From NCBI RefSeq assembly GCF_003315205.1, contig NZ_QNRR01000004.1, forward strand, positions 496,001 through 560,000: DNA of 64,000 nucleotides, in the 5' to 3' direction. How positions within the stretch are numbered: the first letter of the stretch is position 1; each line of letters begins with the position of its first letter. Made by a program: the position numbers and the translations under genes. The notes under the pieces were generated by a model. The model did not search any database and was not told the origin of the DNA. It saw only the letters and a list, made by a program, of their open reading frames with translations. Origin of the DNA: Roseimicrobium gellanilyticum (lineage in GTDB: Bacteria > Verrucomicrobiota > Verrucomicrobiia > Verrucomicrobiales > Verrucomicrobiaceae). Below are positions 1 to 64,000 of this stretch, in pieces.

Positions 1-487
1 GCAGGGCTTCACTGCGCTGGAAATGATGCTCTGCCTGGAGAGATTCGATGTGCAAGGCGCCGGGATGCTCGGCTGCCTCCCGCTCCACACCGCGCTGGCT
101 TGCATAGTCGAGATCAATAAAGCGCAACTCCGCACCTACGGCGTGCCCCTCGCGGAGCGCCACCCACTCCGGTGAATAGGCGGCCATGGGAAAGTAGGAG
201 GCGCAACGTTCGTCGGCCGCCTTCGCTGCCTTTCCTCCCATGCGGTAGTGCGTGTAGATGGCCACGGGCGGCTTACAACGCGCATCCACCAGATGTGTGA
301 TCAAAGGTGTGAAATCGTCCGGTCCTTCCACCAACACTGCGCGTGGCCGGTGCTCGCGAATCCATCGCCGCAATTGCCACGCACACGCGGGACTGTGGTG
401 CCGCACAGGAAAGTAGAGCACCTCGGGTGTGATCATGGCGCGCTGCACCTCCTGCAGCGTCGCTCTGCTGGAGGTGCTGCTGCTCAT
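1..487 (-). CDS. DUF5682-type (YehM-like) protein, partial
   Basis: Reading the minus strand from 487 gives an open frame running off the left edge, so only about 160 N-terminal residues are present. The motif YFPVRHHSPACAW followed by RPRAVLVEGPDDF is the hallmark opening of DUF5682 proteins, which occur beside MoxR ATPases and VWA proteins (E. coli yehM next to yehL). The start ATG at 487 overlaps the TGA of the upstream MoxR gene in an ATGA arrangement, indicating translational coupling; an in-frame ATG at 499 is an alternative. The biochemical role of DUF5682 is not known. By context it is a partner or client-handling component of the MoxR chaperone. The family assignment is from memory of the motif, and the C-terminal part lies outside the window. 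Confidence 0.78.
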   Translation of the reverse strand, partial: MSSSTSSRATLQEVQRAMITPEVLYFPVRHHSPACAWQLRRWIREHRPRAVLVEGPDDFTPLITHLVDARCKPPVAIYTHYRMGGKAAKAADERCASYFPMAAYSPEWVALREGHAVGAELRFIDLDYASQRGVEREAAEHPGALHIESLQAEHHFQRSEAL

Positions 488-1614
488 CGAGTCAGCCATC
501 GGCGCGCGCTGTGAAATTGTGACCAGGCTCGCCCTTTGGCGGCACGCGCCTTCACGACCACGTCCAGATAGTGGCGCAGTTTTTTGGCATCATCTGGATT
601 ATCCTTCAGCGCGGTGCCCAGGAGCTGCCTCGCAAGGTGTTCCGGTTCTACGGATCCTTTGCCAAAGTAGTGCGCATCAAGCGCTGCCGCGTGTGCCACG
701 GCGACCGCTTCCGCCGTGGACATTACAGTGCTCGGCTTCTCGATCACCGTGCCTTCATCGGTGCGGCCCTGGCGCAAGTCCTGGAAGGTGGTCACCAGCA
801 CCTCCATCACATCTTCCGGATACTTCACCTGGATGCCGGAGCCGCTGAGCAGTGTCTCTGCCTGAAGTCGCACCAGTTCCATTTCCAGCTTCTTGTCGTC
901 CAGCGCGGGCACGGTCTCGAAGTTGAACCGGCGCTTCAGCGCGCTGGACATTTCGTGCACGCCGCGGTCGCGGAGGTTGGCCGTGGCGATGACATTGAAT
1001 CCGCGCTGCGCTTGCAGCACGGCGTCCTCTCCCAGTTCAGGGATGTGCATGGCCTTGTCCGAAAGGACGCTCACCATCGTGTCCTGGATTTCCGGCTGGC
1101 AGCGCGTGATTTCCTCAAAGCGCACCAGGCCTCCACGCTTCATCGCTGTGTGCAGGGGGGATGGAACCAGGGCCCGCTGGGAAGGTCCTTCCGCGAGCAG
1201 CAGTGCATAGTTCCACGAGTACTTGATGTGGTCATCCGTGGTGCCGGCGGTCCCCTGGATCACCAGAGTAGAATCCCCGCTGATGGCCGCGGAGAGCAGT
1301 TCGGACAGCATGGACTTCGCCGTACCCGGCTCACCCACCAGCATGAGTCCACGCTGGCCCAGCACTGTCACGATGCACCGCTCGATGAGTGCGGTGTCAC
1401 CGTAGTACTTTTTCGTGATGACCGTTTTTGTCTTCTTTCCCTCCCACTCATGACTGAGGGCAGCGCCGTCGGAGCCGATGATGAACTGTCTCACCGTCTG
1501 TGGAGAGAGATTCCAGTTCACTGGTTTTGCACCCGGGTCATTGGCTGCGAGCGCGGCGAGTTCCCTGGCAAAGCGGTGTTCTGCAGGAGGCTGGATGTGG
1601 TCCTTGTCTGCCAT
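484..1614 (-). CDS. MoxR-family AAA+ ATPase (YehL-like)
   Basis: This 376-residue AAA+ ATPase has Walker A GEPGTAKS at about residues 94-101, a Walker B-like segment LVRFEEITR near 163-171 (an EE pair in place of the usual DE), a sensor-1 region NVIATANLRDRG near 207-218 and a candidate arginine finger in ALKRRFNFE near 225-233. MoxR ATPases act as cytoplasmic chaperones that assemble or activate partner complexes, usually with a VWA protein. Here it sits between a DUF4132-like HEAT protein (17 bp upstream) and a DUF5682 protein (4-bp overlap downstream), so the four genes are very probably one operon. The order and content recall E. coli yehI-yehL-yehM. The natural substrate is unknown. Confidence 0.9.
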   Translation of the reverse strand: MADKDHIQPPAEHRFARELAALAANDPGAKPVNWNLSPQTVRQFIIGSDGAALSHEWEGKKTKTVITKKYYGDTALIERCIVTVLGQRGLMLVGEPGTAKSMLSELLSAAISGDSTLVIQGTAGTTDDHIKYSWNYALLLAEGPSQRALVPSPLHTAMKRGGLVRFEEITRCQPEIQDTMVSVLSDKAMHIPELGEDAVLQAQRGFNVIATANLRDRGVHEMSSALKRRFNFETVPALDDKKLEMELVRLQAETLLSGSGIQVKYPEDVMEVLVTTFQDLRQGRTDEGTVIEKPSTVMSTAEAVAVAHAAALDAHYFGKGSVEPEHLARQLLGTALKDNPDDAKKLRHYLDVVVKARAAKGRAWSQFHSARRWLTR

Positions 1615-1631
1615 GATGTGGTGTGGTGATG

Positions 1632-4595
1632 CTAGGCCTCTGCGGTGGGTGCGTCAGCAGTCTTTCCTGCGATCTTGGTGAGGTCCCCCATCACTTCTGA
1701 AAATGGTACGGGAGGTACATCTCCGAAAGCAAGCAGCCGGGGGTCATCCTCCTTGTGGGGTTCATCATAGATGTAACTTCCGACCGTCACGGTGCCGGCC
1801 TTCACGAAGCTGAGGGTCCCGAGCGTGATGCTTTCATCCATGCTGATGCCGATGTACATGCCATCCAACAGGAGGAACGCCTCAATGCCGGCGCCGGAGA
1901 AGGTCTTCCGGTAGGAGGAGACACCGCCTCCATCGACTACTGAACCCCGCGTCCAGCCGAGCTTTTCCGAGCGGCTGCGGAATGTCATGGCATTGAGTGA
2001 TGTGCCCTCAACCTGCTTGCCGAACTTGAGGCCGCGCTCCTCTTCGTTGACCGTCACAACAGGGCGATCAAGTTGTGAGAAAGGAGGCTCGACGTTGTAG
2101 TCCGCCAGGTGTTGGATCCACGCCTGTCGCTGCGCATCGTCGAGCTCAAGTGGATGCACCAGAGAGACGGTCCCGCGAGGTGGCAAGGAGACCATGTTGT
2201 CCTCCACATCGGTGAGGGAGCCATCGTCCAGAAGGCGGAATGTCTTCGCGAGTACTCCGTCTTCATCGCGCCACGACCACACCAACCGGTGCGCGAAGGG
2301 CAGCAGCAGCGGATGGGATGCGTAGAGTCCCCACCAGCGTTCCGTGGGCCAGCGGAATTGACGCACCAGCAAGGTCTCGATGCGCAGAAGCTGTGCCTTC
2401 ACCGCTTCCCTCAGAGTAGCTGCCAGTTCTTTGAACTCCGCTTGCGTTGCAGCATCCGTGCCGGAAGGCAGCTTGGAGAGGGTCTTGCGTGAGGCAGTAT
2501 CGCGGAAGGACAGTTTGAGGTCGTCCGTGATGCTCACTTCCACTTTGCCCTTGCCCGCGGTGACGAGACGCGGTGAACCGGCCTCAAAGCCCAGCCATGG
2601 CACCACGAGGTCCCCTAATTCTTCCACACTCACACCGCGCGCTTCCGCTGCTGCGGCGAATGCTTCTGCGGCCGCCTGGCCGATATTCTTGTTCTTGCTG
2701 CGATAGCGGACGCTGAGACTGTCCACCACCATGAGCGCGGGCTCCGTGGCCAGAAGTGCGAGCGCCTGGGCGGCATACTCGGCCAGCTTGCCTCTTTGCT
2801 TGTCGGCCCATTCATGGATGGCCTTGGTCAGGGGCGGAACGATGCGGTCATCCCCAATCAAGGCTGCGAAGGCCAGCACCCACCTGTCTGCCGCATCTTG
2901 CTTGCTGCCAAGAAAGGCCTTCACCACGCTCACGGCCGTCTCGCCGCAGGCCTTGCGATCGAGTGAGGCGTACAGCGGCTTGGCCTCCAGGTCGGCGCGC
3001 ATCTCCTTGCAGCGCGACTGGCGTGTCAGGAGATACAAGACCTCATCTTTCGACAGGCTGTTTCCATCGGTTCGCGTCAGTGAGGGGGCCGCTGGATCGA
3101 TCCAGGCCACGGGTGGGCCCTTGATCTTGGAGAGTGTCTTGGCCACACGTTCGGCGAGTTCCTCAGGCGTCAATGCGGAGCCGCCACCGCTGTTCTCCAG
3201 AGCGAGGAGAATGGCATCGCGCACGTCGTCATTCTCCTCGAGGTCCATGTGCTGTTTCAGTTTGGCCATGGCTTCTTCGTCTCCGATCTGGCTGAGGAGG
3301 GAGACCGCGGCCTGGCGTATGTCTGCTTTCTTGTGGGCCAGGAGTTTCAGCGCTCGTGCGCCTGCGGCTGCGTATCCCAGCGTGGCCAGGGCGCGTGCTG
3401 CGGCGCCGCGCACGGGACGTGACTTGTGTAGCATCAGGGGCCAGATGTCTTCTTGGGTGCGATGCATGTCCCATTCCCGGCATTCTGAAATTCCCGAGAC
3501 CACGGAGCTGTTGTCTGCATTGGCAAGGAGCCGCTGCAGTGCAGCATGATAGCGATCGACGCTGTCACCAGTGCCATGCAGCTTCCAGTACTTGAGTCCC
3601 ATCAGTACGACATTGCCCGCTCCACAGCGCGTGCAGGCCTCGGCGAGAGGCAGCACCATTTCCGGAGACACTTCGGAGGCTGCTTTGAGAATGAGTTCGC
3701 GCTGGAAGGGAGCGTTCCAGGGATTCTTCTCGTTGTATCCTGCCATCCACTCCTCTGAAACCGGAAGCGCATCCGGATCGCGATGTTTCACCAGGTACTC
3801 GCAAATGGAGCGCCCCATGTAGTCTTCACTTCCCGCAAAGTTCTCCCGCTTGGACTCGCCGCGCATCAGGGTCTTCAGCTCACCGCATGCCCATGTGAGG
3901 TACTTCTCCGGCATCTTCTCGCCGAGTTGCATCAGGATGCTGGTGTTGTCTTTGGCGCTGCCCTGACTCTTGTAGTAGTCAAACGCCCTTGTGTGAAAGC
4001 GCGGTGCATTGGCATGCACGATCCGGGATAGCAGGGAGTCGCCTCGCTTGAGCACGGTGGGATCGTCCAGCATGCGTTCGAGGCGATCTGGAGCGGAGCG
4101 GGCGAGCAAGGGACCGACATCATTGAACCTCTGCTGCCGCAGATTCGCAGCCAGTTCTTTGTCATCACCCTCCAGCATCAGGCTGCCCGCGGGTGTGGGA
4201 GCGCCATCCTCCCCGACCAGACGCGAGTGAAGTACCCACTCCCGCAATTGAGCATCATTGATTCCCATGGAGCGGTACTTCTGCACCGCGGCGTCAAACT
4301 GTTCGGGCCTGGCACTGGTGTACCTGCAGTAGCGCTCAAGCCAGGTCGTCAGCAGATTCTCGACATTCCGGGTAACCGCAAACTTCAGCACACGATCGGC
4401 TTCTTCAGTCCACGCGTCCGGGTCGGGTAGCTCGTAGGCCAGTTGCCAGGACCCACTGCGATAGGGCATCTTGGGAATGGCTGCGAGCTGTGCATCATCT
4501 CCGGTCTCAATGTATCGTTTGATGGAGGGATGATGCCAGTCCTTGGAGTAGGTTTCTTTGGCAAAGGCATCGAGAAGCTTGAGAATCTTGGACAT
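1632..4595 (-). CDS. HEAT-repeat/DUF4132-like protein (987 aa)
   Basis: This is a large cytoplasmic protein with no signal peptide or membrane segment. Residues about 390-470 form HEAT-type helical repeats (RPVRGAAARALATLG, then KADIRQAAVSLLSQIGDEEA). The C-terminal 260 residues resemble the DUF4132 domain of E. coli YehI/MolR, with a tryptophan-rich segment (LVWSWRDEDG), a LTDVEDN motif, a stretch ending in WIQHLADYNVEPPF, and a terminal module LGWTRGSVVDGGG. The neighbouring 1254-residue protein has the same C-terminal layout, so the pair are paralogues. HEAT arrays usually act as protein-binding scaffolds, so this may be a scaffold or client of the MoxR ATPase encoded 17 bp downstream. Function is not established; the start ATG at 4595 is the only good one. 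Confidence 0.8.
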   Translation of the reverse strand: MSKILKLLDAFAKETYSKDWHHPSIKRYIETGDDAQLAAIPKMPYRSGSWQLAYELPDPDAWTEEADRVLKFAVTRNVENLLTTWLERYCRYTSARPEQFDAAVQKYRSMGINDAQLREWVLHSRLVGEDGAPTPAGSLMLEGDDKELAANLRQQRFNDVGPLLARSAPDRLERMLDDPTVLKRGDSLLSRIVHANAPRFHTRAFDYYKSQGSAKDNTSILMQLGEKMPEKYLTWACGELKTLMRGESKRENFAGSEDYMGRSICEYLVKHRDPDALPVSEEWMAGYNEKNPWNAPFQRELILKAASEVSPEMVLPLAEACTRCGAGNVVLMGLKYWKLHGTGDSVDRYHAALQRLLANADNSSVVSGISECREWDMHRTQEDIWPLMLHKSRPVRGAAARALATLGYAAAGARALKLLAHKKADIRQAAVSLLSQIGDEEAMAKLKQHMDLEENDDVRDAILLALENSGGGSALTPEELAERVAKTLSKIKGPPVAWIDPAAPSLTRTDGNSLSKDEVLYLLTRQSRCKEMRADLEAKPLYASLDRKACGETAVSVVKAFLGSKQDAADRWVLAFAALIGDDRIVPPLTKAIHEWADKQRGKLAEYAAQALALLATEPALMVVDSLSVRYRSKNKNIGQAAAEAFAAAAEARGVSVEELGDLVVPWLGFEAGSPRLVTAGKGKVEVSITDDLKLSFRDTASRKTLSKLPSGTDAATQAEFKELAATLREAVKAQLLRIETLLVRQFRWPTERWWGLYASHPLLLPFAHRLVWSWRDEDGVLAKTFRLLDDGSLTDVEDNMVSLPPRGTVSLVHPLELDDAQRQAWIQHLADYNVEPPFSQLDRPVVTVNEEERGLKFGKQVEGTSLNAMTFRSRSEKLGWTRGSVVDGGGVSSYRKTFSGAGIEAFLLLDGMYIGISMDESITLGTLSFVKAGTVTVGSYIYDEPHKEDDPRLLAFGDVPPVPFSEVMGDLTKIAGKTADAPTAEA

Positions 4596-4640
4596 GGGGG
4601 TGAAGAAGAATGGTGCGTGGAAAGGGCGTGGAATTGAGAG

Positions 4641-7600
4641 TTAAGACTGGCTCTTCTTGGCCCAGTCCGCGTCATAGCCCGGGCCTTCGGCGGCCATCTG
4701 GCGGAAGTCATTCCAGCATTCTGCGAGCAGCACGGTGGGGACCTCGCTAAGGCGCAGACCAACACTTCCGTAACTATGGTCGGGGGAGGAATCTTCGCGG
4801 TGGAAGGAGAGCTTCAGCATGGCAGCAGTCCGGTTTTCTTCCGGGAGACTGTTGCCTGTGAACTCGACCACAGCCCGGATGCCTGTGGTCGTGAAGCGCT
4901 TCACATAGTCATTGAACCAGCCACCGTCGCCCGTGGCTCCGCGGGTGTAGCCCAGCTTGGTGGCGCGGGTGCGCAGCTTGAAGGTTTCCACCAGCCAGCC
5001 TTCGAAGTCCTTCAACTCGCGGCGCTCATTGCCATCGGAGGTGCTCTCAGGAGTGCTCCTGCCAAACTGCTCGAACAGGGGAGTCACCTCGTAGTCGTCG
5101 AAGTGCTGGATCCAGGCCTTTGCGTTCTCCAGGGATGTAGTCGTGTGATGCCCGATGGAAATGCGATGATCGGGCTGCAGCGTAAGCGCATTGTCCTCCA
5201 CATCAGAGAGTGTGCCATCGGCCAGAGGGCGGAACCACACGGTCTCCTCGCCACGCTTTGCCATCCAGACGATGCGCTGGCAATAGTGACGCACCACGGG
5301 GTGGCGATTCAGATACGGCTCCCAATCCTCGTAGTCCCAGGCGCGCTCAACACACATGGCTTCATAGAGATTCATCCGCTGCTGCTCGAGCACCTGTTTC
5401 AGCTCCTTGCGGGAGGTTGCGAGTTGTTTCTTCGCCGCGGCCGCGAGTTCTTCATGGTCATCCTTGCGAGGTTCCGGAAGGCTTTTGATGGTTTTTCCGT
5501 CGGGATCCGCGAGGGTCAGATTGAGGTCCGCATCCAATCTCGCTTGGAACTGGCGCGCTCCGTAGTCGAGTTCCAGCAATCCCTGCTCATCCAGCCCGGC
5601 TGTGGGAATGGTACGGTCCGCCAGTTCTGCAAGGGACCAGCCTTTCCGCTCGGCAATCTCGCGCGCCAGTTTCGTGGCCTCCTCTTGAAGACTCTTCGTG
5701 CGGAAGCGCGTGCCGATGGCCAGCAGTGTTTGTGTGGCGTTGGGATGATCCACCCACGCGAGCATTTGCAGCAGAGCCTTGGCCTGGTGCACGCGTGTGC
5801 CATACCATTTTTTCAGATAACGGGCGACGGGTTCAGCCGCGCTGGTTCCTGCACACGCAGCCGCGAGCGCCAGGATGCCTTTGGAATCCGTCGCGGATCC
5901 CCTGGGCGCCTCGAGCTGATTCGGCAGCAGGCTTGCGTAGATTTGCTCCAGTGATTTCCCCTGATATGCCGAATAGTACTGTGGATATTGAATTGCTGAT
6001 TGATGAAACGTCTGCGCGAGATTCATCGCGCTTTTCTCAGCCTCCTGCCGCGTGATTGGCATCACATCTTCCGCCATCCATGCGTCCAGCACATACTCTC
6101 CAAGTGCGGCGCGATCCTCCGGGCGGAAGCTCTGTGCATAGCGTCGCAGCAGGGCGCCAGGCTCAGGCTGCTTGAGTTTGCAGGACTGCGCCAGCCAGCC
6201 CTTGAGGATCTCCGGCGCGACCACTTCACCATTGTCAGCCCAATGCACTACGGGAAGCTGGGCGAAGGGGAACCATTGCAGGGCGGCAGGGATGCCCTTG
6301 CCCAATAGCTTGACGGCCTCCGCCTGCAGTCCCTTGCGATCCAGGAATTCATCCGGTGACACACCCAGCCGCTCAAGTGCGCCGATCATGGCAGCCTTGG
6401 GAACATCATGCTTCTCCCTGGCCACGGCTGTGCGCAGTGCAGGAATGGCCACCTCCGCCTTGATGCGGCCGAGCCACTCTGCTGCTGCGGTACGCTGGTC
6501 CTGCAGACCCGAGCTCAGGGCTGCGATGATACGCGCATCACGATTGGGCGCGCGCAGCAGGGCTTCCTGCACCAGCGGACGCTCTGTCTTGCCGGCGCTG
6601 AGCGCTGTCTCCCACATCCGATCAAGAAAGGAGGGAGGTGGTGTGGGGAAGCCTGCCAGCGCGCGCCAGGCATTCGAGCGCCTGGTGGCAGCCCAGTAGT
6701 CTGGCTGCGTGCTCGGATTGGAGGCATGTTTCCAGCCCAGCGCTTCCTCCAGCATGGTCAGCCGTTCCGCGAAGTAACTCCAGACGAACTCCGGCGGCTC
6801 CGCATTGAACATATTCTTGAAATAAGGGTCGGCCTGCAACCAGCCTTGTCCAATCCAGTCGGAATCAAATCCCAGGCGGTGGCACACTTCCGCCAGCTCG
6901 CGGTAGTCGATGGGACCATGCTTCAGGATACGGGCAGTGAGGCAGGCCGAGACCAGTCCCAGATGTCCACTGGGCATGTGATGGAAGCTCCCGCCCTGCA
7001 TGATGGTGCACCAGCGCAGGACATGCACCAGCCTGAGCTTCGGGTGCGCGGCAAATTCCTCCAGCAGTTCCCGGCCTCCCATCCCGCTGTGCGGCACCGC
7101 GTGCTGGATCCTGGAATTGGAATCCAGGTTCTGCAAAAGAGCGAACCACTCCTTCGCGGATGCTGGCTGGATATGCGGCGGCTTCTTTGGTGCCCACGAC
7201 TGAGACTTCTGACGCTCCCAGAGGGATGCCCATGTGACATTGGTCTTCTCAATGATCGTATGGAGTTCTTCCAGTATGGAGGCATCGAGCGCCTGATCCG
7301 CCATCACATCGGGAAGCGACGGGAGCGCTGGGAGTTCGGTGGACGACGTCTCCGCAGCAAGGTCGGCTTCGGATGGTGGGCGGAGAATGGACTCGATGAG
7401 TTCTGCGACTTTTTTGGATTTCTCCGCAGGGAGTCTCTCTTGCAAAACGGCTTGGGCGCCCTCACCACCGATTCTCGCGAAAAGTCGGACTGCATGGAGG
7501 CGCTCCTCCGGCGAACCGGCCTCCACCACCTGCTGTAGTTGCGGCACGACAGACTTCGGGTCCCTGTCGATCCATGCCTGCGCTGCTTCGCGCACCACCT

Positions 7601-8405
7601 TGGAGGAATCCACGGCAAGCTTCACCGCGGTATCCGGTACATGCTTTGGTGAGAACAGTGCACCCTGAAGCACGCCGATTGCATGCGTCTTGGCCCGGTG
7701 ATCCGCATGAGCCAGGCATGCTCGTACCTCATTCAGATGGCGGACCAGCGCATCGTGGAAGCCTTTGATCGAAGTGAACAGCGAACCTGAATGCGAAAGC
7801 CATCCATGAGTGCTGGGATCAATGAACAACGCGGCTCGGACGAGCTTGGAAGCAGGATTGCCATTAAGTTCCAGCATCCTCTCAAATTCGGGAGCACTGA
7901 GCTTGGGAGTCTTCGGTCTGCGGGGATAGCTGTACCCGTTGCATTGGGTGGCCTCCCAGATGTAGGAGTCCAGGAAATCCGCGCCGACCAGAAGTCCCGG
8001 GGCGATATCGACCCGGCGGCCCGTGAGTGAAGCCGCATGCAACACGAGTCCCAGGCGCCAGTGCAATTCGGGTTCACTGATGGTGGTGGAGGAGAAGAAA
8101 AGATCCCTTTCCGTCACCTCGCGACCTGAGTCACTCCGGCTCCTGAGCCCCAGGGCGCCGCTCGCGGCAGGCATGCTGGATATCTCCTTCAGTACGGAGT
8201 CATCGCCACCCAGGACGATGAAGTTCATGATTCTGTCCGCCACATCGGGCTTCAGGGAATCCAGTGCGTGAAAGCTGGACCACAAGTATTCCAACTCGCC
8301 AACAGGGTGCTGAGCCTTACGCCAGTTCTCGCCAGTCGTTCCTCGCATATTCTTGAGCCACTTGAGCATGGTTCTACAGTCTGGGTTCCCGCGGACTTTG
8401 GGCAT
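4641..8405 (-). CDS. HEAT-repeat/DUF4132-like protein (1254 aa), first gene of MoxR cluster
   Basis: Longer paralogue of the 987-residue protein downstream. HEAT-like helical repeats are visible at about residues 240-335 (VVREAAQAWIDRDPKSVVPQL, EERLHAVRLFARIGGEGAQ) and again near 610-690 (QRTAAAEWLGRIKAEVAIPAL). The C-terminal 260 residues repeat the DUF4132-like pattern: RIVWMAKRGEET, GTLSDVEDNALTL, AWIQHFDDYEVTPLFEQFGR, then LGYTRGATGDGG. It is the first gene of a minus-strand operon with 45 bp to the next gene. The start could be ATG 8405 or ATG 8369 (MLKWLKNMRG); neither has a clear ribosome-binding site. By analogy with YehI/MolR it belongs to the MoxR-DUF5682 system. No catalytic residues can be assigned. 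Confidence 0.78.
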   Translation of the reverse strand: MPKVRGNPDCRTMLKWLKNMRGTTGENWRKAQHPVGELEYLWSSFHALDSLKPDVADRIMNFIVLGGDDSVLKEISSMPAASGALGLRSRSDSGREVTERDLFFSSTTISEPELHWRLGLVLHAASLTGRRVDIAPGLLVGADFLDSYIWEATQCNGYSYPRRPKTPKLSAPEFERMLELNGNPASKLVRAALFIDPSTHGWLSHSGSLFTSIKGFHDALVRHLNEVRACLAHADHRAKTHAIGVLQGALFSPKHVPDTAVKLAVDSSKVVREAAQAWIDRDPKSVVPQLQQVVEAGSPEERLHAVRLFARIGGEGAQAVLQERLPAEKSKKVAELIESILRPPSEADLAAETSSTELPALPSLPDVMADQALDASILEELHTIIEKTNVTWASLWERQKSQSWAPKKPPHIQPASAKEWFALLQNLDSNSRIQHAVPHSGMGGRELLEEFAAHPKLRLVHVLRWCTIMQGGSFHHMPSGHLGLVSACLTARILKHGPIDYRELAEVCHRLGFDSDWIGQGWLQADPYFKNMFNAEPPEFVWSYFAERLTMLEEALGWKHASNPSTQPDYWAATRRSNAWRALAGFPTPPPSFLDRMWETALSAGKTERPLVQEALLRAPNRDARIIAALSSGLQDQRTAAAEWLGRIKAEVAIPALRTAVAREKHDVPKAAMIGALERLGVSPDEFLDRKGLQAEAVKLLGKGIPAALQWFPFAQLPVVHWADNGEVVAPEILKGWLAQSCKLKQPEPGALLRRYAQSFRPEDRAALGEYVLDAWMAEDVMPITRQEAEKSAMNLAQTFHQSAIQYPQYYSAYQGKSLEQIYASLLPNQLEAPRGSATDSKGILALAAACAGTSAAEPVARYLKKWYGTRVHQAKALLQMLAWVDHPNATQTLLAIGTRFRTKSLQEEATKLAREIAERKGWSLAELADRTIPTAGLDEQGLLELDYGARQFQARLDADLNLTLADPDGKTIKSLPEPRKDDHEELAAAAKKQLATSRKELKQVLEQQRMNLYEAMCVERAWDYEDWEPYLNRHPVVRHYCQRIVWMAKRGEETVWFRPLADGTLSDVEDNALTLQPDHRISIGHHTTTSLENAKAWIQHFDDYEVTPLFEQFGRSTPESTSDGNERRELKDFEGWLVETFKLRTRATKLGYTRGATGDGGWFNDYVKRFTTTGIRAVVEFTGNSLPEENRTAAMLKLSFHREDSSPDHSYGSVGLRLSEVPTVLLAECWNDFRQMAAEGPGYDADWAKKSQS

Positions 8406-8611
8406 GGTCCAAAGCTGCGCAAGTGCTACTGCATTTAGTGATTATGAGATTCCACTGAATGTGCAGTGCCTTCTGCCACGCATGACAGCGTGGAACAGGA
8501 TTGTTACGTGCCGCCTTGATTTGTTCGATTGAATTGTGAGAGTTTAATCACTCGTGTGCGTATGATAACGCAGGGATTTCAATCGACGCTGAAGGATGCA
8601 GTGCGCAACGC
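8406..8611. promoter_or_regulatory. Divergent intergenic region between MoxR cluster and Ter island
   Basis: This 206-bp gap separates divergent genes and is clearly more AT-rich than its flanks (for example 8515-8580), as expected for back-to-back promoters. Possible -10-like hexamers such as TATGAT near 8561 are visible, but no -35/-10 pair with good spacing could be assigned. It presumably drives the minus-strand MoxR cluster and the plus-strand cupin/Ter genes. Confidence 0.4.
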
Positions 8612-9043
8612 ATGAAGTTTCATCGACGGTCACCTGCTGGATTTATGAACCTCCAATTCTTCCCACTCTCAAAGCAAAAGAGAAATAGGCCCTACTGGGG
8701 CGTGATGCGCTTTCTTGGTCGGATGGCCCGTGATACAACGATGTATGCGGTGGACTTCAAAGATGATTCTCCGCACCTCTGGCACTACCACAAGCAGGAT
8801 GAATTGATTGTGGTCGTGAAAGGTGAGATTGAACAGGCGGTGCTATTGCCCGATGGCAGGATCCAAAAGAAAAAGCTGAAGGCTGGTGCGTCGGTGCAAT
8901 TGCCCAAGGGGACAAGGCACTCGGCCAGGCCGGAGCAACCTGGCACGCAGGTGGTGTTTACCATCAAGGGTGGCGACGGTATTTATCGCGCGTACGATGA
9001 GGAGGGTGAGTGGGTTGGGCCTGGAGACTTGCGTGAGGGGTGA
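8612..9043 (+). CDS. Small cupin-domain protein
   Basis: A 143-residue protein whose central part reads as a cupin beta-barrel: HLWHYHKQDELIVVVKGEIEQ fits cupin motif 1 (H-x-H plus a downstream E and G), and LPKGTRHSARPEQPGT fits motif 2 with its proline and histidine. Such small cupins bind a divalent metal and act as sensors, isomerases or small dioxygenases. The start is uncertain: ATG 8612 gives the longest form, while ATG 8645 (MNLQFFPL) or ATG 8705 also keep the whole barrel. It lies about 300 bp upstream of terB in the same orientation and could be the first gene of the Ter arm or independent. The substrate is unknown. Confidence 0.65.
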   Translation: MKFHRRSPAGFMNLQFFPLSKQKRNRPYWGVMRFLGRMARDTTMYAVDFKDDSPHLWHYHKQDELIVVVKGEIEQAVLLPDGRIQKKKLKAGASVQLPKGTRHSARPEQPGTQVVFTIKGGDGIYRAYDEEGEWVGPGDLREG

Positions 9044-9347
9044 GGGTGCGCTGTGGGAGCTTCCCTTGCTCAGGAATGAGGTGCAACTGCGGTACTTTTT
9101 TGCTCCAAGAGGACCCCGTTCCTTATGCCGGGATGCAACGGGGGATCAGCGCATCCAAGCGGCGCACCCTGAACCTGTTTCAAGCACTCCCAATTTAGAG
9201 CTTCCGAAGCTGCCGGCGTAGGTAGGGCAGGCGCTGGGCGAGTTCTCCCAGCCAAATCGTGCGGATAAGGAATTGGGGCCAAATATCTTCCGAAAATCAG
9301 CACTTGTTACTCGACAAACCAAAGTTATCCCGCCTTAATTCGGGGCC
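9044..9347. other. Intergenic region, no gene seen
   Basis: This 304-bp stretch lies between the cupin gene and terB. No convincing reading frame, RNA gene or repeat was found. The last 100 bp are AT-richer and probably contain the promoter for terB, but no clear hexamer pair can be named. Confidence 0.4.
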
Positions 9348-9803
9348 ATGAGCTTTTGGGATAATCTCAAGGACAAGGTGGCGGGCATGAATGCCTCGCT
9401 GCAAACCAGCGTCAGCAAATTCAAGAACGCGGAGTTCGCGAACGGTTGCATGGCCATGTGCGCCCTGATTGCCTCGGCGGACGGCAGCATCAGCGGACAG
9501 GAGAAGGGCAAGATCGCCACGCTCATCTCCGTGAACGAGACGCTCAAGATCTTCCCCGCTGCGGAACTCAAGACGAAGTTCGACTTCTTCTGCGACAAGC
9601 TGACGGCGGACTACGACTTCGGCCGCATTGAGGCCATCCAAGCCATTGGCAAGCTGAAGTCCAAGCCGGACCAGGCGCGCGCGGTGATCCAGATTGGCAT
9701 CATCATCGGCGGTGCGGATGGCAACTTCGACGATGACGAAAAGAAAGCGGTGAAGGCTGCCTGCGCCGCGGTGGGCATCGCCCCGTCCGACTTCGATCTG
9801 TAA
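9348..9803 (+). CDS. terB: TerB-family tellurium-resistance protein
   Basis: This 151-residue protein is of typical TerB length. It contains the two acidic helix-loop segments of the all-helical TerB fold: LIASADGSISGQEKGKIA near residues 40-57 and IIIGGADGNFDDDEKKAV near 120-137. TerB is a metal-binding cytosolic or membrane-peripheral protein that associates with TerC and TerD proteins in stress-resistance complexes. It is followed 163 bp later by terA and then two TerD genes, the usual Ter neighbourhood. The start ATG 9348 is chosen because MSFWDNLKDKVAG matches the common TerB N-terminus (recalled, not searched). Confidence 0.88.
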   Translation: MSFWDNLKDKVAGMNASLQTSVSKFKNAEFANGCMAMCALIASADGSISGQEKGKIATLISVNETLKIFPAAELKTKFDFFCDKLTADYDFGRIEAIQAIGKLKSKPDQARAVIQIGIIIGGADGNFDDDEKKAVKAACAAVGIAPSDFDL

Positions 9804-9966
9804 GTCAGTTACTTTTCCGTCAGAAAAGTCAGCGCCTGCTGTGAAGGTCTTTTGCGGAGAGTCCCCATTCCGTAAATAAAACCTTGCACAGCCGGTGACG
9901 TGTACGTACTGAGCATCGACAAAAATCACCGTTCAAGCATCGGAACGCAGACAAGTACCTGCCTGC

Positions 9967-11208
9967 ATGAAAACTCTCGCGCGCGGCCAGAAGGCCACCA
10001 TTTCCAGCTTGGGCGGCAATCCTGCCGCCCTGGAGGTTGCCGTGTCCCTGGATCTCAGCCAGGCAGGTGACGTTGACGTCAGCTGTTTCGGTCTGGACGA
10101 GCAGGGGAAGCTCTCGGACGAGAGGTATTTCATCTTCTACAATCAGCCGAAGTCCCCCTGCGGTGCGCTACAGGCGAAGGGCGCGTCCGGAGACGCCCGC
10201 CAGACCTTCCAGGTGGATCTGGGAAAGCTCCCCTCCACGGTGAAGCGACTGGTGTTCACGGCGGCCATCGACGGCAGCGCCACCATGAATCAGATCACCC
10301 GGGGAGCGGTGCGCCTCAAGAGTGCGGGCTCGCCCATGGCCGAGTTTCCCCTGGAGGCCAGGGACTACGGTGCTGAAAAGGCCTTGATGCTGCTGGACCT
10401 TTACTGGAAGGATGAATGGCGTGTGGCCGCTACCGGCCAGGGCTTCGCCGGTGGTCTGGATGCTTTGCTGCGGCACTTCGGCGGAAAGGTGGCGGAGGAC
10501 GAACAGAAGCCGAAGCCTCCGGTGGCCAGCCCGCCTCCAGCTCCCGCTCCGCCTCCTCGGCCTGCAACTCCTCCTCCTGTTGCCGCTGCCGCCGCCGCGT
10601 CAGCAGCGCCGACGTTGTCGCTGAAGAAGCTCACGCTGGAAAAGCCAGGCGAGCGCAAGTCCATCAACCTGACCAAGGGTGGGGGACAGAGCCCGATTCA
10701 CATCAATCTCAACTGGGACCGCGCCACGAAGCGTTCCTTCTTCGGAGGCAAACAGGAGGCCGACCTCGATTTGGGCTGCTTCTTCCAATTGCGTGACGGC
10801 AGGAAGAGCTGCATCCAGGCGCTGGGCGGCAATTTCGGAAGCCGCAGTAGCGAGCCCTTCATCTATCTGGACAAGGATGACCGGAGTGGCGCAAGCACCG
10901 ACGGTGAGAACCTCTACATCCTCCGCCCGGATATCATCGAGCGCGTGCTCGTATTCGCCTTCATTTATGAAGGCGTTGCAAACTTTAGCACGGTCAATGG
11001 CCGGCTGAACCTGCGCGAAACAGACGGAAGTGAAACATTGATCCGTCTTGACGCTCCCCAACAAGGGGCCACTTTCTGTGCGATTTGCCTGATCTCACGC
11101 ACCTCGTCCGGTGTGGACGTGATGAAGGAAACCCGATACTTCAGAGGCCATCCGGACGCGGATCGCCACTACGGTTTCGGCTTCCAGTGGAGGCAGGGTT
11201 CAAAGTAG
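9967..11208 (+). CDS. terA: TerA-like protein with two TerD-type domains
   Basis: A 413-residue protein with an N-terminal TerD-like domain (about 1-165; VDVSCFGLDEQGKLSDERYFIFYNQ), a proline/alanine-rich linker (about 183-215, rich in PPAPAPPPRP) and a second TerD-like domain (about 222-413; ADLDLGCFFQLRDGRKSC). This is the architecture of TerA. The calcium-loop motif GDNxTGxGxGDDE of true TerD proteins is missing from the first domain and degenerate in the second (DKDDRSGASTDGEN), so metal binding may be weaker or altered. TerA is thought to be a scaffold in the membrane-associated Ter complex. It lies between terB and terD in the plus-strand arm. Confidence 0.88.
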   Translation: MKTLARGQKATISSLGGNPAALEVAVSLDLSQAGDVDVSCFGLDEQGKLSDERYFIFYNQPKSPCGALQAKGASGDARQTFQVDLGKLPSTVKRLVFTAAIDGSATMNQITRGAVRLKSAGSPMAEFPLEARDYGAEKALMLLDLYWKDEWRVAATGQGFAGGLDALLRHFGGKVAEDEQKPKPPVASPPPAPAPPPRPATPPPVAAAAAASAAPTLSLKKLTLEKPGERKSINLTKGGGQSPIHINLNWDRATKRSFFGGKQEADLDLGCFFQLRDGRKSCIQALGGNFGSRSSEPFIYLDKDDRSGASTDGENLYILRPDIIERVLVFAFIYEGVANFSTVNGRLNLRETDGSETLIRLDAPQQGATFCAICLISRTSSGVDVMKETRYFRGHPDADRHYGFGFQWRQGSK

Positions 11209-11224
11209 TTCCCAATCTGTTTTC

Positions 11225-11242
11225 AAGAGAAGCTCTCTTTTT
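11225..11242 (+). terminator. Weak hairpin between terA and terD
   Basis: AAGAGA-AGC-TCTCTT followed by TTT forms a 6-bp, A/T-containing stem with a three-base loop and a short U-run. It could attenuate transcription or protect a processed terD message, but it is short and may be coincidental. Confidence 0.25.
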
Positions 11243-11274
11243 CAGAACACCAAACATCAAAACATAAGCAAACC

Positions 11275-11850
11275 ATGGCTATCTCACTATCCAAAGGCGG
11301 AAATGTTTCCCTTTCCAAGACTGCTCCCGGACTGACGAACATCCTCATCGGCCTTGGTTGGGATGCTCGCGCCACTGACGGTGCTGGCTTCGACCTTGAT
11401 GCGAGCGCGTTCCTGCTCAAGCCCGATGGCAAGGTGCGCGGCGACGGCGACTTCATCTTCTTCAACCAGAAGACCTCGGCTGACGGCTCCGTGAACCACA
11501 TGGGTGACAACACGACGGGCGCCGGTGAAGGCGATGACGAAGTGATCAAGGTGAACCTCGCCGGCGTCCCCGCGGACGTGGACAAGATCGCCGTGAGCGT
11601 GACCATCCATGATGCGGAAGCCCGCAAGCAGAACTTCGGCATGGTATCCCAGGCCTTCGTACGCGTGGTGAACGAAGCGGATGGCACGGAGATCGTGCGC
11701 TACGATCTGAGCGAAGACTTCAGCATTGAGACCGCTCTCGTCTTCGGCGAAGTCTATCGCAACTCCGGCGAGTGGAAGTTCCGCGCCGTGGGCCAGGGCT
11801 TCCAGGGTGGCCTTGCCGCCATGGCCAAGAACTACGGTGTGAACATCTAG
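11275..11850 (+). CDS. terD: TerD-family calcium-binding stress protein (TerD/TerE type)
   Basis: This 191-residue protein is a canonical single TerD domain. It shows LIGLGWDAR at the start of the fold, [11 protein letters not shown] near residues 38-48, and the calcium-loop motif [13 protein letters not shown] near 77-89, followed by [20 protein letters not shown] and [16 protein letters not shown]. TerD proteins bind Ca2+ through the clustered aspartates and form membrane-proximal assemblies with TerC and TerB that confer resistance to tellurite, phage and other stresses. It is the most consensus-like of the TerD proteins in this window and sits between terA and a TerZ-like paralogue. The start MAISLSKGG is the family-typical N-terminus. 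Confidence 0.93.
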
Positions 11851-11877
11851 TTCACCCCTCTTACAGCCTCTTATGGG

Positions 11878-11905
11878 CCGTGCATGCGCTGGTGCGTATG
11901 CACGG
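11878..11905 (+). terminator. Strong hairpin downstream of terD
   Basis: CCGTGCATGCGC at 11878-11889 pairs with GCGTATGCACGG at 11894-11905 around a TGGT loop, with a single mispair. It lies 28 bp after the terD stop and 38 bp before the next TerD gene. There is no long U-run, so partial termination or mRNA stabilisation of terD is more likely than full termination. Confidence 0.55.
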
Positions 11906-11942
11906 TTCCCGTTTCAGTCATTCACTTTAACCATTGTTCACT

Positions 11943-12524
11943 ATGCCCATCAGCCTGCAAAAAGGACAGAAGATCTCGCTGGAGAAGGAAGCGGGAGGAA
12001 CGCTCACCAAGATCGTCATGGGTCTGGGCTGGGACGCCAAGAAGAAGAAGTCGTTCTTCGGCCTCGGCTCCAAGGACCAGGAAATCGACCTGGATGCCAG
12101 TTGCGCACTGTTCGATGATCAGAACAGGCCGATGGACATCGTGTACTTTGGGCAGCTTACCAGCCGTGACGGCTCCATCAATCACACGGGCGACAACCGC
12201 ACGGGCGCCGGTGATGGAGATGACGAGCAGATCATCGTGGACCTCTCCCGCGTCTCCGCCGGGGTGAAGTCGTTGATCTTTGTGGTGAGCAGCTTCACCG
12301 GCCAGAGCTTTGCAGAAATTGAGAATGCGTTCTGCCGCGTGATCAATGGATCGAACAACCAGGAACTGGCGAAGTACGACCTGAGCTGCAATGGCTCACA
12401 CACCGCCATGGTCATGGCCAAGGTGTACCGCCACAACAACGAGTGGAAGATGCACGCCATCGGTGAGAATGCCGCTGGACGCACCTTCCAGGATCTGCTG
12501 CCAGCGATGGTGCGCGCACTCTAA
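11943..12524 (+). CDS. TerD-family protein (TerZ-like)
   Basis: A 193-residue TerD-domain protein starting at ATG 11943 (MPISLQKGQ, the family N-terminus). It carries the Lys-rich insertion KKKKSFFG just before EIDLDASCALFD, which distinguishes the TerZ-type branch from TerD/TerE. The calcium-loop GDNRTGAGDGDDE is intact, followed by SFAEIENAFCRVI and a C-terminal NNEWKMHAIGE. It is probably a calcium-binding member of the Ter complex. It is followed after 50 bp by the ATP-grasp gene, linking the TerD block to the biosynthetic block. A near-identical domain layout is found in the oppositely oriented TerD protein at 24672-25286. Confidence 0.88.
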   Translation: MPISLQKGQKISLEKEAGGTLTKIVMGLGWDAKKKKSFFGLGSKDQEIDLDASCALFDDQNRPMDIVYFGQLTSRDGSINHTGDNRTGAGDGDDEQIIVDLSRVSAGVKSLIFVVSSFTGQSFAEIENAFCRVINGSNNQELAKYDLSCNGSHTAMVMAKVYRHNNEWKMHAIGENAAGRTFQDLLPAMVRAL

Positions 12525-12574
12525 CGCCTGAGGTTCAGACCCCCAGCTTCCCCCCAGCAGGATTCTGTTTCTTC

Positions 12575-13657
12575 ATGGCAAAACATCGCGTTTGGTTCAG
12601 CCGGGCCAGTTCCAGTCTTCATCCCGCACTTCTGACTCTCAAGCAGAGACCACTGGGTGGTGATCTGGAGATTTACTCCAGCCATTCCCAGTGGGATTCC
12701 CCAGCACTCTGTGCCAGTGATGTGGCCCTGCTGGAGCCGGCTGAGCTCAAGGGGAACGCGTATGTCCAGTGGTGCCTCGACTTCTGTCGTGAGCACCGCA
12801 TTGATGTCTTTGTCCCCGGCGGAGCCCGGTCGCAAATCGCTGACCGACGGGAGGAGTTCGCGTCAGTAGGCACCCGTATCCTCGTGGCTGCGGATGGGCC
12901 GACCTTGAAGCATCTGGAGGACAAGTCCGGCTTCCTCGCCGGAGTGCCGCCGGAAATTGCTCCCATCGCCCGCTATGTGACGGTCAATACCGCGGCAGAG
13001 TTTGCGGATGCTGTCACCACGCTCCAGGCCACCTGCGAGAAGGTGTGCTTCAAGCCCAGCCAGTCCATCTTCGGGCTGGGATTCTATGTGCTCAAGGAAG
13101 GCCTGCAGCCGGTGAACCGCCTGCTCGATGGGTATGCCAATGTCATCTCGTTCGAGGAGGCACACCGCATCCTGGCCACCCAGGAGAAGTTTCGCGATGT
13201 GCTGGTCATGGAGTACCTGCCCGGCAACGAATACAGCGTGGACTGCGTAGGGCGCCGGGGAGAGCTGGTGTGCGCCATCGTGCGTGCCAAGCTGAGAGGC
13301 GACGACTCCGTAGGCAGTTCCCAGCTCGTCCAGGGGAATCCTGAAGTGGAGCAGATGGCCCGCGCCATTACCCACCGCTACGGACTGGATGGACTGTATA
13401 ACATGCAGTTTCGTGAGGGTGCAGATGGAGGACGCCCCAAGCTTCTGGAGGTGAATGGGCGGATGTCCGGCGGCATGGCCCTGGCCTGTCTCACAGGCAT
13501 CCATCTGCTGGAGCTGGCCATCCAGGTGACCCTGGCCGGTCCGGATGCACCTTTGCCGGAGGTCCGCAAGGTCGGATCTCCAGTTCGTGCCCAACAGGCA
13601 TTCAGTGCTTTCCCCGCGGTTCATGTTGTGTCACAGGGTAGCTCGACCTCTAGATGA
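12575..13657 (+). CDS. ATP-grasp ligase of the Ter biosynthetic cluster
   Basis: A 360-residue ATP-grasp enzyme. The nucleotide-binding lysine segment KVCFKPSQSIFGLGFYVL lies near residues 154-171, the hinge segment VLVMEYLPGNEYSVDC near 209-224, and the magnesium-binding KLLEVNGRMSGG near 288-299. ATP-grasp enzymes join a carboxylate to an amine or thiol through an acyl-phosphate. This family is described in Ter operons as part of a predicted pathway making a nucleoside-like or amino-acid-modified metabolite. Its TAG stop overlaps the ATG of the PRTase gene (ATGA at 13654), which indicates translational coupling. The substrate is not known. Confidence 0.85.
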   Translation: MAKHRVWFSRASSSLHPALLTLKQRPLGGDLEIYSSHSQWDSPALCASDVALLEPAELKGNAYVQWCLDFCREHRIDVFVPGGARSQIADRREEFASVGTRILVAADGPTLKHLEDKSGFLAGVPPEIAPIARYVTVNTAAEFADAVTTLQATCEKVCFKPSQSIFGLGFYVLKEGLQPVNRLLDGYANVISFEEAHRILATQEKFRDVLVMEYLPGNEYSVDCVGRRGELVCAIVRAKLRGDDSVGSSQLVQGNPEVEQMARAITHRYGLDGLYNMQFREGADGGRPKLLEVNGRMSGGMALACLTGIHLLELAIQVTLAGPDAPLPEVRKVGSPVRAQQAFSAFPAVHVVSQGSSTSR

Positions 13658-14814
13658 GCATTACCCGCCCGTTCCAGCCCCACCTTATCCAGACAGCCCC
13701 GGGCAGATATGAAGCCCGCCTGTCCGGAGGTGTGCTCACGATGGAGATGCATCGCGAGGAAGTGCCGCTGCCGGAGCTGTGCGATTTTGCGCTGCGGCGG
13801 AATGCACGGCGGCGATTCCTCTTTGTCAGCCGGGTGCTCGGAAGGCACATGCCCACCCGGCCTGGCCATTTGCGGGATGCCGCGGCACGATTGGCGCGGA
13901 AGATCGCTGCAGGGAATGGTCGCGGCCCTGTGTTGTTCTTTGGCATGTCCGAGACGGCCACCACACTCGCCCAGGCGGTGTATGCGGCGTGGCATGAGCT
14001 TGGCTGCGCAGGTCTGTACATCGAGAGCACGCGCCGCAGGACGGGGGGCTCAATCGCGTTCGAGTTTGTGGAGAGCCATTCACACGCTTCCGCGCATCTC
14101 GTCCACCTGCCGTCACCCGAGGATGATCCTGAAGGTGTTTTTCAGAAGGCCAGCCGCGTGGTGGTCGTGGATGACGAAGCCACCACAGGACGCACCGCAG
14201 CAGGACTGGCAGCGGCCTACGCCGCCTGGCGTGGCATCCCTGTCGAGGCCATGCGGGTGGAGCTTGCCGTCCTGGCGCGGTGGAATCCTCCCCAAGGCGC
14301 GGCACCTCTTGGCGAGGTGACCATTCACACCCTGCTGGATGGCGCATTTGAGTTTCGCGAGACGGGTGTCTTCCCCGAGGCGCCTGCCCAGGTGGCCCAT
14401 GCCGATGTGCAGAGCAATGCACGGTGTGGCGCACGGCATGGCCTGTCCCGTCCCCAGGAGATGCCTTGGTCGGTGAAGGCCAATCCCGGTGAGCGCATTC
14501 TCGTGTTGGGCACGGGCGAGTTCGGTTATCAGCCCCAGCTCCTCGCCTCTGCTTTGGAAGGGCAGGGAGCCACGGCATGGGTGCAGGCCACGACACGCTC
14601 GCCGGTGCTGACTGGGGGAGCCATCGGCCACAGCCGTACCTTTCCCTCCCTCACGGGCGAGGGCCATCCCGAGTTCCTCTACAATGTCCCCGACGACCAT
14701 CCGTACGATCGGGTTCTCCTCTGCTGTGAAGACACCCTGCTGCCATCGGACCATCCGCTGCGACAGGTGCCGCGAATCGAAATCCTGCCACTCCCAGACT
14801 CTCTGCCCTCATGA
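13654..14814 (+). CDS. Phosphoribosyltransferase with TRSP domain
   Basis: A 386-residue two-domain protein. The N-terminal part is a type I phosphoribosyltransferase: the PRPP-binding loop reads RVVVVDDEATTGRTAAGLA near residues 166-184, with the acidic pair and TTGRT typical of the fold. The C-terminal part carries the name-giving motif TTRSPVLTGGAI near 312-323 of the TRSP domain, which so far is known essentially from Ter-type operons. The enzyme is predicted to attach or remove ribose-5-phosphate on a base. It overlaps both neighbours by 4 bp (ATGA), so ATP-grasp, PRTase and HAD are made together. Function of the TRSP domain is unproven. Confidence 0.85.
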   Translation: MSITRPFQPHLIQTAPGRYEARLSGGVLTMEMHREEVPLPELCDFALRRNARRRFLFVSRVLGRHMPTRPGHLRDAAARLARKIAAGNGRGPVLFFGMSETATTLAQAVYAAWHELGCAGLYIESTRRRTGGSIAFEFVESHSHASAHLVHLPSPEDDPEGVFQKASRVVVVDDEATTGRTAAGLAAAYAAWRGIPVEAMRVELAVLARWNPPQGAAPLGEVTIHTLLDGAFEFRETGVFPEAPAQVAHADVQSNARCGARHGLSRPQEMPWSVKANPGERILVLGTGEFGYQPQLLASALEGQGATAWVQATTRSPVLTGGAIGHSRTFPSLTGEGHPEFLYNVPDDHPYDRVLLCCEDTLLPSDHPLRQVPRIEILPLPDSLPS

Positions 14815-15539
14815 AGACACGTGACTGGATTGCCACGGATCTGGATGGCACGCTCTTTTCACGGGAATTCGCCGTAGAGGGGGCGATCCCTGCCACGTGG
14901 AAAAAGGACGCTGCCGGAGACGTGCCTTCATCCTGGGTGCACCCCGCGACCTACCGCCTCATGCGGGCGCTGGGAGAGTGCTTCGACCTTGTTCCCGTGA
15001 CGGCGCGCGATCTGGATTCCTATTCTCGCGTGAAGATCGAGGGGCTCACGTTCCGTGGGGCCGTGCTCGCCAATGGTGCCATCATCATCGACCCGGATGG
15101 CAACATTGACGAGAGCTGGAATGATGTGATGGGGGGAGTGCTGGAAAGCGTGGCGCCTGAACTGCAGACCGTATGCCGGCAGGTTGCTGAGCAGTCGCGA
15201 GGTCTTGCGCGCGCACGACTGGTAGCCAGCGGTACAGAGCATGCGGCCTACCTGGTGGCGAAAGCAGACGAGGCGTGGTGGGGCACCCCAGAGGGTGTCC
15301 ACCTCCTGCAGACTCTCGAAGTAAGCACCTGCCGCGCAGCCCTGCTCAAGAATGAACTCCAGGTGCTGCCACCCGGCGTATCGAAGAGCATCGGCCTCGC
15401 GGCCTATCAGCAGCGCTACGGCATGGGCAATCCGCCGCTGATGGGCCTCGGTGACATGCCCACCGACATGGAATTCATGCGTGAGTGCAGTTTCCTTGGC
15501 ATTCCGTCCGGCAGCCGCCTGGAGCAAAGTTTTGTCTAG
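14811..15539 (+). CDS. HAD-superfamily phosphatase of the Ter cluster
   Basis: A 242-residue HAD hydrolase. Motif I is ATDLDGTLF (nucleophile D near residue 10 and acid D near 12), motif II is VPVTARDL near 61-68, the lysine motif is GVSKSIGLA near 188-196, and motif IV is GLGDMPTDMEFM near 212-223. The cap inserted between motifs II and III suggests the Cof/IIB class. It probably dephosphorylates the product of the PRTase step. It begins in a 4-bp overlap with the PRTase gene and ends 10 bp before the next gene, inside one tight operon. Confidence 0.87.
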   Translation: MKTRDWIATDLDGTLFSREFAVEGAIPATWKKDAAGDVPSSWVHPATYRLMRALGECFDLVPVTARDLDSYSRVKIEGLTFRGAVLANGAIIIDPDGNIDESWNDVMGGVLESVAPELQTVCRQVAEQSRGLARARLVASGTEHAAYLVAKADEAWWGTPEGVHLLQTLEVSTCRAALLKNELQVLPPGVSKSIGLAAYQQRYGMGNPPLMGLGDMPTDMEFMRECSFLGIPSGSRLEQSFV

Positions 15540-15549
15540 TACAGTATCC

Positions 15550-16665
15550 ATGTCCGCAGCTCCCACAGCCGTCCTCAATCAGGCATTCCACGGAAGTTAC
15601 CTTCCGGAGGAGACCACCTTCCTGCTGCGCGGGCTGCAGATGACCGCTACACCCTTGCAGGAGCGCGAGAGGCTTATCCAAAGCGGATCCCGCCACTATA
15701 GCGAACTCATCGGCCCGGAGGATGCCCCTACGCGGGAACGCCTGAGGCTTTTCCGCGAATGCCTGGAGAACAACGGGAGGCAGCTTGCCCAGGACACCAT
15801 GGATCTCGCGAGCGCTCTCGCGGAGAGTGCGCACGAGGGGGAGGTGACCATCACCTCCATTGCTCGCGCGGGCACGCCGATTGGCGCCTTGCTCTGGCAC
15901 TTGCTGAAAAAGTCACGTCCGGACCTTCGGGTCTACCACTACTCTATTTCGGTGATCCGGGATCGTGGTGCGGACTTCGCTGCATTGCGTTGGATCCAGG
16001 AGCGGCATGCGGCGGAAAGCATCCGCTTTGTGGATGGCTGGACTGGCAAGGGGACCATCGCCACGGAATTGCGCGAGTCACTGTCGACAAAACCCGACCT
16101 TGCGGTCATTGACCCCGGGCTGTGGACACCTCTGGATGTCTGCGGCGCGGCCAGGTACTCGCCGAACGCGCGCGACTACCTCATCCCTTCGACCCTGCTG
16201 GGTGGGACCATTTCCGGCCTCGTATCCCGTTCAGTGCTGCCCCGTGGCGAAGAGGACACCGGGGTGTGGCACGGCTCCGTGGAACTGTCCCACCTGCGGC
16301 GCTATGACCTCACGCGCTGGTTCCTCCGGACGATGCTTACCCTTTGCGAGAACTACAGCGCCGCCTTCCCAGCGCCGCCCAATGCCTCCGGTGGGAAAGT
16401 GCGCTACGAACTGGCCCACGCGTTTCTGGACACCCTTGAGGCTGAGCATGGTGTCGCCAGTCGCAATCAGATCAAACTCGGCATCGGAGAGACCGTGCGA
16501 GTGTTGCTGCGCCGGCTGCCGAAGATTGTCCTTTTGTCTCCAGACGCTCACGAGCAGGATGCCGAACTCATCCGCCGGCTGGCGGCTTTGCGCAATGTTC
16601 CCGTTCAGGCACAGATCATGCCATTTGCGGCTGTCGCACTCATCGCGAATGTTGCCCTCCCTTAG
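15550..16665 (+). CDS. StiP-type (PRTase-like) protein with C-terminal Pelota domain
   Basis: A 371-residue protein. ATG 15550 (MSAAPTAVLNQAF) is preferred because the frame upstream of it overlaps the HAD gene. The N-terminal 290 residues match the family variously named cysteine protease StiP or PRTase_1 in Ter operons (SIARAGTPIGALLWHLL near 104-120, RIFVDGWTGKG-like FVDGWTGKGTIATEL near 159-173, IDPGLWTPLDVCGAARYSP). The last 70 residues (LGIGETVRVLLRRLPKIVLL onward) look like the Pelota-type RNA-binding module. Catalysis could be phosphoribosyl transfer or phosphorolysis; the protease label is historical and I do not rely on it. It is co-transcribed with HAD and C-C lyase genes. Confidence 0.8.
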   Translation: MSAAPTAVLNQAFHGSYLPEETTFLLRGLQMTATPLQERERLIQSGSRHYSELIGPEDAPTRERLRLFRECLENNGRQLAQDTMDLASALAESAHEGEVTITSIARAGTPIGALLWHLLKKSRPDLRVYHYSISVIRDRGADFAALRWIQERHAAESIRFVDGWTGKGTIATELRESLSTKPDLAVIDPGLWTPLDVCGAARYSPNARDYLIPSTLLGGTISGLVSRSVLPRGEEDTGVWHGSVELSHLRRYDLTRWFLRTMLTLCENYSAAFPAPPNASGGKVRYELAHAFLDTLEAEHGVASRNQIKLGIGETVRVLLRRLPKIVLLSPDAHEQDAELIRRLAALRNVPVQAQIMPFAAVALIANVALP

Positions 16666-16676
16666 CACCTTTTAGA

Positions 16677-17663
16677 ATGATGACTCCCTCCGCTTCCTTT
16701 CATCTGGCTCCTGTGCTCTACGTGCCGGCCTCCCGGCCGGACCTGCAGGCCATCCTGTCCGGGCGGAAAAAGCTCGGAGTCTGCTCGCTCGCCGTGTGCC
16801 TGGAAGATGCGGTGAGGATTGATGACCGCGCCCGCGCCGCGTCACGTCTGTGCGAGATCCTGCATCAGGCGAGCTCCTTGCCCCATACTATTTTCGTGAG
16901 GCCCGCCGACTCTGAGATGCTCGAGCGACTGCTGGATGCAGCGCAACTCGATCACATCGCCGCCTTCGTGCTGCCCAAGGCCACGACGCGCAACATTGCG
17001 CGATGGATGGAGCTGACCTGCGGGAGATTCCCGATTCTGCCTATCCTGGAAAGCAACGAAGCACTGGATCACGGTGGCCGCAGGGAACTTGCCGCCGTCT
17101 GCGCGGAGTACAGCCAGTTCATTCCGCGGGTGCGCATCGGGGCAAATGACCTCTTCGCACGGTTGGGTGGCCTGCGACGGCCTCAGGGCTGCACCGTGTA
17201 TGAGACTCCGCTTGGCAGAGTCATTGATGAACTCCTTGAAGTATTTGTACCACGGGATATTCCGCTGAGCGGGCCCGTGTTTGACCGGTTGGATGACCTC
17301 AAGACGCTTGAGCGCGAGGTGGAGCTGGACATCCATCGCGGGCTCTTCTGCAAGACCGCGTTGAACCCGGCCCAGGTGGCGACCATCTGGTCAGGATACA
17401 AGCCCGGAGAGCTGGAGATTGAAGAGGCGAACCACATCCTGCACCCGGATTCTCCGGCTGTGTTCGGCATGAATGGCTCCATGCACGAGCCTGCGTGCCA
17501 CGGGGAGTGGGCGCGGCGCCTTCTCACACGCCAGTCCATGCACCGCGCTGCGGAGCTGGCACTGGAGCGGCGTGCGCAAGCCAACGGCAACGGCAGCGGG
17601 CACTCAATTCCCGGTCTTGAGGAGGCTGGCTATCCAATCCACAAAGCCAGCACGGTTTCGTGA
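16677..17663 (+). CDS. HpcH/HpaI-like C-C bond lyase of the Ter cluster
   Basis: A 328-residue TIM-barrel protein resembling citrate lyase beta/HpcH aldolases. AVCLEDAVRIDD near residues 40-51, FVLPKATTRN near 98-107, ILPILESNEALD near 119-130 and RIGANDLFARLGG near 152-164 supply the acidic metal and CoA-type ligand positions. A C-C lyase of this subfamily is the last enzyme of the predicted Ter biosynthetic pathway. Two adjacent ATGs (16677, 16680) could start it; 11 bp separate it from the StiP/Pelota gene. Its last 60 bp overlap, on the opposite strand, the 3' end of the AIM24 gene. Confidence 0.83.
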   Translation: MMTPSASFHLAPVLYVPASRPDLQAILSGRKKLGVCSLAVCLEDAVRIDDRARAASRLCEILHQASSLPHTIFVRPADSEMLERLLDAAQLDHIAAFVLPKATTRNIARWMELTCGRFPILPILESNEALDHGGRRELAAVCAEYSQFIPRVRIGANDLFARLGGLRRPQGCTVYETPLGRVIDELLEVFVPRDIPLSGPVFDRLDDLKTLEREVELDIHRGLFCKTALNPAQVATIWSGYKPGELEIEEANHILHPDSPAVFGMNGSMHEPACHGEWARRLLTRQSMHRAAELALERRAQANGNGSGHSIPGLEEAGYPIHKASTVS

Positions 17664-18305
17664 GGCGATGATGACCTGACCCTTGCCACGGAAGCGGTTC
17701 ACCAGGCCTTCGCCGCTGGTCATGGAGTTCACCACATTGCTGAAGAACCCGCGTCCGGTGGTGGAGGCGGTGATCTCGTACTGAAGTCCCGATTCCCAGG
17801 CCACCACGTGGCTGTTGTCCACAATCGTGCCGGTCTGCTCGTTCACATCGATCGCGAACAGCGCACCGAATCCCGAGATGGCCAGCTTTCCTGAACCGGT
17901 GGTTTCCATGATGAACCAGCCGCCGGTGCCGCCGAAGAGCCCCTGGCCGATGCCCTGGGTCTTCGTGGTGATTTGAATCGAGGTCTCGGCTGCGAGGAAG
18001 GCCCCGTCATTGAGACGGTATTGCTTGGCGCCGCAATCGAGCACCATGACATCTCCCGGCATGTTCGGAGAGAACAGCGCATCTCCGTCTCCATTTGTGG
18101 CAACCACGCTCTGCTGGAAAAAGGATTCACCCGCGGTCAGGCGGCGTGCCAGGGAGCGCAGCAGGCCTCCGCGTGCCTCACCCTTGAGTTCGAGAGTTCC
18201 ATCCATGGTTACCATGGCGCCGCGTTCTGCATACACGCTCTCGCCCCGTTTCATGGAGACATGGAGGAATGGATCAACGTTGCCGACGACTTCGAACTTG
18301 GGCAT
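17604..18305 (-). CDS. AIM24/TIGR00266-family protein
   Basis: A 233-residue protein starting at ATG 18305 (MPKFEVVGNVDPFLHVSM). The repeated glycine-rich strands (GLFGGTGGWFIMETTGSGKLAISGFG near 120-145) and the N-terminal YAERGAMVTMDGTLEL are typical of the AIM24/TIGR00266 beta-rich fold. The mitochondrial namesake is needed for inner-membrane organisation, and bacterial members recur beside TerD, TerY and kinase genes, so a membrane-associated scaffold role is plausible. It is the last gene of the minus arm, 52 bp after the TerY-C gene. Its 3' end overlaps the convergent C-C lyase gene by 60 bp. No catalytic residues are evident. Confidence 0.85.
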   Translation of the reverse strand: MPKFEVVGNVDPFLHVSMKRGESVYAERGAMVTMDGTLELKGEARGGLLRSLARRLTAGESFFQQSVVATNGDGDALFSPNMPGDVMVLDCGAKQYRLNDGAFLAAETSIQITTKTQGIGQGLFGGTGGWFIMETTGSGKLAISGFGALFAIDVNEQTGTIVDNSHVVAWESGLQYEITASTTGRGFFSNVVNSMTSGEGLVNRFRGKGQVIIASRNRAGFVDWIASLLKTGN

Positions 18306-18357
18306 GATGGAATGGAGTAAGGGGTAGGTGTGTGAGAGAGAGTAAGCGGGTGGGTAA

Positions 18358-19392
18358 TCAGCCTTCGCTGGCCTTGATCTTGAAGTCACGTCCACCGCCG
18401 CCTGAGCGCAGGATGCCGCCGCATCCCGGGCAGACGCTGGTTCCGTCCGGCTGACGGCTGGAGCCACAGAAGACAGTACCGCAGTTTCCACAGGAACCGG
18501 CAGACATGTTGCCACAATAAGCACAGGGCGGGCAGCCATCCACTTCGCGGGAGTTCACCTGGGGCAGGCCTGCGCCGGCACGGGTGCTGAAGTCGCACGT
18601 CTCCGCGTCCATGATGTGCGATGCTGCGGGGACATACACACCGTAGTCCGGCTCCCAGCGGTAGCGCATGAGGTAGGGCTGTTTTGTTTTTCCACAAAGC
18701 GCTGAAAGGAACAACTGCCGGGCGCGACCGTCATCGCTGGAGTAGGGCATGTTCGAGTCATCGACCTTCTCGATGACGTCAGGAAGCTTGGACAGCATGA
18801 CCTCACGCTCATCCCCGTCGGATACCCCCCGGCTTGCGGTGGAGACCGTGTCGCTGATCCAGACAAAGAGCTTGGCCCAGCCGTGCTCATCCGTCTGGTG
18901 GAGATTCAGCACCACATCGGTCATCTCGCGAAGGCCGGCGAAGTCAATGTCATCACCGCAGCCGATGGCGTAGAAGTTGGCGATCTTCACCGTGCTGTTC
19001 AGATCGCGGAGCGCGGAGCGCCAGTCGTCCGTCGGCTGGCCGTCGGTGATGAGGATGACGATGGGGCGGAAGTCACCTTTCGCTCCGCCGGACTGGTTGC
19101 GTTGCACTTCCTTGAGGATGCGCTCTGCCAGGAGCATCAGCGCGCTGCCCAGTGAGGTCCCGGGGCGCACGAGCAGGCGTGGTGGTTGCGCCTCATCAAT
19201 GCTTTGCAGCGGCGACTTCAACTCGGCACGGCTGTCGAATGTGATGAAGGAAATCCAAGCTGTCTCCAGCGCGTGGGGATTCTGCCGCAGGGCCTTCAAC
19301 ATGCTGTTGATGCCTACCCTCATGCCGGCGAGGCCGGCGCCGATCATGGATTCTGAGCAGTCCAGAAGTACGTAAACAGGAAGACGGCGCAT
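18358..19392 (-). CDS. TerY-type VWA protein with C-terminal zinc-binding domain
   Basis: A 344-residue protein with a von Willebrand A domain (about 1-205) and a Cys-rich tail. The metal-ion-dependent adhesion site is complete: DCSESM near residues 11-16, the threonine in RPGTSLGSAL and the aspartate in LITDGQPTDDW. The C-terminal 60 residues contain CAYC, CGNC, FCGS and CPGC pairs, fitting the TerY_C zinc-binding domain. TerY proteins bind metal and are proposed to form a signalling triad with a Ser/Thr kinase and a PP2C phosphatase, both of which are encoded immediately upstream. It is read through from the kinase gene with a 56-bp gap. Confidence 0.9.
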   Translation of the reverse strand: MRRLPVYVLLDCSESMIGAGLAGMRVGINSMLKALRQNPHALETAWISFITFDSRAELKSPLQSIDEAQPPRLLVRPGTSLGSALMLLAERILKEVQRNQSGGAKGDFRPIVILITDGQPTDDWRSALRDLNSTVKIANFYAIGCGDDIDFAGLREMTDVVLNLHQTDEHGWAKLFVWISDTVSTASRGVSDGDEREVMLSKLPDVIEKVDDSNMPYSSDDGRARQLFLSALCGKTKQPYLMRYRWEPDYGVYVPAASHIMDAETCDFSTRAGAGLPQVNSREVDGCPPCAYCGNMSAGSCGNCGTVFCGSSRQPDGTSVCPGCGGILRSGGGGRDFKIKASEG

Positions 19393-19448
19393 AGCAGATT
19401 CAGGTGAGAAGGTTCAGTGTGTGGAGAAAAGTTGATTCGGGGCTCGAC

Positions 19449-20945
19449 TCAGACGTTGGCCATCTGCACGTGGACCAGTCGGCCGCCGTCCTCGGGACTC
19501 AGCAGGAGCTTCTGGTCATTCTTCAGTTCGATGCGTTTGCCAGGCTCGATGAGTTCACCCGTATCCGCATCCTTGAGGGCGGGCAGGGACTGGTTCACCA
19601 GCAGCCATTTTCCGCCGTGGAAAACGAAGTAGCCGACCGGCTTGCGCTGCGCATCCGTAAGCTTCGCGCTTGGGAAAATGAGGCGCGAAACGTGCCAGGG
19701 ATAGAGGTACTGGTTGGAGTAGACCATCAGCCGGTGGTTGTCCGGCAGGAACTTCCCACCACCACGCGACGAGTACAGGTTCAGCACAGGCAGAGGCCCG
19801 ACGAACGGCGTGCCACAGAAGGGGCACTTGGGTTTGGTGCTGTTGTCAAAGACGTACCACTTCTGGTCGCAGCTCGGATTGGCGCAGGGCTGGATCAGGT
19901 CGACTGTCTTCACCAGCGCCGTTTCAATGTCGTGCGCCGTGGGCCGCTGATCCGGTGCATGCAGTCCCGTGATGAAAGCGCGATCAAAGATATCCCGCAG
20001 ATACGGGCCACAGATGGCGTAGGGAATCTTCGCCGTATCGGCAAAGGGCAGGAAGCCTGGCTTCACTGAGGTGGGATCACTGCGGTTGGTGTCATCAGAC
20101 GGATGCTCGATGAACAGCGCCTGTTTCCCCATGCCGAGTTCTTCATCCTTCTGAGGATCACTGTGATGCACCTTCCGTCCGCGAAGCGGGTGGCGGTAGA
20201 GCAAGTACATGTACACGAGTACCGCCAGCGCATGACGATCGGTTTCGATGCGGGGGAGCATCTTCTTGGGATCGCCCACCGGGAGGCTCAGACTGGACAC
20301 CACTTCAGGGGCAATGAAGTCCGGCGTGCCCACCACATCTGGCGGGTACCTACCAGGCACCACGAGGGTGTCGATGTCGATGATGCAGGCATTTCCTCCA
20401 GCGGGATCCACCAGCACGTTCTTGTAGGAGAGGTCGGAATGCGCGAGACCCGCCATGTGCAGGCGGCCCACGGAGCGTGCGATCTTGATGCACGTGGTGA
20501 AGTAGCTCAGCCAGTTGCCGCGTTCGCGGGGATCCAGGTGCTTCTGCTGGTGATTGGCGGAGGCGAACCACTTGCCCTCCTTTTCCTTGCCCTTGATGCT
20601 CAGGAAATCGCCATTCTTTGATCCGTGCTCAAAGAAGAAATGCTGCCGGTAGGTGGGCATGACGACACCCACATGCCCCGCGTCTTCCACAATATGCGTG
20701 GGCCAGCAGAAGAGCGACTCCCAATAGGCTCCGCCCTCTTGATTGAAAATGTTCTCACGGTACCTTCCCACGATGTTGCGCAGGCGCTCCATGGAGTTGG
20801 CGTCCGGTTTCTTCCGGTACCACCCGATGACCTGCTTCTTGTCTTTCGAGAAGTAGACATCCTTCATCCCGCCTGATCCGGCCTGGTTGGCGTCGTCAAA
20901 CTCGAACGAGGTTCCATCCGTGGCTTTCAGCCTGACAATGCTCAT
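19449..20945 (-). CDS. Ser/Thr protein kinase with zinc ribbon (Ter triad kinase)
   Basis: A 498-residue kinase. The glycine loop is QAGSGGMKDVYF near residues 21-32, the catalytic loop HLAHSDLSYKNVLVD has HSD in place of HRD, the DFG position reads DID (IIDIDTL), and the activation segment ends GTPDFIAPEVV. A zinc ribbon follows near 355-385 (CANPSCDQ then CPFCGTPF), then about 110 residues of beta-rich sequence. No membrane segment is present, so it is cytosolic. Together with the adjacent PP2C (4-bp overlap) and TerY genes it forms the TerY-kinase-phosphatase triad reported in Ter stress systems. Substrates are unknown; TerD-type or TerY proteins are candidates. Confidence 0.88.
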   Translation of the reverse strand: MSIVRLKATDGTSFEFDDANQAGSGGMKDVYFSKDKKQVIGWYRKKPDANSMERLRNIVGRYRENIFNQEGGAYWESLFCWPTHIVEDAGHVGVVMPTYRQHFFFEHGSKNGDFLSIKGKEKEGKWFASANHQQKHLDPRERGNWLSYFTTCIKIARSVGRLHMAGLAHSDLSYKNVLVDPAGGNACIIDIDTLVVPGRYPPDVVGTPDFIAPEVVSSLSLPVGDPKKMLPRIETDRHALAVLVYMYLLYRHPLRGRKVHHSDPQKDEELGMGKQALFIEHPSDDTNRSDPTSVKPGFLPFADTAKIPYAICGPYLRDIFDRAFITGLHAPDQRPTAHDIETALVKTVDLIQPCANPSCDQKWYVFDNSTKPKCPFCGTPFVGPLPVLNLYSSRGGGKFLPDNHRLMVYSNQYLYPWHVSRLIFPSAKLTDAQRKPVGYFVFHGGKWLLVNQSLPALKDADTGELIEPGKRIELKNDQKLLLSPEDGGRLVHVQMANV

Positions 20946-22948
20946 AGGGATGCGGAGGGTTGGGTTTCCGTAAGGACGATGATCGTCCGGTCGTCATGGT
21001 GACCGGGAGAGGGGAAGTTCAGCCAATCAAGCAGCCGCTCGGCGGACTCCGCACGTGTGGAGGCTCCGGCTACGAGGGGCTGCACCTCGGCCCAGAGTTT
21101 CCTCCAGGCATCTGCGTCACCCAGCGCGGCCTCACTGGCAAAACGCGGATCCGAAACACCATCGGTGACCAGCAGCAGTGCCTCGAAACTGGGCACGATC
21201 GCGAACTTGATCCGGTTCATGATGGCCTCACCGGATGCCAGCGCTTCCTTGACGGTAAGGAACACAGTCTGTCCGGCGAATTCTCCGCCGTCTGGTTTGG
21301 TCAACAGACACTCGATGTCGTCATCAGCCGTTCTCACCAGCGCAGCAGCACCGTCGCCGATGGAGAAGGAGGCAACGAACCATCCGCCCGAGGCCAGTGG
21401 CCGGGCAAGGACGATGATGATGGTGGTGTGGAAGTCCCTGGAGACGGCGTTTGCCGTGTTTGCCTTCTCCTCAATCAAGCGGCGGGCGTCCCATGCCACG
21501 CGGCCAAAATGGTTGTAGACTTCCGTTCGCAGCTTTGAGCGTGCTTCAGACGTTGCAGATGGATCCGCCGCGTAGGCTTCGACGAGGGGGGTAAGAGGAT
21601 CCGTGGAAACTTCGCCCAGCAGCTTCGAGAAATACTGGAGCACATGCACACAGGCAATCCTGGAGCCTTCGCGGGAGTACTTGGCACTGCCCGCGCCGTC
21701 CGCCACCGTCAGGGCATACCATCCGGTCTCGGGCAGCCACGCCATGGAAAAGTCATCATCACGGCAGCTACCCACGTGCGCGTGGGAGCGACCGCGCCGG
21801 CTGGCGGCGGTCACCAGCAGCGGGGCATCAGGAAGCGCCGCCGCATCGACATCCGGTTTCCAGAACGGAGCCGAAGTGTTGGAGGGTGTGTTTTTCCAAA
21901 GCGAGGACGGATCCGGATTGATGGTCAGCAGGAAGGTCTTGTTCAGTGCCGATGGCTTGCCGGACTCCGGCTCGGCCGAGGCGCACGTCATCGAAAATGA
22001 AAACTCACCTGACTCAGCGGGCACGCCTGACAGCACCGACGATTCACAGGACAATCCCTTCGGCGGGTCGTCTGCCACGGTCACTACATCGAAGGAAAGC
22101 TTGTGGATCTCCAGCGCCGTCAGCAGGGATGCCGAATACGCACGTCCCACGGTGGCGTTGGGCAGCCGGATGGGCATTGGAGGAGGCGTCATGGCTGCGG
22201 CGACGGTTGGGGGAGGGGTGGATTCGGGTGCCGCGGCAGAACCGTCCTCAGCGGGCTGTGGTTGATCCACGGACTCCGTGGCTGTGCTTTCCACCTGGGT
22301 TTCCGCGGGGACTTCGGACACCGGAACTTCGCTGGAAGACTCCCCCGGAGGTTCTTGGCTCTCCGGAGAGGATGCTGCGTCGGTTGCCATGGATTCTCCG
22401 TTGTTGGAATGGACGACTGTCTCCAAGGACTGCATCAGGGCCTCCAAGGGCGCCTCGACGGCCCGCGGACCATGCGTAAACAGGAGCTCAGCGTACTGCA
22501 AGAACAAAGGCGGCCACGGCGCCTCGATGGGCTGTCCCCATTGACGAATGTTGGCGTTGCGCAGGACCGGTGCAGGTTCGTGACCAAGCACAATCAAGTG
22601 CAGCACACTTGCCAGAGCCTGGACATCGCTGTGCTGTTGCTCTTCAAGCGTCGCGCCTGTCCCATCGGGATAATACGAGTAGGCTTCCTGAGGCTTGAGA
22701 GGTTCCCGCTGTCCATCTCTCGCGGCGAAGAACTCCGCATCGAGCATCCCTTCGGATGAAACCAGCATGCGCTGGGCACACACCGCGCCATGAGCCCGGC
22801 CCAAGTCGTGAATCTGCTTCAGGCATTCCACGATGGAATGCAGCGTCCTCACGGGATTTCCCACGAGGATCTCATGCCGCTGGATCAGGAATGTGTATAA
22901 AGGCAGCCGCTGATCATTCCTTTGGGAGAGAGTGTTGAGACCCGCCAT
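20942..22948 (-). CDS. PP2C phosphatase fused to a degenerate kinase lobe and Ig-like domain
   Basis: A 668-residue protein with three parts. Residues about 25-170 resemble a kinase C-lobe (IHDLGRAHGAVCAQRMLV in the catalytic-loop position, HSDVQALASVLHLIVLG like helix F) but lack the catalytic aspartates, so this is a pseudokinase remnant. A Pro/Glu/Ser-rich spacer follows, then an Ig-like putative domain near 255-350 (LPNATVGRAYSASLL, PKGLSCESSVLSGVPAESGE) of the He_PIG type. The C-terminal 280 residues are PP2C with GSCRDDDF, VADGAGSAKYSREG, LLVTDGVSD and HHDDRTIIVL supplying the metal-binding aspartates. Its stop overlaps the kinase start (ATGA). It probably reverses the action of the partner kinase. 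Confidence 0.85.
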   Translation of the reverse strand: MAGLNTLSQRNDQRLPLYTFLIQRHEILVGNPVRTLHSIVECLKQIHDLGRAHGAVCAQRMLVSSEGMLDAEFFAARDGQREPLKPQEAYSYYPDGTGATLEEQQHSDVQALASVLHLIVLGHEPAPVLRNANIRQWGQPIEAPWPPLFLQYAELLFTHGPRAVEAPLEALMQSLETVVHSNNGESMATDAASSPESQEPPGESSSEVPVSEVPAETQVESTATESVDQPQPAEDGSAAAPESTPPPTVAAAMTPPPMPIRLPNATVGRAYSASLLTALEIHKLSFDVVTVADDPPKGLSCESSVLSGVPAESGEFSFSMTCASAEPESGKPSALNKTFLLTINPDPSSLWKNTPSNTSAPFWKPDVDAAALPDAPLLVTAASRRGRSHAHVGSCRDDDFSMAWLPETGWYALTVADGAGSAKYSREGSRIACVHVLQYFSKLLGEVSTDPLTPLVEAYAADPSATSEARSKLRTEVYNHFGRVAWDARRLIEEKANTANAVSRDFHTTIIIVLARPLASGGWFVASFSIGDGAAALVRTADDDIECLLTKPDGGEFAGQTVFLTVKEALASGEAIMNRIKFAIVPSFEALLLVTDGVSDPRFASEAALGDADAWRKLWAEVQPLVAGASTRAESAERLLDWLNFPSPGHHDDRTIIVLTETQPSASL

Positions 22949-22967
22949 GAGACAATCTCCGAGGAAG

Positions 22968-23603
22968 TTAGAACACCAGGTTCACTTCGGGCGGCGGCGG
23001 TGGCAGATGCAGCTCGGCGCTGGCGCCCACGCTCACGTTTCCAGCAGCGACGCTGGATGAAACCCAGCGGAAGAAGCTGAGGAAGCTGTTCCCGTCCATC
23101 GTTTCCAGCGTGACGACATGATCCGCCAGCGGGGTCAGCTCATCCTTCTTGGCCTTCGGACCTGCGGCACAGGCCACGATGCTCGCGAAGCCACGGGATT
23201 TCACCTTGGGGATCGTCTCCTTGTAAAGCATGATGTCCGAAGGCGAGCCATCCGTCATGATGAAGGCGATGGGCTTCCAGTCGCCCTTGTTCTCCTCCTG
23301 GGTACGCCGCACTTCCTTGTCCACGCGGTCACAAAGGACCTCCAGCGCGGCACCGAGATTGGTGGGGCCCGAGTCCGGGCACGTGATGACAGGCAGCTGT
23401 AGCGACTCCAGGCCGCTGAGCGGGAGCACGACCTTCACCTCGCGGTCAAAGGTGATGATGGAGAGGTGAAGGGACTCCAGCGCATGGGGATCCTGGCGGA
23501 GTCCGCCCAGCATGGCCTGAAGGCCTGACTTCACGGATTCCAGTGGCTCTCCCTTCATCGAACCTGAGGTGTCAATGAGGAGGTAAACAGGAAGGCGACG
23601 CAT
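22968..23603 (-). CDS. terY: TerY-type VWA protein (short form, A)
   Basis: A 211-residue single VWA domain. MIDAS residues are in LIDTSGSMKG near 8-17, the threonine region SGPTNLGAAL and IMTDGSPSD. It ends HLPPPPPEVNLVF, a proline-rich tail shared with the neighbouring TerY protein. VWA proteins of this type bind divalent metal and mediate protein-protein contacts; in Ter systems they work with the kinase/phosphatase pair encoded just downstream (19 bp to PP2C). It is paralogous to the gene 41 bp upstream and to the longer zinc-tailed protein at 18358-19392. Confidence 0.9.
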   Translation of the reverse strand: MRRLPVYLLIDTSGSMKGEPLESVKSGLQAMLGGLRQDPHALESLHLSIITFDREVKVVLPLSGLESLQLPVITCPDSGPTNLGAALEVLCDRVDKEVRRTQEENKGDWKPIAFIMTDGSPSDIMLYKETIPKVKSRGFASIVACAAGPKAKKDELTPLADHVVTLETMDGNSFLSFFRWVSSSVAAGNVSVGASAELHLPPPPPEVNLVF

Positions 23604-23644
23604 ATACGAAGGGGGATTTGATTAGGCGAGTAGCGGTAGAAAGG

Positions 23645-24283
23645 TCACACCACGACTTTGATTTCGGGCGGAGGCGGGGGGAGTTGATCGAGTCCCTCCA
23701 CTTCCTTCCCGGCAGTTTCCACGGCCTTGCTGTTGCTGCTGACCGAGGCCGAAACCCATTTGAAGAACTTCGCCATGGCCGAGGCATCCGAGGTGTCCAG
23801 CCTGACCACCGACTCACCACAGATTTGCTTCAGCGCGGAGATGTCTCCATTGTTCACGGCGCAACCGACCACAACGCCCCATTTCTCCTGCTGGAAGCGG
23901 GCAAGACCCTTCTGCCAGTCGTCCGTGGGAGCGCCATCCGTCATGAGGAAGACCATGGGCTTCCAGTCGCCCTTGGTGGTGGAGGTGGACTTTGCGAGCT
24001 GGCTGGAAGCCGACTCCGCCACGAGACGCAGGGCATCTCCCAGAGCGGTGCTGCCCTGAGCGGTAAGGGCAGGTATCTGGAATGCGGTGAGCTCCGTGAG
24101 CTTTACCTTCTCATCGGCTTTGGAGTCGAACGTGATCACGCTCAGAAACGCCGTCTCCAGCGCATAGGGATCCTGGCGCAATGCGGAGACGAGCATCTGG
24201 ACTCCGTTTTTGACCTGTTCGATGGGTTCACCGAACATGGATCCCGAAGTGTCAAGGAGCAGGAATACAGGGAGGCGTCTCAT
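23645..24283 (-). CDS. terY: TerY-type VWA protein (short form, B)
   Basis: A 212-residue VWA protein with MIDAS motif LLDTSGSMFGEP near residues 8-19, the threonine in AQGSTALGDAL and the downstream FLMTDGAPTDDW. Its C-terminus QLPPPPPEIKVVV matches that of the next gene, so the two are tandem paralogues with a conserved tail that may be a docking peptide. No signal peptide is visible. It lies 41 bp upstream of the second TerY gene and 21 bp downstream of a small unknown reading frame, within the minus-strand Ter arm. Confidence 0.9.
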   Translation of the reverse strand: MRRLPVFLLLDTSGSMFGEPIEQVKNGVQMLVSALRQDPYALETAFLSVITFDSKADEKVKLTELTAFQIPALTAQGSTALGDALRLVAESASSQLAKSTSTTKGDWKPMVFLMTDGAPTDDWQKGLARFQQEKWGVVVGCAVNNGDISALKQICGESVVRLDTSDASAMAKFFKWVSASVSSNSKAVETAGKEVEGLDQLPPPPPEIKVVV

Positions 24284-24304
24284 GGGACCTTATGTATGCA
24301 GGGC

Positions 24305-24649
24305 TTAGGGTTGCTGTGAACTTTCCGCGGAACGCTGATTCACGCGGACATTGGACTCGTTGCGGATTGCGATGTCCACTCCAACATCTGCTTTCCTGGA
24401 ATTTGCCTGTCCGTCAACGCCCACGGCAGAGATCGAAATGTCCCGGTGCCTGGGTGCAGGTGCTGGCCGTGGAAGTGACGACCAACTCTGGCGAGCTGTG
24501 GAGGGATGGGAAACCCGGCTCACCGGTCTCGGCGGCGGGGAAGTAGGTTTCTGAGGAGCGGACCGGTCCGGGGGACTTACATCCAGGGGGGCTGATGATA
24601 CCCAGTCCCCCCAAACTACGTCCCGGACAATGTCACTGTTGGAGACCAC
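24305..24649 (-). CDS. Small Pro/Ser-rich hypothetical protein
   Basis: This 114-codon frame begins with GTG at 24649 and fits between the TerD and TerY genes with 22-bp and 21-bp spacers, which is why it is listed. The N-terminal half is Pro/Ser/Arg-rich (SPPDRSAPQKPTSPPPRPVS) and the C-terminal half is a plausible soluble segment (DISISAVGVDGQANSRKADV). A GGAG lies only a few bases upstream of the GTG, too close for a good ribosome-binding site. No family is recognised. An opposite-strand frame over the same bases looks weaker. It may be a real small Ter component or a decayed remnant. Confidence 0.4.
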   Translation of the reverse strand: MVSNSDIVRDVVWGDWVSSAPLDVSPPDRSAPQKPTSPPPRPVSRVSHPSTARQSWSSLPRPAPAPRHRDISISAVGVDGQANSRKADVGVDIAIRNESNVRVNQRSAESSQQP

Positions 24650-24671
24650 GACTCCAAGAAGGCAGAATCAT

Positions 24672-25286
24672 CTACACGTGTGATTTCAGGATCTCGACGA
24701 AGTTATCCGTGGCGTGACCCTCACCGAGGGCGCGGAACTTCCAGCCGCCACCCTGGCGGTACACTTCGCCAAACACCATGATGCATTTGCCGTTATACAG
24801 GGGCTCGGACGTGAGATTGTATCGTGCCATTTCCTGGTTCTTGGCATCAATGGCGCGCATGTACGCGCTCTCCACTTCGCCAAAGTGCTGGTTGTGGCGT
24901 TTCCCCTGGTAAATCTGCACCAGGAAAAGGATGCGGTGCACGTTGGCAGGCAGGGTGTTGAGGCGCACGACGATTTGTTCGTCGTCGTTGTCGCCGCTGC
25001 CGCCCACGCGGTTGTCACCCGAGTGGTAGATCTGCCCGCTGGGATGCCGGAGGTTCCCAAAGAAGATCACGTCGCTGCCCATCAGCTTGTCCCCGAGACT
25101 GCGCACCTTGCCATGCTCATCCAAAACGAAGGCAATGGCGTCCAAATCGTAGTCCTGGGCACCGCTCAGTTTGGCAAAAAACCCCTTCTTTCGAATCTTC
25201 CACCCAAGGCCGATGGTGATCTGGCTGAGGTCGTTCGTGTCCTTTTCGAGACTGATGGTCTGGCCCTTCTGGAGATTGATCGGCAT
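24672..25286 (-). CDS. TerD-family protein (TerZ-like, minus arm)
   Basis: A 204-residue TerD-domain protein starting MPINLQKGQTISLEK. Like the plus-arm TerZ-like protein it has a basic/aromatic insertion (KKGFFAKLSGAQDYDLDAIAF) between the first and second strands. The calcium loop is GDNRVGGSGDNDDE, longer by one residue than usual but with the aspartates retained. It ends with GGGWKFRALGEGHATDNFVE. It probably binds calcium as part of the Ter complex. The order TerC, TerD, TerZ-like, small protein and TerY in one direction indicates one transcription unit from 27010 down to 17604. Confidence 0.87.
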   Translation of the reverse strand: MPINLQKGQTISLEKDTNDLSQITIGLGWKIRKKGFFAKLSGAQDYDLDAIAFVLDEHGKVRSLGDKLMGSDVIFFGNLRHPSGQIYHSGDNRVGGSGDNDDEQIVVRLNTLPANVHRILFLVQIYQGKRHNQHFGEVESAYMRAIDAKNQEMARYNLTSEPLYNGKCIMVFGEVYRQGGGWKFRALGEGHATDNFVEILKSHV

Positions 25287-25356
25287 GGGAATGGAGTGTT
25301 GATGTGATCGGAAGAATCGAAGCGGGCGGGAGCGGGAGCGGGAACGTGAAGCTCCG

Positions 25357-25908
25357 TCAGGCGTACTTGTTTACGAAGCTCTGCAGACCGCCGGTAGTCG
25401 CGGTTCCCATGGCTTCAAACCGCCATGCACCCCCGCGCTTGTAAAGGCGCCCAAACTCCACCGCCGTCTCGATGGAGAAGTCTTCATCGAGTTCGTACTT
25501 GCAGATTTCCCCACCGGAAACTGCATCATAGATGCGGATGAACGAGTTCCGCACCTGGCCGAAATTCTGCCGGCGGGTCTCGTAGTCGTGAATGGTGACG
25601 GTGAAGATGATCTGCTCGATGCGCTGATCCACCCTGCTGAGGTCGAGCATCAGCGTCTCGTCATCTCCATCGGAGTTGCCGCCCGTGCGGTCATCTCCCG
25701 AGGACGTCACCGCGCCATCCGGCGACGACATGTTGTTATAGAATACGAAAAACTCGTCCGTCGGGATTTTGTTATTCGCCCCGAGCAGGAAAGCCGAGGC
25801 GTCGAGGTCGAAATCCTGACCGGTCTTTGCCGGGTCCCACCCGAGTCCGACACCGATTTTTTGAAGACCGATGTCTACTCGCTGTCCTTTAGAGAGATTG
25901 ATAGCCAT
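25357..25908 (-). CDS. TerD-family protein (TerD/TerE type, minus arm)
   Basis: A 183-residue single TerD domain. It shows VGLGWDPAKTGQDFDLDASA near residues 24-43, the calcium-loop GDDRTGGNSDGDDE near 76-89 and [20 protein letters not shown] near 141-160, closely parallel to the plus-arm terD product. It starts MAINLSKGQRVD, the typical family N-terminus. It is encoded 103 bp downstream of terC, and TerC-TerD partnership at the membrane is the core of Ter systems. One acidic position differs from the plus-arm copy (GDD for GDN), so the two may differ in metal affinity. Confidence 0.9.
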   Translation of the reverse strand: MAINLSKGQRVDIGLQKIGVGLGWDPAKTGQDFDLDASAFLLGANNKIPTDEFFVFYNNMSSPDGAVTSSGDDRTGGNSDGDDETLMLDLSRVDQRIEQIIFTVTIHDYETRRQNFGQVRNSFIRIYDAVSGGEICKYELDEDFSIETAVEFGRLYKRGGAWRFEAMGTATTGGLQSFVNKYA

Positions 25909-26011
25909 TGCAGTGTATCAGAAGGCCTGTCTTGTAATATCGCGTCAGGCGAAGCACAAGACAAAAATCTGGATACAAAGTCAACTCTCTGTCGGAAAAA
26001 GCAGTGGTCGA

Positions 26012-27010
26012 TTACGGAGTGTCGGTGTTCTCCGCTTTCTTCTCGTCCTCGCCTTCTTCGGGTGCCTTCACTGCGAGAGACCAGATGACGCCCGTGGCCA
26101 GGACGAGGCCCACGATGGTAAGGCTGACGGCGTTCGGAAGGTGGTAGCCGAAGGCGCTTCCGATGAGCTTGAACGACACAAAAATCAGCAACACCATCAC
26201 CGCCTTGTCGAGTGCCCAGAACAGGTTCTGCGCCGCGATGAGCAGGAAGTAGAGGCTGCGCAGACCGGCGGCCGCCCACAGGCTGGAGGTGATCATCAGG
26301 TACGGGTCGCGAACCACGGCCACGATGACCGGCATGGAGTCGAATGCAAAGATAACGTCACAGACTTCAATACAGATAAGGCACAGGAACAGCGGGGTGA
26401 CGCCATGGCTGAAGAAGTGACCACTCTCGATGGAGGGATTGGTCTTGGTGAACTTGCGCACCATGAGCACGGACCAGTGATTGGTGTAGTCCACCTCTTC
26501 ATCGTCCTCGCCGCTCTTCCACATCTTCCACACGGTCCAGAGCACCACGAGGGCGAAGAGAATGAGCACAAACGGGCTCACGTTCACAATGAGGGCGCCG
26601 AAGCCGAGGAAGAAGAGACGGAAGACAATGGCGCCCAAAATGCCCCAGTACAGGATGCGGTGCTGGTAGTGCTGGTTCTGGTCCTGCGTGAGACCGAAGG
26701 ACTTGAAGATGAGGTAGAAGGCAAAGAGGTTGTCCAGTGCCAGCGCCTTCTCAAGTACGTATCCGGTGAAGTAGAGGCTCGCATTCTCCGGTCCGCCGTG
26801 GGCACCCTTGTGAAACCAGATGTACACCCCGAAAGCCAGGGAGCAGACCACCCAGATGATGGACCAGAAGAGGGCATTGCCCATCGTGATCTTGTGACCT
26901 TTCCGGTGGGTGAGCAAGTCAATCAGGACCGCCGCCACGAACGGAATCAGGAAGACCATCACGTCCTGGAACGAGATTCCAGCAAAGGCGGAAAGAGAGT
27001 TTTCAAACAT
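26012..27010 (-). CDS. terC: TerC-family integral membrane protein
   Basis: A 332-residue inner-membrane protein with about eight hydrophobic helices, starting at residues 14-30 (ISFQDVMVFLIPFVAAVL). Two intramembrane acidic motifs typical of TerC are present: EKALALDNLFAF near 86-97 and CDVIFAFDSMPVI near 219-231. An acidic cytoplasmic loop (GEDDEEVDY) and an acidic C-terminal tail are visible. TerC proteins export or handle metal ions such as Mn2+ and anchor TerB/TerD assemblies. It is the first gene of the minus Ter arm. The upstream 480 bp contain no recognisable metal-sensing riboswitch. Confidence 0.93.
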   Translation of the reverse strand: MFENSLSAFAGISFQDVMVFLIPFVAAVLIDLLTHRKGHKITMGNALFWSIIWVVCSLAFGVYIWFHKGAHGGPENASLYFTGYVLEKALALDNLFAFYLIFKSFGLTQDQNQHYQHRILYWGILGAIVFRLFFLGFGALIVNVSPFVLILFALVVLWTVWKMWKSGEDDEEVDYTNHWSVLMVRKFTKTNPSIESGHFFSHGVTPLFLCLICIEVCDVIFAFDSMPVIVAVVRDPYLMITSSLWAAAGLRSLYFLLIAAQNLFWALDKAVMVLLIFVSFKLIGSAFGYHLPNAVSLTIVGLVLATGVIWSLAVKAPEEGEDEKKAENTDTP

Positions 27011-27491
27011 CAGAGTTAGCGTGGTTTGAGGCGGTTTTTAGAGGTCCAATCCTAGACATCCAGAAGCAAACAATCGCAAGGACAAATTCCGGATCATTCC
27101 CGACCTGGAACGTCATGCGAAGGGCGTTGCGAGGTGTATCAACTTTTCGAAGTGTCGCTTTCTTTCGTGATAAAATCTTGAGTCTCAACACGGAGGTAAC
27201 GGTCCTCCGCACAGGGGGCAAAGCCATGTCTGGATACCCTGTGATGAAGTCGTGGGGCGAGTGATATGTATGATTTATGGATATGCAGTCGTTGTTTTTT
27301 CTGGCCATCTGGACGACGCGGATTCCGGGCCCGCGTGATCTGTCCAGGCGGGCTTCCCTACGGGTGCTGCTTGGTGCAGCACATTCGACACCCAAGGCGA
27401 AAGACCGACTCAAATATGGTCCCCAGAGATGATGGATTTTTGATGTCCCCGGGGCTTCAGATGTCGGCCGGCTTCCAGCTGTGTTTGCACA
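27011..27491. promoter_or_regulatory. Intergenic region upstream of terC and downstream of the autotransporter gene
   Basis: This 481-bp region should contain the promoter for the minus-strand Ter arm and the 3' untranslated region of the giant repeat gene. It is AT-richer near 27140-27300. No convincing gene, strong hairpin or -35/-10 pair was identified. A 136-codon minus frame covering 27003-27413 overlaps the terC start and has no protein-like features. Confidence 0.35.
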
Positions 27492-30400
27492 CTACCGCCT
27501 GCGGCGTCTCAGCACCAGGGCGGCGAGCGCTCCGACGAGCAGCAGCATCCGGCTGGGTTCGGGGACGGCGGCCACGGTGATTCTCAGGAAACCGCCGTTC
27601 GCGCCGTCGGTGAGGTTGCTGATGTCCCAGATGTAGCCGGAGGCGGAGATGTCCGGCAGGTCCAGGTTCATGCCGGTGTCACCGGAACCGTCACGATAGT
27701 TCACGCCTGCGGTCCAGCCGTTGAGCGTGAGCAGACCGCTCCAGTCCATGAGCAGGAAGGAATCTCCCAGCGCCGCGACATAGCTGGAGGGCAGGACGCT
27801 GATGTTGCTGTTGCTGTTGAGGGTGAGTCCACCGGTAATGTGAATCTGATCCGAAGTGGAGGGACCAGAAATCTGCAACTCTGCCACCACGCTGGGGGCG
27901 GTGGGATTCACGGTGAGTCCACCCGCGAGGTTCAGGGTGCCCGTACCTGCGCCGCCGGTGTCGCCGGGGCGTATCACCCCCTGTGTCACTGTGGTGTGGC
28001 CATTCACGGTGCCCGTGCCCGCGAGCACGGAGGTCGCGCCATTCACGTTGAGTGAACTGGGGGCGGCGAGGGAGCCCACACCAGCCACGCCCACCTGCAA
28101 GGTGCCGCCTGAAACGGTCGTGGCGCCGGTGTAGGTATTCACGCCGGAGAGCGTCAGCTGACCTGCGCCGAGCTTCGTCAGCGAACCACCCGCACCGCTG
28201 ATGGCTGCGGTGATGCTGACATCAGCCGTGGTGGTATTGATGGCAGCTCCTGCCCCCACGGTGGAGGCTGCGTCGAAGACCACGGTCTCCGTGCCGCTGG
28301 TCACATTGGAGCCGCGCTGTACCAACAGGGTATTGCTCCCGAGGTTCAGGTTATCCATCGTATGCGTGTTGCCGGCGCCAGCGGTGTTGCGGTCTGCAAT
28401 CAGGGTGACGGTGCCACCTGTGCCGGTAAGAGTCAGGTCCGTGCGGAAGTCGCTGCCGGTATCGATGCCAAGGCGCAGAGTGGTGCCATCGGCCGCGGTG
28501 ATGAGCTGGGTGGCCGGCGTGTTGTCTCCGAGGGCGTTCGCATTGCGAAGATCGAGCGTGCCCTGCATGAGGGCAATCGTGGGACCTTCCCAGAAGTTGT
28601 TGCCGTTGGAAATGACCCAGGTGCCTGCGCCGATTTTGGTGATGATGCTGGAGGCATCGCCGGTGGCGCTGTTGCTGCCGCTCATGGTCAGCACGACATC
28701 CGCGTCCACATCAATCGTGGCGGCGTTGCCATTGGTGTTGAAGGCTCCGGTGAAGGTGATGCCGGCAATGCCGCTGGTAACGTTGGCCCCCTTCTGGAAG
28801 GTGAGGACGGTGTTGTTGGCATTGAGGTCGATGCCTCCGAGCGAGTGAGTGACACTGCCTCCCGCCGCAAGGCGGTCGGCGGTGAAGGTGGCGTCGCCTG
28901 CAATGGAAACGGCGCGTGTGAAGTTTGTATTGGAGTTCCCCGCGAGCTGCAGTTCACCGCCCGCGATCGTCACGGTACCACCGCCGCCGAGGGCTGCGGC
29001 AGCTTCCGCGCGGAGAATGCCTTCCTCGATGCGCGTGCCACCGGTATAGGTGTTGGTGCCTGTGAGGACCAGCTTGCCGGCTCCGCTCTTCACGATGCTC
29101 ACCAGGTCGGTATTGCTGGCTCCGTTGTTGGTGATGATGGCATTGATCGTGAGCGCATTCGCGATGCTCTCATTGATGATGTGCAATGCAGCGGGAGTGG
29201 TATTCGCAGTGCCACCGGTAGTAAGACGTCCGTCGCCAGCAGAGGCGCCGATGGTGAGCCCGCCCGATGCGGCGGTCTGCAGGATGGCGCCGCCCGCGTC
29301 GCCACCAATCATCAGGACATCCGTGGCACTGGTCGTGGGATCGATGATGGCAGGTCCATCGCTGGCATCCATCTGAAGGGTGTTGATCTGGGTGGTGGCA
29401 GCCGCAAGCGTGATGTTCCCGGACGTTCCCCCGTTGATGATGCGGACGTTCAGCGTGGCATCATTCGGCACGACGCTGGAGGGACCCAGGCGTGTGATGT
29501 CCGTGTACCCGGTGTAGGCACGAATGAAGCTGCCACTGGTCACGCCATCACTCACGCCCGAGTTCACGGCGAAGTCGGTTTCACCGGCAATGGTGACGGT
29601 GGCCCAAGGGCCAAGAATGCCGTTCACGTTCGCATTGGTCGTGGAGGCAGTATCGTTGCCAGCAATATTGATCATCGAACCGGATCCGGCGGTGACGGCG
29701 TTCAGAGCCAGCACCGAGGTGCCGCCGTTCCGAGTGATGTCCGTCCTCGTTCCAGCAGTGAGCGTGGTGGAGCCCACCACTTCGGTATGAGAGCCACCGG
29801 ACAGGACCACGGAACCACCACCCAGGGTGAGGGCAGCGCCGTTGGCGAGTTTGGAAGTGTTCGTGCCGTCGGCACCGGCATCATAGTTCAGGGTGAGTGT
29901 GCCATTGGTCACTGCAGTGGCGCCCGTGGTGGTGTTGGTCCCGGCGAGCGTGGTGTTTCCCGCAGTGGTCAGGCTTGTAGTGCCGGAAAGAACCCCCGTG
30001 GACGTCTGATTGAAGGTGGCGATCTTGCTGACCGTGATGGCAGAAGCGCTGATGGAACCCGAGAGCAAAAGGGTGCCATTGTTCACGGTGGTGGTGCCCG
30101 TGTAGGTATTGGCGTTGCTCATGGTCAGGGTGCCGGTGCCATCCTTGATGAGAGTGAGCACCCCGGCGGTGGGAGAGCCAACGCCGTTGCGCACGACGCC
30201 CGACAACACCACGTCCCCTTCGCCGCCGATGATGGCTGTGCGGTTCTGGCCTGAAGTGGGGTCACCACGGAATTCACCACTGATGGTCAGCTGCGTGTCT
30301 GCGTCTGCCATGATACGGCTTGTTCCCTCGTCCGTGGTGACGTTGCCGGTGATGGTGTTGTCTCCCGAAATGTTGTGAATGGCCCCTGAGCCGGCGATGC

Positions 30401-33130
30401 CGGTGGAGTTGTTCATGGTGATGCTCTCGTTCGTCGTGATGCCACCGGAGAGTTCCAGGGATGCGTTGGCACCAACGCTGGTTCCGGCAGTGGTGCCGCC
30501 GAGGGCGCCACCATGGGTGATGCGTACCACACCACCGCTGATCGAGAATGTGCCGGTGCCTGTGAAGGTATTGGACGCGTTGAGTATCAGGGTGCCCGTC
30601 CCACTTTTCGTGATGGTGGGATTGGAGGCGCCTCCCTGGACGATGGTGTCATTCACCACGATGGTGCCCGCTCCGGTGAAGGTGAGGCTGTTGTTCCCTG
30701 CGGTGATGGCGTTTCCACTGGTCGTGTCCAGGGTGAGGGTGTCGGCGTCCGCGCCAATGGAAGCTCCAATGGTGAACGCGATGGTGGTGGTGTACGTGTT
30801 GTTTCCGCTCACGCTTCGCAGTGCGCCGCCACTGTTCACACCAGCCCCGGAAAGGTTGAGCGTCTCTGACATGGTCAATCCGCCGGAGAGCTCGAGCGTA
30901 GCGCCGTTGAGCACGGTGGTGCCATTGCTGCCGGTACCCAGTGCGCCTGCGTTCCGGATCTCGAGCGTGCCTGCCGCCACTGTGGTTGTGCCGGTGTAGC
31001 TGTTGGCCGTGGTCAGGATGACTTCACCGGCGCCAGCCTTGGTCACCGCCACAGCTCCACCGCCGGCATTGTTGGCGATCACCGAATTCACCGTGACCTG
31101 TCCTGCGGCATCCACCACGTGGAACATCAACTCCGCCGCGCCTGTGGCGCCGGCAGTAATGGTGCCTGTGCCTGGAGTAGTACCGAGAGTAACTTGGCCC
31201 GCGCCCGCATCACTCAAGAAAGTGCCCGTGCTGGCAAACTGCAGCGTCTCGCCACTGGCAATCTCAAACGTCCGTGAAGCGGAGTCTGTGTAATAGATGG
31301 AATGCAGCGCTGTGCTGCCCGTGCCCTGCAGCACTTGACCTGTGGAGGTGTTGTCCACCTGCATGATGCCCGTGGCGCTGTAGCCAGCCACATTGGAAAT
31401 ATCCACACCGGTCTGGTATACGAAGTCCGCGTTGGCCCCGCTCACCACGGAACTGGCCACCCGTGCCAGTTTGGTGGATCCGCCAGCAGTGTAGGTGGCC
31501 CAGTTGCCCAGCAATCCATCGCCATTGGTGGCGGTAACCGTTCCTGAAGTGGGAGCCAGTATGTTCAACGTGCCGCCAGTGCGGGTGATGTTCCCGAGGG
31601 CTACGTTGAGAGTATTTCCCGCTCCGGAATTGAGTTCGAGGGTATTTGTGCCTGATTGGACCGTTGTTGCCGCAACTGTCTGGCTGCTGGTCCCAGCGGC
31701 CGCGCCTGTCATACGGACGATGCCCGTGGTGACGACGCTGGAATTGAACACAATACTGCTGCCTGCGGCGAGGATGTTTGATGCAGGGGCTCCTGCTGCG
31801 GAGAAGTCCAGGACGATGACGCCACGAATCAGCGTGGTCGCTCCCGTGTATGTATTTTCTCCCGTGAGGGTCAGCGTGCCCGTGCCTTGCTTCGACAGGC
31901 CGACCGTCCCGAGTCCATTCTGAATGACTCCGGAGAAGGTGGTGGATTCATTGCTGTTATTCACTGTCAGGGTAGCGCTGCCGGTGGAGCCCTTGGTGAC
32001 GGTGCCGCCACCAGAGAGGCCACCAATGGTATCAGCCGCACGGAAGTCGTAGGTGCCGCCTGTGTTTACAGTGACGTCGAACGAGTCGCCAATCTGGGAC
32101 CCGGTGGTACGAAGGGTGCCCCCGCTATTGATCACGGTATTGAAATCGACGGAGCCGCCGTGGCTGAGCTCGACCAGACCACCATTGATGGTGAGCTGCC
32201 CGGTGCTATTGGGGTCCACCGTGATGCGCAGGGTGCCCGTGCCCTCCTTGGTAATGGTGCCGGCACTGCCGGTAGTGGTGGGTCCCGTGGAACCTGAGAT
32301 GGTGGTATCTCCCGCGCCACCAATCGTGAGACTGTTGCTGCCATTGGTGACCGACCCGATGGTGGTAAGTGCGCCCAGGTTGGTATTGATGGTGGCATTG
32401 CCAGTGAGGGTGACGGCGCCAAACGTCACGCCCGCCGTGCCACTCGCGACATTGCTGCCTGCGGCGATGGTGAGCGTTTGTGTACCGATGGAGAGGGTGC
32501 CGAGCGTGTGCGTCACGCCTGCTCCGCTGGTAAGGCGGTCCGAGGTGATCTGGGTGTTGCCTGACACCGTGGTATTGCGGCCCAAGCCCAGGGTCGTGTC
32601 ACTGGCGAGTTGCAGTTCTCCCCCTATAAGATTGAGGGTGGCAGTTCCGGTTCCCAAAGCCGAGGCATTGGTGGCGCGCAGGATGCCTGCATTCAGCGTC
32701 AGGGCGCCAGTGAAGGTATTGGCTCCGTTGAGCACGAGAGTCCCGGCGCCATTCTTGGCGAGGCTGGTACCAGCGCCGCCCAGTATCGAGCTGATGGTGG
32801 CGGTGAACGTCGGATCCACTGAAATGGTGCTCGCGGCTCCCAAGCTGAGATTGCCGCCTGTGAGGGTATAGCTTTCCAGAAAGCTGAGCGAGAGGGCCTG
32901 CTCTCCCGTGCTGAGTGTGATGGTGGAGCCGGTGGGCGGTATGGGTGCGCCAAAGATCACCGCCGGGTCAGCGTGGGCTCACCGTCTGGATTCCAGTTGG
33001 TGGCAGTGCTCCAGTTGGCGTCAGTCTGGCCATCCCATGTGGACTGGGCGGAAACGGGCCCTACCTGCCACAGGCACGCGGCCAGAACGGTGAGAAGGGA
33101 AAACGAGCGGGGGAAACGTGGGGGCACCAT
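27492..33130 (-). CDS. Giant autotransporter-repeat PEP-CTERM protein, with apparent frameshift near its 5' end
   Basis: The start ATG 33130 encodes a clear signal peptide (SFSLLTVLAACLWQVGPVSA) and the mature N-terminus STWDGQTDANWSTATNWNPD. That frame stops at 32957, and the protein continues in another frame with AVIFGAPIPPTGSTITLS for about 1820 residues. The body contains about nine autotransporter-associated beta-strand repeats of the form GAGTLVLNGANTFTG...GGTL, spaced 130-250 residues apart, predicting a long right-handed beta-helix. The C-terminus is VPEPSRMLLLVGALAALVLRRRRR-like: a VPEP motif, a hydrophobic helix and an arginine cluster, the PEP-CTERM exosortase signal. It is probably a surface adhesin or biofilm protein. 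It may be a pseudogene, a phase-variable gene or a sequencing artefact. Confidence 0.8.
32962..32970 (-). other. Apparent one-base frameshift in C-run
   Basis: On the minus strand the sequence reads CTGACCCGGCGGTGATC. Adding one C to the CCC run (complement of GGG at 32965-32967) would give codons for L-T-P-A-V-I-F-G-A-P and join the signal-peptide frame to the repeat-domain frame without loss. This homopolymer is short, and no classical -1 slippery heptamer is present. Confidence 0.75.
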
Positions 33131-33403
33131 GATTTGTCGAGGGGGCCAGAGCATAACAAAAACCTGCAGCTGAGGAAGGCTTTTCTAGGTGAATGGACTA
33201 CTGATTTTTGGTTCAAGTCTGTAGTCAGTTGCAAGCTGCATGATGACTTGTGCAATCCCGGGCTGGCGGGTGTCGGGTAGGGGGAGAATTCGGTGCCGCG
33301 TTTTCCTCGCCTTTGTTTGGAAATGCATTTTTGATGGGTGGCTTTTGTGGTGCTTGAAACGACTGCTTGCGCGGACGCGTTCATGGCACCGGCACTCACC
33401 CCC
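33131..33403. promoter_or_regulatory. Divergent intergenic region
   Basis: This 273-bp gap lies between the minus-strand repeat protein and the plus-strand PQQ-propeller gene and must hold promoters for both. GACTAC at 33196-33201 can pair with GTAGTC near 33222-33227, giving a possible hairpin around an AT-rich loop. No confident promoter hexamers were found. Confidence 0.35.
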
Positions 33404-34828
33404 ATGAAGCACCTCCGACTCGCGCTCTTCCTTTGCGCATTCACCTGTCCGGCCACAGTTCATTCAGAAGTTGCCTCCCACTGGCCGCAGTTTCGTGGGC
33501 CGGGTGGGCTTGGCGTTGGCACAGGGAAGCCTCCAGTGGAGTTGTCCTTGGAGAAGAACGTGAAGTGGAAGGTGGAGGTGCCGCATGGGCATTCCTCACC
33601 TTGCATCTGGGGTGACAGGATGGTGCTCACTGGCCTGGATGCTGGGAAGCTAACCACTTTCTGCCTGAGCAAGACGGATGGCCGTGAACTCTGGCGGGCC
33701 GTGGCTCCCACGGAAAAGATTGAGGCGGCGCATCGCATCGGCAGTCCGGCTGCACCAACCTGCTGTACGGATGGCGAGCGGGTGTTTTCTTACTTCGGTT
33801 CGTACGGTGTCCTGGCCTACGACTGGAATGGTCAGGAACTGTGGAAGAAACCACTGCCTCTGCCGGTGGTGGAGTTTGGCACCAGCAGCTCACCGATTGT
33901 GGTGGATGGCAAGGTGATCATTGTCGCGGACCAGGATGTCGGCAGCTACATGATTGCCCTGGATGCAAAGACTGGAAAGGAAGCGTGGCGCGTGGAGCGT
34001 GGCGAGTTTCGGCGCGGCTTCTCGACTCCCTTTGTGTGGAGTCACGATGGCATCCAGGAACTCGTGGTGGCTGGGTCGCTCTGGGTGCGTGCGTATGACT
34101 TGAAGGACGGCAAACAACGCTGGTCCGTGAGTGGCATGGCCCGTGTTGCGAATGCCAGCCCCATCGCCGCGGATGGCATGCTGTTGGTTTCAAGCTGGAA
34201 CGTGGGCGGTGATGAAGATGATCGCGTGCTGATGGATCCGTACGACGACTTCGCCGCTGTCCATGATGCAAACAAGGATGGCCTGCTCACACGCGACGAA
34301 TTCCCCACCGGCAAGGTGAGGGATCGCTATTCGCAGATTGATGCAGATAAGGATGCCCATGTGACGAAGGCCGAATATGAAGCCATGCGCGGCATGTTCG
34401 CCGCGTCGGTGAACCAGCTCTTCGCCATCAAGCCCGGTGGAAGTGGCGACTGCACCCATACACACGTGGTGTGGCAGCAGAACAAACACCTGCCGTATGT
34501 CTCTTCTCCCGTGGCCGCGAATGGTCGCGTCTTCACCATGAAGAGCGGCGGGCTCGCCTCTGCGTATGATGCGAAGAGCGGCAGCCCACTCTACCAGGCT
34601 GAGCGTGTCGATGCGTCTGGCGACTACTATGCCTCTGCAGTCGCGGCAGATGGGCGCATCTATGTCATCTCCCAACGCGGCATGGTCGTGGTGCTGGATG
34701 CCACGAGTGACAATCTCAACGTCCTCTCACGCACCGACCTGAAGGCTCCGGTGTTTGCCTCACCCGCGATTCTGGATGGGGTTGTCTACGTGCGTACGGA
34801 CAAACATTTGTATGCGTTTGGGGAGTGA
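33404..34828 (+). CDS. Exported PQQ-type beta-propeller protein with two EF-hands
   Basis: A 474-residue secreted protein starting at ATG 33404 (MKHLRLALFLCAFTCPATVHS, a signal peptide). The mature part opens with HWPQFRGPGGLGVG, the usual start of Planctomycete/Verrucomicrobial PQQ-binding-like propellers, and has blades such as YMIALDAKTGKEAWRVERG and YDLKDGKQRWSVSG. In the middle are two EF-hand loops, HDANKDGLLTRDEF near 287-300 and IDADKDAHVTKAEYE near 311-325, suggesting calcium binding. No haem motif or dehydrogenase catalytic residues are evident, so an enzymatic role is unproven. It may be a structural or sugar/alcohol-metabolism periplasmic protein. Confidence 0.83.
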   Translation: MKHLRLALFLCAFTCPATVHSEVASHWPQFRGPGGLGVGTGKPPVELSLEKNVKWKVEVPHGHSSPCIWGDRMVLTGLDAGKLTTFCLSKTDGRELWRAVAPTEKIEAAHRIGSPAAPTCCTDGERVFSYFGSYGVLAYDWNGQELWKKPLPLPVVEFGTSSSPIVVDGKVIIVADQDVGSYMIALDAKTGKEAWRVERGEFRRGFSTPFVWSHDGIQELVVAGSLWVRAYDLKDGKQRWSVSGMARVANASPIAADGMLLVSSWNVGGDEDDRVLMDPYDDFAAVHDANKDGLLTRDEFPTGKVRDRYSQIDADKDAHVTKAEYEAMRGMFAASVNQLFAIKPGGSGDCTHTHVVWQQNKHLPYVSSPVAANGRVFTMKSGGLASAYDAKSGSPLYQAERVDASGDYYASAVAADGRIYVISQRGMVVVLDATSDNLNVLSRTDLKAPVFASPAILDGVVYVRTDKHLYAFGE

Positions 34829-34931
34829 GGGGGCTGTTATACAGGAAGAGATGAGCCCCGTTGGCAGCCGCGCCCGAAGAGGTGGCCCAAGTTACAATCG
34901 CTACTGCCGAGCGTGGTGATGGAGCGAAGGG

Positions 34932-35114
34932 CTCAAGGATCGGGAACGCCTCGTTCCCGCACGACTGAGGTGCCATCACCAGCGAGCGTGGCATGCACCG
35001 CCGCCATGCTTCGAGGAATGCAGCAAACACACGAGAAAGTCGTGGCGCTGCATGCATCAGGCGAAGGAACTGGCACGTCAGGGGTTCGGGAACGAGGCGT
35101 TCCCGGTCCTTGGG
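34932..35114. repeat. REP/MITE-like element, family 1, copy 1
   Basis: The palindrome GGGAACGCCTCGTTCCC at 34942-34958 and its inverse GGGAACGAGGCGTTCCC at 35088-35104 bound a 183-bp element whose ends read CTCAAGG and CCTTGGG. Related copies occur at 40478-40637 and 47958-48130; compared with copy 3 this one is inverted, with flanks such as ACCTCAGTCGTGC and CCCCTGACGTG shared. The whole gap 34829-35155 contains no gene. Confidence 0.85.
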
Positions 35115-35155
35115 AAGGCGCATGCGCCTTTAAAATGGAAATGTCTCAGCCCACA

Positions 35156-35584
35156 TCACCCCATCGGCGGATACTTCTCAAACTTCGGCAGCGCGGGATC
35201 CATCTTGTCCCAGGCATGCGCATCGGAAGTCCACACATCGATTTGCTGGTTGAACCAACTTTGGTCATCGAGGCTCGCCGTCCTGAGTGCGATGATCTGC
35301 GGAGCCGCATCCGGCTTGATGACCAAAGGCGTGCCGCAGTCCGGGCAGAAGCCACGATTTGTCTTCCCACCCGCCTCACTGGGGGAGGCATGGTAGCGCG
35401 GCGTACCTTGCGCAAAAGTGAACGCCTCCGCCGGCACCACCACCATGGACGAAAACGGGCCTCCGCTGGCCTTCTGGCAATCCTGACAATGGCAGTGGAG
35501 CATCACGATGGGTTCCGCTGCCGCTTCGTAACGAATCGCGCCACAGGCGCATCCGCCTGAGATAGAGGTGGTTTTGGTGCTCAT
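35156..35584 (-). CDS. GFA/CENP-V-family zinc protein
   Basis: A 142-residue protein from ATG 35584 (MSTKTTSISGGCACGAIRYE). Zinc ligands of the GFA fold are complete: GGCACG near residues 10-15, HCHCQDCQKASGG near 29-41 and FCPDCGTPL near 77-85. The family was named for a glutathione-dependent formaldehyde-activating enzyme, but most members have no verified activity; binding of S-hydroxymethylglutathione or another small adduct is the usual guess. It is a single gene on the minus strand with repeat elements on both sides. An upstream in-frame extension to 35671 is less protein-like. Confidence 0.88.
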   Translation of the reverse strand: MSTKTTSISGGCACGAIRYEAAAEPIVMLHCHCQDCQKASGGPFSSMVVVPAEAFTFAQGTPRYHASPSEAGGKTNRGFCPDCGTPLVIKPDAAPQIIALRTASLDDQSWFNQQIDVWTSDAHAWDKMDPALPKFEKYPPMG

Positions 35585-35751
35585 GGGGTGTGGGGCTGTG
35601 GGTTTACGGTTGGTCCGAGTTACAACATTCAACTGAATGGTTGAATGTTGCGCCGCAAATGAGGAATGCAAAAGGAAATTTCACAGTTTCGCCTGGGTCT
35701 GCTCGGCCACCGACGACCTTGGTTTGGCCGGACTCGTTCGAAATGCCTGTG

Positions 35752-36009
35752 TCTCTACGCCGAAGGCGTTACACATTGTCCAGCCTAAGGTCAGACCGCG
35801 AAGCGGGCGCCACCTTGGGTGGTTGCACCGTCAGTCGAACCCTGAAAGGGTTCCACAGAGTGGCGACCACCTCGGCAACATCTTCCATTTTGCGCCGCGT
35901 TTTGTGGAACGCTTTCAGCGTTCATGATCTTCACCTCGCATTCCCAAGGTGGCGCTTGCTTCGCAAGCTGACCTTGGGCTGGACGATGTACAACGCCTTC
36001 GGCGTAGAG
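35752..36009. repeat. 258-bp element with about 68-bp terminal inverted repeats
   Basis: The arm at 35752-35819 is nearly the reverse complement of the arm at 35943-36009 (shared blocks include CTCTACGCCGAAGGCGTT, GTCCAGCC and GCGCCACCTTGGG). Each arm contains smaller palindromes (ACGCCGAAGGCGT; GCTTGCTTCGCAAGC), and the centre has related half-sites around GAACCCTGAAAGGGTTC. No transposase is encoded, so this looks like a non-autonomous MITE or a structured repeat. The gap 35585-36041 has no other content. Confidence 0.85.
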
Positions 36010-36041
36010 GCGGGGAAGTTGCTTCAAATATATCCACCACT

Positions 36042-36446
36042 CTAGAACTTGATCCCCACCTTCTGCACCTCTTGATAAGGCAGCAGCCACACGAGCGACT
36101 CGTCATGCAGGTCCACTACCTGGATGCGATTGCCAAAAGGATCGCGGAAGTCGCAGCGGAATCCTTCAATCAGCTTGATGCCATACTTGCCCGTGAGCTT
36201 GTCCCGCACCTCCGCGATTTGCGCCTCATCGCGCACCATGATGCCGAAGTGAGCGGAGCGTGATGGATTCAGACGCTCCACCTCAAACATGGCGAGGAAC
36301 TGATGCTCACCCAACTTGAAGAAGGCGTCGCCTTCACCTTCGTCGAGCTTCTCCAGATTGAAGACATCCTGGTAGAAGGCCACGGCCTTCTCCACATCAT
36401 CGACTTCGATGGCGACGTGATTGCAGCCGTAGACTTGGACACTCAT
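36042..36446 (-). CDS. VOC (glyoxalase/bleomycin-resistance fold) protein
   Basis: A 134-residue single vicinal-oxygen-chelate domain with paired beta-alpha-beta-beta-beta modules: NHVAIEVDDVEKAVAFYQDV near residues 9-28 opens the first, AHFGIMVRDEAQIAEV near 65-80 opens the second, and GFRCDFRDPFGNRIQVVDLH near 95-114 closes it. Metal-ligand candidates are H10 in NHVAIEV, H66 in AHFGI and the glutamate of the last strand position, which here is not clearly conserved. Members include lyases, dioxygenases and binding proteins, so the reaction cannot be predicted. It is a lone gene. Confidence 0.82.
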   Translation of the reverse strand: MSVQVYGCNHVAIEVDDVEKAVAFYQDVFNLEKLDEGEGDAFFKLGEHQFLAMFEVERLNPSRSAHFGIMVRDEAQIAEVRDKLTGKYGIKLIEGFRCDFRDPFGNRIQVVDLHDESLVWLLPYQEVQKVGIKF

Positions 36447-36498
36447 GGGAAGGGAGGGGTGGATTTCCTTGTCACTGCCACTGTCTTCGGAAGGAAGA

Positions 36499-37275
36499 CT
36501 ACGGCCCAGAATGCTCGGTAGCTTGCAGGGAGACGAATAGTGTGCAGTCTGGCGTAGTCTCCTTGGCGATAGGTCGCTTACCGGAGGTGATGGGATTCAT
36601 CGGGTAATATACGTCCGCAATTTTGACCTTGGACTTGTTCTCCGTGAGCCACTGGGAGCAGGCTTCAAGAAATCGCACGTTGTCAGAATGTTTCTCCCGA
36701 AAGCCAGGGAATGCTCTCCGCAACATCGCAAAGAGGCGCTCCTTCGCTAACTCGTCTTGGGTTTGCTTTGCGGCTTGAAGGAGGAGTTCCATTCCATCCG
36801 GGCCCATTTTGAGTGCCAGGAAATGTTCTACTTGCCTGTAGCGCACGCTGTCTGGCGGTGCGGTTGTGAGTAGCAGGAGGGTTGGAGGGGCGTCATGCGA
36901 CTCTTCCAGACACTTCCTCAACAGTTCTGCTCGTGCGAACTCTTGAGATTCCTCTAGTACTTTTGGCAGTACTGCATACTTGATGTCGCGCTCCAGCGGT
37001 TTGGCGGCAGCCGCCTCGCGAACATAGATCTCAAGATGCTTGCTGTCTGTCCGAGCAAGGAGTTCGGCCATGGTCGAGATCTTCAGCTCGTATTTCTCAA
37101 AAGAGCTATCCGGCAATGACGACGCTTCCATGCGCTTGGTCCATTGATCCCGCAGTTCTTTCAGAGACGGCTCCTTGGCGGAGATCGCGGCTATCGGCAG
37201 AAGCAACCCGAGCACGAGAGTGAAAAGGAGACACCACCAGGTTCTGTCTTTCAACTGGTTCGAAATCGTTGCCAT
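36499..37275 (-). CDS. Exported hypothetical protein
   Basis: A 258-residue protein with a hydrophobic N-terminal signal (WWCLLFTLVLGLLLPIAAISA near residues 13-33), followed by a mainly helical, charged domain (LKELRDQWTKRMEAS, LLRKCLEESHDAPPTLLLL, LAKERLFAMLRRAFPGF) that may form HEAT/TPR-like helical pairs. No catalytic motif or known family is recognised. It stands alone on the minus strand; the base composition of its region is less GC-rich than its neighbours, which hints at a more recent arrival. Confidence 0.65.
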   Translation of the reverse strand: MATISNQLKDRTWWCLLFTLVLGLLLPIAAISAKEPSLKELRDQWTKRMEASSLPDSSFEKYELKISTMAELLARTDSKHLEIYVREAAAAKPLERDIKYAVLPKVLEESQEFARAELLRKCLEESHDAPPTLLLLTTAPPDSVRYRQVEHFLALKMGPDGMELLLQAAKQTQDELAKERLFAMLRRAFPGFREKHSDNVRFLEACSQWLTENKSKVKIADVYYPMNPITSGKRPIAKETTPDCTLFVSLQATEHSGP

Positions 37276-37351
37276 GATGATTGCCTTTTATACCGATAGA
37301 CATCCCTCGTGACAATCAGTGTTCTTGTGAGAATGCACTTCCAACCGGCAA

Positions 37352-38416
37352 TCACTTCCCCTGCGCCGCCACCTTCTCCGCCATGGCCACGATCTCTTTG
37401 CCGTCGCGGAGTCCATCAATGAAGCGCTGCGGAATCTTGCTGAGTCCGACTTGTGCGCCTACGAGGGCACCGGTGAGACACGCGCGGGACATGTTCTGAC
37501 CGCCGCCATTGATGGCATGCAGCACGGCGCTTTCGAAGTCATCGGGAAAACGTGCTGCGAGATAATAAGCGGAAGGCAGTTGTGAGTGGATGGCGCAGGA
37601 CATGCCGTAGACGATGGAGGCCTTCCATGCGGGCTCGATGCGGATGTCCTTGTCGCGCGCCGCTTCTGCGACCCATGAGGGAATCAGCAGAGCGTCGGGT
37701 GAGGCGAAACCGAACGTGGGCTTTTGCTGATTGGGTTTAGCAATGGCGCGATCCGCCTGGAAGGGGAGTTCGCCTGCGGCCACGAGGTCTAGCAACCTGT
37801 CGGAGATATTCTCGTCGAAGGGTTCGCCACGCACCAGTGCTGCGAGCACGCACGCGAAACCGACCGATTGCTGCGCGACGAGGGAATCATTCTGGCTGAG
37901 CAGGCAGCAATCATTGGCATACTTGGCTGCAAGATACGGTTCAGTCGCGAAGCGCGCGGCGAGGATGCTGAGGCGCTCGGCTGCTTCCGAAGTGTCCGCA
38001 TTTCCCGCAGCTTCGCGCCAGGGTTTCTGGTCGCGTACCCGAGCAGTCCACACCTGGCGGAAGGAGTGATTCGTGTAGCCACCGGGGCCTCCCTGAGGTT
38101 TGCCCGTGAGCTTGGGCAGGAGTTCTTCATCGAGGCGACGCGTGAAGTCCGTCTCATCATACGTGCCACACTCTGCCACGGAGGTGAGCAGCAGTTTCAT
38201 GATGATGCCCGTCTGCGAGAGCTCGCCCGCCTCCATGCCGGAGTGGTAACGTCCCTGCTTGGGCTTGGTGTAGCCATCAATCCATGGGCCGTAGTCCTTC
38301 CGTTGCTCATTCAGGTCATAGTACCAGTGCGGTCCGAGTCCAAGGGCATCGCCAATGAACGCACCTACGATGCAACCGGCAGCGCGGTCGGCGATGGAGT
38401 CAGGGGAGGATGTCAT
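37352..38416 (-). CDS. ADP-ribosylglycohydrolase-family protein lacking canonical metal motifs
   Basis: A 354-residue protein from ATG 38416. GCIVGAFIGDALGLGPHWYY near residues 13-32 is the family N-terminus. However, the usual TDDT metal motif is replaced by GELSQTGIIMKLL, and the C-terminal DxDT motif by GGGQNMSRACLTGALVGAQV near 303-322. This GGGQNM pattern recalls the J1-crystallin/SelJ-like branch rather than true ADP-ribosyl hydrolases. Activity may be lost or changed. An upstream frame to 38581 is not protein-like and is rejected. It is transcribed alone. Confidence 0.82.
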   Translation of the reverse strand: MTSSPDSIADRAAGCIVGAFIGDALGLGPHWYYDLNEQRKDYGPWIDGYTKPKQGRYHSGMEAGELSQTGIIMKLLLTSVAECGTYDETDFTRRLDEELLPKLTGKPQGGPGGYTNHSFRQVWTARVRDQKPWREAAGNADTSEAAERLSILAARFATEPYLAAKYANDCCLLSQNDSLVAQQSVGFACVLAALVRGEPFDENISDRLLDLVAAGELPFQADRAIAKPNQQKPTFGFASPDALLIPSWVAEAARDKDIRIEPAWKASIVYGMSCAIHSQLPSAYYLAARFPDDFESAVLHAINGGGQNMSRACLTGALVGAQVGLSKIPQRFIDGLRDGKEIVAMAEKVAAQGK

Positions 38417-38610
38417 GAAGGAGTGAGTGACTGGGGGCGTGAAGGGGTATCGTGAGTGGTGGGAGAGATGGACGGTGGATGGCGCGGGCACGCGGAGTTC
38501 ACGGCGGGCGCGATCTCGTTCATGTAGCGTACGTGTCTCATCTCGGGTCAGAAACAATGATGATGGTGCTCGTCGTTGCAATCAATCAACCAACGCCTCA
38601 GGAGGCCATC

Positions 38611-39057
38611 ATGCCCAAGCAAAGCACCATCAAGCGAGCCCGCCGTGACAAGAAGGAGGGCAAGGCTCCTTCCACGCAAGCGGGAGAATTTGTGCGTGAA
38701 GTCATCGATGACATCCGCGATGGCAAACACGGCGCCCGCTCCACAAAGCAGGCCATTGCCATCGGTCTTTCCATGGCGCGTCGTGCCGGCGTGAAACTAC
38801 CACCACCTGAAAAGGGCACGGCTTCTGAGAAGGCAAGGAAGCAGGCGAAACGGGAACTCAAACGCGCCGAGCATGGGCCGGTGAAGGCATCACCGAAGCG
38901 GGCGAGGGCGAGTCGAAAGGCGCTGGAGAAGGAAGGGCATGCGGCTGCGAGTTCTACAGCATTGTCTCGTCAGACGAAGAACGCGGCGAAGAAGCGCACG
39001 GCGAAGGAACGGTCTGCGGCCGCGAAGAAGGCGGCGAGGACGCGGGCGCAGAAGTGA
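38611..39057 (+). CDS. Small basic protein (DUF6496-like)
   Basis: A 148-residue, very Lys/Arg/Ala-rich protein starting at ATG 38611 with a good ribosome-binding site (AGGAGG at 38599-38604). The first 60 residues form a conserved-looking domain (FVREVIDDIRDGKHGARSTK then QAIAIGLSMARRAGVKLPPP), resembling small proteins annotated DUF6496. The rest is an H1-histone-like basic tail (KKRTAKERSAAAKKAARTRA). Nucleic-acid binding or compaction is likely from composition alone. The gene is divergent from the ADP-ribosylglycohydrolase homologue. Confidence 0.8.
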   Translation: MPKQSTIKRARRDKKEGKAPSTQAGEFVREVIDDIRDGKHGARSTKQAIAIGLSMARRAGVKLPPPEKGTASEKARKQAKRELKRAEHGPVKASPKRARASRKALEKEGHAAASSTALSRQTKNAAKKRTAKERSAAAKKAARTRAQK

Positions 39058-39087
39058 GAGGGTCGAAGTAAAGCTCCTCCCGCTACT

Positions 39088-39528
39088 TTACTCTGGAATT
39101 GGAGGTCGTGGCGACGTGGAAGCCTGATCGTACTCCTCTTTGGTTCCAACGAAGAAATACCAGATTCTGTCGCCGCTGGTTTGCAGCGGAAAGAGCATCA
39201 CCCCTTTTGAGTCAATGGTTCCTTCATCCATCCCATAGGAGGGTAGCTTCGAACCATCAGCATAGATTGCTTCCTGAGTGTGCCATTCTTCAAGAATCGA
39301 CGCGTCCGTCGTGCGCAAGGTTCCATCCTTGGGAATATTATATACCCATAGATTGTTGGCGGACTTTTTGGGTGGCGTCCCATGAGCCCGTTCTGCAATC
39401 GTGAAGACGCCTCTAAAGTCCTTGGACACGACGCACCTCACACGGTACTTCACGGTGGACTTGTAGATCACGCAGGCCAGCACCAGCGCTCCCAAGACCA
39501 GAATCGTGATTTTCGCTGGAGAGCGCAT
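39088..39528 (-). CDS. Membrane-anchored hypothetical protein
   Basis: A 146-residue protein from ATG 39528 with one N-terminal membrane helix (KITILVLGALVLACVIY near residues 5-21) and an extracytoplasmic domain containing VRCVVSKDFRGVFTIAER and WYFFVGTKEEYDQAS. No family is recognised. It lies 20 bp downstream of panB on the same strand and may share its message. Position 39067-39092 just past its end can form a 7-bp hairpin (AGTAAAG with CTTTACT) between it and the convergent basic-protein gene. Confidence 0.65.
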   Translation of the reverse strand: MRSPAKITILVLGALVLACVIYKSTVKYRVRCVVSKDFRGVFTIAERAHGTPPKKSANNLWVYNIPKDGTLRTTDASILEEWHTQEAIYADGSKLPSYGMDEGTIDSKGVMLFPLQTSGDRIWYFFVGTKEEYDQASTSPRPPIPE

Positions 39529-39548
39529 GGGACTTGTATGGCTACGCC

Positions 39549-40325
39549 TTACTCGCCCTTCACCCTCTCCACAAACTTCCGCGCCGCTCGCGTGATCTCC
39601 ATGGCGAGGTTCGCCTCCTGCACCGCGAATGGCGGGACGAACCATGGGAAGAGACCCAGCAGATCGTGAGAGACAAGGACCTGCGCATCACACGCACTTC
39701 CTGCACCGATGCCAATGGTAGGAATCTTGATGCTGGAACTGATGCGCGCTGCCACGTCGGGCACGATGCTCTCCAGCACAATCGCAGCGGCTCCGGCTTC
39801 CTCCAATGCGACCGCATCCTCGAGGAGCTGGCTCGCGCCATCTTCGGTGCGGCCTTTCTTTTTGTAGCCGCCTTCCTTCAGCACACTCTGCGGCAGCATG
39901 CCGATGTGCCCCACATACGCGATGCCTTCCTTGGTGATGGCACGCACGGAATCAATCATGTCCACACCGCCTTCGAGTTTCACCGCATCCGCTCCGGCGG
40001 CGACGAGACGTTCCGCATTGTGGAGAGCATGGTCCGGGTTGCCATAGGTGTTCGCGGGCAAGTCCACGATGACAGGTGCCTTCTTCACCCCACGCCGCAC
40101 GGCGGCGGCATGGTGGAGCATCATGTTCATGGTCACGCCCGTGGTGTCCGGCAGGCCCAGCACCACCATGCCGAGGGAATCGCCTACGAGGATGAGATCA
40201 ATCCCGGCTTCATCAAAGAGGCGGGCCGTGGGGTAGTCGTAGGCAGTGAGCACGGCGAGCTTCTCGCCGGAGGCTTTGCGGTCGCGGAGTTGCTGGGTGA
40301 GGGCGTGCACAGGGTCTACGTACAT
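39549..40325 (-). CDS. panB: 3-methyl-2-oxobutanoate hydroxymethyltransferase
   Basis: A 258-residue TIM-barrel enzyme of normal PanB length. It transfers a hydroxymethyl group from methylenetetrahydrofolate to alpha-ketoisovalerate, giving ketopantoate for pantothenate/CoA synthesis. Motifs: LTAYDYPTARLFDEAGIDLI near residues 26-45, LVGDSLGMVVLG near 46-57 (Mg2+-binding aspartate), VIVDLPANTYG near 86-96 and GADAVKLEGG near 110-119 with the catalytic-site glutamate. Start ATG 40325 (MYVDPVHAL); an internal repeat element separates it from folK upstream, so co-transcription with folK is uncertain. Confidence 0.95.
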   Translation of the reverse strand: MYVDPVHALTQQLRDRKASGEKLAVLTAYDYPTARLFDEAGIDLILVGDSLGMVVLGLPDTTGVTMNMMLHHAAAVRRGVKKAPVIVDLPANTYGNPDHALHNAERLVAAGADAVKLEGGVDMIDSVRAITKEGIAYVGHIGMLPQSVLKEGGYKKKGRTEDGASQLLEDAVALEEAGAAAIVLESIVPDVAARISSSIKIPTIGIGAGSACDAQVLVSHDLLGLFPWFVPPFAVQEANLAMEITRAARKFVERVKGE

Positions 40326-40477
40326 GGTACGCGGGCAGCGTGCAAATAGGTGAAACGCAAAGCAGCGAAGCAGCCAAGGAGGTTAGGCTTTCTAGCCTGA
40401 CAGCGGTCGTTGGGCCTCCGGCCTGACGTGCACGGTCACGGAGCGAAATGGGGATGGGTCACGAGAGACGTAGCGGC

Positions 40478-40637
40478 AGGCCCAAGGAGTGGGAACGCCT
40501 CGTTCCCATCAGTGGGCACCACCTCTTCTCGTGTCGCGTGCCATTGGAGACCTCTGTGGTTCGAATGCGGTGCATGGGTGGCTGGACGCCGTGAACCCAG
40601 TCACCATGGGAACGGGGCGTTCCCACTCCTTGGGCCT
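40478..40637. repeat. REP/MITE-like element, family 1, copy 2
   Basis: Arms at 40478-40509 and 40606-40637 are inverted repeats of 32 nt with one mismatch (outer part AGGCCCAAGGAGTGGGAACG; inner palindrome GGGAACGCCTCGTTCCC versus GGGAACGGGGCGTTCCC). The 160-bp unit sits between panB and folK. Smaller hairpins (TAGGCTTTCTAGCC near 40384; GCCGACGCCTTCGGC near 40692) flank it. The gap 40326-40710 has no gene. Confidence 0.88.
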
Positions 40638-40710
40638 ACCGCGTCGAGGTGGGTGAGGTTGCCTTTTGGGAGCCGTTTTGAAGTCATCAGAGCCGACGCC
40701 TTCGGCTCGG

Positions 40711-41220
40711 CTACGGGAGCCAGTCGCGCTGTAGGATGCGCAAGGGAGGCTCATTACTCTGCAGAGTCTCCAGATGCTCCGCAGTGCTCCGCTCATCCCC
40801 CGGCAACACCAATGCCGGCCGGATATCCGCCAGAGGCTGCAGCACGAATCTCCGCTGCGTCATGCGTGGGTGCGGCAGGATGAGAGCCGGGTGCTCCAGC
40901 ACGGTATTACCCGCGTAGAGCATATCCAAATCCACGGTGCGGGGAGCGTGGTGGCCATGCTCGGCGGGTCGGCCAAGCTTCACTTCGATGGCGCGCATCT
41001 CGCGGAGGAGTTCCAGGGGCTCCAGGGTGCACTCCACTTCCACGACGGTATTCAAGAACGACTGCGAGCCCTCGGGACAATCCACGGGGTCGGTCTCATA
41101 CACCGGAGCAGCGGCGCGGAGTATCAGGGTGGGATGCACCATCAGAAGATGGCGCACGGCCTCCTGCAGGTGATGCAGGCGGTCACCGAGATTCGAGCCG
41201 AGGGCGATGCCGTAGATCAT
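40711..41220 (-). CDS. folK: 2-amino-4-hydroxy-6-hydroxymethyldihydropteridine pyrophosphokinase
   Basis: A 169-residue HPPK of typical size, catalysing pyrophosphate transfer from ATP to the pterin in folate synthesis. IALGSNLGDRLHHLQEAV near residues 5-22 is the family start; YETDPVDCPEGSQSFLN near 41-57, the catalytic loop HHAPRTVDLDMLYAG near 89-103 (Asp pair for Mg2+) and LPHPRMTQRRFVLQPL near 115-130 complete the signature. It lies downstream of dapB in the same direction, with an inverted-repeat element between. Start ATG 41220. Confidence 0.94.
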   Translation of the reverse strand: MIYGIALGSNLGDRLHHLQEAVRHLLMVHPTLILRAAAPVYETDPVDCPEGSQSFLNTVVEVECTLEPLELLREMRAIEVKLGRPAEHGHHAPRTVDLDMLYAGNTVLEHPALILPHPRMTQRRFVLQPLADIRPALVLPGDERSTAEHLETLQSNEPPLRILQRDWLP

Positions 41221-41257
41221 GGAGGGGAGCCCATCGAGACTTCATCCGGATAGAGAG

Positions 41258-41357
41258 AATGCAAAATGAGAAGTGAAAAATGAAAAGTGCAAAATGGCGA
41301 GCATCTCAGGCGCGCATCACTTTGCATTTTTCATTTTGCAGTTTTCACTTTTCATTG
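41258..41357. repeat. AT-rich inverted repeat between dapB and folK
   Basis: The left arm near 41258-41299 (built from AAAATGAGAAGTG, AATGAAAAGTGCAAAATGG) is an imperfect inverted repeat of the right arm near 41318-41357 (TTTGCATTTTTCATTTTGCA, CACTTTTCATT). It is far more AT-rich than the surroundings and could form a long cruciform or RNA hairpin. Confidence 0.7.
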
Positions 41358-41421
41358 CCTGAGGTTCGGCTTGCGCGGTGCGCTGCTATGGAAGGCGAGG
41401 GCTTGCCACGTGCGAGTGCAG

Positions 41422-41438
41422 CCGCCGAGGCTCGGCGG
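41422..41438 (-). terminator. Palindrome just downstream of dapB
   Basis: CCGCCGAGGCTCGGCGG forms a perfect 7-bp GC stem with a GGC/GCC loop, 11 bp past the dapB stop. The same 17-mer and a few flanking bases recur 2 bp downstream of lnt at 49190-49206, so it behaves like a repeated 3'-end hairpin. No U-run follows on the minus strand. Confidence 0.55.
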
Positions 41439-41448
41439 ACTACTTTCT

Positions 41449-42189
41449 CTACTTCAGTCCCAAAACGTCCTGCATGTCATAGATGCCGGCGCTTTTGTCG
41501 GAGAGCCACTTGGCGGCGCGGACGCTGCCACCGGCGAAGGTGTCGCGGCTGCTGGCCTTGTGCGTGAGCTCCACGCGCTCGCCGATGTTGGCGAAGACAA
41601 CCGTGTGGTCGCCCACGACATCGCCGCCGCGCAGGGCATGCACGCCGATTTCCTTCTTGGTACGCGCACCCACATCGCCGAAGCGGCCGTGGCGCGTGTC
41701 CTTGTCGTAGCTCACGCCGGATTCTTCGCAGAGGATTTCCACCAGGCGGCGTGCGGTGCCGCTGGGGGAGTCGGTCTTCATGCGGTGATGCATCTCAATC
41801 ACTTCAAGGTCGAAGGGCTCGCCGAGGATGCGGGCGGCCTGGCGGGTGAGCCAGAAGAGGGTATTCACACCTACGCTGAAGTTCGCGGCAAAGACCACGG
41901 GGATGGTCTTGGCAGCTTCGCGGATGGTATTGCGCTCTTCGTCCGTGTGACCAGTGGTGCCCATGACTAGCGCCTTCTTGTGCTTCACACAAGCGGCCAC
42001 GAGTTCATTGCTGAAGTGGTGCGAGGTGAAGTCGATGACCGCATCACACTTGGCGAGCGCTTCATCGAGACTATCACCCATGTCGATGGCAGCACCGACC
42101 ACGGTATCAGGGTCCGACTCCGTGGCACGGATGACAGCCTGGCCCATGCGGCCCTTGGCGCCAGTGACGAGAATGCGAATGGAAGACAT
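41449..42189 (-). CDS. dapB: 4-hydroxy-tetrahydrodipicolinate reductase
   Basis: A 246-residue enzyme from ATG 42189. It reduces the dihydropicolinate intermediate to tetrahydrodipicolinate using NAD(P)H in lysine/diaminopimelate synthesis. The Rossmann motif VTGAKGRMGQAVI is near residues 8-20, DFTSHHFSNELV near 58-69, MGTTGHTDEE near 81-90, and the catalytic HHRMKTDSPSGTA near 136-148 with the His pair and Lys. Downstream FANIGERVELTHKASSRDTF is also family-typical. The upstream 36 codons in frame lie within a repeat and are excluded. It belongs to a minus-strand dap cluster. Confidence 0.95.
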   Translation of the reverse strand: MSSIRILVTGAKGRMGQAVIRATESDPDTVVGAAIDMGDSLDEALAKCDAVIDFTSHHFSNELVAACVKHKKALVMGTTGHTDEERNTIREAAKTIPVVFAANFSVGVNTLFWLTRQAARILGEPFDLEVIEMHHRMKTDSPSGTARRLVEILCEESGVSYDKDTRHGRFGDVGARTKKEIGVHALRGGDVVGDHTVVFANIGERVELTHKASSRDTFAGGSVRAAKWLSDKSAGIYDMQDVLGLK

Positions 42190-42211
42190 GAGAGGGGAGG
42201 TTGGCGGTTGT

Positions 42212-42335
42212 TGAGCGGTGGTTTGCGATGGTTGAGCAGTGGTTGGTTGAGGAGATGAGGCCGTGGGAGCAAGGCGACTGTCTTCAGTACAAACCATCGC
42301 TCAACCACAGCTCAACCATCGCAAACAACTGCTCA
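42212..42335. repeat. Inverted repeat between dapA and dapB
   Basis: Arms of 34 nt at 42212-42245 and 42302-42335 match as reverse complements with about three mismatches (core TTTGCGATGGTTGAGC). Tandem TGGTTGAGC-like units lie inside. It occupies almost the whole 152-bp gap and begins only 6 bp past the dapA stop. Confidence 0.8.
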
Positions 42336-42341
42336 GCGTAT

Positions 42342-43220
42342 TCAGATAATTTCTAGCTTCACCATCGTGGCCTTCAGCTCGGCCACCTGGGCGTCGCTCA
42401 TCTCGCACATGGGCAGGCGGAGTTCGGCGTCGCAGAGACCCTTGAGGGCCATGGCGGTCTTGATGGGGATGGGGTTCGTCGCGAGCTTCAGGAACATGCT
42501 GAAGAGCGGGTTGAACTTCGCGTGGATGGCCTGGGCCTCGGCCCACTCACCCTTCAGTGCGTGCTGCACCATGGTGCTCATCTCCTTCGGAATCAGATTG
42601 CCCGCCACGCTCACGATGCCCACGCCACCCACGCTCATGAAGGGCAGGGTCAGGGAGTCATCGCCGGAGAGGACTTCGAAATCCGCGGGGAGGAGCTGCT
42701 TCAGCACGCTCACGCGGTCGGCATTGCCACCGGCTTCCTTGATGGCGCGGATGTTCGGGCACTCCTCGGCGAGGCGCACCACGGTCTCGATGCCAATCTC
42801 GATGCCGCAGCGTCCGGGAATGCTGTAGAGCATGATGGGCAGGCTCGTATTCTTCGCGATGTCGCGGAAGTGGCGGTAGAGACCTTCCTGCGTGGGCTTG
42901 TTGTAGTAGGGTGCCACCTGCAGGGAGGCATTCGCGCCAGCGGCCTCGGCCTCTTGCGTCATCTCAATGGCCTCACGCGTGCTGTTGCTGCCGGTACCGG
43001 CAATCACGAGACCACGACCACGGGCGATGCCCACGGTGAGCTGGATCACGCGGTCATGCTCATCGTAGTCCAGGGTGGGGGACTCGCCGGTCGTGCCGCA
43101 CGGCACCACGCCCTGCACGCCGCCATCGAACTGGTAGTCGATGACTTTTTTCAGCGCATCCTCATCCAGTCGGCCGTTGCGGAAAGGGGTGATGATGGCG
43201 GTATGGGTACCTGCGAACAT
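42342..43220 (-). CDS. dapA: 4-hydroxy-tetrahydrodipicolinate synthase
   Basis: A 292-residue TIM-barrel aldolase from ATG 43220 (MFAGTHTAIITPFRNG). It condenses pyruvate with aspartate semialdehyde, the entry step of lysine/diaminopimelate synthesis. GVVPCGTTGESPTLDYDEH near residues 37-55, APYYNKPTQEGLYRHF near 103-118 with the catalytic tyrosine, and NIRAIKEAGGNADRV near 156-170 with the Schiff-base lysine are all intact. A 20-codon in-frame extension upstream is not conserved in the family and is left out. A repeat element follows the gene. Confidence 0.96.
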   Translation of the reverse strand: MFAGTHTAIITPFRNGRLDEDALKKVIDYQFDGGVQGVVPCGTTGESPTLDYDEHDRVIQLTVGIARGRGLVIAGTGSNSTREAIEMTQEAEAAGANASLQVAPYYNKPTQEGLYRHFRDIAKNTSLPIMLYSIPGRCGIEIGIETVVRLAEECPNIRAIKEAGGNADRVSVLKQLLPADFEVLSGDDSLTLPFMSVGGVGIVSVAGNLIPKEMSTMVQHALKGEWAEAQAIHAKFNPLFSMFLKLATNPIPIKTAMALKGLCDAELRLPMCEMSDAQVAELKATMVKLEII

Positions 43221-43310
43221 GGGTTTGTAGTTACGTGTTTTGACGAAAGACAATTTGAGAGAGGGAATACGCCAGCGCAAGCGCGCTGGAAGCAGACGAA
43301 GAGGGTGGCC

Positions 43311-43580
43311 TCACGCGCGTGCGCGGTCGGCATCGAGCGATTTTCCGCAGCAGGGGCAGTACTGCACGCCCGGGCTGGCGCTGTGCATCCACGCGCCGGC
43401 GGGCTTCAGGCAGTGCACGCATTTCCCGGCGAACTTCGCCCAGAGGATGCCGCTGAAAAGCAGCACCACGCCTGTAGCTTGCAGCCATTTCAAGTCAGAC
43501 AATGCCATCACTGCGATTCCGAGAATCACGACCGGCCACGCGATGCGGTGGGCCTTCTGAAGGGATTGTCTGCTGGTCAT
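43311..43580 (-). CDS. Small membrane protein with zinc-ribbon-like Cys pairs
   Basis: An 89-residue protein with two hydrophobic segments (IAWPVVILGIAVMAL near residues 13-27, ATGVVLLFSGILWAKF near 35-50) and two cysteine pairs (KCVHCL near 53-58, YCPCCGKSLD near 74-83) that could bind zinc. It sits 7 bp after dapF and 90 bp before dapA in the dap cluster. No family is recognised and its link to lysine synthesis is unclear. Confidence 0.7.
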   Translation of the reverse strand: MTSRQSLQKAHRIAWPVVILGIAVMALSDLKWLQATGVVLLFSGILWAKFAGKCVHCLKPAGAWMHSASPGVQYCPCCGKSLDADRARA

Positions 43581-43587
43581 AGGAAAA

Positions 43588-44403
43588 TCAAACCTCCACG
43601 GTGCCTTCGAAGACGAAGTCCGCCGGTCCGTGCAGGGTCACGTTCTGGTAGCCGTCGGCTGTCTTCTGGAATCCGATCTGCAGGGTATCACCACCGCGCA
43701 CGAGCACGGACACCGGCGAGGTGAAGCCGTGCAGTTCATGGGCAATCAGCGCGCACGCCACCATGCCGGTGCCGCAGGCGAGCGTCTCATCCTCCACACC
43801 GCGCTCATACGTGCGGATGGAGATGCTGTTTGGCCCGGTGATTTTTACGAAGTTCGCGTTCGTGCCCTTGGGCGCAAAGGCCGTGTGGTACCGCAGGCCG
43901 GCGCCGAGGCCGCGCACATTGGTATGCTCCAGGTCTTCCACGAAGACCACCGCGTGGGGCACGCCGGTATTCACGCTGTGGACGCTGAGCTCAATGCCTT
44001 CCACGGGGAGGGTCTGGTTCAGCTTCAGGCTGTGCGGCGCACTCATGTTGATGCGCACCTGGTCGCCCAGGTAGTCCGCGGAGATCATACCCGCGAGCGT
44101 TTCAAACTTCAGGCCACCGAGCTTGTCCTCATGGAGACGGTTCACGTAGCGGGCGAAGCAGCGCGCGCCATTGCCGCACATCTCGGCCTCGCCACCGTCC
44201 GCATTGTGGTAGCGCATCTTGAAGTCGCCGCCGTCTGTGGCGGGTTCCACGAGGAGAAGGCCATCCGCTCCCACGCCGCGATGCCGGTCGCACAGGCGGG
44301 CGATCGTTTCGTTGTCGATGTGCACGGACTGAGTGCGGTTGTCGAGCATGACGAAGTCATTGCCCGCGCCGTTCATCTTCCAGAATTTGAGCGTGGTAGC
44401 CAT
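43588..44403 (-). CDS. dapF: Diaminopimelate epimerase
   Basis: A 271-residue enzyme converting LL- to meso-diaminopimelate for peptidoglycan and lysine. FWKMNGAGNDFVMLDNR near residues 7-23 is the family opening. The two catalytic cysteines are in EMCGNGARCFARYVN near 74-88 and DETLACGTGMVACAL near 207-221. VNTGVPHAVVFVEDLE near 144-159 is also typical. Start ATG 44403; 19 bp separate it from the trpA stop, so trpA and dapF are probably co-transcribed. Confidence 0.96.
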   Translation of the reverse strand: MATTLKFWKMNGAGNDFVMLDNRTQSVHIDNETIARLCDRHRGVGADGLLLVEPATDGGDFKMRYHNADGGEAEMCGNGARCFARYVNRLHEDKLGGLKFETLAGMISADYLGDQVRINMSAPHSLKLNQTLPVEGIELSVHSVNTGVPHAVVFVEDLEHTNVRGLGAGLRYHTAFAPKGTNANFVKITGPNSISIRTYERGVEDETLACGTGMVACALIAHELHGFTSPVSVLVRGGDTLQIGFQKTADGYQNVTLHGPADFVFEGTVEV

Positions 44404-44422
44404 GGGGAAAGGGGCGGTGAAG

Positions 44423-45223
44423 CTAGACCGACTTCACGGCATCGACAAGAGGTTTCACGAAGGCGGCGAGCCTGTCCGTGAGGGCGCTGTCGGAGCCATG
44501 TTGTTCAATGAGCTTTACGATGGCGCTGCCCACCACGACGCCGTCTGCCATGCCGGCAACCGCGCCTGCCTGCTCCGGGGTGGAAATGCCAAAGCCCACG
44601 GCCACAGGCGTTTCCGTGGTTGCCTTGATGCGGGCCACTTGGGCCTCGATGCCGGTCGCCAGGGAGGTCTGCGCGCCGGTCACCCCCTCGCGGGAGACAT
44701 AATAGATGAAGCCTTCCGCCTGGGAGGTCAGGACCGGGATGCGCTCCGCCGGGGTGGTGGGCGCGATGAGGCGGATGCGCTTCAGCGCCTCGCCGCCCAC
44801 GAGTTCGGCATTCACGGAGGCCTCATCCGGCGGCAGGTCCAGCAGGAGCACGCCATCCGCTCCCGCGGCTGCCGCGTCCCGGTGGAAAGCCTCGAAGCCG
44901 TAGGTGTATACCGGGTTCAGATACGTGAAGAGCACGAGCGGGATTTGCGTTTCCTCGCGCAGCTTCTTGATTGCGGCGAGCACCTTCGGCGTGGTGGTCC
45001 CAGCACGCAGGGCGCGGTCCGCCGCCATCTGGTTCACAATGCCGTCTGCCAGCGGGTCGCTGAAGGGCAGGCCAAGCTCCACGATGTCCACGCCACACTT
45101 CTCCAGGGTGAGCACGATGTCGCGCAGGGTGTCCAGGTTCGGATCTCCTGCACAGATGTAGGCCACGAAGGCCTTCTTTCCAGAGGCGCGGAGGTCAGCG
45201 AAACGTTGGTCGATGCGGTTCAT
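44423..45223 (-). CDS. trpA: Tryptophan synthase alpha subunit
   Basis: A 266-residue TIM barrel cleaving indole-3-glycerol phosphate. ATG 45223 (MNRIDQRFADLR) is preferred over the TTG four codons upstream. The catalytic residues are in VDIVELGLPFSDPLADGIVN near 44-63 (Glu then Asp); YICAGDPNLDTL near 21-32, LLLDLPPDEA near 122-131, and AVGFGISTPEQAGAV near 203-217 complete the signature. It is the first gene of a minus-strand run trpA-dapF-small protein-dapA-dapB. No trpB is nearby. Confidence 0.96.
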   Translation of the reverse strand: MNRIDQRFADLRASGKKAFVAYICAGDPNLDTLRDIVLTLEKCGVDIVELGLPFSDPLADGIVNQMAADRALRAGTTTPKVLAAIKKLREETQIPLVLFTYLNPVYTYGFEAFHRDAAAAGADGVLLLDLPPDEASVNAELVGGEALKRIRLIAPTTPAERIPVLTSQAEGFIYYVSREGVTGAQTSLATGIEAQVARIKATTETPVAVGFGISTPEQAGAVAGMADGVVVGSAIVKLIEQHGSDSALTDRLAAFVKPLVDAVKSV

Positions 45224-45401
45224 GGGAGCGTGCAAAAGGGGGTGGGAGCGTTAACCGCAGGGAAGGGGGCGCGCAAAGGGATTTGAGCGAGGGCGGAAAG
45301 TTGAAACGCAAAGCAACAAAGCAGCAAAGGAATGGCCGCAAAAGTACGCAGAGGACGCAAAAAAGGTGGGGGCGGGGCGTGGTGCGCTGCAGGGATGATT
45401 C

Positions 45402-45664
45402 CGGTTAACCGCAAAGGGGCGGAGAGGCAAAGGACGCAGAGGAGGGAGAGGGTTTGCCGTGTTTGGTGTTTCAGTATGCTGGTCGATGGCGACGACGTAG
45501 CAGAGGAGGCAGAGGGCGCGGAGGTTCTGTGCGCTGGGCTGTAGCTCTGCGCTCTGAGCCTCCTCCGCATCGAAACGTTCCTGCTTCAGTGTGTGGCAGA
45601 CGTCAGCACCAACTCCTTCAAACCTCTGCGTCCTTTGCCTCTCTGCCCCTTTGCGGTTAATCCA
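45402..45664. repeat. MITE-like element with about 40-bp terminal inverted repeats
   Basis: Arms at 45403-45442 and 45623-45663 are reverse complements except for one internal mismatch (blocks TTAACCGCAAAGGGGC, AGAGGCAAAGGACGCAGAGG). The core has no transposase or convincing gene. Upstream, 45303-45360 carries imperfect direct repeats of ACGCAAAGCAACAAAGC/CGCAGAGGACGC type; a similar tract occurs at 40350-40380. The gap 45224-45782 also contains the cls promoter, not otherwise resolved. Confidence 0.87.
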
Positions 45665-45782
45665 AATCGTCCGAGACACTCTGCTATCTTTCTGTCCGAA
45701 TTCCATTGCAGACAATCCTCCATTGCTTCCCCGCGATCGTGGGACATCATTTGCGCGCTTACTTTATCTTCGCTTCTCACGC

Positions 45783-47234
45783 ATGTTCATCGAATTGTAC
45801 AAGGCCATCTCCCCCGTGTGGCATTGGTTGCTGCTGGCGCTGGATGTCTGCATGGTGGGCTTTGCGGTGAGCCACGTGCTGCTGCGGCAGAGGGATGGAC
45901 GCATCGCGGCGTTCTGGGCGGTGATCATTGCGTTCGTGCCGCTGTTGGGCGCGATTTTTTACGCGATGTTCGGCATCAATCGCATCCAGCGGCGCGGGCA
46001 GAAGTATCGTGCGATGACGGAGGTGGAGCGCCAGGCGGTGCTGGAGGCGTGTCCGCTGCATCCAGAGAAAGAGGTGCCTGAGCTGAAGCTGCTCGGTGAG
46101 CTCGCGGAGACCATAGGCAAGCTCTCACGGTACAACTTCAGCGTGGGAAATCACATGATTCCCCTGCGCAGTGAGGAGGCCATGCTGGCCATGCTCACCT
46201 CCATACGCCATGCGAGGCGCAGCATCAGCCTGTGCAGCTACATCTTTGAGGCGAAGGGCATCGGCCTGGACTTCGTGAACGAGCTCGAGAAGGCGAAGAA
46301 CCGTGGCGTGGAGGTGCGCGTGCTGGTGGATAACATGGGCACCATGTACTCCTGGCCGCCCATCATTCACACGCTGAGGCGGCGTGGCATCCGTGCGGAG
46401 AGCTTCATGCACAGCCACTTTTTCTTCCGCGTGTTCAGCATGAACATGCGGAACCACCGCAAGGTCATGGTGGTGGATGGCGTGACCGGCTTCACCGGCG
46501 GCATGAACATCCGTGAGGGGAACATGCTCTCGCAGAATCCGAAGCATCCCGTGATCGACCTGCACTTCCAGGTGGAGGGGTCGGCGGTGCGGCAGCTGCA
46601 GCGTGTGTTCGCGGAAGACTGGGCCTTCTGCTGCGGGGAGGTGCTGAAGGGGGACCTGTGGTATCCCGAGCTCGAGCCTGCGGGTGAGGTGGGCATCATC
46701 GGCGTGCCGGATGGCCCGGATGAAGACTTCGAATTGATGCCCAAGGTCATTTTCGCGGCCATTGGCGCGGCGAAGAAGGAGATCCGCGTGATGACGCCCT
46801 ACTTCCTGCCCGAGGCGCCGATTCTCTGGGCGCTGAACTCCGCCGCGCTGCGTGGCGTGGACGTGACCATCATCACGCCGAAGAACAACAACATCCCCTT
46901 CGTCCGCTGGGCCGCGCGCACCTTGTACCCGCAGATGCTGGAGCGTGGGGTGCACATCCTGGAGGCAGATGGCCATTTTGATCACAGCAAATTCATGACC
47001 GTCGATGGCATTTGGTCCCTGGTGGGCAGCACGAACTGGGACCCGCGCAGTCTGCGGCTGAACTTCGAGTTCAACGTCGCGTGCTTCGATGACATCCTCG
47101 CGCGCCAGTTGAATGCCATCTTCGTGAAGGCCCTGGAGGATTGCCAGCCGGTGAGCCTTCAGGAAATCCGCAGTGCGGGATTGCACTTGAGGTTGCGGGA
47201 TGGGTTTGCGCGGCTGTTCATGCCGGTGTTGTGA
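45783..47234 (+). CDS. cls: Cardiolipin synthase (phospholipase D family)
   Basis: A 483-residue membrane enzyme from ATG 45783, excluding an upstream frame that lies in the repeat. Two N-terminal membrane helices (WHWLLLALDVCMVGFAVSHV near 13-32; FWAVIIAFVPLLGAIFYAMF near 45-64) precede two PLD domains. The HKD motifs are NHRKVMVVDGVTGFTGGMN near 223-241 and DHSKFMTVDGIWSLVGSTNW near 400-419. It condenses two phosphatidylglycerol molecules, or PG with another lipid, into cardiolipin. It is a single plus-strand gene. Confidence 0.93.
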   Translation: MFIELYKAISPVWHWLLLALDVCMVGFAVSHVLLRQRDGRIAAFWAVIIAFVPLLGAIFYAMFGINRIQRRGQKYRAMTEVERQAVLEACPLHPEKEVPELKLLGELAETIGKLSRYNFSVGNHMIPLRSEEAMLAMLTSIRHARRSISLCSYIFEAKGIGLDFVNELEKAKNRGVEVRVLVDNMGTMYSWPPIIHTLRRRGIRAESFMHSHFFFRVFSMNMRNHRKVMVVDGVTGFTGGMNIREGNMLSQNPKHPVIDLHFQVEGSAVRQLQRVFAEDWAFCCGEVLKGDLWYPELEPAGEVGIIGVPDGPDEDFELMPKVIFAAIGAAKKEIRVMTPYFLPEAPILWALNSAALRGVDVTIITPKNNNIPFVRWAARTLYPQMLERGVHILEADGHFDHSKFMTVDGIWSLVGSTNWDPRSLRLNFEFNVACFDDILARQLNAIFVKALEDCQPVSLQEIRSAGLHLRLRDGFARLFMPVL

Positions 47235-47267
47235 AATGCTTTGGGTGTGATGGAGGCAGGTCGGTGA

Positions 47268-47429
47268 TTTGGAGTGCTGGATCCCGCATGCGGGACAGCT
47301 TTGTGCAGGCAGCTTGCTGCCGCGAAGCCACCCCGCGCTTTGCTGTCTTCGAGGGTTTGCATATCAAGGATGGGTAGACGCAGAGCAAGCTCTGCTCCCG
47401 AAAGCTGGAGCAAGCTCCAGCATTCCAAA
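47268..47429. repeat. 162-bp element with multiple palindromes downstream of cls
   Basis: Ends TTTGGAGTGCTGG (47268-47280) and CCAGCATTCCAAA (47417-47429) are inverted with one mismatch. Inside are four perfect palindromes: TCCCGCATGCGGGA, GGCAGCTTGCTGCC, GCAGAGCAAGCTCTGC and GCTGGAGCAAGCTCCAGC. The three with AGCAAGCT/AGCTTGCT centres look like copies of one motif. No gene is encoded. Confidence 0.75.
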
Positions 47430-47503
47430 TTCGCCGTGTCTCATGAAGCGTGGTGTCGTGGAGATAATACGTATAGCCGGTGCTACGTGTCCTGGACGCC
47501 CGG

Positions 47504-47872
47504 TTATTCTCGCGATTCCTGCCAGTCCTGCCCCCAAGATTTGAAAACTTCACGCACAAGCGCGCGAGCGTGTGGCTGATTGCCATGATGAATCACCACA
47601 GCAGGACCCCGGGGGTTGGCATGCTGGAGGTCCAGAAGGATGGGGATATCTCCCAGGCTGCCATACCATCGTGACACGGGACCTGGCGGATCATCTTCGC
47701 CTGAAACATCACTATTGGGCGGCATGGTTCCAACACGCTTCTGCAATTCCTCCTGCGTGGAATGGAAATAGCACCAGCCCATGTAATCGATGGACACACC
47801 CGTATGGTCAAAATGGTCCCAGAATACTTCCTGAGGTACCCAAAGGACTTGAGGAGCATGCGCCTGCATCAT
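47504..47872 (-). CDS. Small hypothetical protein
   Basis: A 122-codon frame with balanced composition (VLWVPQEVFWDHFDHTGVSI, then GSLGDIPILLDLQHANPRGP) and no membrane segment or known motif. It is rich in Trp and His. It lies between two repeat elements, starts at ATG 47872 with no good ribosome-binding site, and has no operon partner. It could be a real orphan gene; confidence is moderate. Confidence 0.5.
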   Translation of the reverse strand: MMQAHAPQVLWVPQEVFWDHFDHTGVSIDYMGWCYFHSTQEELQKRVGTMPPNSDVSGEDDPPGPVSRWYGSLGDIPILLDLQHANPRGPAVVIHHGNQPHARALVREVFKSWGQDWQESRE

Positions 47873-47957
47873 GGCAAGATACTGGGTCAGGGCGTGGAAT
47901 CAACGTGAGTGGGGTGAATCGGTAGTTTGAATTCATGGACGCAAACACATGCGCCAG

Positions 47958-48130
47958 CTCAAGGAGCGGGAACGCCTCGTTCCCGAACCCCTGACGTGTT
48001 TGACGCACCGGGCGATGCATGCAACGCCGTGGTCCACTCGCGGACACTCCGGTGACGTTGCGGTGCATGCGTCAATCGCTCATGCATCTACCTCAGTCGT
48101 GCGGGAACGAGGCGTTCCCGTTCCTTGGGC
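47958..48130. repeat. REP/MITE-like element, family 1, copy 3
   Basis: GGGAACGCCTCGTTCCC at 47968-47984 and GGGAACGAGGCGTTCCC at 48103-48119 bound a unit of about 173 bp. Flanks CGAACCCCTGACGTG (left) and ACCTCAGTCGTGCGGG (right) are the same as the right and left flanks of copy 1, showing that the two copies are whole-element homologues in opposite orientation. The gap 47873-48282 otherwise holds only the SRPBCC promoter region. Confidence 0.87.
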
Positions 48131-48282
48131 CCGTTGCGATGCCGGGAGTGGGCTTGTCGCGCCGGTCATCTGTTACGCGCATCTTTGTAAATTTTCGAGG
48201 CCCTTGTCGATCTCGGTTCCTGCCATTCGATAACATGGGAAAGACTCCGATCACCCCCTCCTCCCTAAACTTGCATCTGTTC

Positions 48283-48747
48283 ATGAGCACTTCTCCCGCC
48301 TCTCCCACCATCATCAACTCCCGCGTCCTGCCGTATCCGCGCGCCCAGGTCTTCGGAGCGTTTCAAAATCCGGAAATCCTCGCGCAATGGTGGGGGCCGA
48401 ATGGCTTCACGAACACGTTTGACGAATTCGACTTCCGTCCCGGTGGGATGTGGCGCTTCACCATGCATGCGCCGACGGGCGCGGCGTTTCCCAATGTGAG
48501 CAGGTTCGTGGAGGTGGAGGCGCCGAGTCGCATCGTCTTCCATCACGAGGACCCGGTGCATTGGTTCGAGATGGTGATGACGTATGAAAACGTGCCCGCG
48601 GACGGCGGCGCGGATGCAAATACCCGGCTCACGTGGCGCATGACCTTCGCCACGGTGGAGGAGGCGGAGAATCTACGAGCGTTCATCACGGACGCGAATG
48701 AGCAGAACTTGGGCCGGCTGGAAGCGTGCTTGAAGGGGATGGGGTGA
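48283..48747 (+). CDS. SRPBCC/AHSA1-type protein
   Basis: A 154-residue helix-grip protein: SRVLPYPRAQVFGAFQNPEI near residues 13-32, LAQWWGPNGFTNTFDEFDFR near 33-52, GGMWRFTMHAPTG near 54-66 and a C-terminal helix NEQNLGRLEACLKGM. It matches the AHSA1 branch (activator of Hsp90 ATPase-like) of the START/SRPBCC fold, small ligand-binding proteins with no common substrate. ATG 48283 is preferred; ATG 48235 in the same frame would add 16 residues. The stop overlaps the start of a small membrane protein gene. Confidence 0.85.
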   Translation: MSTSPASPTIINSRVLPYPRAQVFGAFQNPEILAQWWGPNGFTNTFDEFDFRPGGMWRFTMHAPTGAAFPNVSRFVEVEAPSRIVFHHEDPVHWFEMVMTYENVPADGGADANTRLTWRMTFATVEEAENLRAFITDANEQNLGRLEACLKGMG

Positions 48748-49031
48748 GCGTGCTAGGGTCGTGCGGTGAACGATGGGCAAAAGCTTTCAGCATCTCGTAC
48801 AGGCTCTTTGTGGCCTTGTGGGTGCTGGCGTTCTTGACGCCTTGGGTCGTGGCTTTTTTCTGGTCACGGGCCGGAGGCGTGGTAGCAGGCGTTGTGATTC
48901 CCCTGGCATGGTTGAGCACCATGCCTTGCACATGCATGAATGGGGCGTTGGTGGCATCTTTTCTGGCGACAATGCAGCTCGTCTCGATGCTCTCGTGGGT
49001 GGTCATCGGATTCAGAACATTCTTTGGATGA
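48744..49031 (+). CDS. Small membrane protein coupled to SRPBCC gene
   Basis: A 95-residue protein starting with GTG 48744, whose GTGA overlaps the upstream TGA stop. Three hydrophobic helices are evident (YRLFVALWVLAFLTPWVVAFF, AGVVIPLAWLSTM, GALVASFLATMQLVSMLSWV). No family is recognised. Overlap with the SRPBCC gene suggests translational coupling and a shared role, but none can be named. Confidence 0.6.
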   Translation: MSVLGSCGERWAKAFSISYRLFVALWVLAFLTPWVVAFFWSRAGGVVAGVVIPLAWLSTMPCTCMNGALVASFLATMQLVSMLSWVVIGFRTFFG

Positions 49032-49044
49032 GGGCGCCAGCCCT

Positions 49045-49130
49045 CCAAGGAGCGGCGGCTCTAGCCGCCGTGGAAGCAGCACTCGCGCTGCGAGTGCGAG
49101 AAGTCGGCGACCAAAGTCGCCGCTCCTTGG
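49045..49130. repeat. REP-like element with three hairpins
   Basis: CCAAGGAGCGGCG (49045-49057) and CGCCGCTCCTTGG (49118-49130) are perfect inverted ends. Inside are hairpins GGCGGCTCTAGCCGCC, GCACTCGCGCTGCGAGTGC and GGCGACCAAAGTCGCC. The outer CCAAGGAG(C/T)GG sequence matches the outer ends of family 1, so the two are related. Confidence 0.8.
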
Positions 49131-49189
49131 GCTCGCGCATCTTTGGCACCGTGTGCGCGTTCTCGCTCTGGTGGGACTTGAACTCCTGA

Positions 49190-49206
49190 CCGCCGAGGCT
49201 CGGCGG
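49190..49206 (-). terminator. Palindrome just downstream of lnt
   Basis: CCGCCGAGGCTCGGCGG, identical to the palindrome after dapB at 41422-41438, begins directly past the lnt stop. It probably stabilises or terminates the lnt message; there is no U-run. Confidence 0.55.
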
Positions 49207-49207
49207 A

Positions 49208-50941
49208 CTACCTTCTTTTCCTCACCACCGCCACGAGGATCGCCACGCCCATGATCACCAGCATGGCGATGGAGAACACATCCCCAAACCGTGCATACAC
49301 GGTCATGGGGGGACTCTTCTCCAGGTTCACCGTTTGCTTCAGGATGCCCTTGTAGAAGTAGCCGTCCTTTTCATTCCACATCAGGCCGCCGTTCGGGATG
49401 CGGCCTTTGTCATCGAGGAAGCAGGTGATGCCGGTATTACACGCGCGCACCATGGGGCGGCGCAGTTCGATGCAGCGGAAGACGGCATTGGCGAGGTGCT
49501 GCTCATTTTCCTCGCTGTGGAGGAACCATCCATCATTCGTGAGGTTCACGAGGAGCTGCGGGGCTTCGCGCACAAACTTCCGCGCGAGACGGCCCACGGT
49601 ATCCTCAAAGCAGATGAGCGGCATGAGTTGCACGCCGGCGGGCTCTTCCAGCTTCAGCGGCTCGGTGGAGGGGCCACTTTGGAAGTCGCCCATGATCACG
49701 CCGCCCAGCAGCGCATCCATGCCGGGGAAGTTCCGCAGCGGCAGGTACTCGCCGAAGGGCACGAGGTGGACCTTGCGATGCAGTTGGTGGTTGTTGAAGT
49801 TCCCCCGCATGAGCGAGGCGCCGGTGTAGTTCGGCTGCATGGGGATGAGGATGTCCGCCCCGGTGAGCAGCGAGTAGTCGGCGATGCCGAGGATGTCGTT
49901 CAGGAAGTCGACGTGATTCGGATCGTGGAAGGGGAAGGGGAGGGCGCTCTCCGGCCAGATCACGAGTTGCGGCTTCTCGTCGGGATTACCCATCACCGCC
50001 TGCACCGTAAGCTTGCCATACAGATTGTAGATGCTGTCGCCCACGTCTTCATACCGGCGGCCGTCCCACTTCTCTTGCTGGCCGATGTTTCCCTGCACGA
50101 GGGCGACCTTCAGCGGGATGACATCCGTCTTCGGCTGCTCCATGAGGTGCTGCATGCCGTAGCCGGCATTCAGCAGCACGAGGGCCACCGCGCAGAAGAA
50201 GTCGGCATGCGGACGCACGCGGGAGGTACGCACCTCCTGGCGGAAGCGCAGTTGGGTGTTCCAAAAGATGCAGACCACAAAGACAGGCATGAAGGAGAGG
50301 CCGGTCACGCCCACGAATTCTGCGCCCTGGATGAGGAGCTTCGTCTTCCAGAGAGCAATGCCAAGTCCGTTCCAGCCGAATCCGGTGAAGACGATGCCGC
50401 GCAGCCACTCGCACGCGACCCAGGCCGCCGCGCAGAGGAAGGCGGCTCGCAGGGATTCCAGCGAGACGCTGAAGAGTTTTCCAGAGTCACCCGGGGTCGT
50501 GTTTCCTTCCGGGCTGATGCGGGGCCGCCCGATGGTCGCGGCAAAGGCACCCCAGAGGCCCCAGTAGAGGGAGATGTAGATCGAAAGCCCCACCACCGCG
50601 CCCATGCCCATGAGCTCCGGTCCCAAGCCTGCCCACGAGTTGTCACTCGCACCGCTGATGACGCGGGAGGAGTGGCGCACCCAGTTCAGGTTCGGGATGA
50701 AGAAGGCGAGCCCAGCGAGGTAGGCGAGACGGAAGCCGCGCCAGGCTGGGCTGCGGCGTTTCGGCGGCTTGCCATTCGCGGGCGCTGCGGGTGCGGCAGG
50801 CTCCTTGTTGTCCCATCCCCAGAGGGCGTAGAGCAGGGGCAGCATCCACAGCCACACCAGCCAGCCGTGATTCCACCCGGGATAGGCGAAGACCAGTATG
50901 AAACCGGCAGCCAGGGCAGCGAGGAAGGGAGGGATGCGCAT
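49208..50941 (-). CDS. lnt: Apolipoprotein N-acyltransferase
   Basis: A 577-residue inner-membrane enzyme from ATG 50941, adding the third acyl chain to lipoproteins. The N-terminal half has about six helices (LAALAAGFILVFAYPGW; LVWLWMLPLLYALWGW) with an Ala/Pro-rich cytosolic insertion near 50-65. The C-terminal nitrilase domain has the Glu-Lys-Cys triad: IWPESALPFPF near 328, RKVHLVPFGEYLPL near 388 and PLICFEDTVG near 444. LVNLTNDGWF and a final helix follow. Slightly longer than E. coli Lnt because of the insertion. It stands alone on the minus strand. Confidence 0.93.
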   Translation of the reverse strand: MRIPPFLAALAAGFILVFAYPGWNHGWLVWLWMLPLLYALWGWDNKEPAAPAAPANGKPPKRRSPAWRGFRLAYLAGLAFFIPNLNWVRHSSRVISGASDNSWAGLGPELMGMGAVVGLSIYISLYWGLWGAFAATIGRPRISPEGNTTPGDSGKLFSVSLESLRAAFLCAAAWVACEWLRGIVFTGFGWNGLGIALWKTKLLIQGAEFVGVTGLSFMPVFVVCIFWNTQLRFRQEVRTSRVRPHADFFCAVALVLLNAGYGMQHLMEQPKTDVIPLKVALVQGNIGQQEKWDGRRYEDVGDSIYNLYGKLTVQAVMGNPDEKPQLVIWPESALPFPFHDPNHVDFLNDILGIADYSLLTGADILIPMQPNYTGASLMRGNFNNHQLHRKVHLVPFGEYLPLRNFPGMDALLGGVIMGDFQSGPSTEPLKLEEPAGVQLMPLICFEDTVGRLARKFVREAPQLLVNLTNDGWFLHSEENEQHLANAVFRCIELRRPMVRACNTGITCFLDDKGRIPNGGLMWNEKDGYFYKGILKQTVNLEKSPPMTVYARFGDVFSIAMLVIMGVAILVAVVRKRR

Positions 50942-51237
50942 GCGTGGGGAGGAAAGAATGAATACGTCTGGAGGATGTAGTCGGTGGGAAGGGCGGCTCA
51001 AGCAACCATTTGCGAAATGCCCCGCCTGACCGCGTCCCTCACAAAAATCTCAGGGTCATACATCCAATCCGGTTACGACCGACCATTCTGAATCGAAAAA
51101 AACCGTGCCTATGAGTCCGCCCTTTCCGTGCATCCCGTTTCTTAGATAGAGCCGCGAGCTTGCTACTCGCTGCACCAATCAACCGCCAGTGATTCAGTCC
51201 GACACATCTCCATCATAGAATAACACCCTCAGTAGCC
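50942..51237. promoter_or_regulatory. Divergent promoter region of lnt and the KaiC-like operon
   Basis: This 296-bp AT-richer gap includes a small hairpin (GCGAG-CTTGCTA-CTCGC near 51153-51169) and presumably promoters for both directions. No -35/-10 pair can be named with confidence. Confidence 0.35.
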
Positions 51238-52803
51238 ATGACTGCGAAATCAGTGACTCCCACGGTAGCTCCCACCCCGTCTGGTGCCCCCCGCAAACGC
51301 AGCGCCACCGGCGTGGCCGGGTTGGATGACATCCTCAACGGTGGTTTCCCGCCAAATCGCATGTACCTGATCAAGGGTGACCCCGGGGTCGGAAAGACAA
51401 CGCTGGGCCTCCAATACCTCTTGGAAGGATTGCGCCGTGGCGAGTCCGGCCTGTACATCACCCTTTCCGAGACGCGCCAGGAGCTTGAGGAAGTGGCGGC
51501 TTCCCACGGCTGGGACCTTTCTGGCCTGCATGTGATGGACCTGAATGTAATCCGCGAGCATAGCGACGAGGAGGCAACGAATACCTTCTTTCATCCCTCC
51601 GAGGTGGAACTCAATCGCATGACCAGCCGGATCATTTCCGAGATGAACCGGGTAAATCCTGCCCGCATGGTGTTTGACTCACTCTCGGAGATGCGCATGC
51701 TTTCGGAAACGCCACTGCGCTATCGTCGGCAGATCCTGGAGATGAAGCAGACCTTCCAGGGGCGGAACACCACGGTCCTCTTCCTGGATGATCGTACGGA
51801 GGAGAGGCATGATTTGCACATCGAGAGCATCGCCCACGGGGTGATCCACCTCTACCGCACCTCGCCTGAGTATGGCGTGGCGCGGCGCAGCCTGAATGTG
51901 CAGAAGATTCGCGGCTCCAAGTATCGCGAGGGAAATCATGATTTCCTGCTGCACACGGGTGGCATGGAGGTCTTCCCAAGACTGGTGGCTGCTGAGCACC
52001 ATCAGCCCTTCGACCGCGAAGCGGTGGCGAGTGGCATCAGACAACTGGATGCGCTCTTTGGTGGTGGTCTGGACCGTGGTACCAGCAATATGTTCATGGG
52101 TCCGCCTGGGACTGGGAAGTCCACCTTGGCGCTGAAATTCATGCTGGCAGCAGCGGAGCGCGGGGAGAAGAGCCTGGGCTTCATCCTGGATGAGACGCTC
52201 GGCACCCTGCTGAATCGTGCCGGTCAGCTCGGCATGGAGCTGAAGCCGCACATCGACTCGGGTATGATCCGATTCGCGCAGGTGAATCCTGCGGAGATTG
52301 TGCCAGGGGAACTGGCCAGCATGATCCGGGACGCGGTGGAAAAGGACGACATCCGCGTGCTCGTGCTGGATAGCATCAATGGCTACCTCAACGCCCTCTC
52401 GCAGGAGCGCTTCCTCAATCTGCAACTGCATGAGATGCTGACGTACCTGAACCAGCTCGGGGTAGTCACGATCATGGTGCTGGCCCAGCAGGGGCTGGTG
52501 GGTGCCATGAAGACAACGGTCGATCTCACCTATCTCGCAGACACCGTGGTGTTGCTCCGCTTCTTTGAAGAATTGGGTGCGGTGAAGCAGGCCATCTCCG
52601 TCATCAAGAAGCGCAGTGGCAACCACGAGCGCACCATCCGTGAAATCAAGGTGGGCCCGGGCGGCATTGTGGTAGGATCACCGCTTACTCGCATGCAGGG
52701 GGTGCTTACGGGTATTCCCAATATTCTTTCCCCACAGACAAACGGCAATGGAGATGGTAACGATCATTCCAAGCCTCCTACCATCATGAAGCACGAGCTA
52801 TGA
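51238..52803 (+). CDS. KaiC-like double-domain RecA ATPase
   Basis: A 521-residue protein with two KaiC/RadA-type ATPase domains. The first has GDPGVGKTTLGLQYLLEGL near residues 47-65 and GLYITLSETRQELEEVA; the second has MGPPGTGKSTLALKFML near 286-302 and GFILDETLGTLLNRAG. The domain openings TGVAGLDDILNGGFPPN and SGIRQLDALFGGGLDRG are typical. KaiC-family proteins act as ATP-driven hexameric switches or signalling scaffolds. No kaiA or kaiB is adjacent; instead it overlaps a hybrid histidine kinase by 4 bp (ATGA), a common KaiC-kinase pairing in non-cyanobacteria, pointing to signal transduction rather than a clock. Confidence 0.92.
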   Translation: MTAKSVTPTVAPTPSGAPRKRSATGVAGLDDILNGGFPPNRMYLIKGDPGVGKTTLGLQYLLEGLRRGESGLYITLSETRQELEEVAASHGWDLSGLHVMDLNVIREHSDEEATNTFFHPSEVELNRMTSRIISEMNRVNPARMVFDSLSEMRMLSETPLRYRRQILEMKQTFQGRNTTVLFLDDRTEERHDLHIESIAHGVIHLYRTSPEYGVARRSLNVQKIRGSKYREGNHDFLLHTGGMEVFPRLVAAEHHQPFDREAVASGIRQLDALFGGGLDRGTSNMFMGPPGTGKSTLALKFMLAAAERGEKSLGFILDETLGTLLNRAGQLGMELKPHIDSGMIRFAQVNPAEIVPGELASMIRDAVEKDDIRVLVLDSINGYLNALSQERFLNLQLHEMLTYLNQLGVVTIMVLAQQGLVGAMKTTVDLTYLADTVVLLRFFEELGAVKQAISVIKKRSGNHERTIREIKVGPGGIVVGSPLTRMQGVLTGIPNILSPQTNGNGDGNDHSKPPTIMKHEL

Positions 52804-55685
52804 TCTCCCTGCCCGGCCATGATGGTCAATCTCATGATTCCACGGTAGGCCGGGATGCGGATGCGGTGCTGGATCAATACCCTGAGGTGGAGCGCCGCAT
52901 CCTGTTGTGTGCTCCCACAGGCAGTGATGGCCGCACGGCCGCGAAGCTCCTGACGGGCGCTGGTCACGAGGTGATGGTGTGCACATCCATGGTAGAGGTG
53001 GGCGTGCAGATCGCGCGAGGATGCTCCGCCGTCGTGCTGGCAGAGGAGGCTCTCGGTACCATGACGGTGCCGACGTTTCTAGAGGTGCTCCATCAGCAGC
53101 CGTCCTGGTCGGATCTGCCGGTGATCATTGTCGGTGGTCGCGGCGAGGCTGTGCAGTGGCGGCTGCGACGCATGGCGAATCTTGGCCTGGGTGGGAATGT
53201 GTCCCTGCTGGAGAGACCGTTTCATCCAGAGACACTCATCAGCACCGTGGAGGTCGCGATGCGCGCGCGGTCGCGCCAGTACCAGGTGCGCACCCTCTTG
53301 CAGGAGCAGAAGGAAAGTGAGCTCCGGCTGCACAACATCTTCCAGAGTATCAGCGAGCCCTTCGCGGTGCTGGATCAGGCCTGGCGCTTCACGTATGTAA
53401 ACCGCGGCTTCATGGCCCTTGTGCCACGCGGTCGCCGGGGCATTGCGAGCCTGCTCGGCCATGTGCTCTGGGAGCAGTTTCCCAAGCTGGAGGAGACTGA
53501 GCTTGGCAAGTTCCTCCAGCATGTTTCAGCGACACAGGTGCCCGGAGTGCTGGAGTTCGAGTACGAGGCCGCGCGCATGTGGTTGGAGGTGCGCGCCTAC
53601 CCATCTCGCGAGATGCTTGCGCTGCATGTGCGTGATATCACCGAGCGCAAGCAGGCGGCGGAGCAGTTGCGGCGTCGCAGCGAGCGCATGCAGCTGCTCT
53701 CGGAGTTGCTCGCCCAGCTGATTGGCGCGGCGGACTCCCAGACGGTGGTGCGTGACCTCTTCCCCAAGGTGGCGAAGAATCTGGACGTCGATACCTACTT
53801 CAACTTCATGCTTGCAGAGTCGGGTGATCACCTCGTGCTGCACTCCTGCAGGGGTGTGTCCCAAGAGGTGCAGGACTCCATCCAGACACTACCGCTGGGC
53901 ACCGCCATCTGCGGCACGGTGGCGCTGCTTCGTCAGCCTATCATTGCCACGGACATCCAGCATTCGACAGATCCCAAGGCTGATCTTGTGCGCGGGCTCG
54001 GCATCCAGGCGTATGCGTGCCATCCACTCATGGTCGGTGGGCGGCTGCTGGGCACGCTCTCCTTCGCCAGTCACACGCGTCCTGCATTTGATGAAGAAGA
54101 GATTGAGTTCCTGCGGCTCATCACCCAGTACGCGGCGATTGCGCTGGATCGCCTGAAGACCACGGAGGCCATGGAGAAGAACGCGCAGCAGCTTGGCGTC
54201 GCCCTCGGGGCCGCCCAGCTGGGTACGTGGAACTGGGATGCGCAGACGGATGCCATGACCATTTCCGAGCGCACGGGCGAGATCTATGGACTCAACGCGG
54301 GAACCTATCCCTCCCGCTCCGTGCTGCGCGGTCTCCTGCACCCGGATGACCGGGAGCTGGCCAAGTCCTCTGCGCAACGTTCCGTGGAGACCGGTTGTGA
54401 CTATGATATCGAATACCGCGTCAGACTTCCCCAAGGAGGCTATCGTTGGGTCGCTGCAAAAGGACGCTGCGTGTTCCACCTGGATGGTTCTCTCGCGGGC
54501 ATGCTCGGCGTGGCGCAGGACATCACTGCGAGCAAGGTGGCAGAGGCGCGCCTCCGTGAGTCCGCGGCGGCGGCAGAGTCAGCGAATCGATCGAAGGACC
54601 TCTTCCTCGCGGTATTGAGCCATGAGCTGCGTACGCCGCTCACGCCGGTGTTGCTGGCGGCGGATACCATGGAGCATGACGCCGAACTGCCTGCGGCATT
54701 CAAGGCGGACATTGCGATGATTCGCCGCAATGTGGAACTGGAGGCCAAGATTATCGATGACCTGCTGGATATCAGCCGCATCACAAGCGGGAAGCTGAAT
54801 CTGAATCTGGAATCCGTGGATGTGAATGACTCCATCCGTCAGGTGTGTGCGATGTGCACCGCACAGATCACGGAACGCTCCATCCAGGTGCGTTGTGATT
54901 TTGCAGATGAACCGGGTACGGTGCGAGCGGACTCCGCGAGGCTGCAGCAGGTGCTTTGGAATTTACTCAACAACGCGGTGAAATTTACCCCGGAAGGTGG
55001 GACCATCAATATCCGTACGGAGCGCCTGGATGGTCACCTGCGCATTCAGGTGCAGGACTCGGGCATGGGCATTGATCAGGAACTGCTGCCTCAGATCTTC
55101 AATGCGTTTGAGCAGGGTGACATCCGCATCACCCGCCAGTTCGGAGGCTTGGGCCTCGGTCTTGCCATCACGAAGGCGCTCGTGGACATGCATCACGGCA
55201 CCATCGCCGCAGAGAGTGATGGCAAAGGGACTGGCGCATGCTTTACGGTCACGCTGCCTCTGGAGACAGAAGTCCGGGCACCAGCTTCCCATTCACCTTC
55301 TGCTCAGCAGCCCGGGCGGCCGGTGTCGTTGCACCTCCTGGTGGTGGAGGATCACGCGGATACTGCCCGTGTGCTTGGCACCCACCTGCGCCGCATGGGA
55401 TTCACCGTCACGCTGGCGCATACCGTGGCTGATGCGCTGGCATTGGTGGGGGAGCAGCATTTTGATCTGGTTATCAGTGACCTCGGTCTGCCGGATCAGT
55501 CCGGGTTCGAGTTGATGCGGCAGATTCACGCGATTCGTCCGATACCGGGCATTGCCATGAGCGGCTACGGCATGGCGGAGGACATCCGCAAGAGTCGAGA
55601 GGCGGGATTCTCCCAGCATCTGGTGAAGCCGGTGAATGTCACCAGGCTGGAAGAGGCGATTCGTGATCTGGTGGATGGTAAGTGA
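52800..55685 (+). CDS. Hybrid sensor histidine kinase (pseudo-receiver, PAS, GAF, PAS, HisKA, HATPase, REC)
   Basis: A 961-residue cytosolic kinase. Residues about 30-150 resemble a receiver but lack the phospho-acceptor Asp (CSAVVLAEEAL). PAS near 175-285 ends with VRDITERKQAAEQL, GAF spans about 310-455, a second PAS about 465-580 ends AQDITASKVAEARL. HisKA has LAVLSHELRTPLTPV near 601-615, HATPase has LWNLLNNAVKFTPEGG near 718-733 and QFGGLGLGLAITKAL. The C-terminal receiver keeps LVISDLGLPD near 889-898 and HLVKPVNV. It is translationally coupled to the KaiC-like gene and likely receives its output through the N-terminal pseudo-receiver. No output regulator is nearby. Confidence 0.92.
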   Translation: MISLPGHDGQSHDSTVGRDADAVLDQYPEVERRILLCAPTGSDGRTAAKLLTGAGHEVMVCTSMVEVGVQIARGCSAVVLAEEALGTMTVPTFLEVLHQQPSWSDLPVIIVGGRGEAVQWRLRRMANLGLGGNVSLLERPFHPETLISTVEVAMRARSRQYQVRTLLQEQKESELRLHNIFQSISEPFAVLDQAWRFTYVNRGFMALVPRGRRGIASLLGHVLWEQFPKLEETELGKFLQHVSATQVPGVLEFEYEAARMWLEVRAYPSREMLALHVRDITERKQAAEQLRRRSERMQLLSELLAQLIGAADSQTVVRDLFPKVAKNLDVDTYFNFMLAESGDHLVLHSCRGVSQEVQDSIQTLPLGTAICGTVALLRQPIIATDIQHSTDPKADLVRGLGIQAYACHPLMVGGRLLGTLSFASHTRPAFDEEEIEFLRLITQYAAIALDRLKTTEAMEKNAQQLGVALGAAQLGTWNWDAQTDAMTISERTGEIYGLNAGTYPSRSVLRGLLHPDDRELAKSSAQRSVETGCDYDIEYRVRLPQGGYRWVAAKGRCVFHLDGSLAGMLGVAQDITASKVAEARLRESAAAAESANRSKDLFLAVLSHELRTPLTPVLLAADTMEHDAELPAAFKADIAMIRRNVELEAKIIDDLLDISRITSGKLNLNLESVDVNDSIRQVCAMCTAQITERSIQVRCDFADEPGTVRADSARLQQVLWNLLNNAVKFTPEGGTINIRTERLDGHLRIQVQDSGMGIDQELLPQIFNAFEQGDIRITRQFGGLGLGLAITKALVDMHHGTIAAESDGKGTGACFTVTLPLETEVRAPASHSPSAQQPGRPVSLHLLVVEDHADTARVLGTHLRRMGFTVTLAHTVADALALVGEQHFDLVISDLGLPDQSGFELMRQIHAIRPIPGIAMSGYGMAEDIRKSREAGFSQHLVKPVNVTRLEEAIRDLVDGK

Positions 55686-55710
55686 CGTGCAGCGCCTGCT
55701 CGTCCAGCCA

Positions 55711-56211
55711 CTACTTCGGCGAAGTGTCCCTCCACTTCACGCTCTGAAACATCCCGGGTGCTGCGGCCATCATGTCTTTGAGGGCTTGCTCGGCGCGCTC
55801 CACGGCGGGTGCGGTATTTACCTTGCGGAAGAGTCTCTTGAGGAATCCGGGCTCGGCGTTGACGAACATGATGAACTCATTCACCCCCTTCGGTAGCCTG
55901 GGTTGTGCGGAGGGTGGCATCGCATACTTGCTGGGATCGTCGTCTGACGCTTCACCGTCCTGGTCATCTTCATCACCTTCATCCATCACACCACAGCCAA
56001 TGAACATGGAGAAGTCGGCATTCTCGAGGTAGACCAGCCAGCCCCAGTCCTCACACAGGATGCCATTGGTGGGCACGCCATGCTCCGGCAGGTGCTCATT
56101 CACGTACTCCGCGAGGCGCTTGCCCCAGCAGTTGTCATTCACCAGATCCTCATTCTCGTTGGGATACTTGGGGAATGCGGAGGACTGGAATTCTACGACG
56201 CGGTCGGGCAT
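55711..56211 (-). CDS. Hypothetical acidic protein
   Basis: A 166-residue cytosolic protein with a probable folded domain (EFQSSAFPKYPNENEDLVND, TNGILCEDWGWLVYLENADF) and an acidic disordered loop (DEGDEDDQDGEASDDD). The segment GILCEDWGWLVYLE resembles small proteins of unknown function found near immunity or effector genes, but I cannot assign a family. It is convergent with the histidine kinase, with only 25 bp between stops. Confidence 0.7.
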   Translation of the reverse strand: MPDRVVEFQSSAFPKYPNENEDLVNDNCWGKRLAEYVNEHLPEHGVPTNGILCEDWGWLVYLENADFSMFIGCGVMDEGDEDDQDGEASDDDPSKYAMPPSAQPRLPKGVNEFIMFVNAEPGFLKRLFRKVNTAPAVERAEQALKDMMAAAPGMFQSVKWRDTSPK

Positions 56212-56347
56212 ACTTGGTACTCCTCGGGGTCTGTTAATGTCGTGACGGATTGAGTCTCCATCCCGGGGTGCGAGATGTCGATAACAGAAAAAGACCTGCT
56301 GAAGGCGGGTGCCTTTGACTGCGTATCAAGATGGCCGACATATCCCC

Positions 56348-58144
56348 ATGCGACTCGCGCTGCACTGCTTCCTTGCACTCGCCATCATCACGATTGCTGC
56401 GTGTACATCCGTCCACGCCCAGAGTCCCACACCGCCACGCACGGACCAGGCGAAGCCGCACGCGACCATTCAGGGCCTGTGGATGATGGGACAATCCCTC
56501 TGCGAAGGCGCGGAGTCGCTGCCGCTGGTCACCACCAAGGACACAGGCTGGGGGAACTACAGCTTCGCCCGCGGCGTGCGCACGTGGAAATACGGTGACA
56601 ATGCGGCGACGCCGGAGAAGCGCCCTGACGAACAATTCGCCTTCGTCCCGCTGAAAGCCACCGTGGAAGGTGGTCTTGGAGAGACGATTGCCAATGGCAT
56701 GGCGGATACGCTGAAGGAGCTGCTGATCGTTGAGAGTAGCATCCATGGTCGCGGATTCCCGCCTATTACACGAAATTCAGCGCCGCATTTCCTGGTCTCC
56801 TACGCAGGGCAGGGAGGACGACAAATCCAGGAACTCGCCAAAGCAGACCTTTCCACGGACCCACGCACGCCGGAGAATCGCCAGCACGGCGGCGGCTACT
56901 ACAAGACGAGCCTGGATGATGCACGGCGTGCGGTCAAACAAGCCGCAGCCATGGGGGAGAAGTTCTCCATCAGGGCGCTCTGCTGGATGCAGGGGGAAGC
57001 CAACGGTGGACCCACGGGGGGCATCAAACCCACACGTTGGGATGAGGAATTGCCACGGGCACAGGGACTGGAGTGGTATCGCGACCAACTCATCGCTTAT
57101 CGCAAGCAGTGGTCGGATGATTTGCGAAGCATCACGGGACAGACTGGTCAGATTTACATGCTCACCTACCAGACACTCGGGCCCGCCGGTGAAGCCCAGC
57201 TCATGGCGTCGGACAAGGATCTGAATATCATCATGGTGGGCCCACACTATGCCATGCCGAGTGCCATTAACAGCCGACGCACCGGCGGTATCTACGGAGA
57301 CCCCATTCATCTCTCTGCCGATGCGGAACGCTGGCTCGGTGCGCAGATGGGGAAGGTGCTCTCGCACACCTTATCTGGCCTTTGGAAGCCGCTGCGGCCG
57401 AACAAAGCGCAATTGGACGCTACGCGCAGCAGCATTCTCCTGGACTTTGTTGTTCCTGTTCCACCCCTGGTGCTGGATGAAACGTTCCTTCCACGGCAGG
57501 AGAATGCCATGAGCGGTGGTTATGCATCCCTCTACGGATTTCAGGTGCGCGATGAGAAGGGAGTGGCGCAGCCGCTTACCGCTGTCGAACTGGGTCCTCC
57601 CTTTGTCCTTCAGCCCGGCTTCGCTTCTCCTCCTACAAGCATCCGACTTCATTTTGCCAGCCCTCTGCCCGCCGGTGAAAAATATGTCATCAACTACGGC
57701 CATCCCAATGCCGGTGAACTCGGCGCCATCGCCGCCTTCCGAAACGGACCTGTGGTCGAAGGCCAGCCCACCATGGAGATGATTCTCGAAGGTGATCTCT
57801 CCAAAAAGCTCAAGCCGCTCACCGATGAGGGCGCCTTCTATGTATCCAATACGGCCACCGGTCGCGCGAATACACGCGTGCCCATCCGCAAGGTTATCTT
57901 CGAGAACGGTGACACGTTCCTCCAATTCGAGGTGCGCGAACTGAGAAACGGTGTCGCCTTCAATGCAGGCCAGACTGTCGTAGCCCAGCGTCCCTTCACG
58001 TATGGGAATCTCCGTGACTCGGACACCCGTGGATCAAGCCCCTCTCAGGTCTTTGGCGATAGTGGCTACGGCACGCGGGCCGGGCAACCTTATCCAGCAT
58101 GGAACTGGTGTGTGCTCTTCAGCCGGTTTCCGGTGAGCGAGTGA
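56348..58144 (+). CDS. SGNH/SASA-type esterase lipoprotein
   Basis: A 598-residue exported protein. The start ATG 56348 gives MRLALHCFLALAIITIAACT with an IAAC lipobox, so it may be a lipoprotein. The sialate-O-acetylesterase-like SGNH blocks are present: MMGQSLCEGAE near 46-56 (nucleophile Ser), SYAGQGGRQIQEL near 143-155 (Gly block), WMQGEANGG near 213-221 and YGDPIHLSADAERWLG near 316-331 (Asp-x-x-His). The C-terminal 200 residues are beta-rich and may bind carbohydrate. It probably deacetylates a polysaccharide. It is transcribed alone. Confidence 0.83.
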   Translation: MRLALHCFLALAIITIAACTSVHAQSPTPPRTDQAKPHATIQGLWMMGQSLCEGAESLPLVTTKDTGWGNYSFARGVRTWKYGDNAATPEKRPDEQFAFVPLKATVEGGLGETIANGMADTLKELLIVESSIHGRGFPPITRNSAPHFLVSYAGQGGRQIQELAKADLSTDPRTPENRQHGGGYYKTSLDDARRAVKQAAAMGEKFSIRALCWMQGEANGGPTGGIKPTRWDEELPRAQGLEWYRDQLIAYRKQWSDDLRSITGQTGQIYMLTYQTLGPAGEAQLMASDKDLNIIMVGPHYAMPSAINSRRTGGIYGDPIHLSADAERWLGAQMGKVLSHTLSGLWKPLRPNKAQLDATRSSILLDFVVPVPPLVLDETFLPRQENAMSGGYASLYGFQVRDEKGVAQPLTAVELGPPFVLQPGFASPPTSIRLHFASPLPAGEKYVINYGHPNAGELGAIAAFRNGPVVEGQPTMEMILEGDLSKKLKPLTDEGAFYVSNTATGRANTRVPIRKVIFENGDTFLQFEVRELRNGVAFNAGQTVVAQRPFTYGNLRDSDTRGSSPSQVFGDSGYGTRAGQPYPAWNWCVLFSRFPVSE

Positions 58145-58370
58145 GTCCGTGCATCAATGACCGGAAGGATTCCATTCCGTACAAGACGGCGTCGTCGTTT
58201 CAAGGGCGTGAGCAGAGGTGGGCCCATCGGTTCCCTCCGTGGTTGCATCGCGGCGGATACAATTTGAATAACGGTGCAGGACGCAATGCTTGCGACAAGC
58301 TGCCACTGCGCTCAACGGTGGCATCGAATCATAGATGGAACGCGGAACCCCCAACCATTGATCCCCCACC

Positions 58371-59822
58371 ATGCCCGGAGAGAATGTCAGCGTTGTGGCC
58401 TTTGGCCAATATCACACGGATGAAGCAGCCATGAAGGCGGTTCGCGAGAAAGTTGAGGCCATGCATGAAGCCCTCAAGCGCGAGGGAAAGGAGCTCGTCA
58501 TCGGCATTGAGCATTCGGATGTGGACGTGCGAAAGCCGGAAACACTCACCAGATTCTATAACGAATCCCTGGTGCAAAAGTATTGTGATGAAGCCATCGC
58601 CCGGGGTGAGACTCCCACCAAGGAGGGATTCCGGGCGAATTGTGTGAACGAGGTCAATTGGAACGACTCCGTCTACGATTACTTCAGCCCAAAAGCTTCC
58701 CTGCAGGAGAAGCAAAAGAATACGGCCGCAGAGTTGCTCTTCAGCAGCCATGAGGCGCACACCCGGGAGGATGTGAACAAGGGAAAAGGAGCGGCACGCA
58801 TGGAGGAGGCCCGTCTTCTCATCTGGGCGAAGGACAAGGCAACCATTCGCGGGCTCGATCCCGTCTCTGACGCGGACAAACGTCAACGACTCACCGGCGG
58901 GAGCAATCACATCCATGGCGGCTCGTTGGAAGACATGGAATATGAGCGTGTGCAGGGGATGGGGCAAAAAGCTGCGGCCATCATGAAGGACATGGCCGGT
59001 AAAAAGGGCGGCTGCCTGGTGGCCATCAATATGGGAGCGGCACACATGGGCTCGATGGAGGTGTCCCTTCGCGACCAACTGGAGAAGGAGGGGCTCGACA
59101 AGGCCCAGGTGAACATGTGCGTGATGGTGCCCCAGGAGACTCTCAGCACAGGAAAAACCGCGGTGACCAAGGCCGACGAATTGATGCGTGTATCCGTGAA
59201 CGACATGCAAAGCGCTCATGCACGCCTGGAACGGCAGGTGGGAAGCCTGCAGGAGGATGTGGTCCTGGGCGAACGGCTCCTCAGCGAGTTGAATGACATG
59301 GTGTCCCGCGTGCCGGGACTTCCCGCAAATGACACGGACTTGCGAGCCCTGATCAAGGACAAACCAGCCGTGGTGGCCAAGATGCTCAACCACGAGCTCT
59401 CCAACGACGAACTGGATGTCAGCATCAAGCGGATCAAAAACGCGAGCGCACGACTCGAACGAGGGGAATTCCAGAACGCGAGGGACGCGCTGACGGCGGA
59501 ACTGCGCATTCATGTCCAGAAGACGGAGAATGGGCTCAACGATGTAAGAGCAGATCTCGAAGATGCCCGCCGCAATGTGCAGTCCCATCGGGACAAGGAG
59601 CTGGCTTTTTCCGACCGGGTGGAGAAGCGTCTCGACAACAAGCCGGGCGAAGTCTTCACCTCAGTGTCACCTTCACCGGGTGGGCAGTATGATCTGAGCG
59701 GCATCGGGCAGGGACCCCGCCAGTCGGTGAGAGACAGCTTGGGGCTGGGCTCCTCTCATGCGTCCTCTTCAAATTCGGTTCAGCTGGGCACCAACAAGCC
59801 GCAGGTGAGTGTGAAGATCTAG
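58371..59822 (+). CDS. Hypothetical protein, ChaN/TraB-like N-terminal domain and coiled coil
   Basis: A 483-residue protein without signal peptide. AFGQYHTDEAAMKAVREKVE near residues 9-28, VIGIEHSDVDVRKPETLTRF near 43-62, and LVAINMGAAHMGSMEVSLRD near 217-236 resemble the spaced HT/E/H motifs of ChaN/TraB/EreA-fold proteins, usually haem-binding or hydrolytic. This is a motif-level impression only. Residues about 280-420 form a heptad-rich coiled coil (LERQVGSLQEDVVLGERLLSEL; region near 280-302), and the C-terminus is Ser/Gly-rich and disordered. A strong terminator follows. Function is unknown. Confidence 0.68.
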   Translation: MPGENVSVVAFGQYHTDEAAMKAVREKVEAMHEALKREGKELVIGIEHSDVDVRKPETLTRFYNESLVQKYCDEAIARGETPTKEGFRANCVNEVNWNDSVYDYFSPKASLQEKQKNTAAELLFSSHEAHTREDVNKGKGAARMEEARLLIWAKDKATIRGLDPVSDADKRQRLTGGSNHIHGGSLEDMEYERVQGMGQKAAAIMKDMAGKKGGCLVAINMGAAHMGSMEVSLRDQLEKEGLDKAQVNMCVMVPQETLSTGKTAVTKADELMRVSVNDMQSAHARLERQVGSLQEDVVLGERLLSELNDMVSRVPGLPANDTDLRALIKDKPAVVAKMLNHELSNDELDVSIKRIKNASARLERGEFQNARDALTAELRIHVQKTENGLNDVRADLEDARRNVQSHRDKELAFSDRVEKRLDNKPGEVFTSVSPSPGGQYDLSGIGQGPRQSVRDSLGLGSSHASSSNSVQLGTNKPQVSVKI

Positions 59823-59826
59823 GCTG

Positions 59827-59865
59827 TGCCTGCAGGCTCCGAAAATGGCCGCCTGCAGGCATTTT
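59827..59865 (+). terminator. Rho-independent terminator
   Basis: TGCCTGCAGGC at 59827-59837 pairs with GCCTGCAGGCA at 59851-59861, followed by TTTT at 59862-59865. The 11-bp GC stem and U-run, 4 bp after the stop of the upstream gene, make this the clearest intrinsic terminator in the window. Confidence 0.85.
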
Positions 59866-59919
59866 CCTCTCCCGCTGGCGCCCTCGCGCGAATCATGTAC
59901 AATGGCGGTTGAACCTCCC

Positions 59920-61122
59920 ATGCTGTCGTCCACCCACAGCATCCTGTCTTCTTGCGTGCCTCCCCGGGTCACCGGTCTTTGCTGCGCGCTCTTGATATTG
60001 GGATGTGATGTCGTGAAGGGGCAGGGGGCGTCATCTGTGGGGACTGCTTCCGCGAAAGAAGCGAGCGCTGTCCCACCAGAGGAACTGGCCAAAATCACCG
60101 CGGCCCGGGAGAAGGACGCTGGGTTCGACAAGCTCGTCCGGTCCATCTTTGCGGATGATGGCATTGCGGATATCCGGGTGACGTTCGGGTATGATGATAC
60201 GAAGGACGCCCGCGAGGCCAATGACCCCATTCGTGCCGAGCGGTTCATGAATTCGCTGAAGGAACTGGGATTCCAGGAGCATGCGCCGAGCGAAGCTGCG
60301 GCGAAGGCGCTCGGGGTGCCTGTGGAAGCTCCGAACCTGCGCATTCTCAGTGGGCAGACGAAGAAGGGGCAGATGTTGCGCGTGGCTCTCATGTGGAGCG
60401 CCCTTTCCAAGAGTGGTACCAAGAACATTGGCATCGGCTACAAGGAGCAACTCCTGCGCAGTGGCGAGGCCATGGATTTTACCAAGAAAGCATGCGCTGA
60501 GTCGGAGGTGATGATCTACGTGGGCCACTCCCGTAGCGGAGGAGGGCCGGATACCTACCCGCCCGAGACGCGACCCGCCGCCGGTGGAGTGTCTGCGACG
60601 GACTTCTCCTATTACAAGAAGAACCGCCCCGGCATGCAGGCGCTGGGACCCTACCTGCGAAAGAGGGAGTCCACCCCGAAGCTCGTCTCGTGGACCGGCT
60701 GCCTCTCGGACGAGCATTTCCGCGATTGGTTTGCCGGGTGCTTTGCAAAGAAGTCCCACGACACCGGGGTCATCCTCTCCACCCGGCTCACCAGCTACAC
60801 CCCGTGGGAGAATGCCGTGCAGGGCTACGACGAGGGAAATATGGTCGCCATCGCGATCATCCATGCCCTGTATGAAGGCAGCGATCGCTCCGCGATGGAG
60901 GAAAAGCTGCGTGCCTGCGAAATGCACCAACTTCGGGATATCGACAAACCCGCTTGGAGGCTCTCCCTGCTGCCCGGTGCCCGTCCGCAGCAAAATGCCA
61001 TCGCCGCGCAAGGTGGAGCAACACCCCCTGAAGGCCAGGGTGACGGAAGTGTTCCAGCGCAAGCGCAGGTCAGGGCGCAAGCTGAGACAAAGCCCGCCTT
61101 GTCACCCGCCGGTGGGCAGTGA
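59920..61122 (+). CDS. Lipoprotein with a possible caspase-like His/Cys pair
   Basis: A 400-residue protein from ATG 59920. The N-terminus ends GLCCALLILGCDVV, an ILGC lipobox, so it is probably a lipoprotein. In the mature part, EVMIYVGHSRSGGGPDTYP near residues 196-214 and KLVSWTGCLSDEHFRDWF near 254-271 are each strand-turn motifs ending in His and Cys, at the spacing expected of the caspase/clostripain fold. This is inference from pattern only; the flanking acidic S1-type residue is not identified. The C-terminal 50 residues are Ala/Gln/Pro-rich. An extended start at 59902 is possible. Its own upstream gene ends with a strong terminator, so it has a separate promoter. Confidence 0.6.
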   Translation: MLSSTHSILSSCVPPRVTGLCCALLILGCDVVKGQGASSVGTASAKEASAVPPEELAKITAAREKDAGFDKLVRSIFADDGIADIRVTFGYDDTKDAREANDPIRAERFMNSLKELGFQEHAPSEAAAKALGVPVEAPNLRILSGQTKKGQMLRVALMWSALSKSGTKNIGIGYKEQLLRSGEAMDFTKKACAESEVMIYVGHSRSGGGPDTYPPETRPAAGGVSATDFSYYKKNRPGMQALGPYLRKRESTPKLVSWTGCLSDEHFRDWFAGCFAKKSHDTGVILSTRLTSYTPWENAVQGYDEGNMVAIAIIHALYEGSDRSAMEEKLRACEMHQLRDIDKPAWRLSLLPGARPQQNAIAAQGGATPPEGQGDGSVPAQAQVRAQAETKPALSPAGGQ

Positions 61123-61290
61123 ACTCGGGGCTGGCGCGATTCCTGCGCTGCCCGTTGTGTTTCAATCGCCGAGGCATCGCGGCGGCTGCCTGCAGTTTCG
61201 CCACGAAAAGGCGGGAGCGTTGCTCGACAACTGCGGTACCATGCGCAAATCTCCCAAGGTCATTCCCTTATCAGCATTCGAGACTCCCTC

Positions 61291-63681
61291 ATGACGGCAA
61301 AGGAAGCCCAGAACATCCTTGAACTCGAGGCTCCATTTACCGAAGTGGAGCTCAAATCCGCGCACAAAAACGCCCTGGTCACCTGGTTTCCAGCGCAGTT
61401 CATGAGTGACCGCGCCAAGCTTACGAAGGCTCTGGAGCAGACCTCACTCATTCACGAGGCGTACGATTTGCTTCTTACCCTGTGTGAAGCGGAGAAGGAG
61501 GCCACGCCCAATGTGTTTGTCGAGGAGGCCCTAAAGCAGGCGTACGGTCCCACGCCCGCCTCGCCAGTGCGCTCGGCGCCTGAGCCGGTGCGTGCGCCGC
61601 TGGTTGAGTCCCAGACTCCTGTAGGTCCGGAGCCGCTGCCTGGCGAAGAGAGCGGGCTTACCTTTGCCCGGAATTCAGCCACGGCCGTGCCTGCATCGTT
61701 GCGACTGGAGGAACAGGAGCCCGATGAGAGCGCTTCTGTGCCATCCCAGGAGCCACCGCTCATTCCTCCGGCTCCCGCGGCAAATCCGTTCCTCCATGAC
61801 ATTGTCCCACTGAAAGGGATCACGGAAGCGCCCAAGGTGGAGCTTCGTGGACGGGCGACGGCGCCAATGGAGTCGCCTGGCTCTTCTGGCTCGGGCTCGC
61901 CCTTGCAGCCCCGCACCGACTCCGCGATCACCAAGGTGCGCCCCCCCAAGGTCATCATTTCCCCACGGTTGCGTGGAGCGACCGTGCAGCCTTCCATGCC
62001 CGTTGCCACGGTGCCGGTACCGCTGCCGTCTCTTGTCGCGCCAGTCCCAACAAGCCCACCCGTTCCGCCGCCACCGGCGGCACCGGTGATTGTGCCTTTG
62101 ACGGCCCCGGAATCGGTTGAGCAACCGGTAAAGGCGGAAGCCTCCGTCCCGATTGCTGCGCCCATGTCTGATGTCGCCGCGGTTCCCGTGGCGCCAGAGA
62201 TCGAGCCTGTACTGCCCGCGCCCGTGGTGGAGCTGGAGGCAAAGGCTCCCACGGTTTCGCCCGCTCCAGTCCCGATTCTCGCAGAGCCTGCAGTAGTACC
62301 TGAACCGATCGCACCTGCGCCAGAGGTGGAGGCGAGAGCAACGGAGGCGCTACCTACGCCTGCGGTGCCGGAGATGGTTCCCGAGCCTGTCGTGCCGTCG
62401 AGTGGGTCAGAAACAGAAGTTCCTGAAGCACCCACTCACGCCGCACCTGAGGTGACGGCTGCGCCTCCTGCTTCCGCGCCCGAGCCGCCCGCACCGGCGA
62501 AAGCGGAGGCGACTGTGGTGCTCTCGGAATCGGCAGCACCAACCGCAGCGCCTGCATCCGCCCCAGACGCTGAAAAGGCGGAAGCACCTGAAGCCGCAGC
62601 GGAACCCAAAGCGCCAGAGTCGGCCACCCCCCGGTCTCCGGAACCCGTTTCCCTGCCTGTTGAGCAACAGGAGACATCGGTCGCCCTGCCTCCGACAGCG
62701 GTGGCGTCTCTTGGGATCGCTGCTCCGGAGTCTCCAGCCGGCAGCACGCCAGCGGTTGCTGTCGAGACTTCTGCGCAGCAAGGGCATCGCATCCCTGCCG
62801 CCATGGCAGAGGAGACTTCCGCTGCGGCCCGGGCCTCCCACCACGCGCCCGCCGCGCTGGTGGTGGCAGCATCCGCGGCTGCGGCAGCACATCCCGGGAA
62901 TCACGCTCAAGCCCCCATTGCGCGGCCACATCCTCCTGCACCAGCGAATGGAAAAGGCAAGACGGCTGCAGAAGTCGAGGCTGAGGAACACCCCGCTGGC
63001 GATCACGCTCTGGTACCAGCGTTGGGTGATCGTTATCACCCTGCCGAGAAAGAGGGCTCGCCGAACACGGATACCACACGGCATTTTCCCACACGTCCCG
63101 TGGCGCCCAGTTCGGGCTCGAAGGCCATGGATGTTGAGGAAGCCGCTGCTTCATCCGCGGCCAGCCGTGTTTCCGAGGCGGCGCATGTGCCTGCAGGAAC
63201 CGCTCAACTCACCATCTGGCAGAGAATCGGGCGCTTCTTGCTTGCGATCGCCTGCGTCGGCGGCGTGGGTTACGGCATCTACTGGGTGGCCAATTCAGAT
63301 CTTGGTCAGGACCCTTGGGGAAAGAAGCCTGGCTCTGGCGGCCCCATGGAACGTGTTCGCAAGATGGCGTTTGAAAGCCAGAAACACGCGGCAGAGCGCG
63401 GCAACGCGAACGCGCAATTCTCCATCGGCAAGGCGTACCAGAACGGAGATGGTGTGCAGGAAAACCACGAGGAAGCGCTGAAGTGGTTCCGCATGGCGGC
63501 GGACCAGGGCATGGTGGATGCACAGTACGCTGTGGGAGACGCGTACAAGAATGGCAGGGGGGTGCCCGCGGACAATGCAGAAGCTCTCCAGTGGTATCGC
63601 AAAGCGGAAGCCACGCGTGAGGAGCAGCGGGGGGCGAAGGAAAAGAAAGAAGAAAAGGAAGAGGATCTGCGACTGCAATAA
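61291..63681 (+). CDS. J-like/Sel1-repeat membrane protein with long Pro/Ala linker
   Basis: A 796-residue protein. Residues about 1-65 look like a degenerate J domain (AQNILELEAPFTEVELKSAH; LIHEAYDLLLTL) but lack HPD, reading WFPAQF instead. About 560 residues of Pro/Ala/Glu/Val-rich low complexity follow (PAPVVELEAKAPTVSPAPVP style), then one membrane helix (GRFLLAIACVGGVGYGIYWV near 645-664) and two Sel1-like repeats in the exterior tail (QFSIGKAYQNGDGVQENHEE; QYAVGDAYKNGRGVPADNAE). The architecture suggests a cytosolic client-binding domain linked through the membrane to an exterior protein-interaction domain. Function is unknown. Confidence 0.75.
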   Translation: MTAKEAQNILELEAPFTEVELKSAHKNALVTWFPAQFMSDRAKLTKALEQTSLIHEAYDLLLTLCEAEKEATPNVFVEEALKQAYGPTPASPVRSAPEPVRAPLVESQTPVGPEPLPGEESGLTFARNSATAVPASLRLEEQEPDESASVPSQEPPLIPPAPAANPFLHDIVPLKGITEAPKVELRGRATAPMESPGSSGSGSPLQPRTDSAITKVRPPKVIISPRLRGATVQPSMPVATVPVPLPSLVAPVPTSPPVPPPPAAPVIVPLTAPESVEQPVKAEASVPIAAPMSDVAAVPVAPEIEPVLPAPVVELEAKAPTVSPAPVPILAEPAVVPEPIAPAPEVEARATEALPTPAVPEMVPEPVVPSSGSETEVPEAPTHAAPEVTAAPPASAPEPPAPAKAEATVVLSESAAPTAAPASAPDAEKAEAPEAAAEPKAPESATPRSPEPVSLPVEQQETSVALPPTAVASLGIAAPESPAGSTPAVAVETSAQQGHRIPAAMAEETSAAARASHHAPAALVVAASAAAAAHPGNHAQAPIARPHPPAPANGKGKTAAEVEAEEHPAGDHALVPALGDRYHPAEKEGSPNTDTTRHFPTRPVAPSSGSKAMDVEEAAASSAASRVSEAAHVPAGTAQLTIWQRIGRFLLAIACVGGVGYGIYWVANSDLGQDPWGKKPGSGGPMERVRKMAFESQKHAAERGNANAQFSIGKAYQNGDGVQENHEEALKWFRMAADQGMVDAQYAVGDAYKNGRGVPADNAEALQWYRKAEATREEQRGAKEKKEEKEEDLRLQ

Positions 63682-63774
63682 GGGCGCGTTCGGCGGCTTT
63701 TGTGCAACATGCCAAGTCCCTCACGTCATCCGTGTCTGACTTGCCTATAACCCTGGGTTGGGCCTTTCTGCGAT

Positions 63775-64000
63775 ATGTCTGCCAGATCGAGAAAACTAAA
63801 AGCTCGCTGGGTGGTGCTCGCCGTGGTGGTTGCGTGCGTTGCCGGTCTGGCACCGTTCATCCGTGAGATCTATCTGGCAGCAGCCATCCAGAATGCCATA
63901 GCGCGCAATGTAGAAATCACGCTGAATGATACGAGCTATGAATCCGTGCCGAAGGTCCTCGATGAGGTCATCCAAAAGTCTGTTGAGTGGTACGGTGAAT
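63775..64000 (+). CDS. Membrane-anchored hypothetical protein, partial
   Basis: An open frame begins at ATG 63775 and runs off the right edge after 75 codons. It encodes a basic N-terminus, a membrane helix (WVVLAVVVACVAGLAPFI near residues 12-29) and the start of an exterior domain (IARNVEITLNDTSYESVPKV). No family is recognisable from this fragment. It lies 93 bp after the J-like/Sel1 gene in the same orientation. Confidence 0.6.
   Translation, partial: MSARSRKLKARWVVLAVVVACVAGLAPFIREIYLAAAIQNAIARNVEITLNDTSYESVPKVLDEVIQKSVEWYGE

Follow-up and report, generated by a model that had tools for sequence, protein, structure and literature searches.

A chromosomal Ter/TerY-P island with two convergent arms in Roseimicrobium gellanilyticum, and a re-reading of its StiP protein

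The window, a stretch of 64,000 nucleotides from Roseimicrobium gellanilyticum, harbors an 18-gene Ter/TerY-P island at positions 9348-27010, as delineated by Pfam profile searches. The island is a system of a known kind, and what is new lies mainly in its arrangement and in a better reading of one of its proteins, StiP. Ter systems are widespread on enterobacterial plasmids, and Anantharaman et al. (2012) reportedly proposed a nucleoside-like metabolite for them; their natural role and this metabolite remain unproven despite such wide occurrence. The best explanation, given a probability slightly under one half (~0.47), is that of an accessory stress island in which a metal-responsive Ter assembly would be combined with a metabolite working with the TerD proteins and with a TerY-P add-on switch, the modules behaving as cassettes. 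A complete chromosomal copy, set beside relatives in which the island is present, absent, or rearranged, makes up a comparison set that can be exploited module by module.

Gene content and layout

The island is composed of two arms lying tail to tail, with the genes from TerB to a C-C bond lyase on the + strand and those from TerC to an AIM24 protein on the - strand. The original prediction counted twenty genes in two convergent runs; the two runs stand, and the count falls to 18 with the removal of two open reading frames. One of them (8612-9043) is a cupin according to Pfam, without tblastn match at E 1e-3 in nine sets of relatives. The other (24305-24649, 114 codons) has neither a Pfam match nor a tblastn match in the nine relative sets.

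The + arm starts with TerB (9348..9803, 151 residues; PF05099, E 9e-21) and TerA (9967..11208, 413 residues), which carries a TerD domain at residues 3-171 (PF02342, E 2e-36). They are followed by TerD protein 1 (11275..11850, 191 residues; PF02342, E 8e-86) and TerD protein 2 (11943..12524; PF02342, E 1e-55), the start of the latter (ATG 11943) being chosen by inspection in a frame open from TTG 11934. The biosynthetic set comes next, with an ATP-grasp ligase (12575..13657; PF15632, E 2.5e-36), a PRTase_2 phosphoribosyltransferase with a C-terminal TRSP domain (13654..14814; PF15609, E 4e-45, and PF12500, E 8e-18), and a HAD-family phosphatase (14811..15539; PF08282, E 1.3e-4, 22.3 bits for a cut-off of 20.9). 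Alignment of the PRTase_2 protein reveals a PRPP-type loop, VVVVDDEATTG, and the HAD protein also matches the NCBIfam HAD-IIB model at E 4e-7, under that model's cut-off. StiP (15550..16665; PF11202, E 7e-73, and PF15608, E 2e-17), labelled a cysteine protease in databases, was assigned its start (ATG 15550) by inspection, its frame being open from GTG 15451. A TIM-barrel C-C bond lyase (16677..17663; PF15617, E 3e-59) closes the arm. All seven profiles of these enzymes exceed their cut-offs and the biosynthetic set is complete.

The - arm begins with an Alx-type TerC (26012..27010; PF03741, E 4e-37, with TIGR03718 over its cut-off), followed by TerD protein 3 (25357..25908; PF02342, E 7e-68) and TerD protein 4 (24672..25286; PF02342, E 1e-57). 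Two short VWA proteins come next, VWA protein 1 (23645..24283; PF00092, E 9e-13) with the tail LPPPPPEIKVVV and VWA protein 2 (22968..23603; PF00092, E 8e-12) with the tail LPPPPPEVNLVF. Beyond them lie a PP2C phosphatase (20942..22948; PF13672, E 1e-35, residues 385-643), a protein kinase (19449..20945; PF00069, E 1e-7, 32.1 bits for a cut-off of 31.7), and TerY (18358..19392), which associates a VWA domain (PF00092, E 9e-10) with the metal-binding TerY_C domain (PF15616, E 5e-7, 30.2 bits for a cut-off of 28.4). AIM24 ends the arm (17604..18305; PF01987, E 1e-58; ATG 18305 chosen by inspection, frame open from 18539). Pfam agrees with the content predicted for both arms: TerB, TerA and four other TerD-domain proteins, and TerC; three VWA proteins (one with TerY_C), kinase, PP2C, and AIM24; and five enzymes, found as ATPgrasp_Ter, PRTase_2+TRSP, HAD, StiP+PELOTA, and C-C_Bond_Lyase. 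A profile search of the whole genome gives five TerD matches over cut-off, all within the island; with TerC and TerB both present, the locus has the makeup of a Ter system.

TerY-P triads consist of a VWA protein, a PP2C, and a kinase with a C-terminal zinc ribbon, and the island possesses a VWA protein with TerY_C, a PP2C, and a four-cysteine kinase. The MIDAS residues are invariant in the 12 aligned VWA sequences. In the kinase, the HSDLSYxN motif and the aspartates that follow, as well as four cysteines of zinc-ribbon type (C354, C359, C374, and C377), are invariant in 7 of 7 aligned sequences; a zinc-ribbon profile matches at E 0.027, under its cut-off. The PP2C aspartates D417, D532, D596, D652, and D653 are conserved in all eight aligned sequences. 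The short VWA proteins end with LPPPPPE in nine of ten aligned cases, Klebsiella included, and these conserved tails offer a concrete interaction to test. No Pfam family was detected in the N-terminal or middle parts of the PP2C, which AlphaFold models poorly (mean pLDDT 48). Weak evidence from hhalign, with a probability of 1-2%, hints at a kinase C-lobe-like N-terminus, and may serve as a lead: the catalytic-loop region is co-linear, as is a later helix in one of the runs. The middle part is β-rich, and Ig-like only by eye.

Where the two arms meet, the 3' ends of the lyase and AIM24 genes overlap in antisense by 60 bp (17604..17663), as deduced from the ORF coordinates and the relatives. 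This convergent junction is found in 8/8 loci with both genes, three of the eight being from one genus. Between 16108 and 18004, neither strand carries a terminator-like site, hence none is present at the junction; the whole region contains 21 such sites (14.3 expected) and one promoter-like site (4.7 expected) in a scan for sigma-70-type promoters. The regions preceding TerB and TerC were searched for a shared operator in six genomes, and none was found. The best 18-base match reaches 13/18 in five of them and 14 in one, while 60 shuffles of the window's pair average 13.2 with a maximum of 15. Of the single coordinated response put forward originally, one Ter system with linked modules is retained.

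The fold of StiP

The protein labelled "cysteine protease StiP" is modelled with a phosphoribosyltransferase fold and an L30e/Pelota domain, and it seems to be misnamed. Its AlphaFold model (mean pLDDT 75), compared with solved structures by VIA, has chain C of 1ufr as its best match (1ufr_C; Z 12.3, rmsd 3.5, 143 residues), which we take to be a PyrR. The other 49 VIA matches shown bear titles of PyrR, HGPRT, or other PRTases. The predicted structure has a type I PRTase fold. Foldseek places its best match to the model at E 2.4e-3, with none at 1e-3 or better, and searches of solved structures by sequence give best values of E 0.48 for StiP and E 0.23 for the PRTase_2 profile. The loop FVDGWTGKG is invariant in 10/10 StiP sequences; judged against what we assume to be the canonical PRPP motif, it has a Gly at the usual second acidic position. 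As for a cysteine protease, no Cys column is invariant in these ten sequences, the best being C201 (9/10). No published basis for the name was found in the open-access literature, including the available portion of PMC10318531. Reading StiP as a PRTase-fold protein that also carries a domain of RNA-binding type shifts the set of reactions to be sought.

StiP might also be a sensor of the pathway rather than an enzyme, although this is quite improbable. The PyrR/HGPRT-like domain would then bind the product and the L30e/Pelota domain RNA, regulating ter transcripts or a stress RNA in a PyrR-like manner; or else a pathway with two PRTases would modify an RNA base, with no free metabolite. The LPPPPPE tails would then dock this readout to the kinase/phosphatase triad. 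Searching Rfam families for a target of the Pelota domain returned one chance-level match, far under its gathering score, and ten intergenic stretches yielded no kink-turn-like match, in a weak test for which shuffles lead to expect 0.2.

Relatives and known systems

Among 96 relatives, including the genome itself, TerD occurs in 9, TerY_C in 8, and the lyase family in 8, the genomes with the latter two being all nested inside the nine TerD genomes. In the only one of these without a TerY_C match, the contig stops within the TerY gene, and a TerY gene is thus present in 9/9. With TerD in 9 of 96 relatives, always accompanied by a TerY gene, the island is a real but patchy accessory island. Gene order was compared across genomes, as originally proposed, and the full 18-gene order recurs in three (G002, G012, and G018) belonging to one genus, other than that of the host. 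Each of the seven Verrucomicrobial loci that were read completely (the window, G002, G012, G018, G080, G061, and G028) keeps the kinase and phosphatase together with the enzymes. In G028, the modules are co-directional, with the TerY-P genes directly upstream of the biosynthetic genes on one strand. A genome of the same genus as the host (G001) lacks a ~56 kb stretch, island included, at the corresponding place. In a phylum-wide survey of 335 genomes, PRTase_2 exceeds its cut-off in three (the genome itself among them, and one borderline) and matches more weakly in 28 others, too few for co-occurrence.

The gene set had been considered notable for its complete modules with tail-to-tail arms, but its completeness is not unique: the ter locus of Klebsiella pneumoniae plasmids (terZABCDEF with biosynthetic and terXYW genes; e.g., NZ_CP079784.1) holds every module except AIM24. 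Both share the TerD family, TerA, TerB, TerC, ATP-grasp, PRTase, StiP, and lyase, as well as VWA-TerD-VWA, TerY_C, PP2C, kinase, and a HAD homologue annotated as hypothetical. Two operons on opposite strands, described for the K. pneumoniae ter locus in PMC8115787, are a further point in common. In the plasmid, however, the terZABCDE run diverges from the rest. Here, the layout is not divergent: the arms converge, and TerC is on a different arm from TerB and TerA. Furthermore, the plasmid has DUF4236 and CopG genes, shows no AIM24 match in the stretch read, and encodes a PP2C in which the N-terminal kinase-like part is mostly missing.

In a Pseudomonas plasmid (NZ_CP029096.1) and a viral contig (L034), the biosynthetic set accompanies TerD, TerA, TerB, and TerC as in the island, although on one strand. 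Over the stretches read, 33 kb of the former and 13 kb of the latter, neither gives a match to AIM24, to TerY, kinase, and PP2C, or to the short VWA proteins. StiP is found in 130 Pseudomonas and 41 Rhizobium records of the plasmid collection; for the kinase, both genera fall outside the ten commonest, the tenth of which has 3 records. These figures compare totals per genus and do not pair individual records. Acinetobacter jumbo phage ME3, the Ter system of which is called relatively complete in the part of PMC7824862 available, possesses a StiP homologue (31% identical) annotated as a phosphoribosyl transferase. TerY-P triads also serve CoCoNuT restriction systems (PMC11090510, accessible part), whereas the triad here is tied to TerD and biosynthesis instead of CoCoNuT nucleases and is supplemented by two short VWA proteins with the LPPPPPE tail. 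The AIM24-TerD link is credited to the 2012 paper in the accessible part of PMC5822837, the sole such paper in the open-access literature searched; the available text of PMC12839542 yielded nothing beyond the 2012 reference.

Working model and alternatives

Gene content, convergent layout, and recurrence in relatives are seen in the sequence itself, and the mechanism is a proposal. In the favored reading, TerC would sit in the membrane and TerB, TerA, and the TerD proteins on the inner side of it, the whole being an assembly that responds to stress and metals. The ATP-grasp ligase, two PRTase-fold proteins, HAD phosphatase, and C-C lyase would produce a nucleoside-like small molecule that acts together with the TerD proteins, most probably in the role of an alarm signal or a ligand. 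A published model likewise comprises the synthesis of a signal and its reading by TerB/TerD (PMC7824862). The triad of TerY, kinase, and PP2C, joined by the two short VWA proteins, may act as an added phosphorylation switch tuning the assembly, in a putative direction of signalling, and metabolite synthesis would not depend on it as an obligatory gate. On this view, the two modules are separable cassettes, occurring together or apart in different bacteria; in the stretches read of the Pseudomonas plasmid and L034, the enzymes accompany the TerD, TerA, TerB, and TerC genes and no TerY-P match is seen. The plasmid record counts and the CoCoNuT triads also speak for this reading. Gene trees weakly suggest separate module histories. 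The trees set against each other in a first test differed within one genus as well; once the inner order of that genus was fixed, the enzyme-side rejection weakened. The enzyme set still rejects the Klebsiella placement of the other arm (AU p 0.02), via HAD alone, in a conflict resting on this one distant sequence; no rejection comes from StiP or PRTase, TerY is borderline, and only the kinase is decisive.

The chain originally proposed, in which metal or calcium sensed by TerD/TerY controls the kinase/phosphatase switch and thereby gates production of the nucleoside-like metabolite, is possible but rather unlikely. All its modules are present with intact motifs, and the gene order of G028 is in its favor. 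Against it stand the enzymes found without TerY-P matches in the two stretches read, which leave it unsupported as a rule, the plasmid record counts, the use of triads by CoCoNuT systems (PMC11090510), and the weakly discordant trees. The shared locus of kinase, phosphatase, and enzymes in the seven Verrucomicrobial loci nonetheless fits direct control too, and the switch may gate synthesis in this particular lineage.

Nearly on a par, at about one chance in five, is a role mainly in defence against phages or plasmids, the nucleoside-like compound being the alarm and TerC/TerB/TerD the membrane effector. The accessible parts of PMC11090510, PMC7824862, PMC10250203, and PMC8115787 associate Ter and TerY-P-like modules with phage resistance, and the patchy distribution (9/96) and the location within the stretch missing from G001 point the same way. 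PADLOC, however, run on 10 of the 18 proteins (TerB, ATP-grasp, PRTase_2, StiP, AIM24, TerY, kinase, PP2C, and the two short VWA proteins), gives two weak matches, both to the kinase. Least probable of all are two neighboring stress operons devoid of functional coupling. The lack of a shared upstream motif and the weak discordance of the trees would suit them, but the core Ter genes are split, with TerB/TerA on one arm and TerC on the other, and the linkage is repeated in convergent, co-directional, and divergent layouts.

Gene content and convergence of the Ter arms

The Ter island in the window is real, conserved and complete, and it is of a known kind. ORFs scanned with Pfam and NCBIfam yield 18 genes in two convergent runs. 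The plus-strand arm (9348-17663) encodes TerB, TerA, two TerD proteins, and an enzyme set composed of ATP-grasp, PRTase_2-TRSP, HAD, StiP-PELOTA and C-C lyase. The minus-strand arm, followed inward from 27010 to 17604, encodes TerC (Alx-type), two TerD proteins, two short VWA proteins, PP2C, a kinase, TerY (VWA + TerY_C) and AIM24. All five TerD-domain matches of the 7.93-Mb genome lie inside the island. The original prediction counted twenty genes starting at 8612; the two convergent runs and 18 of these genes are borne out by the family matches. The gene at 8612 is a cupin, and no family could be assigned to the ORF 24305-24649. Both were dropped, since tblastn against the nine relative sets compared matched neither at E 1e-3.

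Gene order, a comparison proposed with the original prediction, recurs in three relatives of one genus (G002, G012, G018), which display the identical 18 genes, order and convergence. The arms also converge in the relatives G080 and G061, in which one short VWA and both minus-arm TerD genes are absent from the stretch read, and in two short pieces (L014, L015). G061 contains additional sequence between the arms, and also a second TerA-like N-terminal match (L028 15157-15663), located between TerY and AIM24. AIM24 and the lyase face each other in all eight loci possessing both genes (window included; L016/G080 and L017/G061 each entered once). At the 3' ends the two genes share 60 bp in the window, 63 bp in G002, G012 and G018, and 66 bp in L014 and L015, and are separated by 39 bp in G080 and 1.7 kb in G061. 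An open frame reaching 20 codons into the adjacent gene is, taken alone, unremarkable. In the relative G028, TerC, four TerD proteins, two VWA, PP2C, kinase, TerY and the five enzymes occupy a single strand, and neither TerA nor AIM24 is matched at this locus; its TerC, detected by family search, is too diverged to match that of the window. In G047 the same first half as in G028 and the enzymes sit on separate contigs, the junction lying outside view. TerB has no match anywhere in these two genomes.

Distribution, module histories and published models

Among the 96 relatives (own genome included), the lyase is found in 8, TerD in 9 and TerY_C in 8, the lyase and TerY_C genomes all being nested within the nine TerD genomes; the other 87 are devoid of all three. 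G047 has TerD and no TerY_C match, its TerY gene being truncated by the contig end, and G022 has no lyase, its TerY gene lying 2 kb from a contig end. G001, the only congener of the window's genome in this set, has no lyase, TerD or TerY_C. In an even draw of the phylum, PRTase_2 exceeds the cut-off in 3 of 335 genomes (own genome included, one borderline).

Outside the phylum, a Klebsiella plasmid possesses every module of the island except AIM24; its terE-terZ genes diverge from those of the enzymes and of TerY-P (TerY, PP2C and kinase), whereas the arms of the window converge. A Pseudomonas plasmid and the viral contig L034 associate the enzymes with TerD, TerA, TerB and TerC, all on one strand, without any match to kinase, PP2C, TerY or short VWA proteins in the 33 kb and 13 kb read, respectively; a different VWA gene lies on the opposite strand of the Pseudomonas stretch. 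Of 72,556 plasmid records, 2567 match StiP (Pseudomonas 130, Rhizobium 41) and 2337 match the kinase, for which neither genus belongs to the ten commonest (the tenth having 3); these are record counts, not matched record by record.

Two published models are to be weighed. The one credited by citing papers to Anantharaman et al. 2012 combines metal sensing with a nucleoside-like metabolite. The other, described in a passage of PMC7824862, involves signal synthesis with readout by TerB/TerD. Because enzymes and TerD co-occur with or without TerY-P, which also works in other systems (as stated in part of PMC11090510), the comparative data fit signal synthesis and TerB-TerD readout better than the metal-sensing model. 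In our reading, the enzymes and TerD would form a core that TerY-P would tune as a switch, a division to which we give a probability slightly under one half (about 0.47). For Klebsiella, the abstract of PMC9933665 reports that drug tolerance requires TerC and that cells under metal stress can do without it, while the title of PMC12054061 assigns terC a part in resistance to tellurite and zinc.

StiP, PRTase and HAD of L015, G080 and G061 are nearer to G028 than to the window (StiP 68-71% vs 60-62%), whereas their kinase and TerY are nearer to the window than to G028 (kinase 71-81% vs 59-62%). Nine-taxon trees of five of the 18 genes (StiP, PRTase and HAD as enzyme set, kinase and TerY as the other) attach Klebsiella differently and reject each other (AU p 0.0057 and 1.3e-5), although this first pair of trees also differed within one genus. 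With the order in that genus fixed, placing Klebsiella next to G028 is rejected by the enzyme set (p 0.02), and its position in the enzyme tree is rejected by kinase and TerY together (p below 1e-4). Gene by gene, the outcome is decisive for the kinase, a rejection for HAD (p about 0.02-0.03) and borderline for TerY (p 0.05 to 0.14); neither StiP nor PRTase rejects any placement. The Klebsiella branch reaches a length of about 3 in the enzyme tree, and the topologies agree once it is removed. Taken together, these sequence comparisons weakly suggest an exchange of modules.

StiP fold, VWA tails and PP2C

The AlphaFold model of StiP, calculated with seven sequences, has a mean pLDDT of 75, with low values at residues 1-33 and 225-255. 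The top VIA row is 1ufr, titled TT1027 (Z 12.3, 143 residues, 3.5 Å), which we take to be a PyrR; PyrR, HGPRT and other PRTases make up the titles of the remaining 49 rows shown. Foldseek returns PRTases plus L30e-type proteins, the best E being only 2.4e-3, and the PRPP-type loop is atypical. Ten aligned sequences share no invariant cysteine, the best being kept in nine. Given the PRTase-fold matches and this lack, we think that the database label of cysteine protease is wrong for the fold of StiP, which is predicted to be that of a PRTase. A passage of PMC7824862 describes the Ter system with PRTases in the plural, consistent with such a fold.

The short VWA proteins carry a tail, LPPPPPE[IV] in nine of ten aligned proteins and LPPPPAE in the tenth, spanning this genome to Klebsiella. 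The alignment includes window 22968-24283, L018, L016, L017, L024 and L031; copies from G002, G018, G022 and G047 lie outside it. TerY is without an LPPPPPE-type tail. The tail looks like a putative docking peptide. The layout, the re-reading of StiP and these tails are new to us; no priority is claimed, the open-access literature searches having been aimed at neither layout nor tails. In the PP2C protein, PF13672 spans residues 385-643; the first 190 residues (22379-22948, minus strand) show a weak kinase C-lobe likeness, with the catalytic Asp absent (IHDLGRAHGAV).

Genomic setting

Synteny was compared between 60 kb of G001 and 124 kb of the window's contig. Window position 27505 and a site lying about 28.7 kb ahead of the window's start map about 60 bp from each other in G001. 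The Ter genes thus occupy the right end of a stretch (about 56 kb; G000:C4 about 467309-523505, window about -28692 to 27505) that G001 lacks at the corresponding place. This stretch may have been gained in the window's genome or lost in G001. A tRNA-Met is found near its left side, where part of the tRNA's 3' end is repeated; this is no proof of integration, because G001 has the same piece. No integrase occurs among the 20 ORFs scanned in its left part.

Adjoining the island, window 484-8405 and L043 16883-19938 (both minus strand) encode an AAA_5/MoxR ATPase, two DUF4132-HEAT proteins, VWA_CoxE and DUF5682, a MoxR-VWA type cluster that presumably resembles the E. coli yeh genes. Further into the 56-kb stretch, L043 2146-14788 harbors more MoxR-type AAA, GATase1-like, trypsin-PDZ and BatA genes. 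The right end of the island is abutted by an 1822-aa passenger-repeat (PATR) protein (27492-32960, minus strand), with similar DNA in G001.
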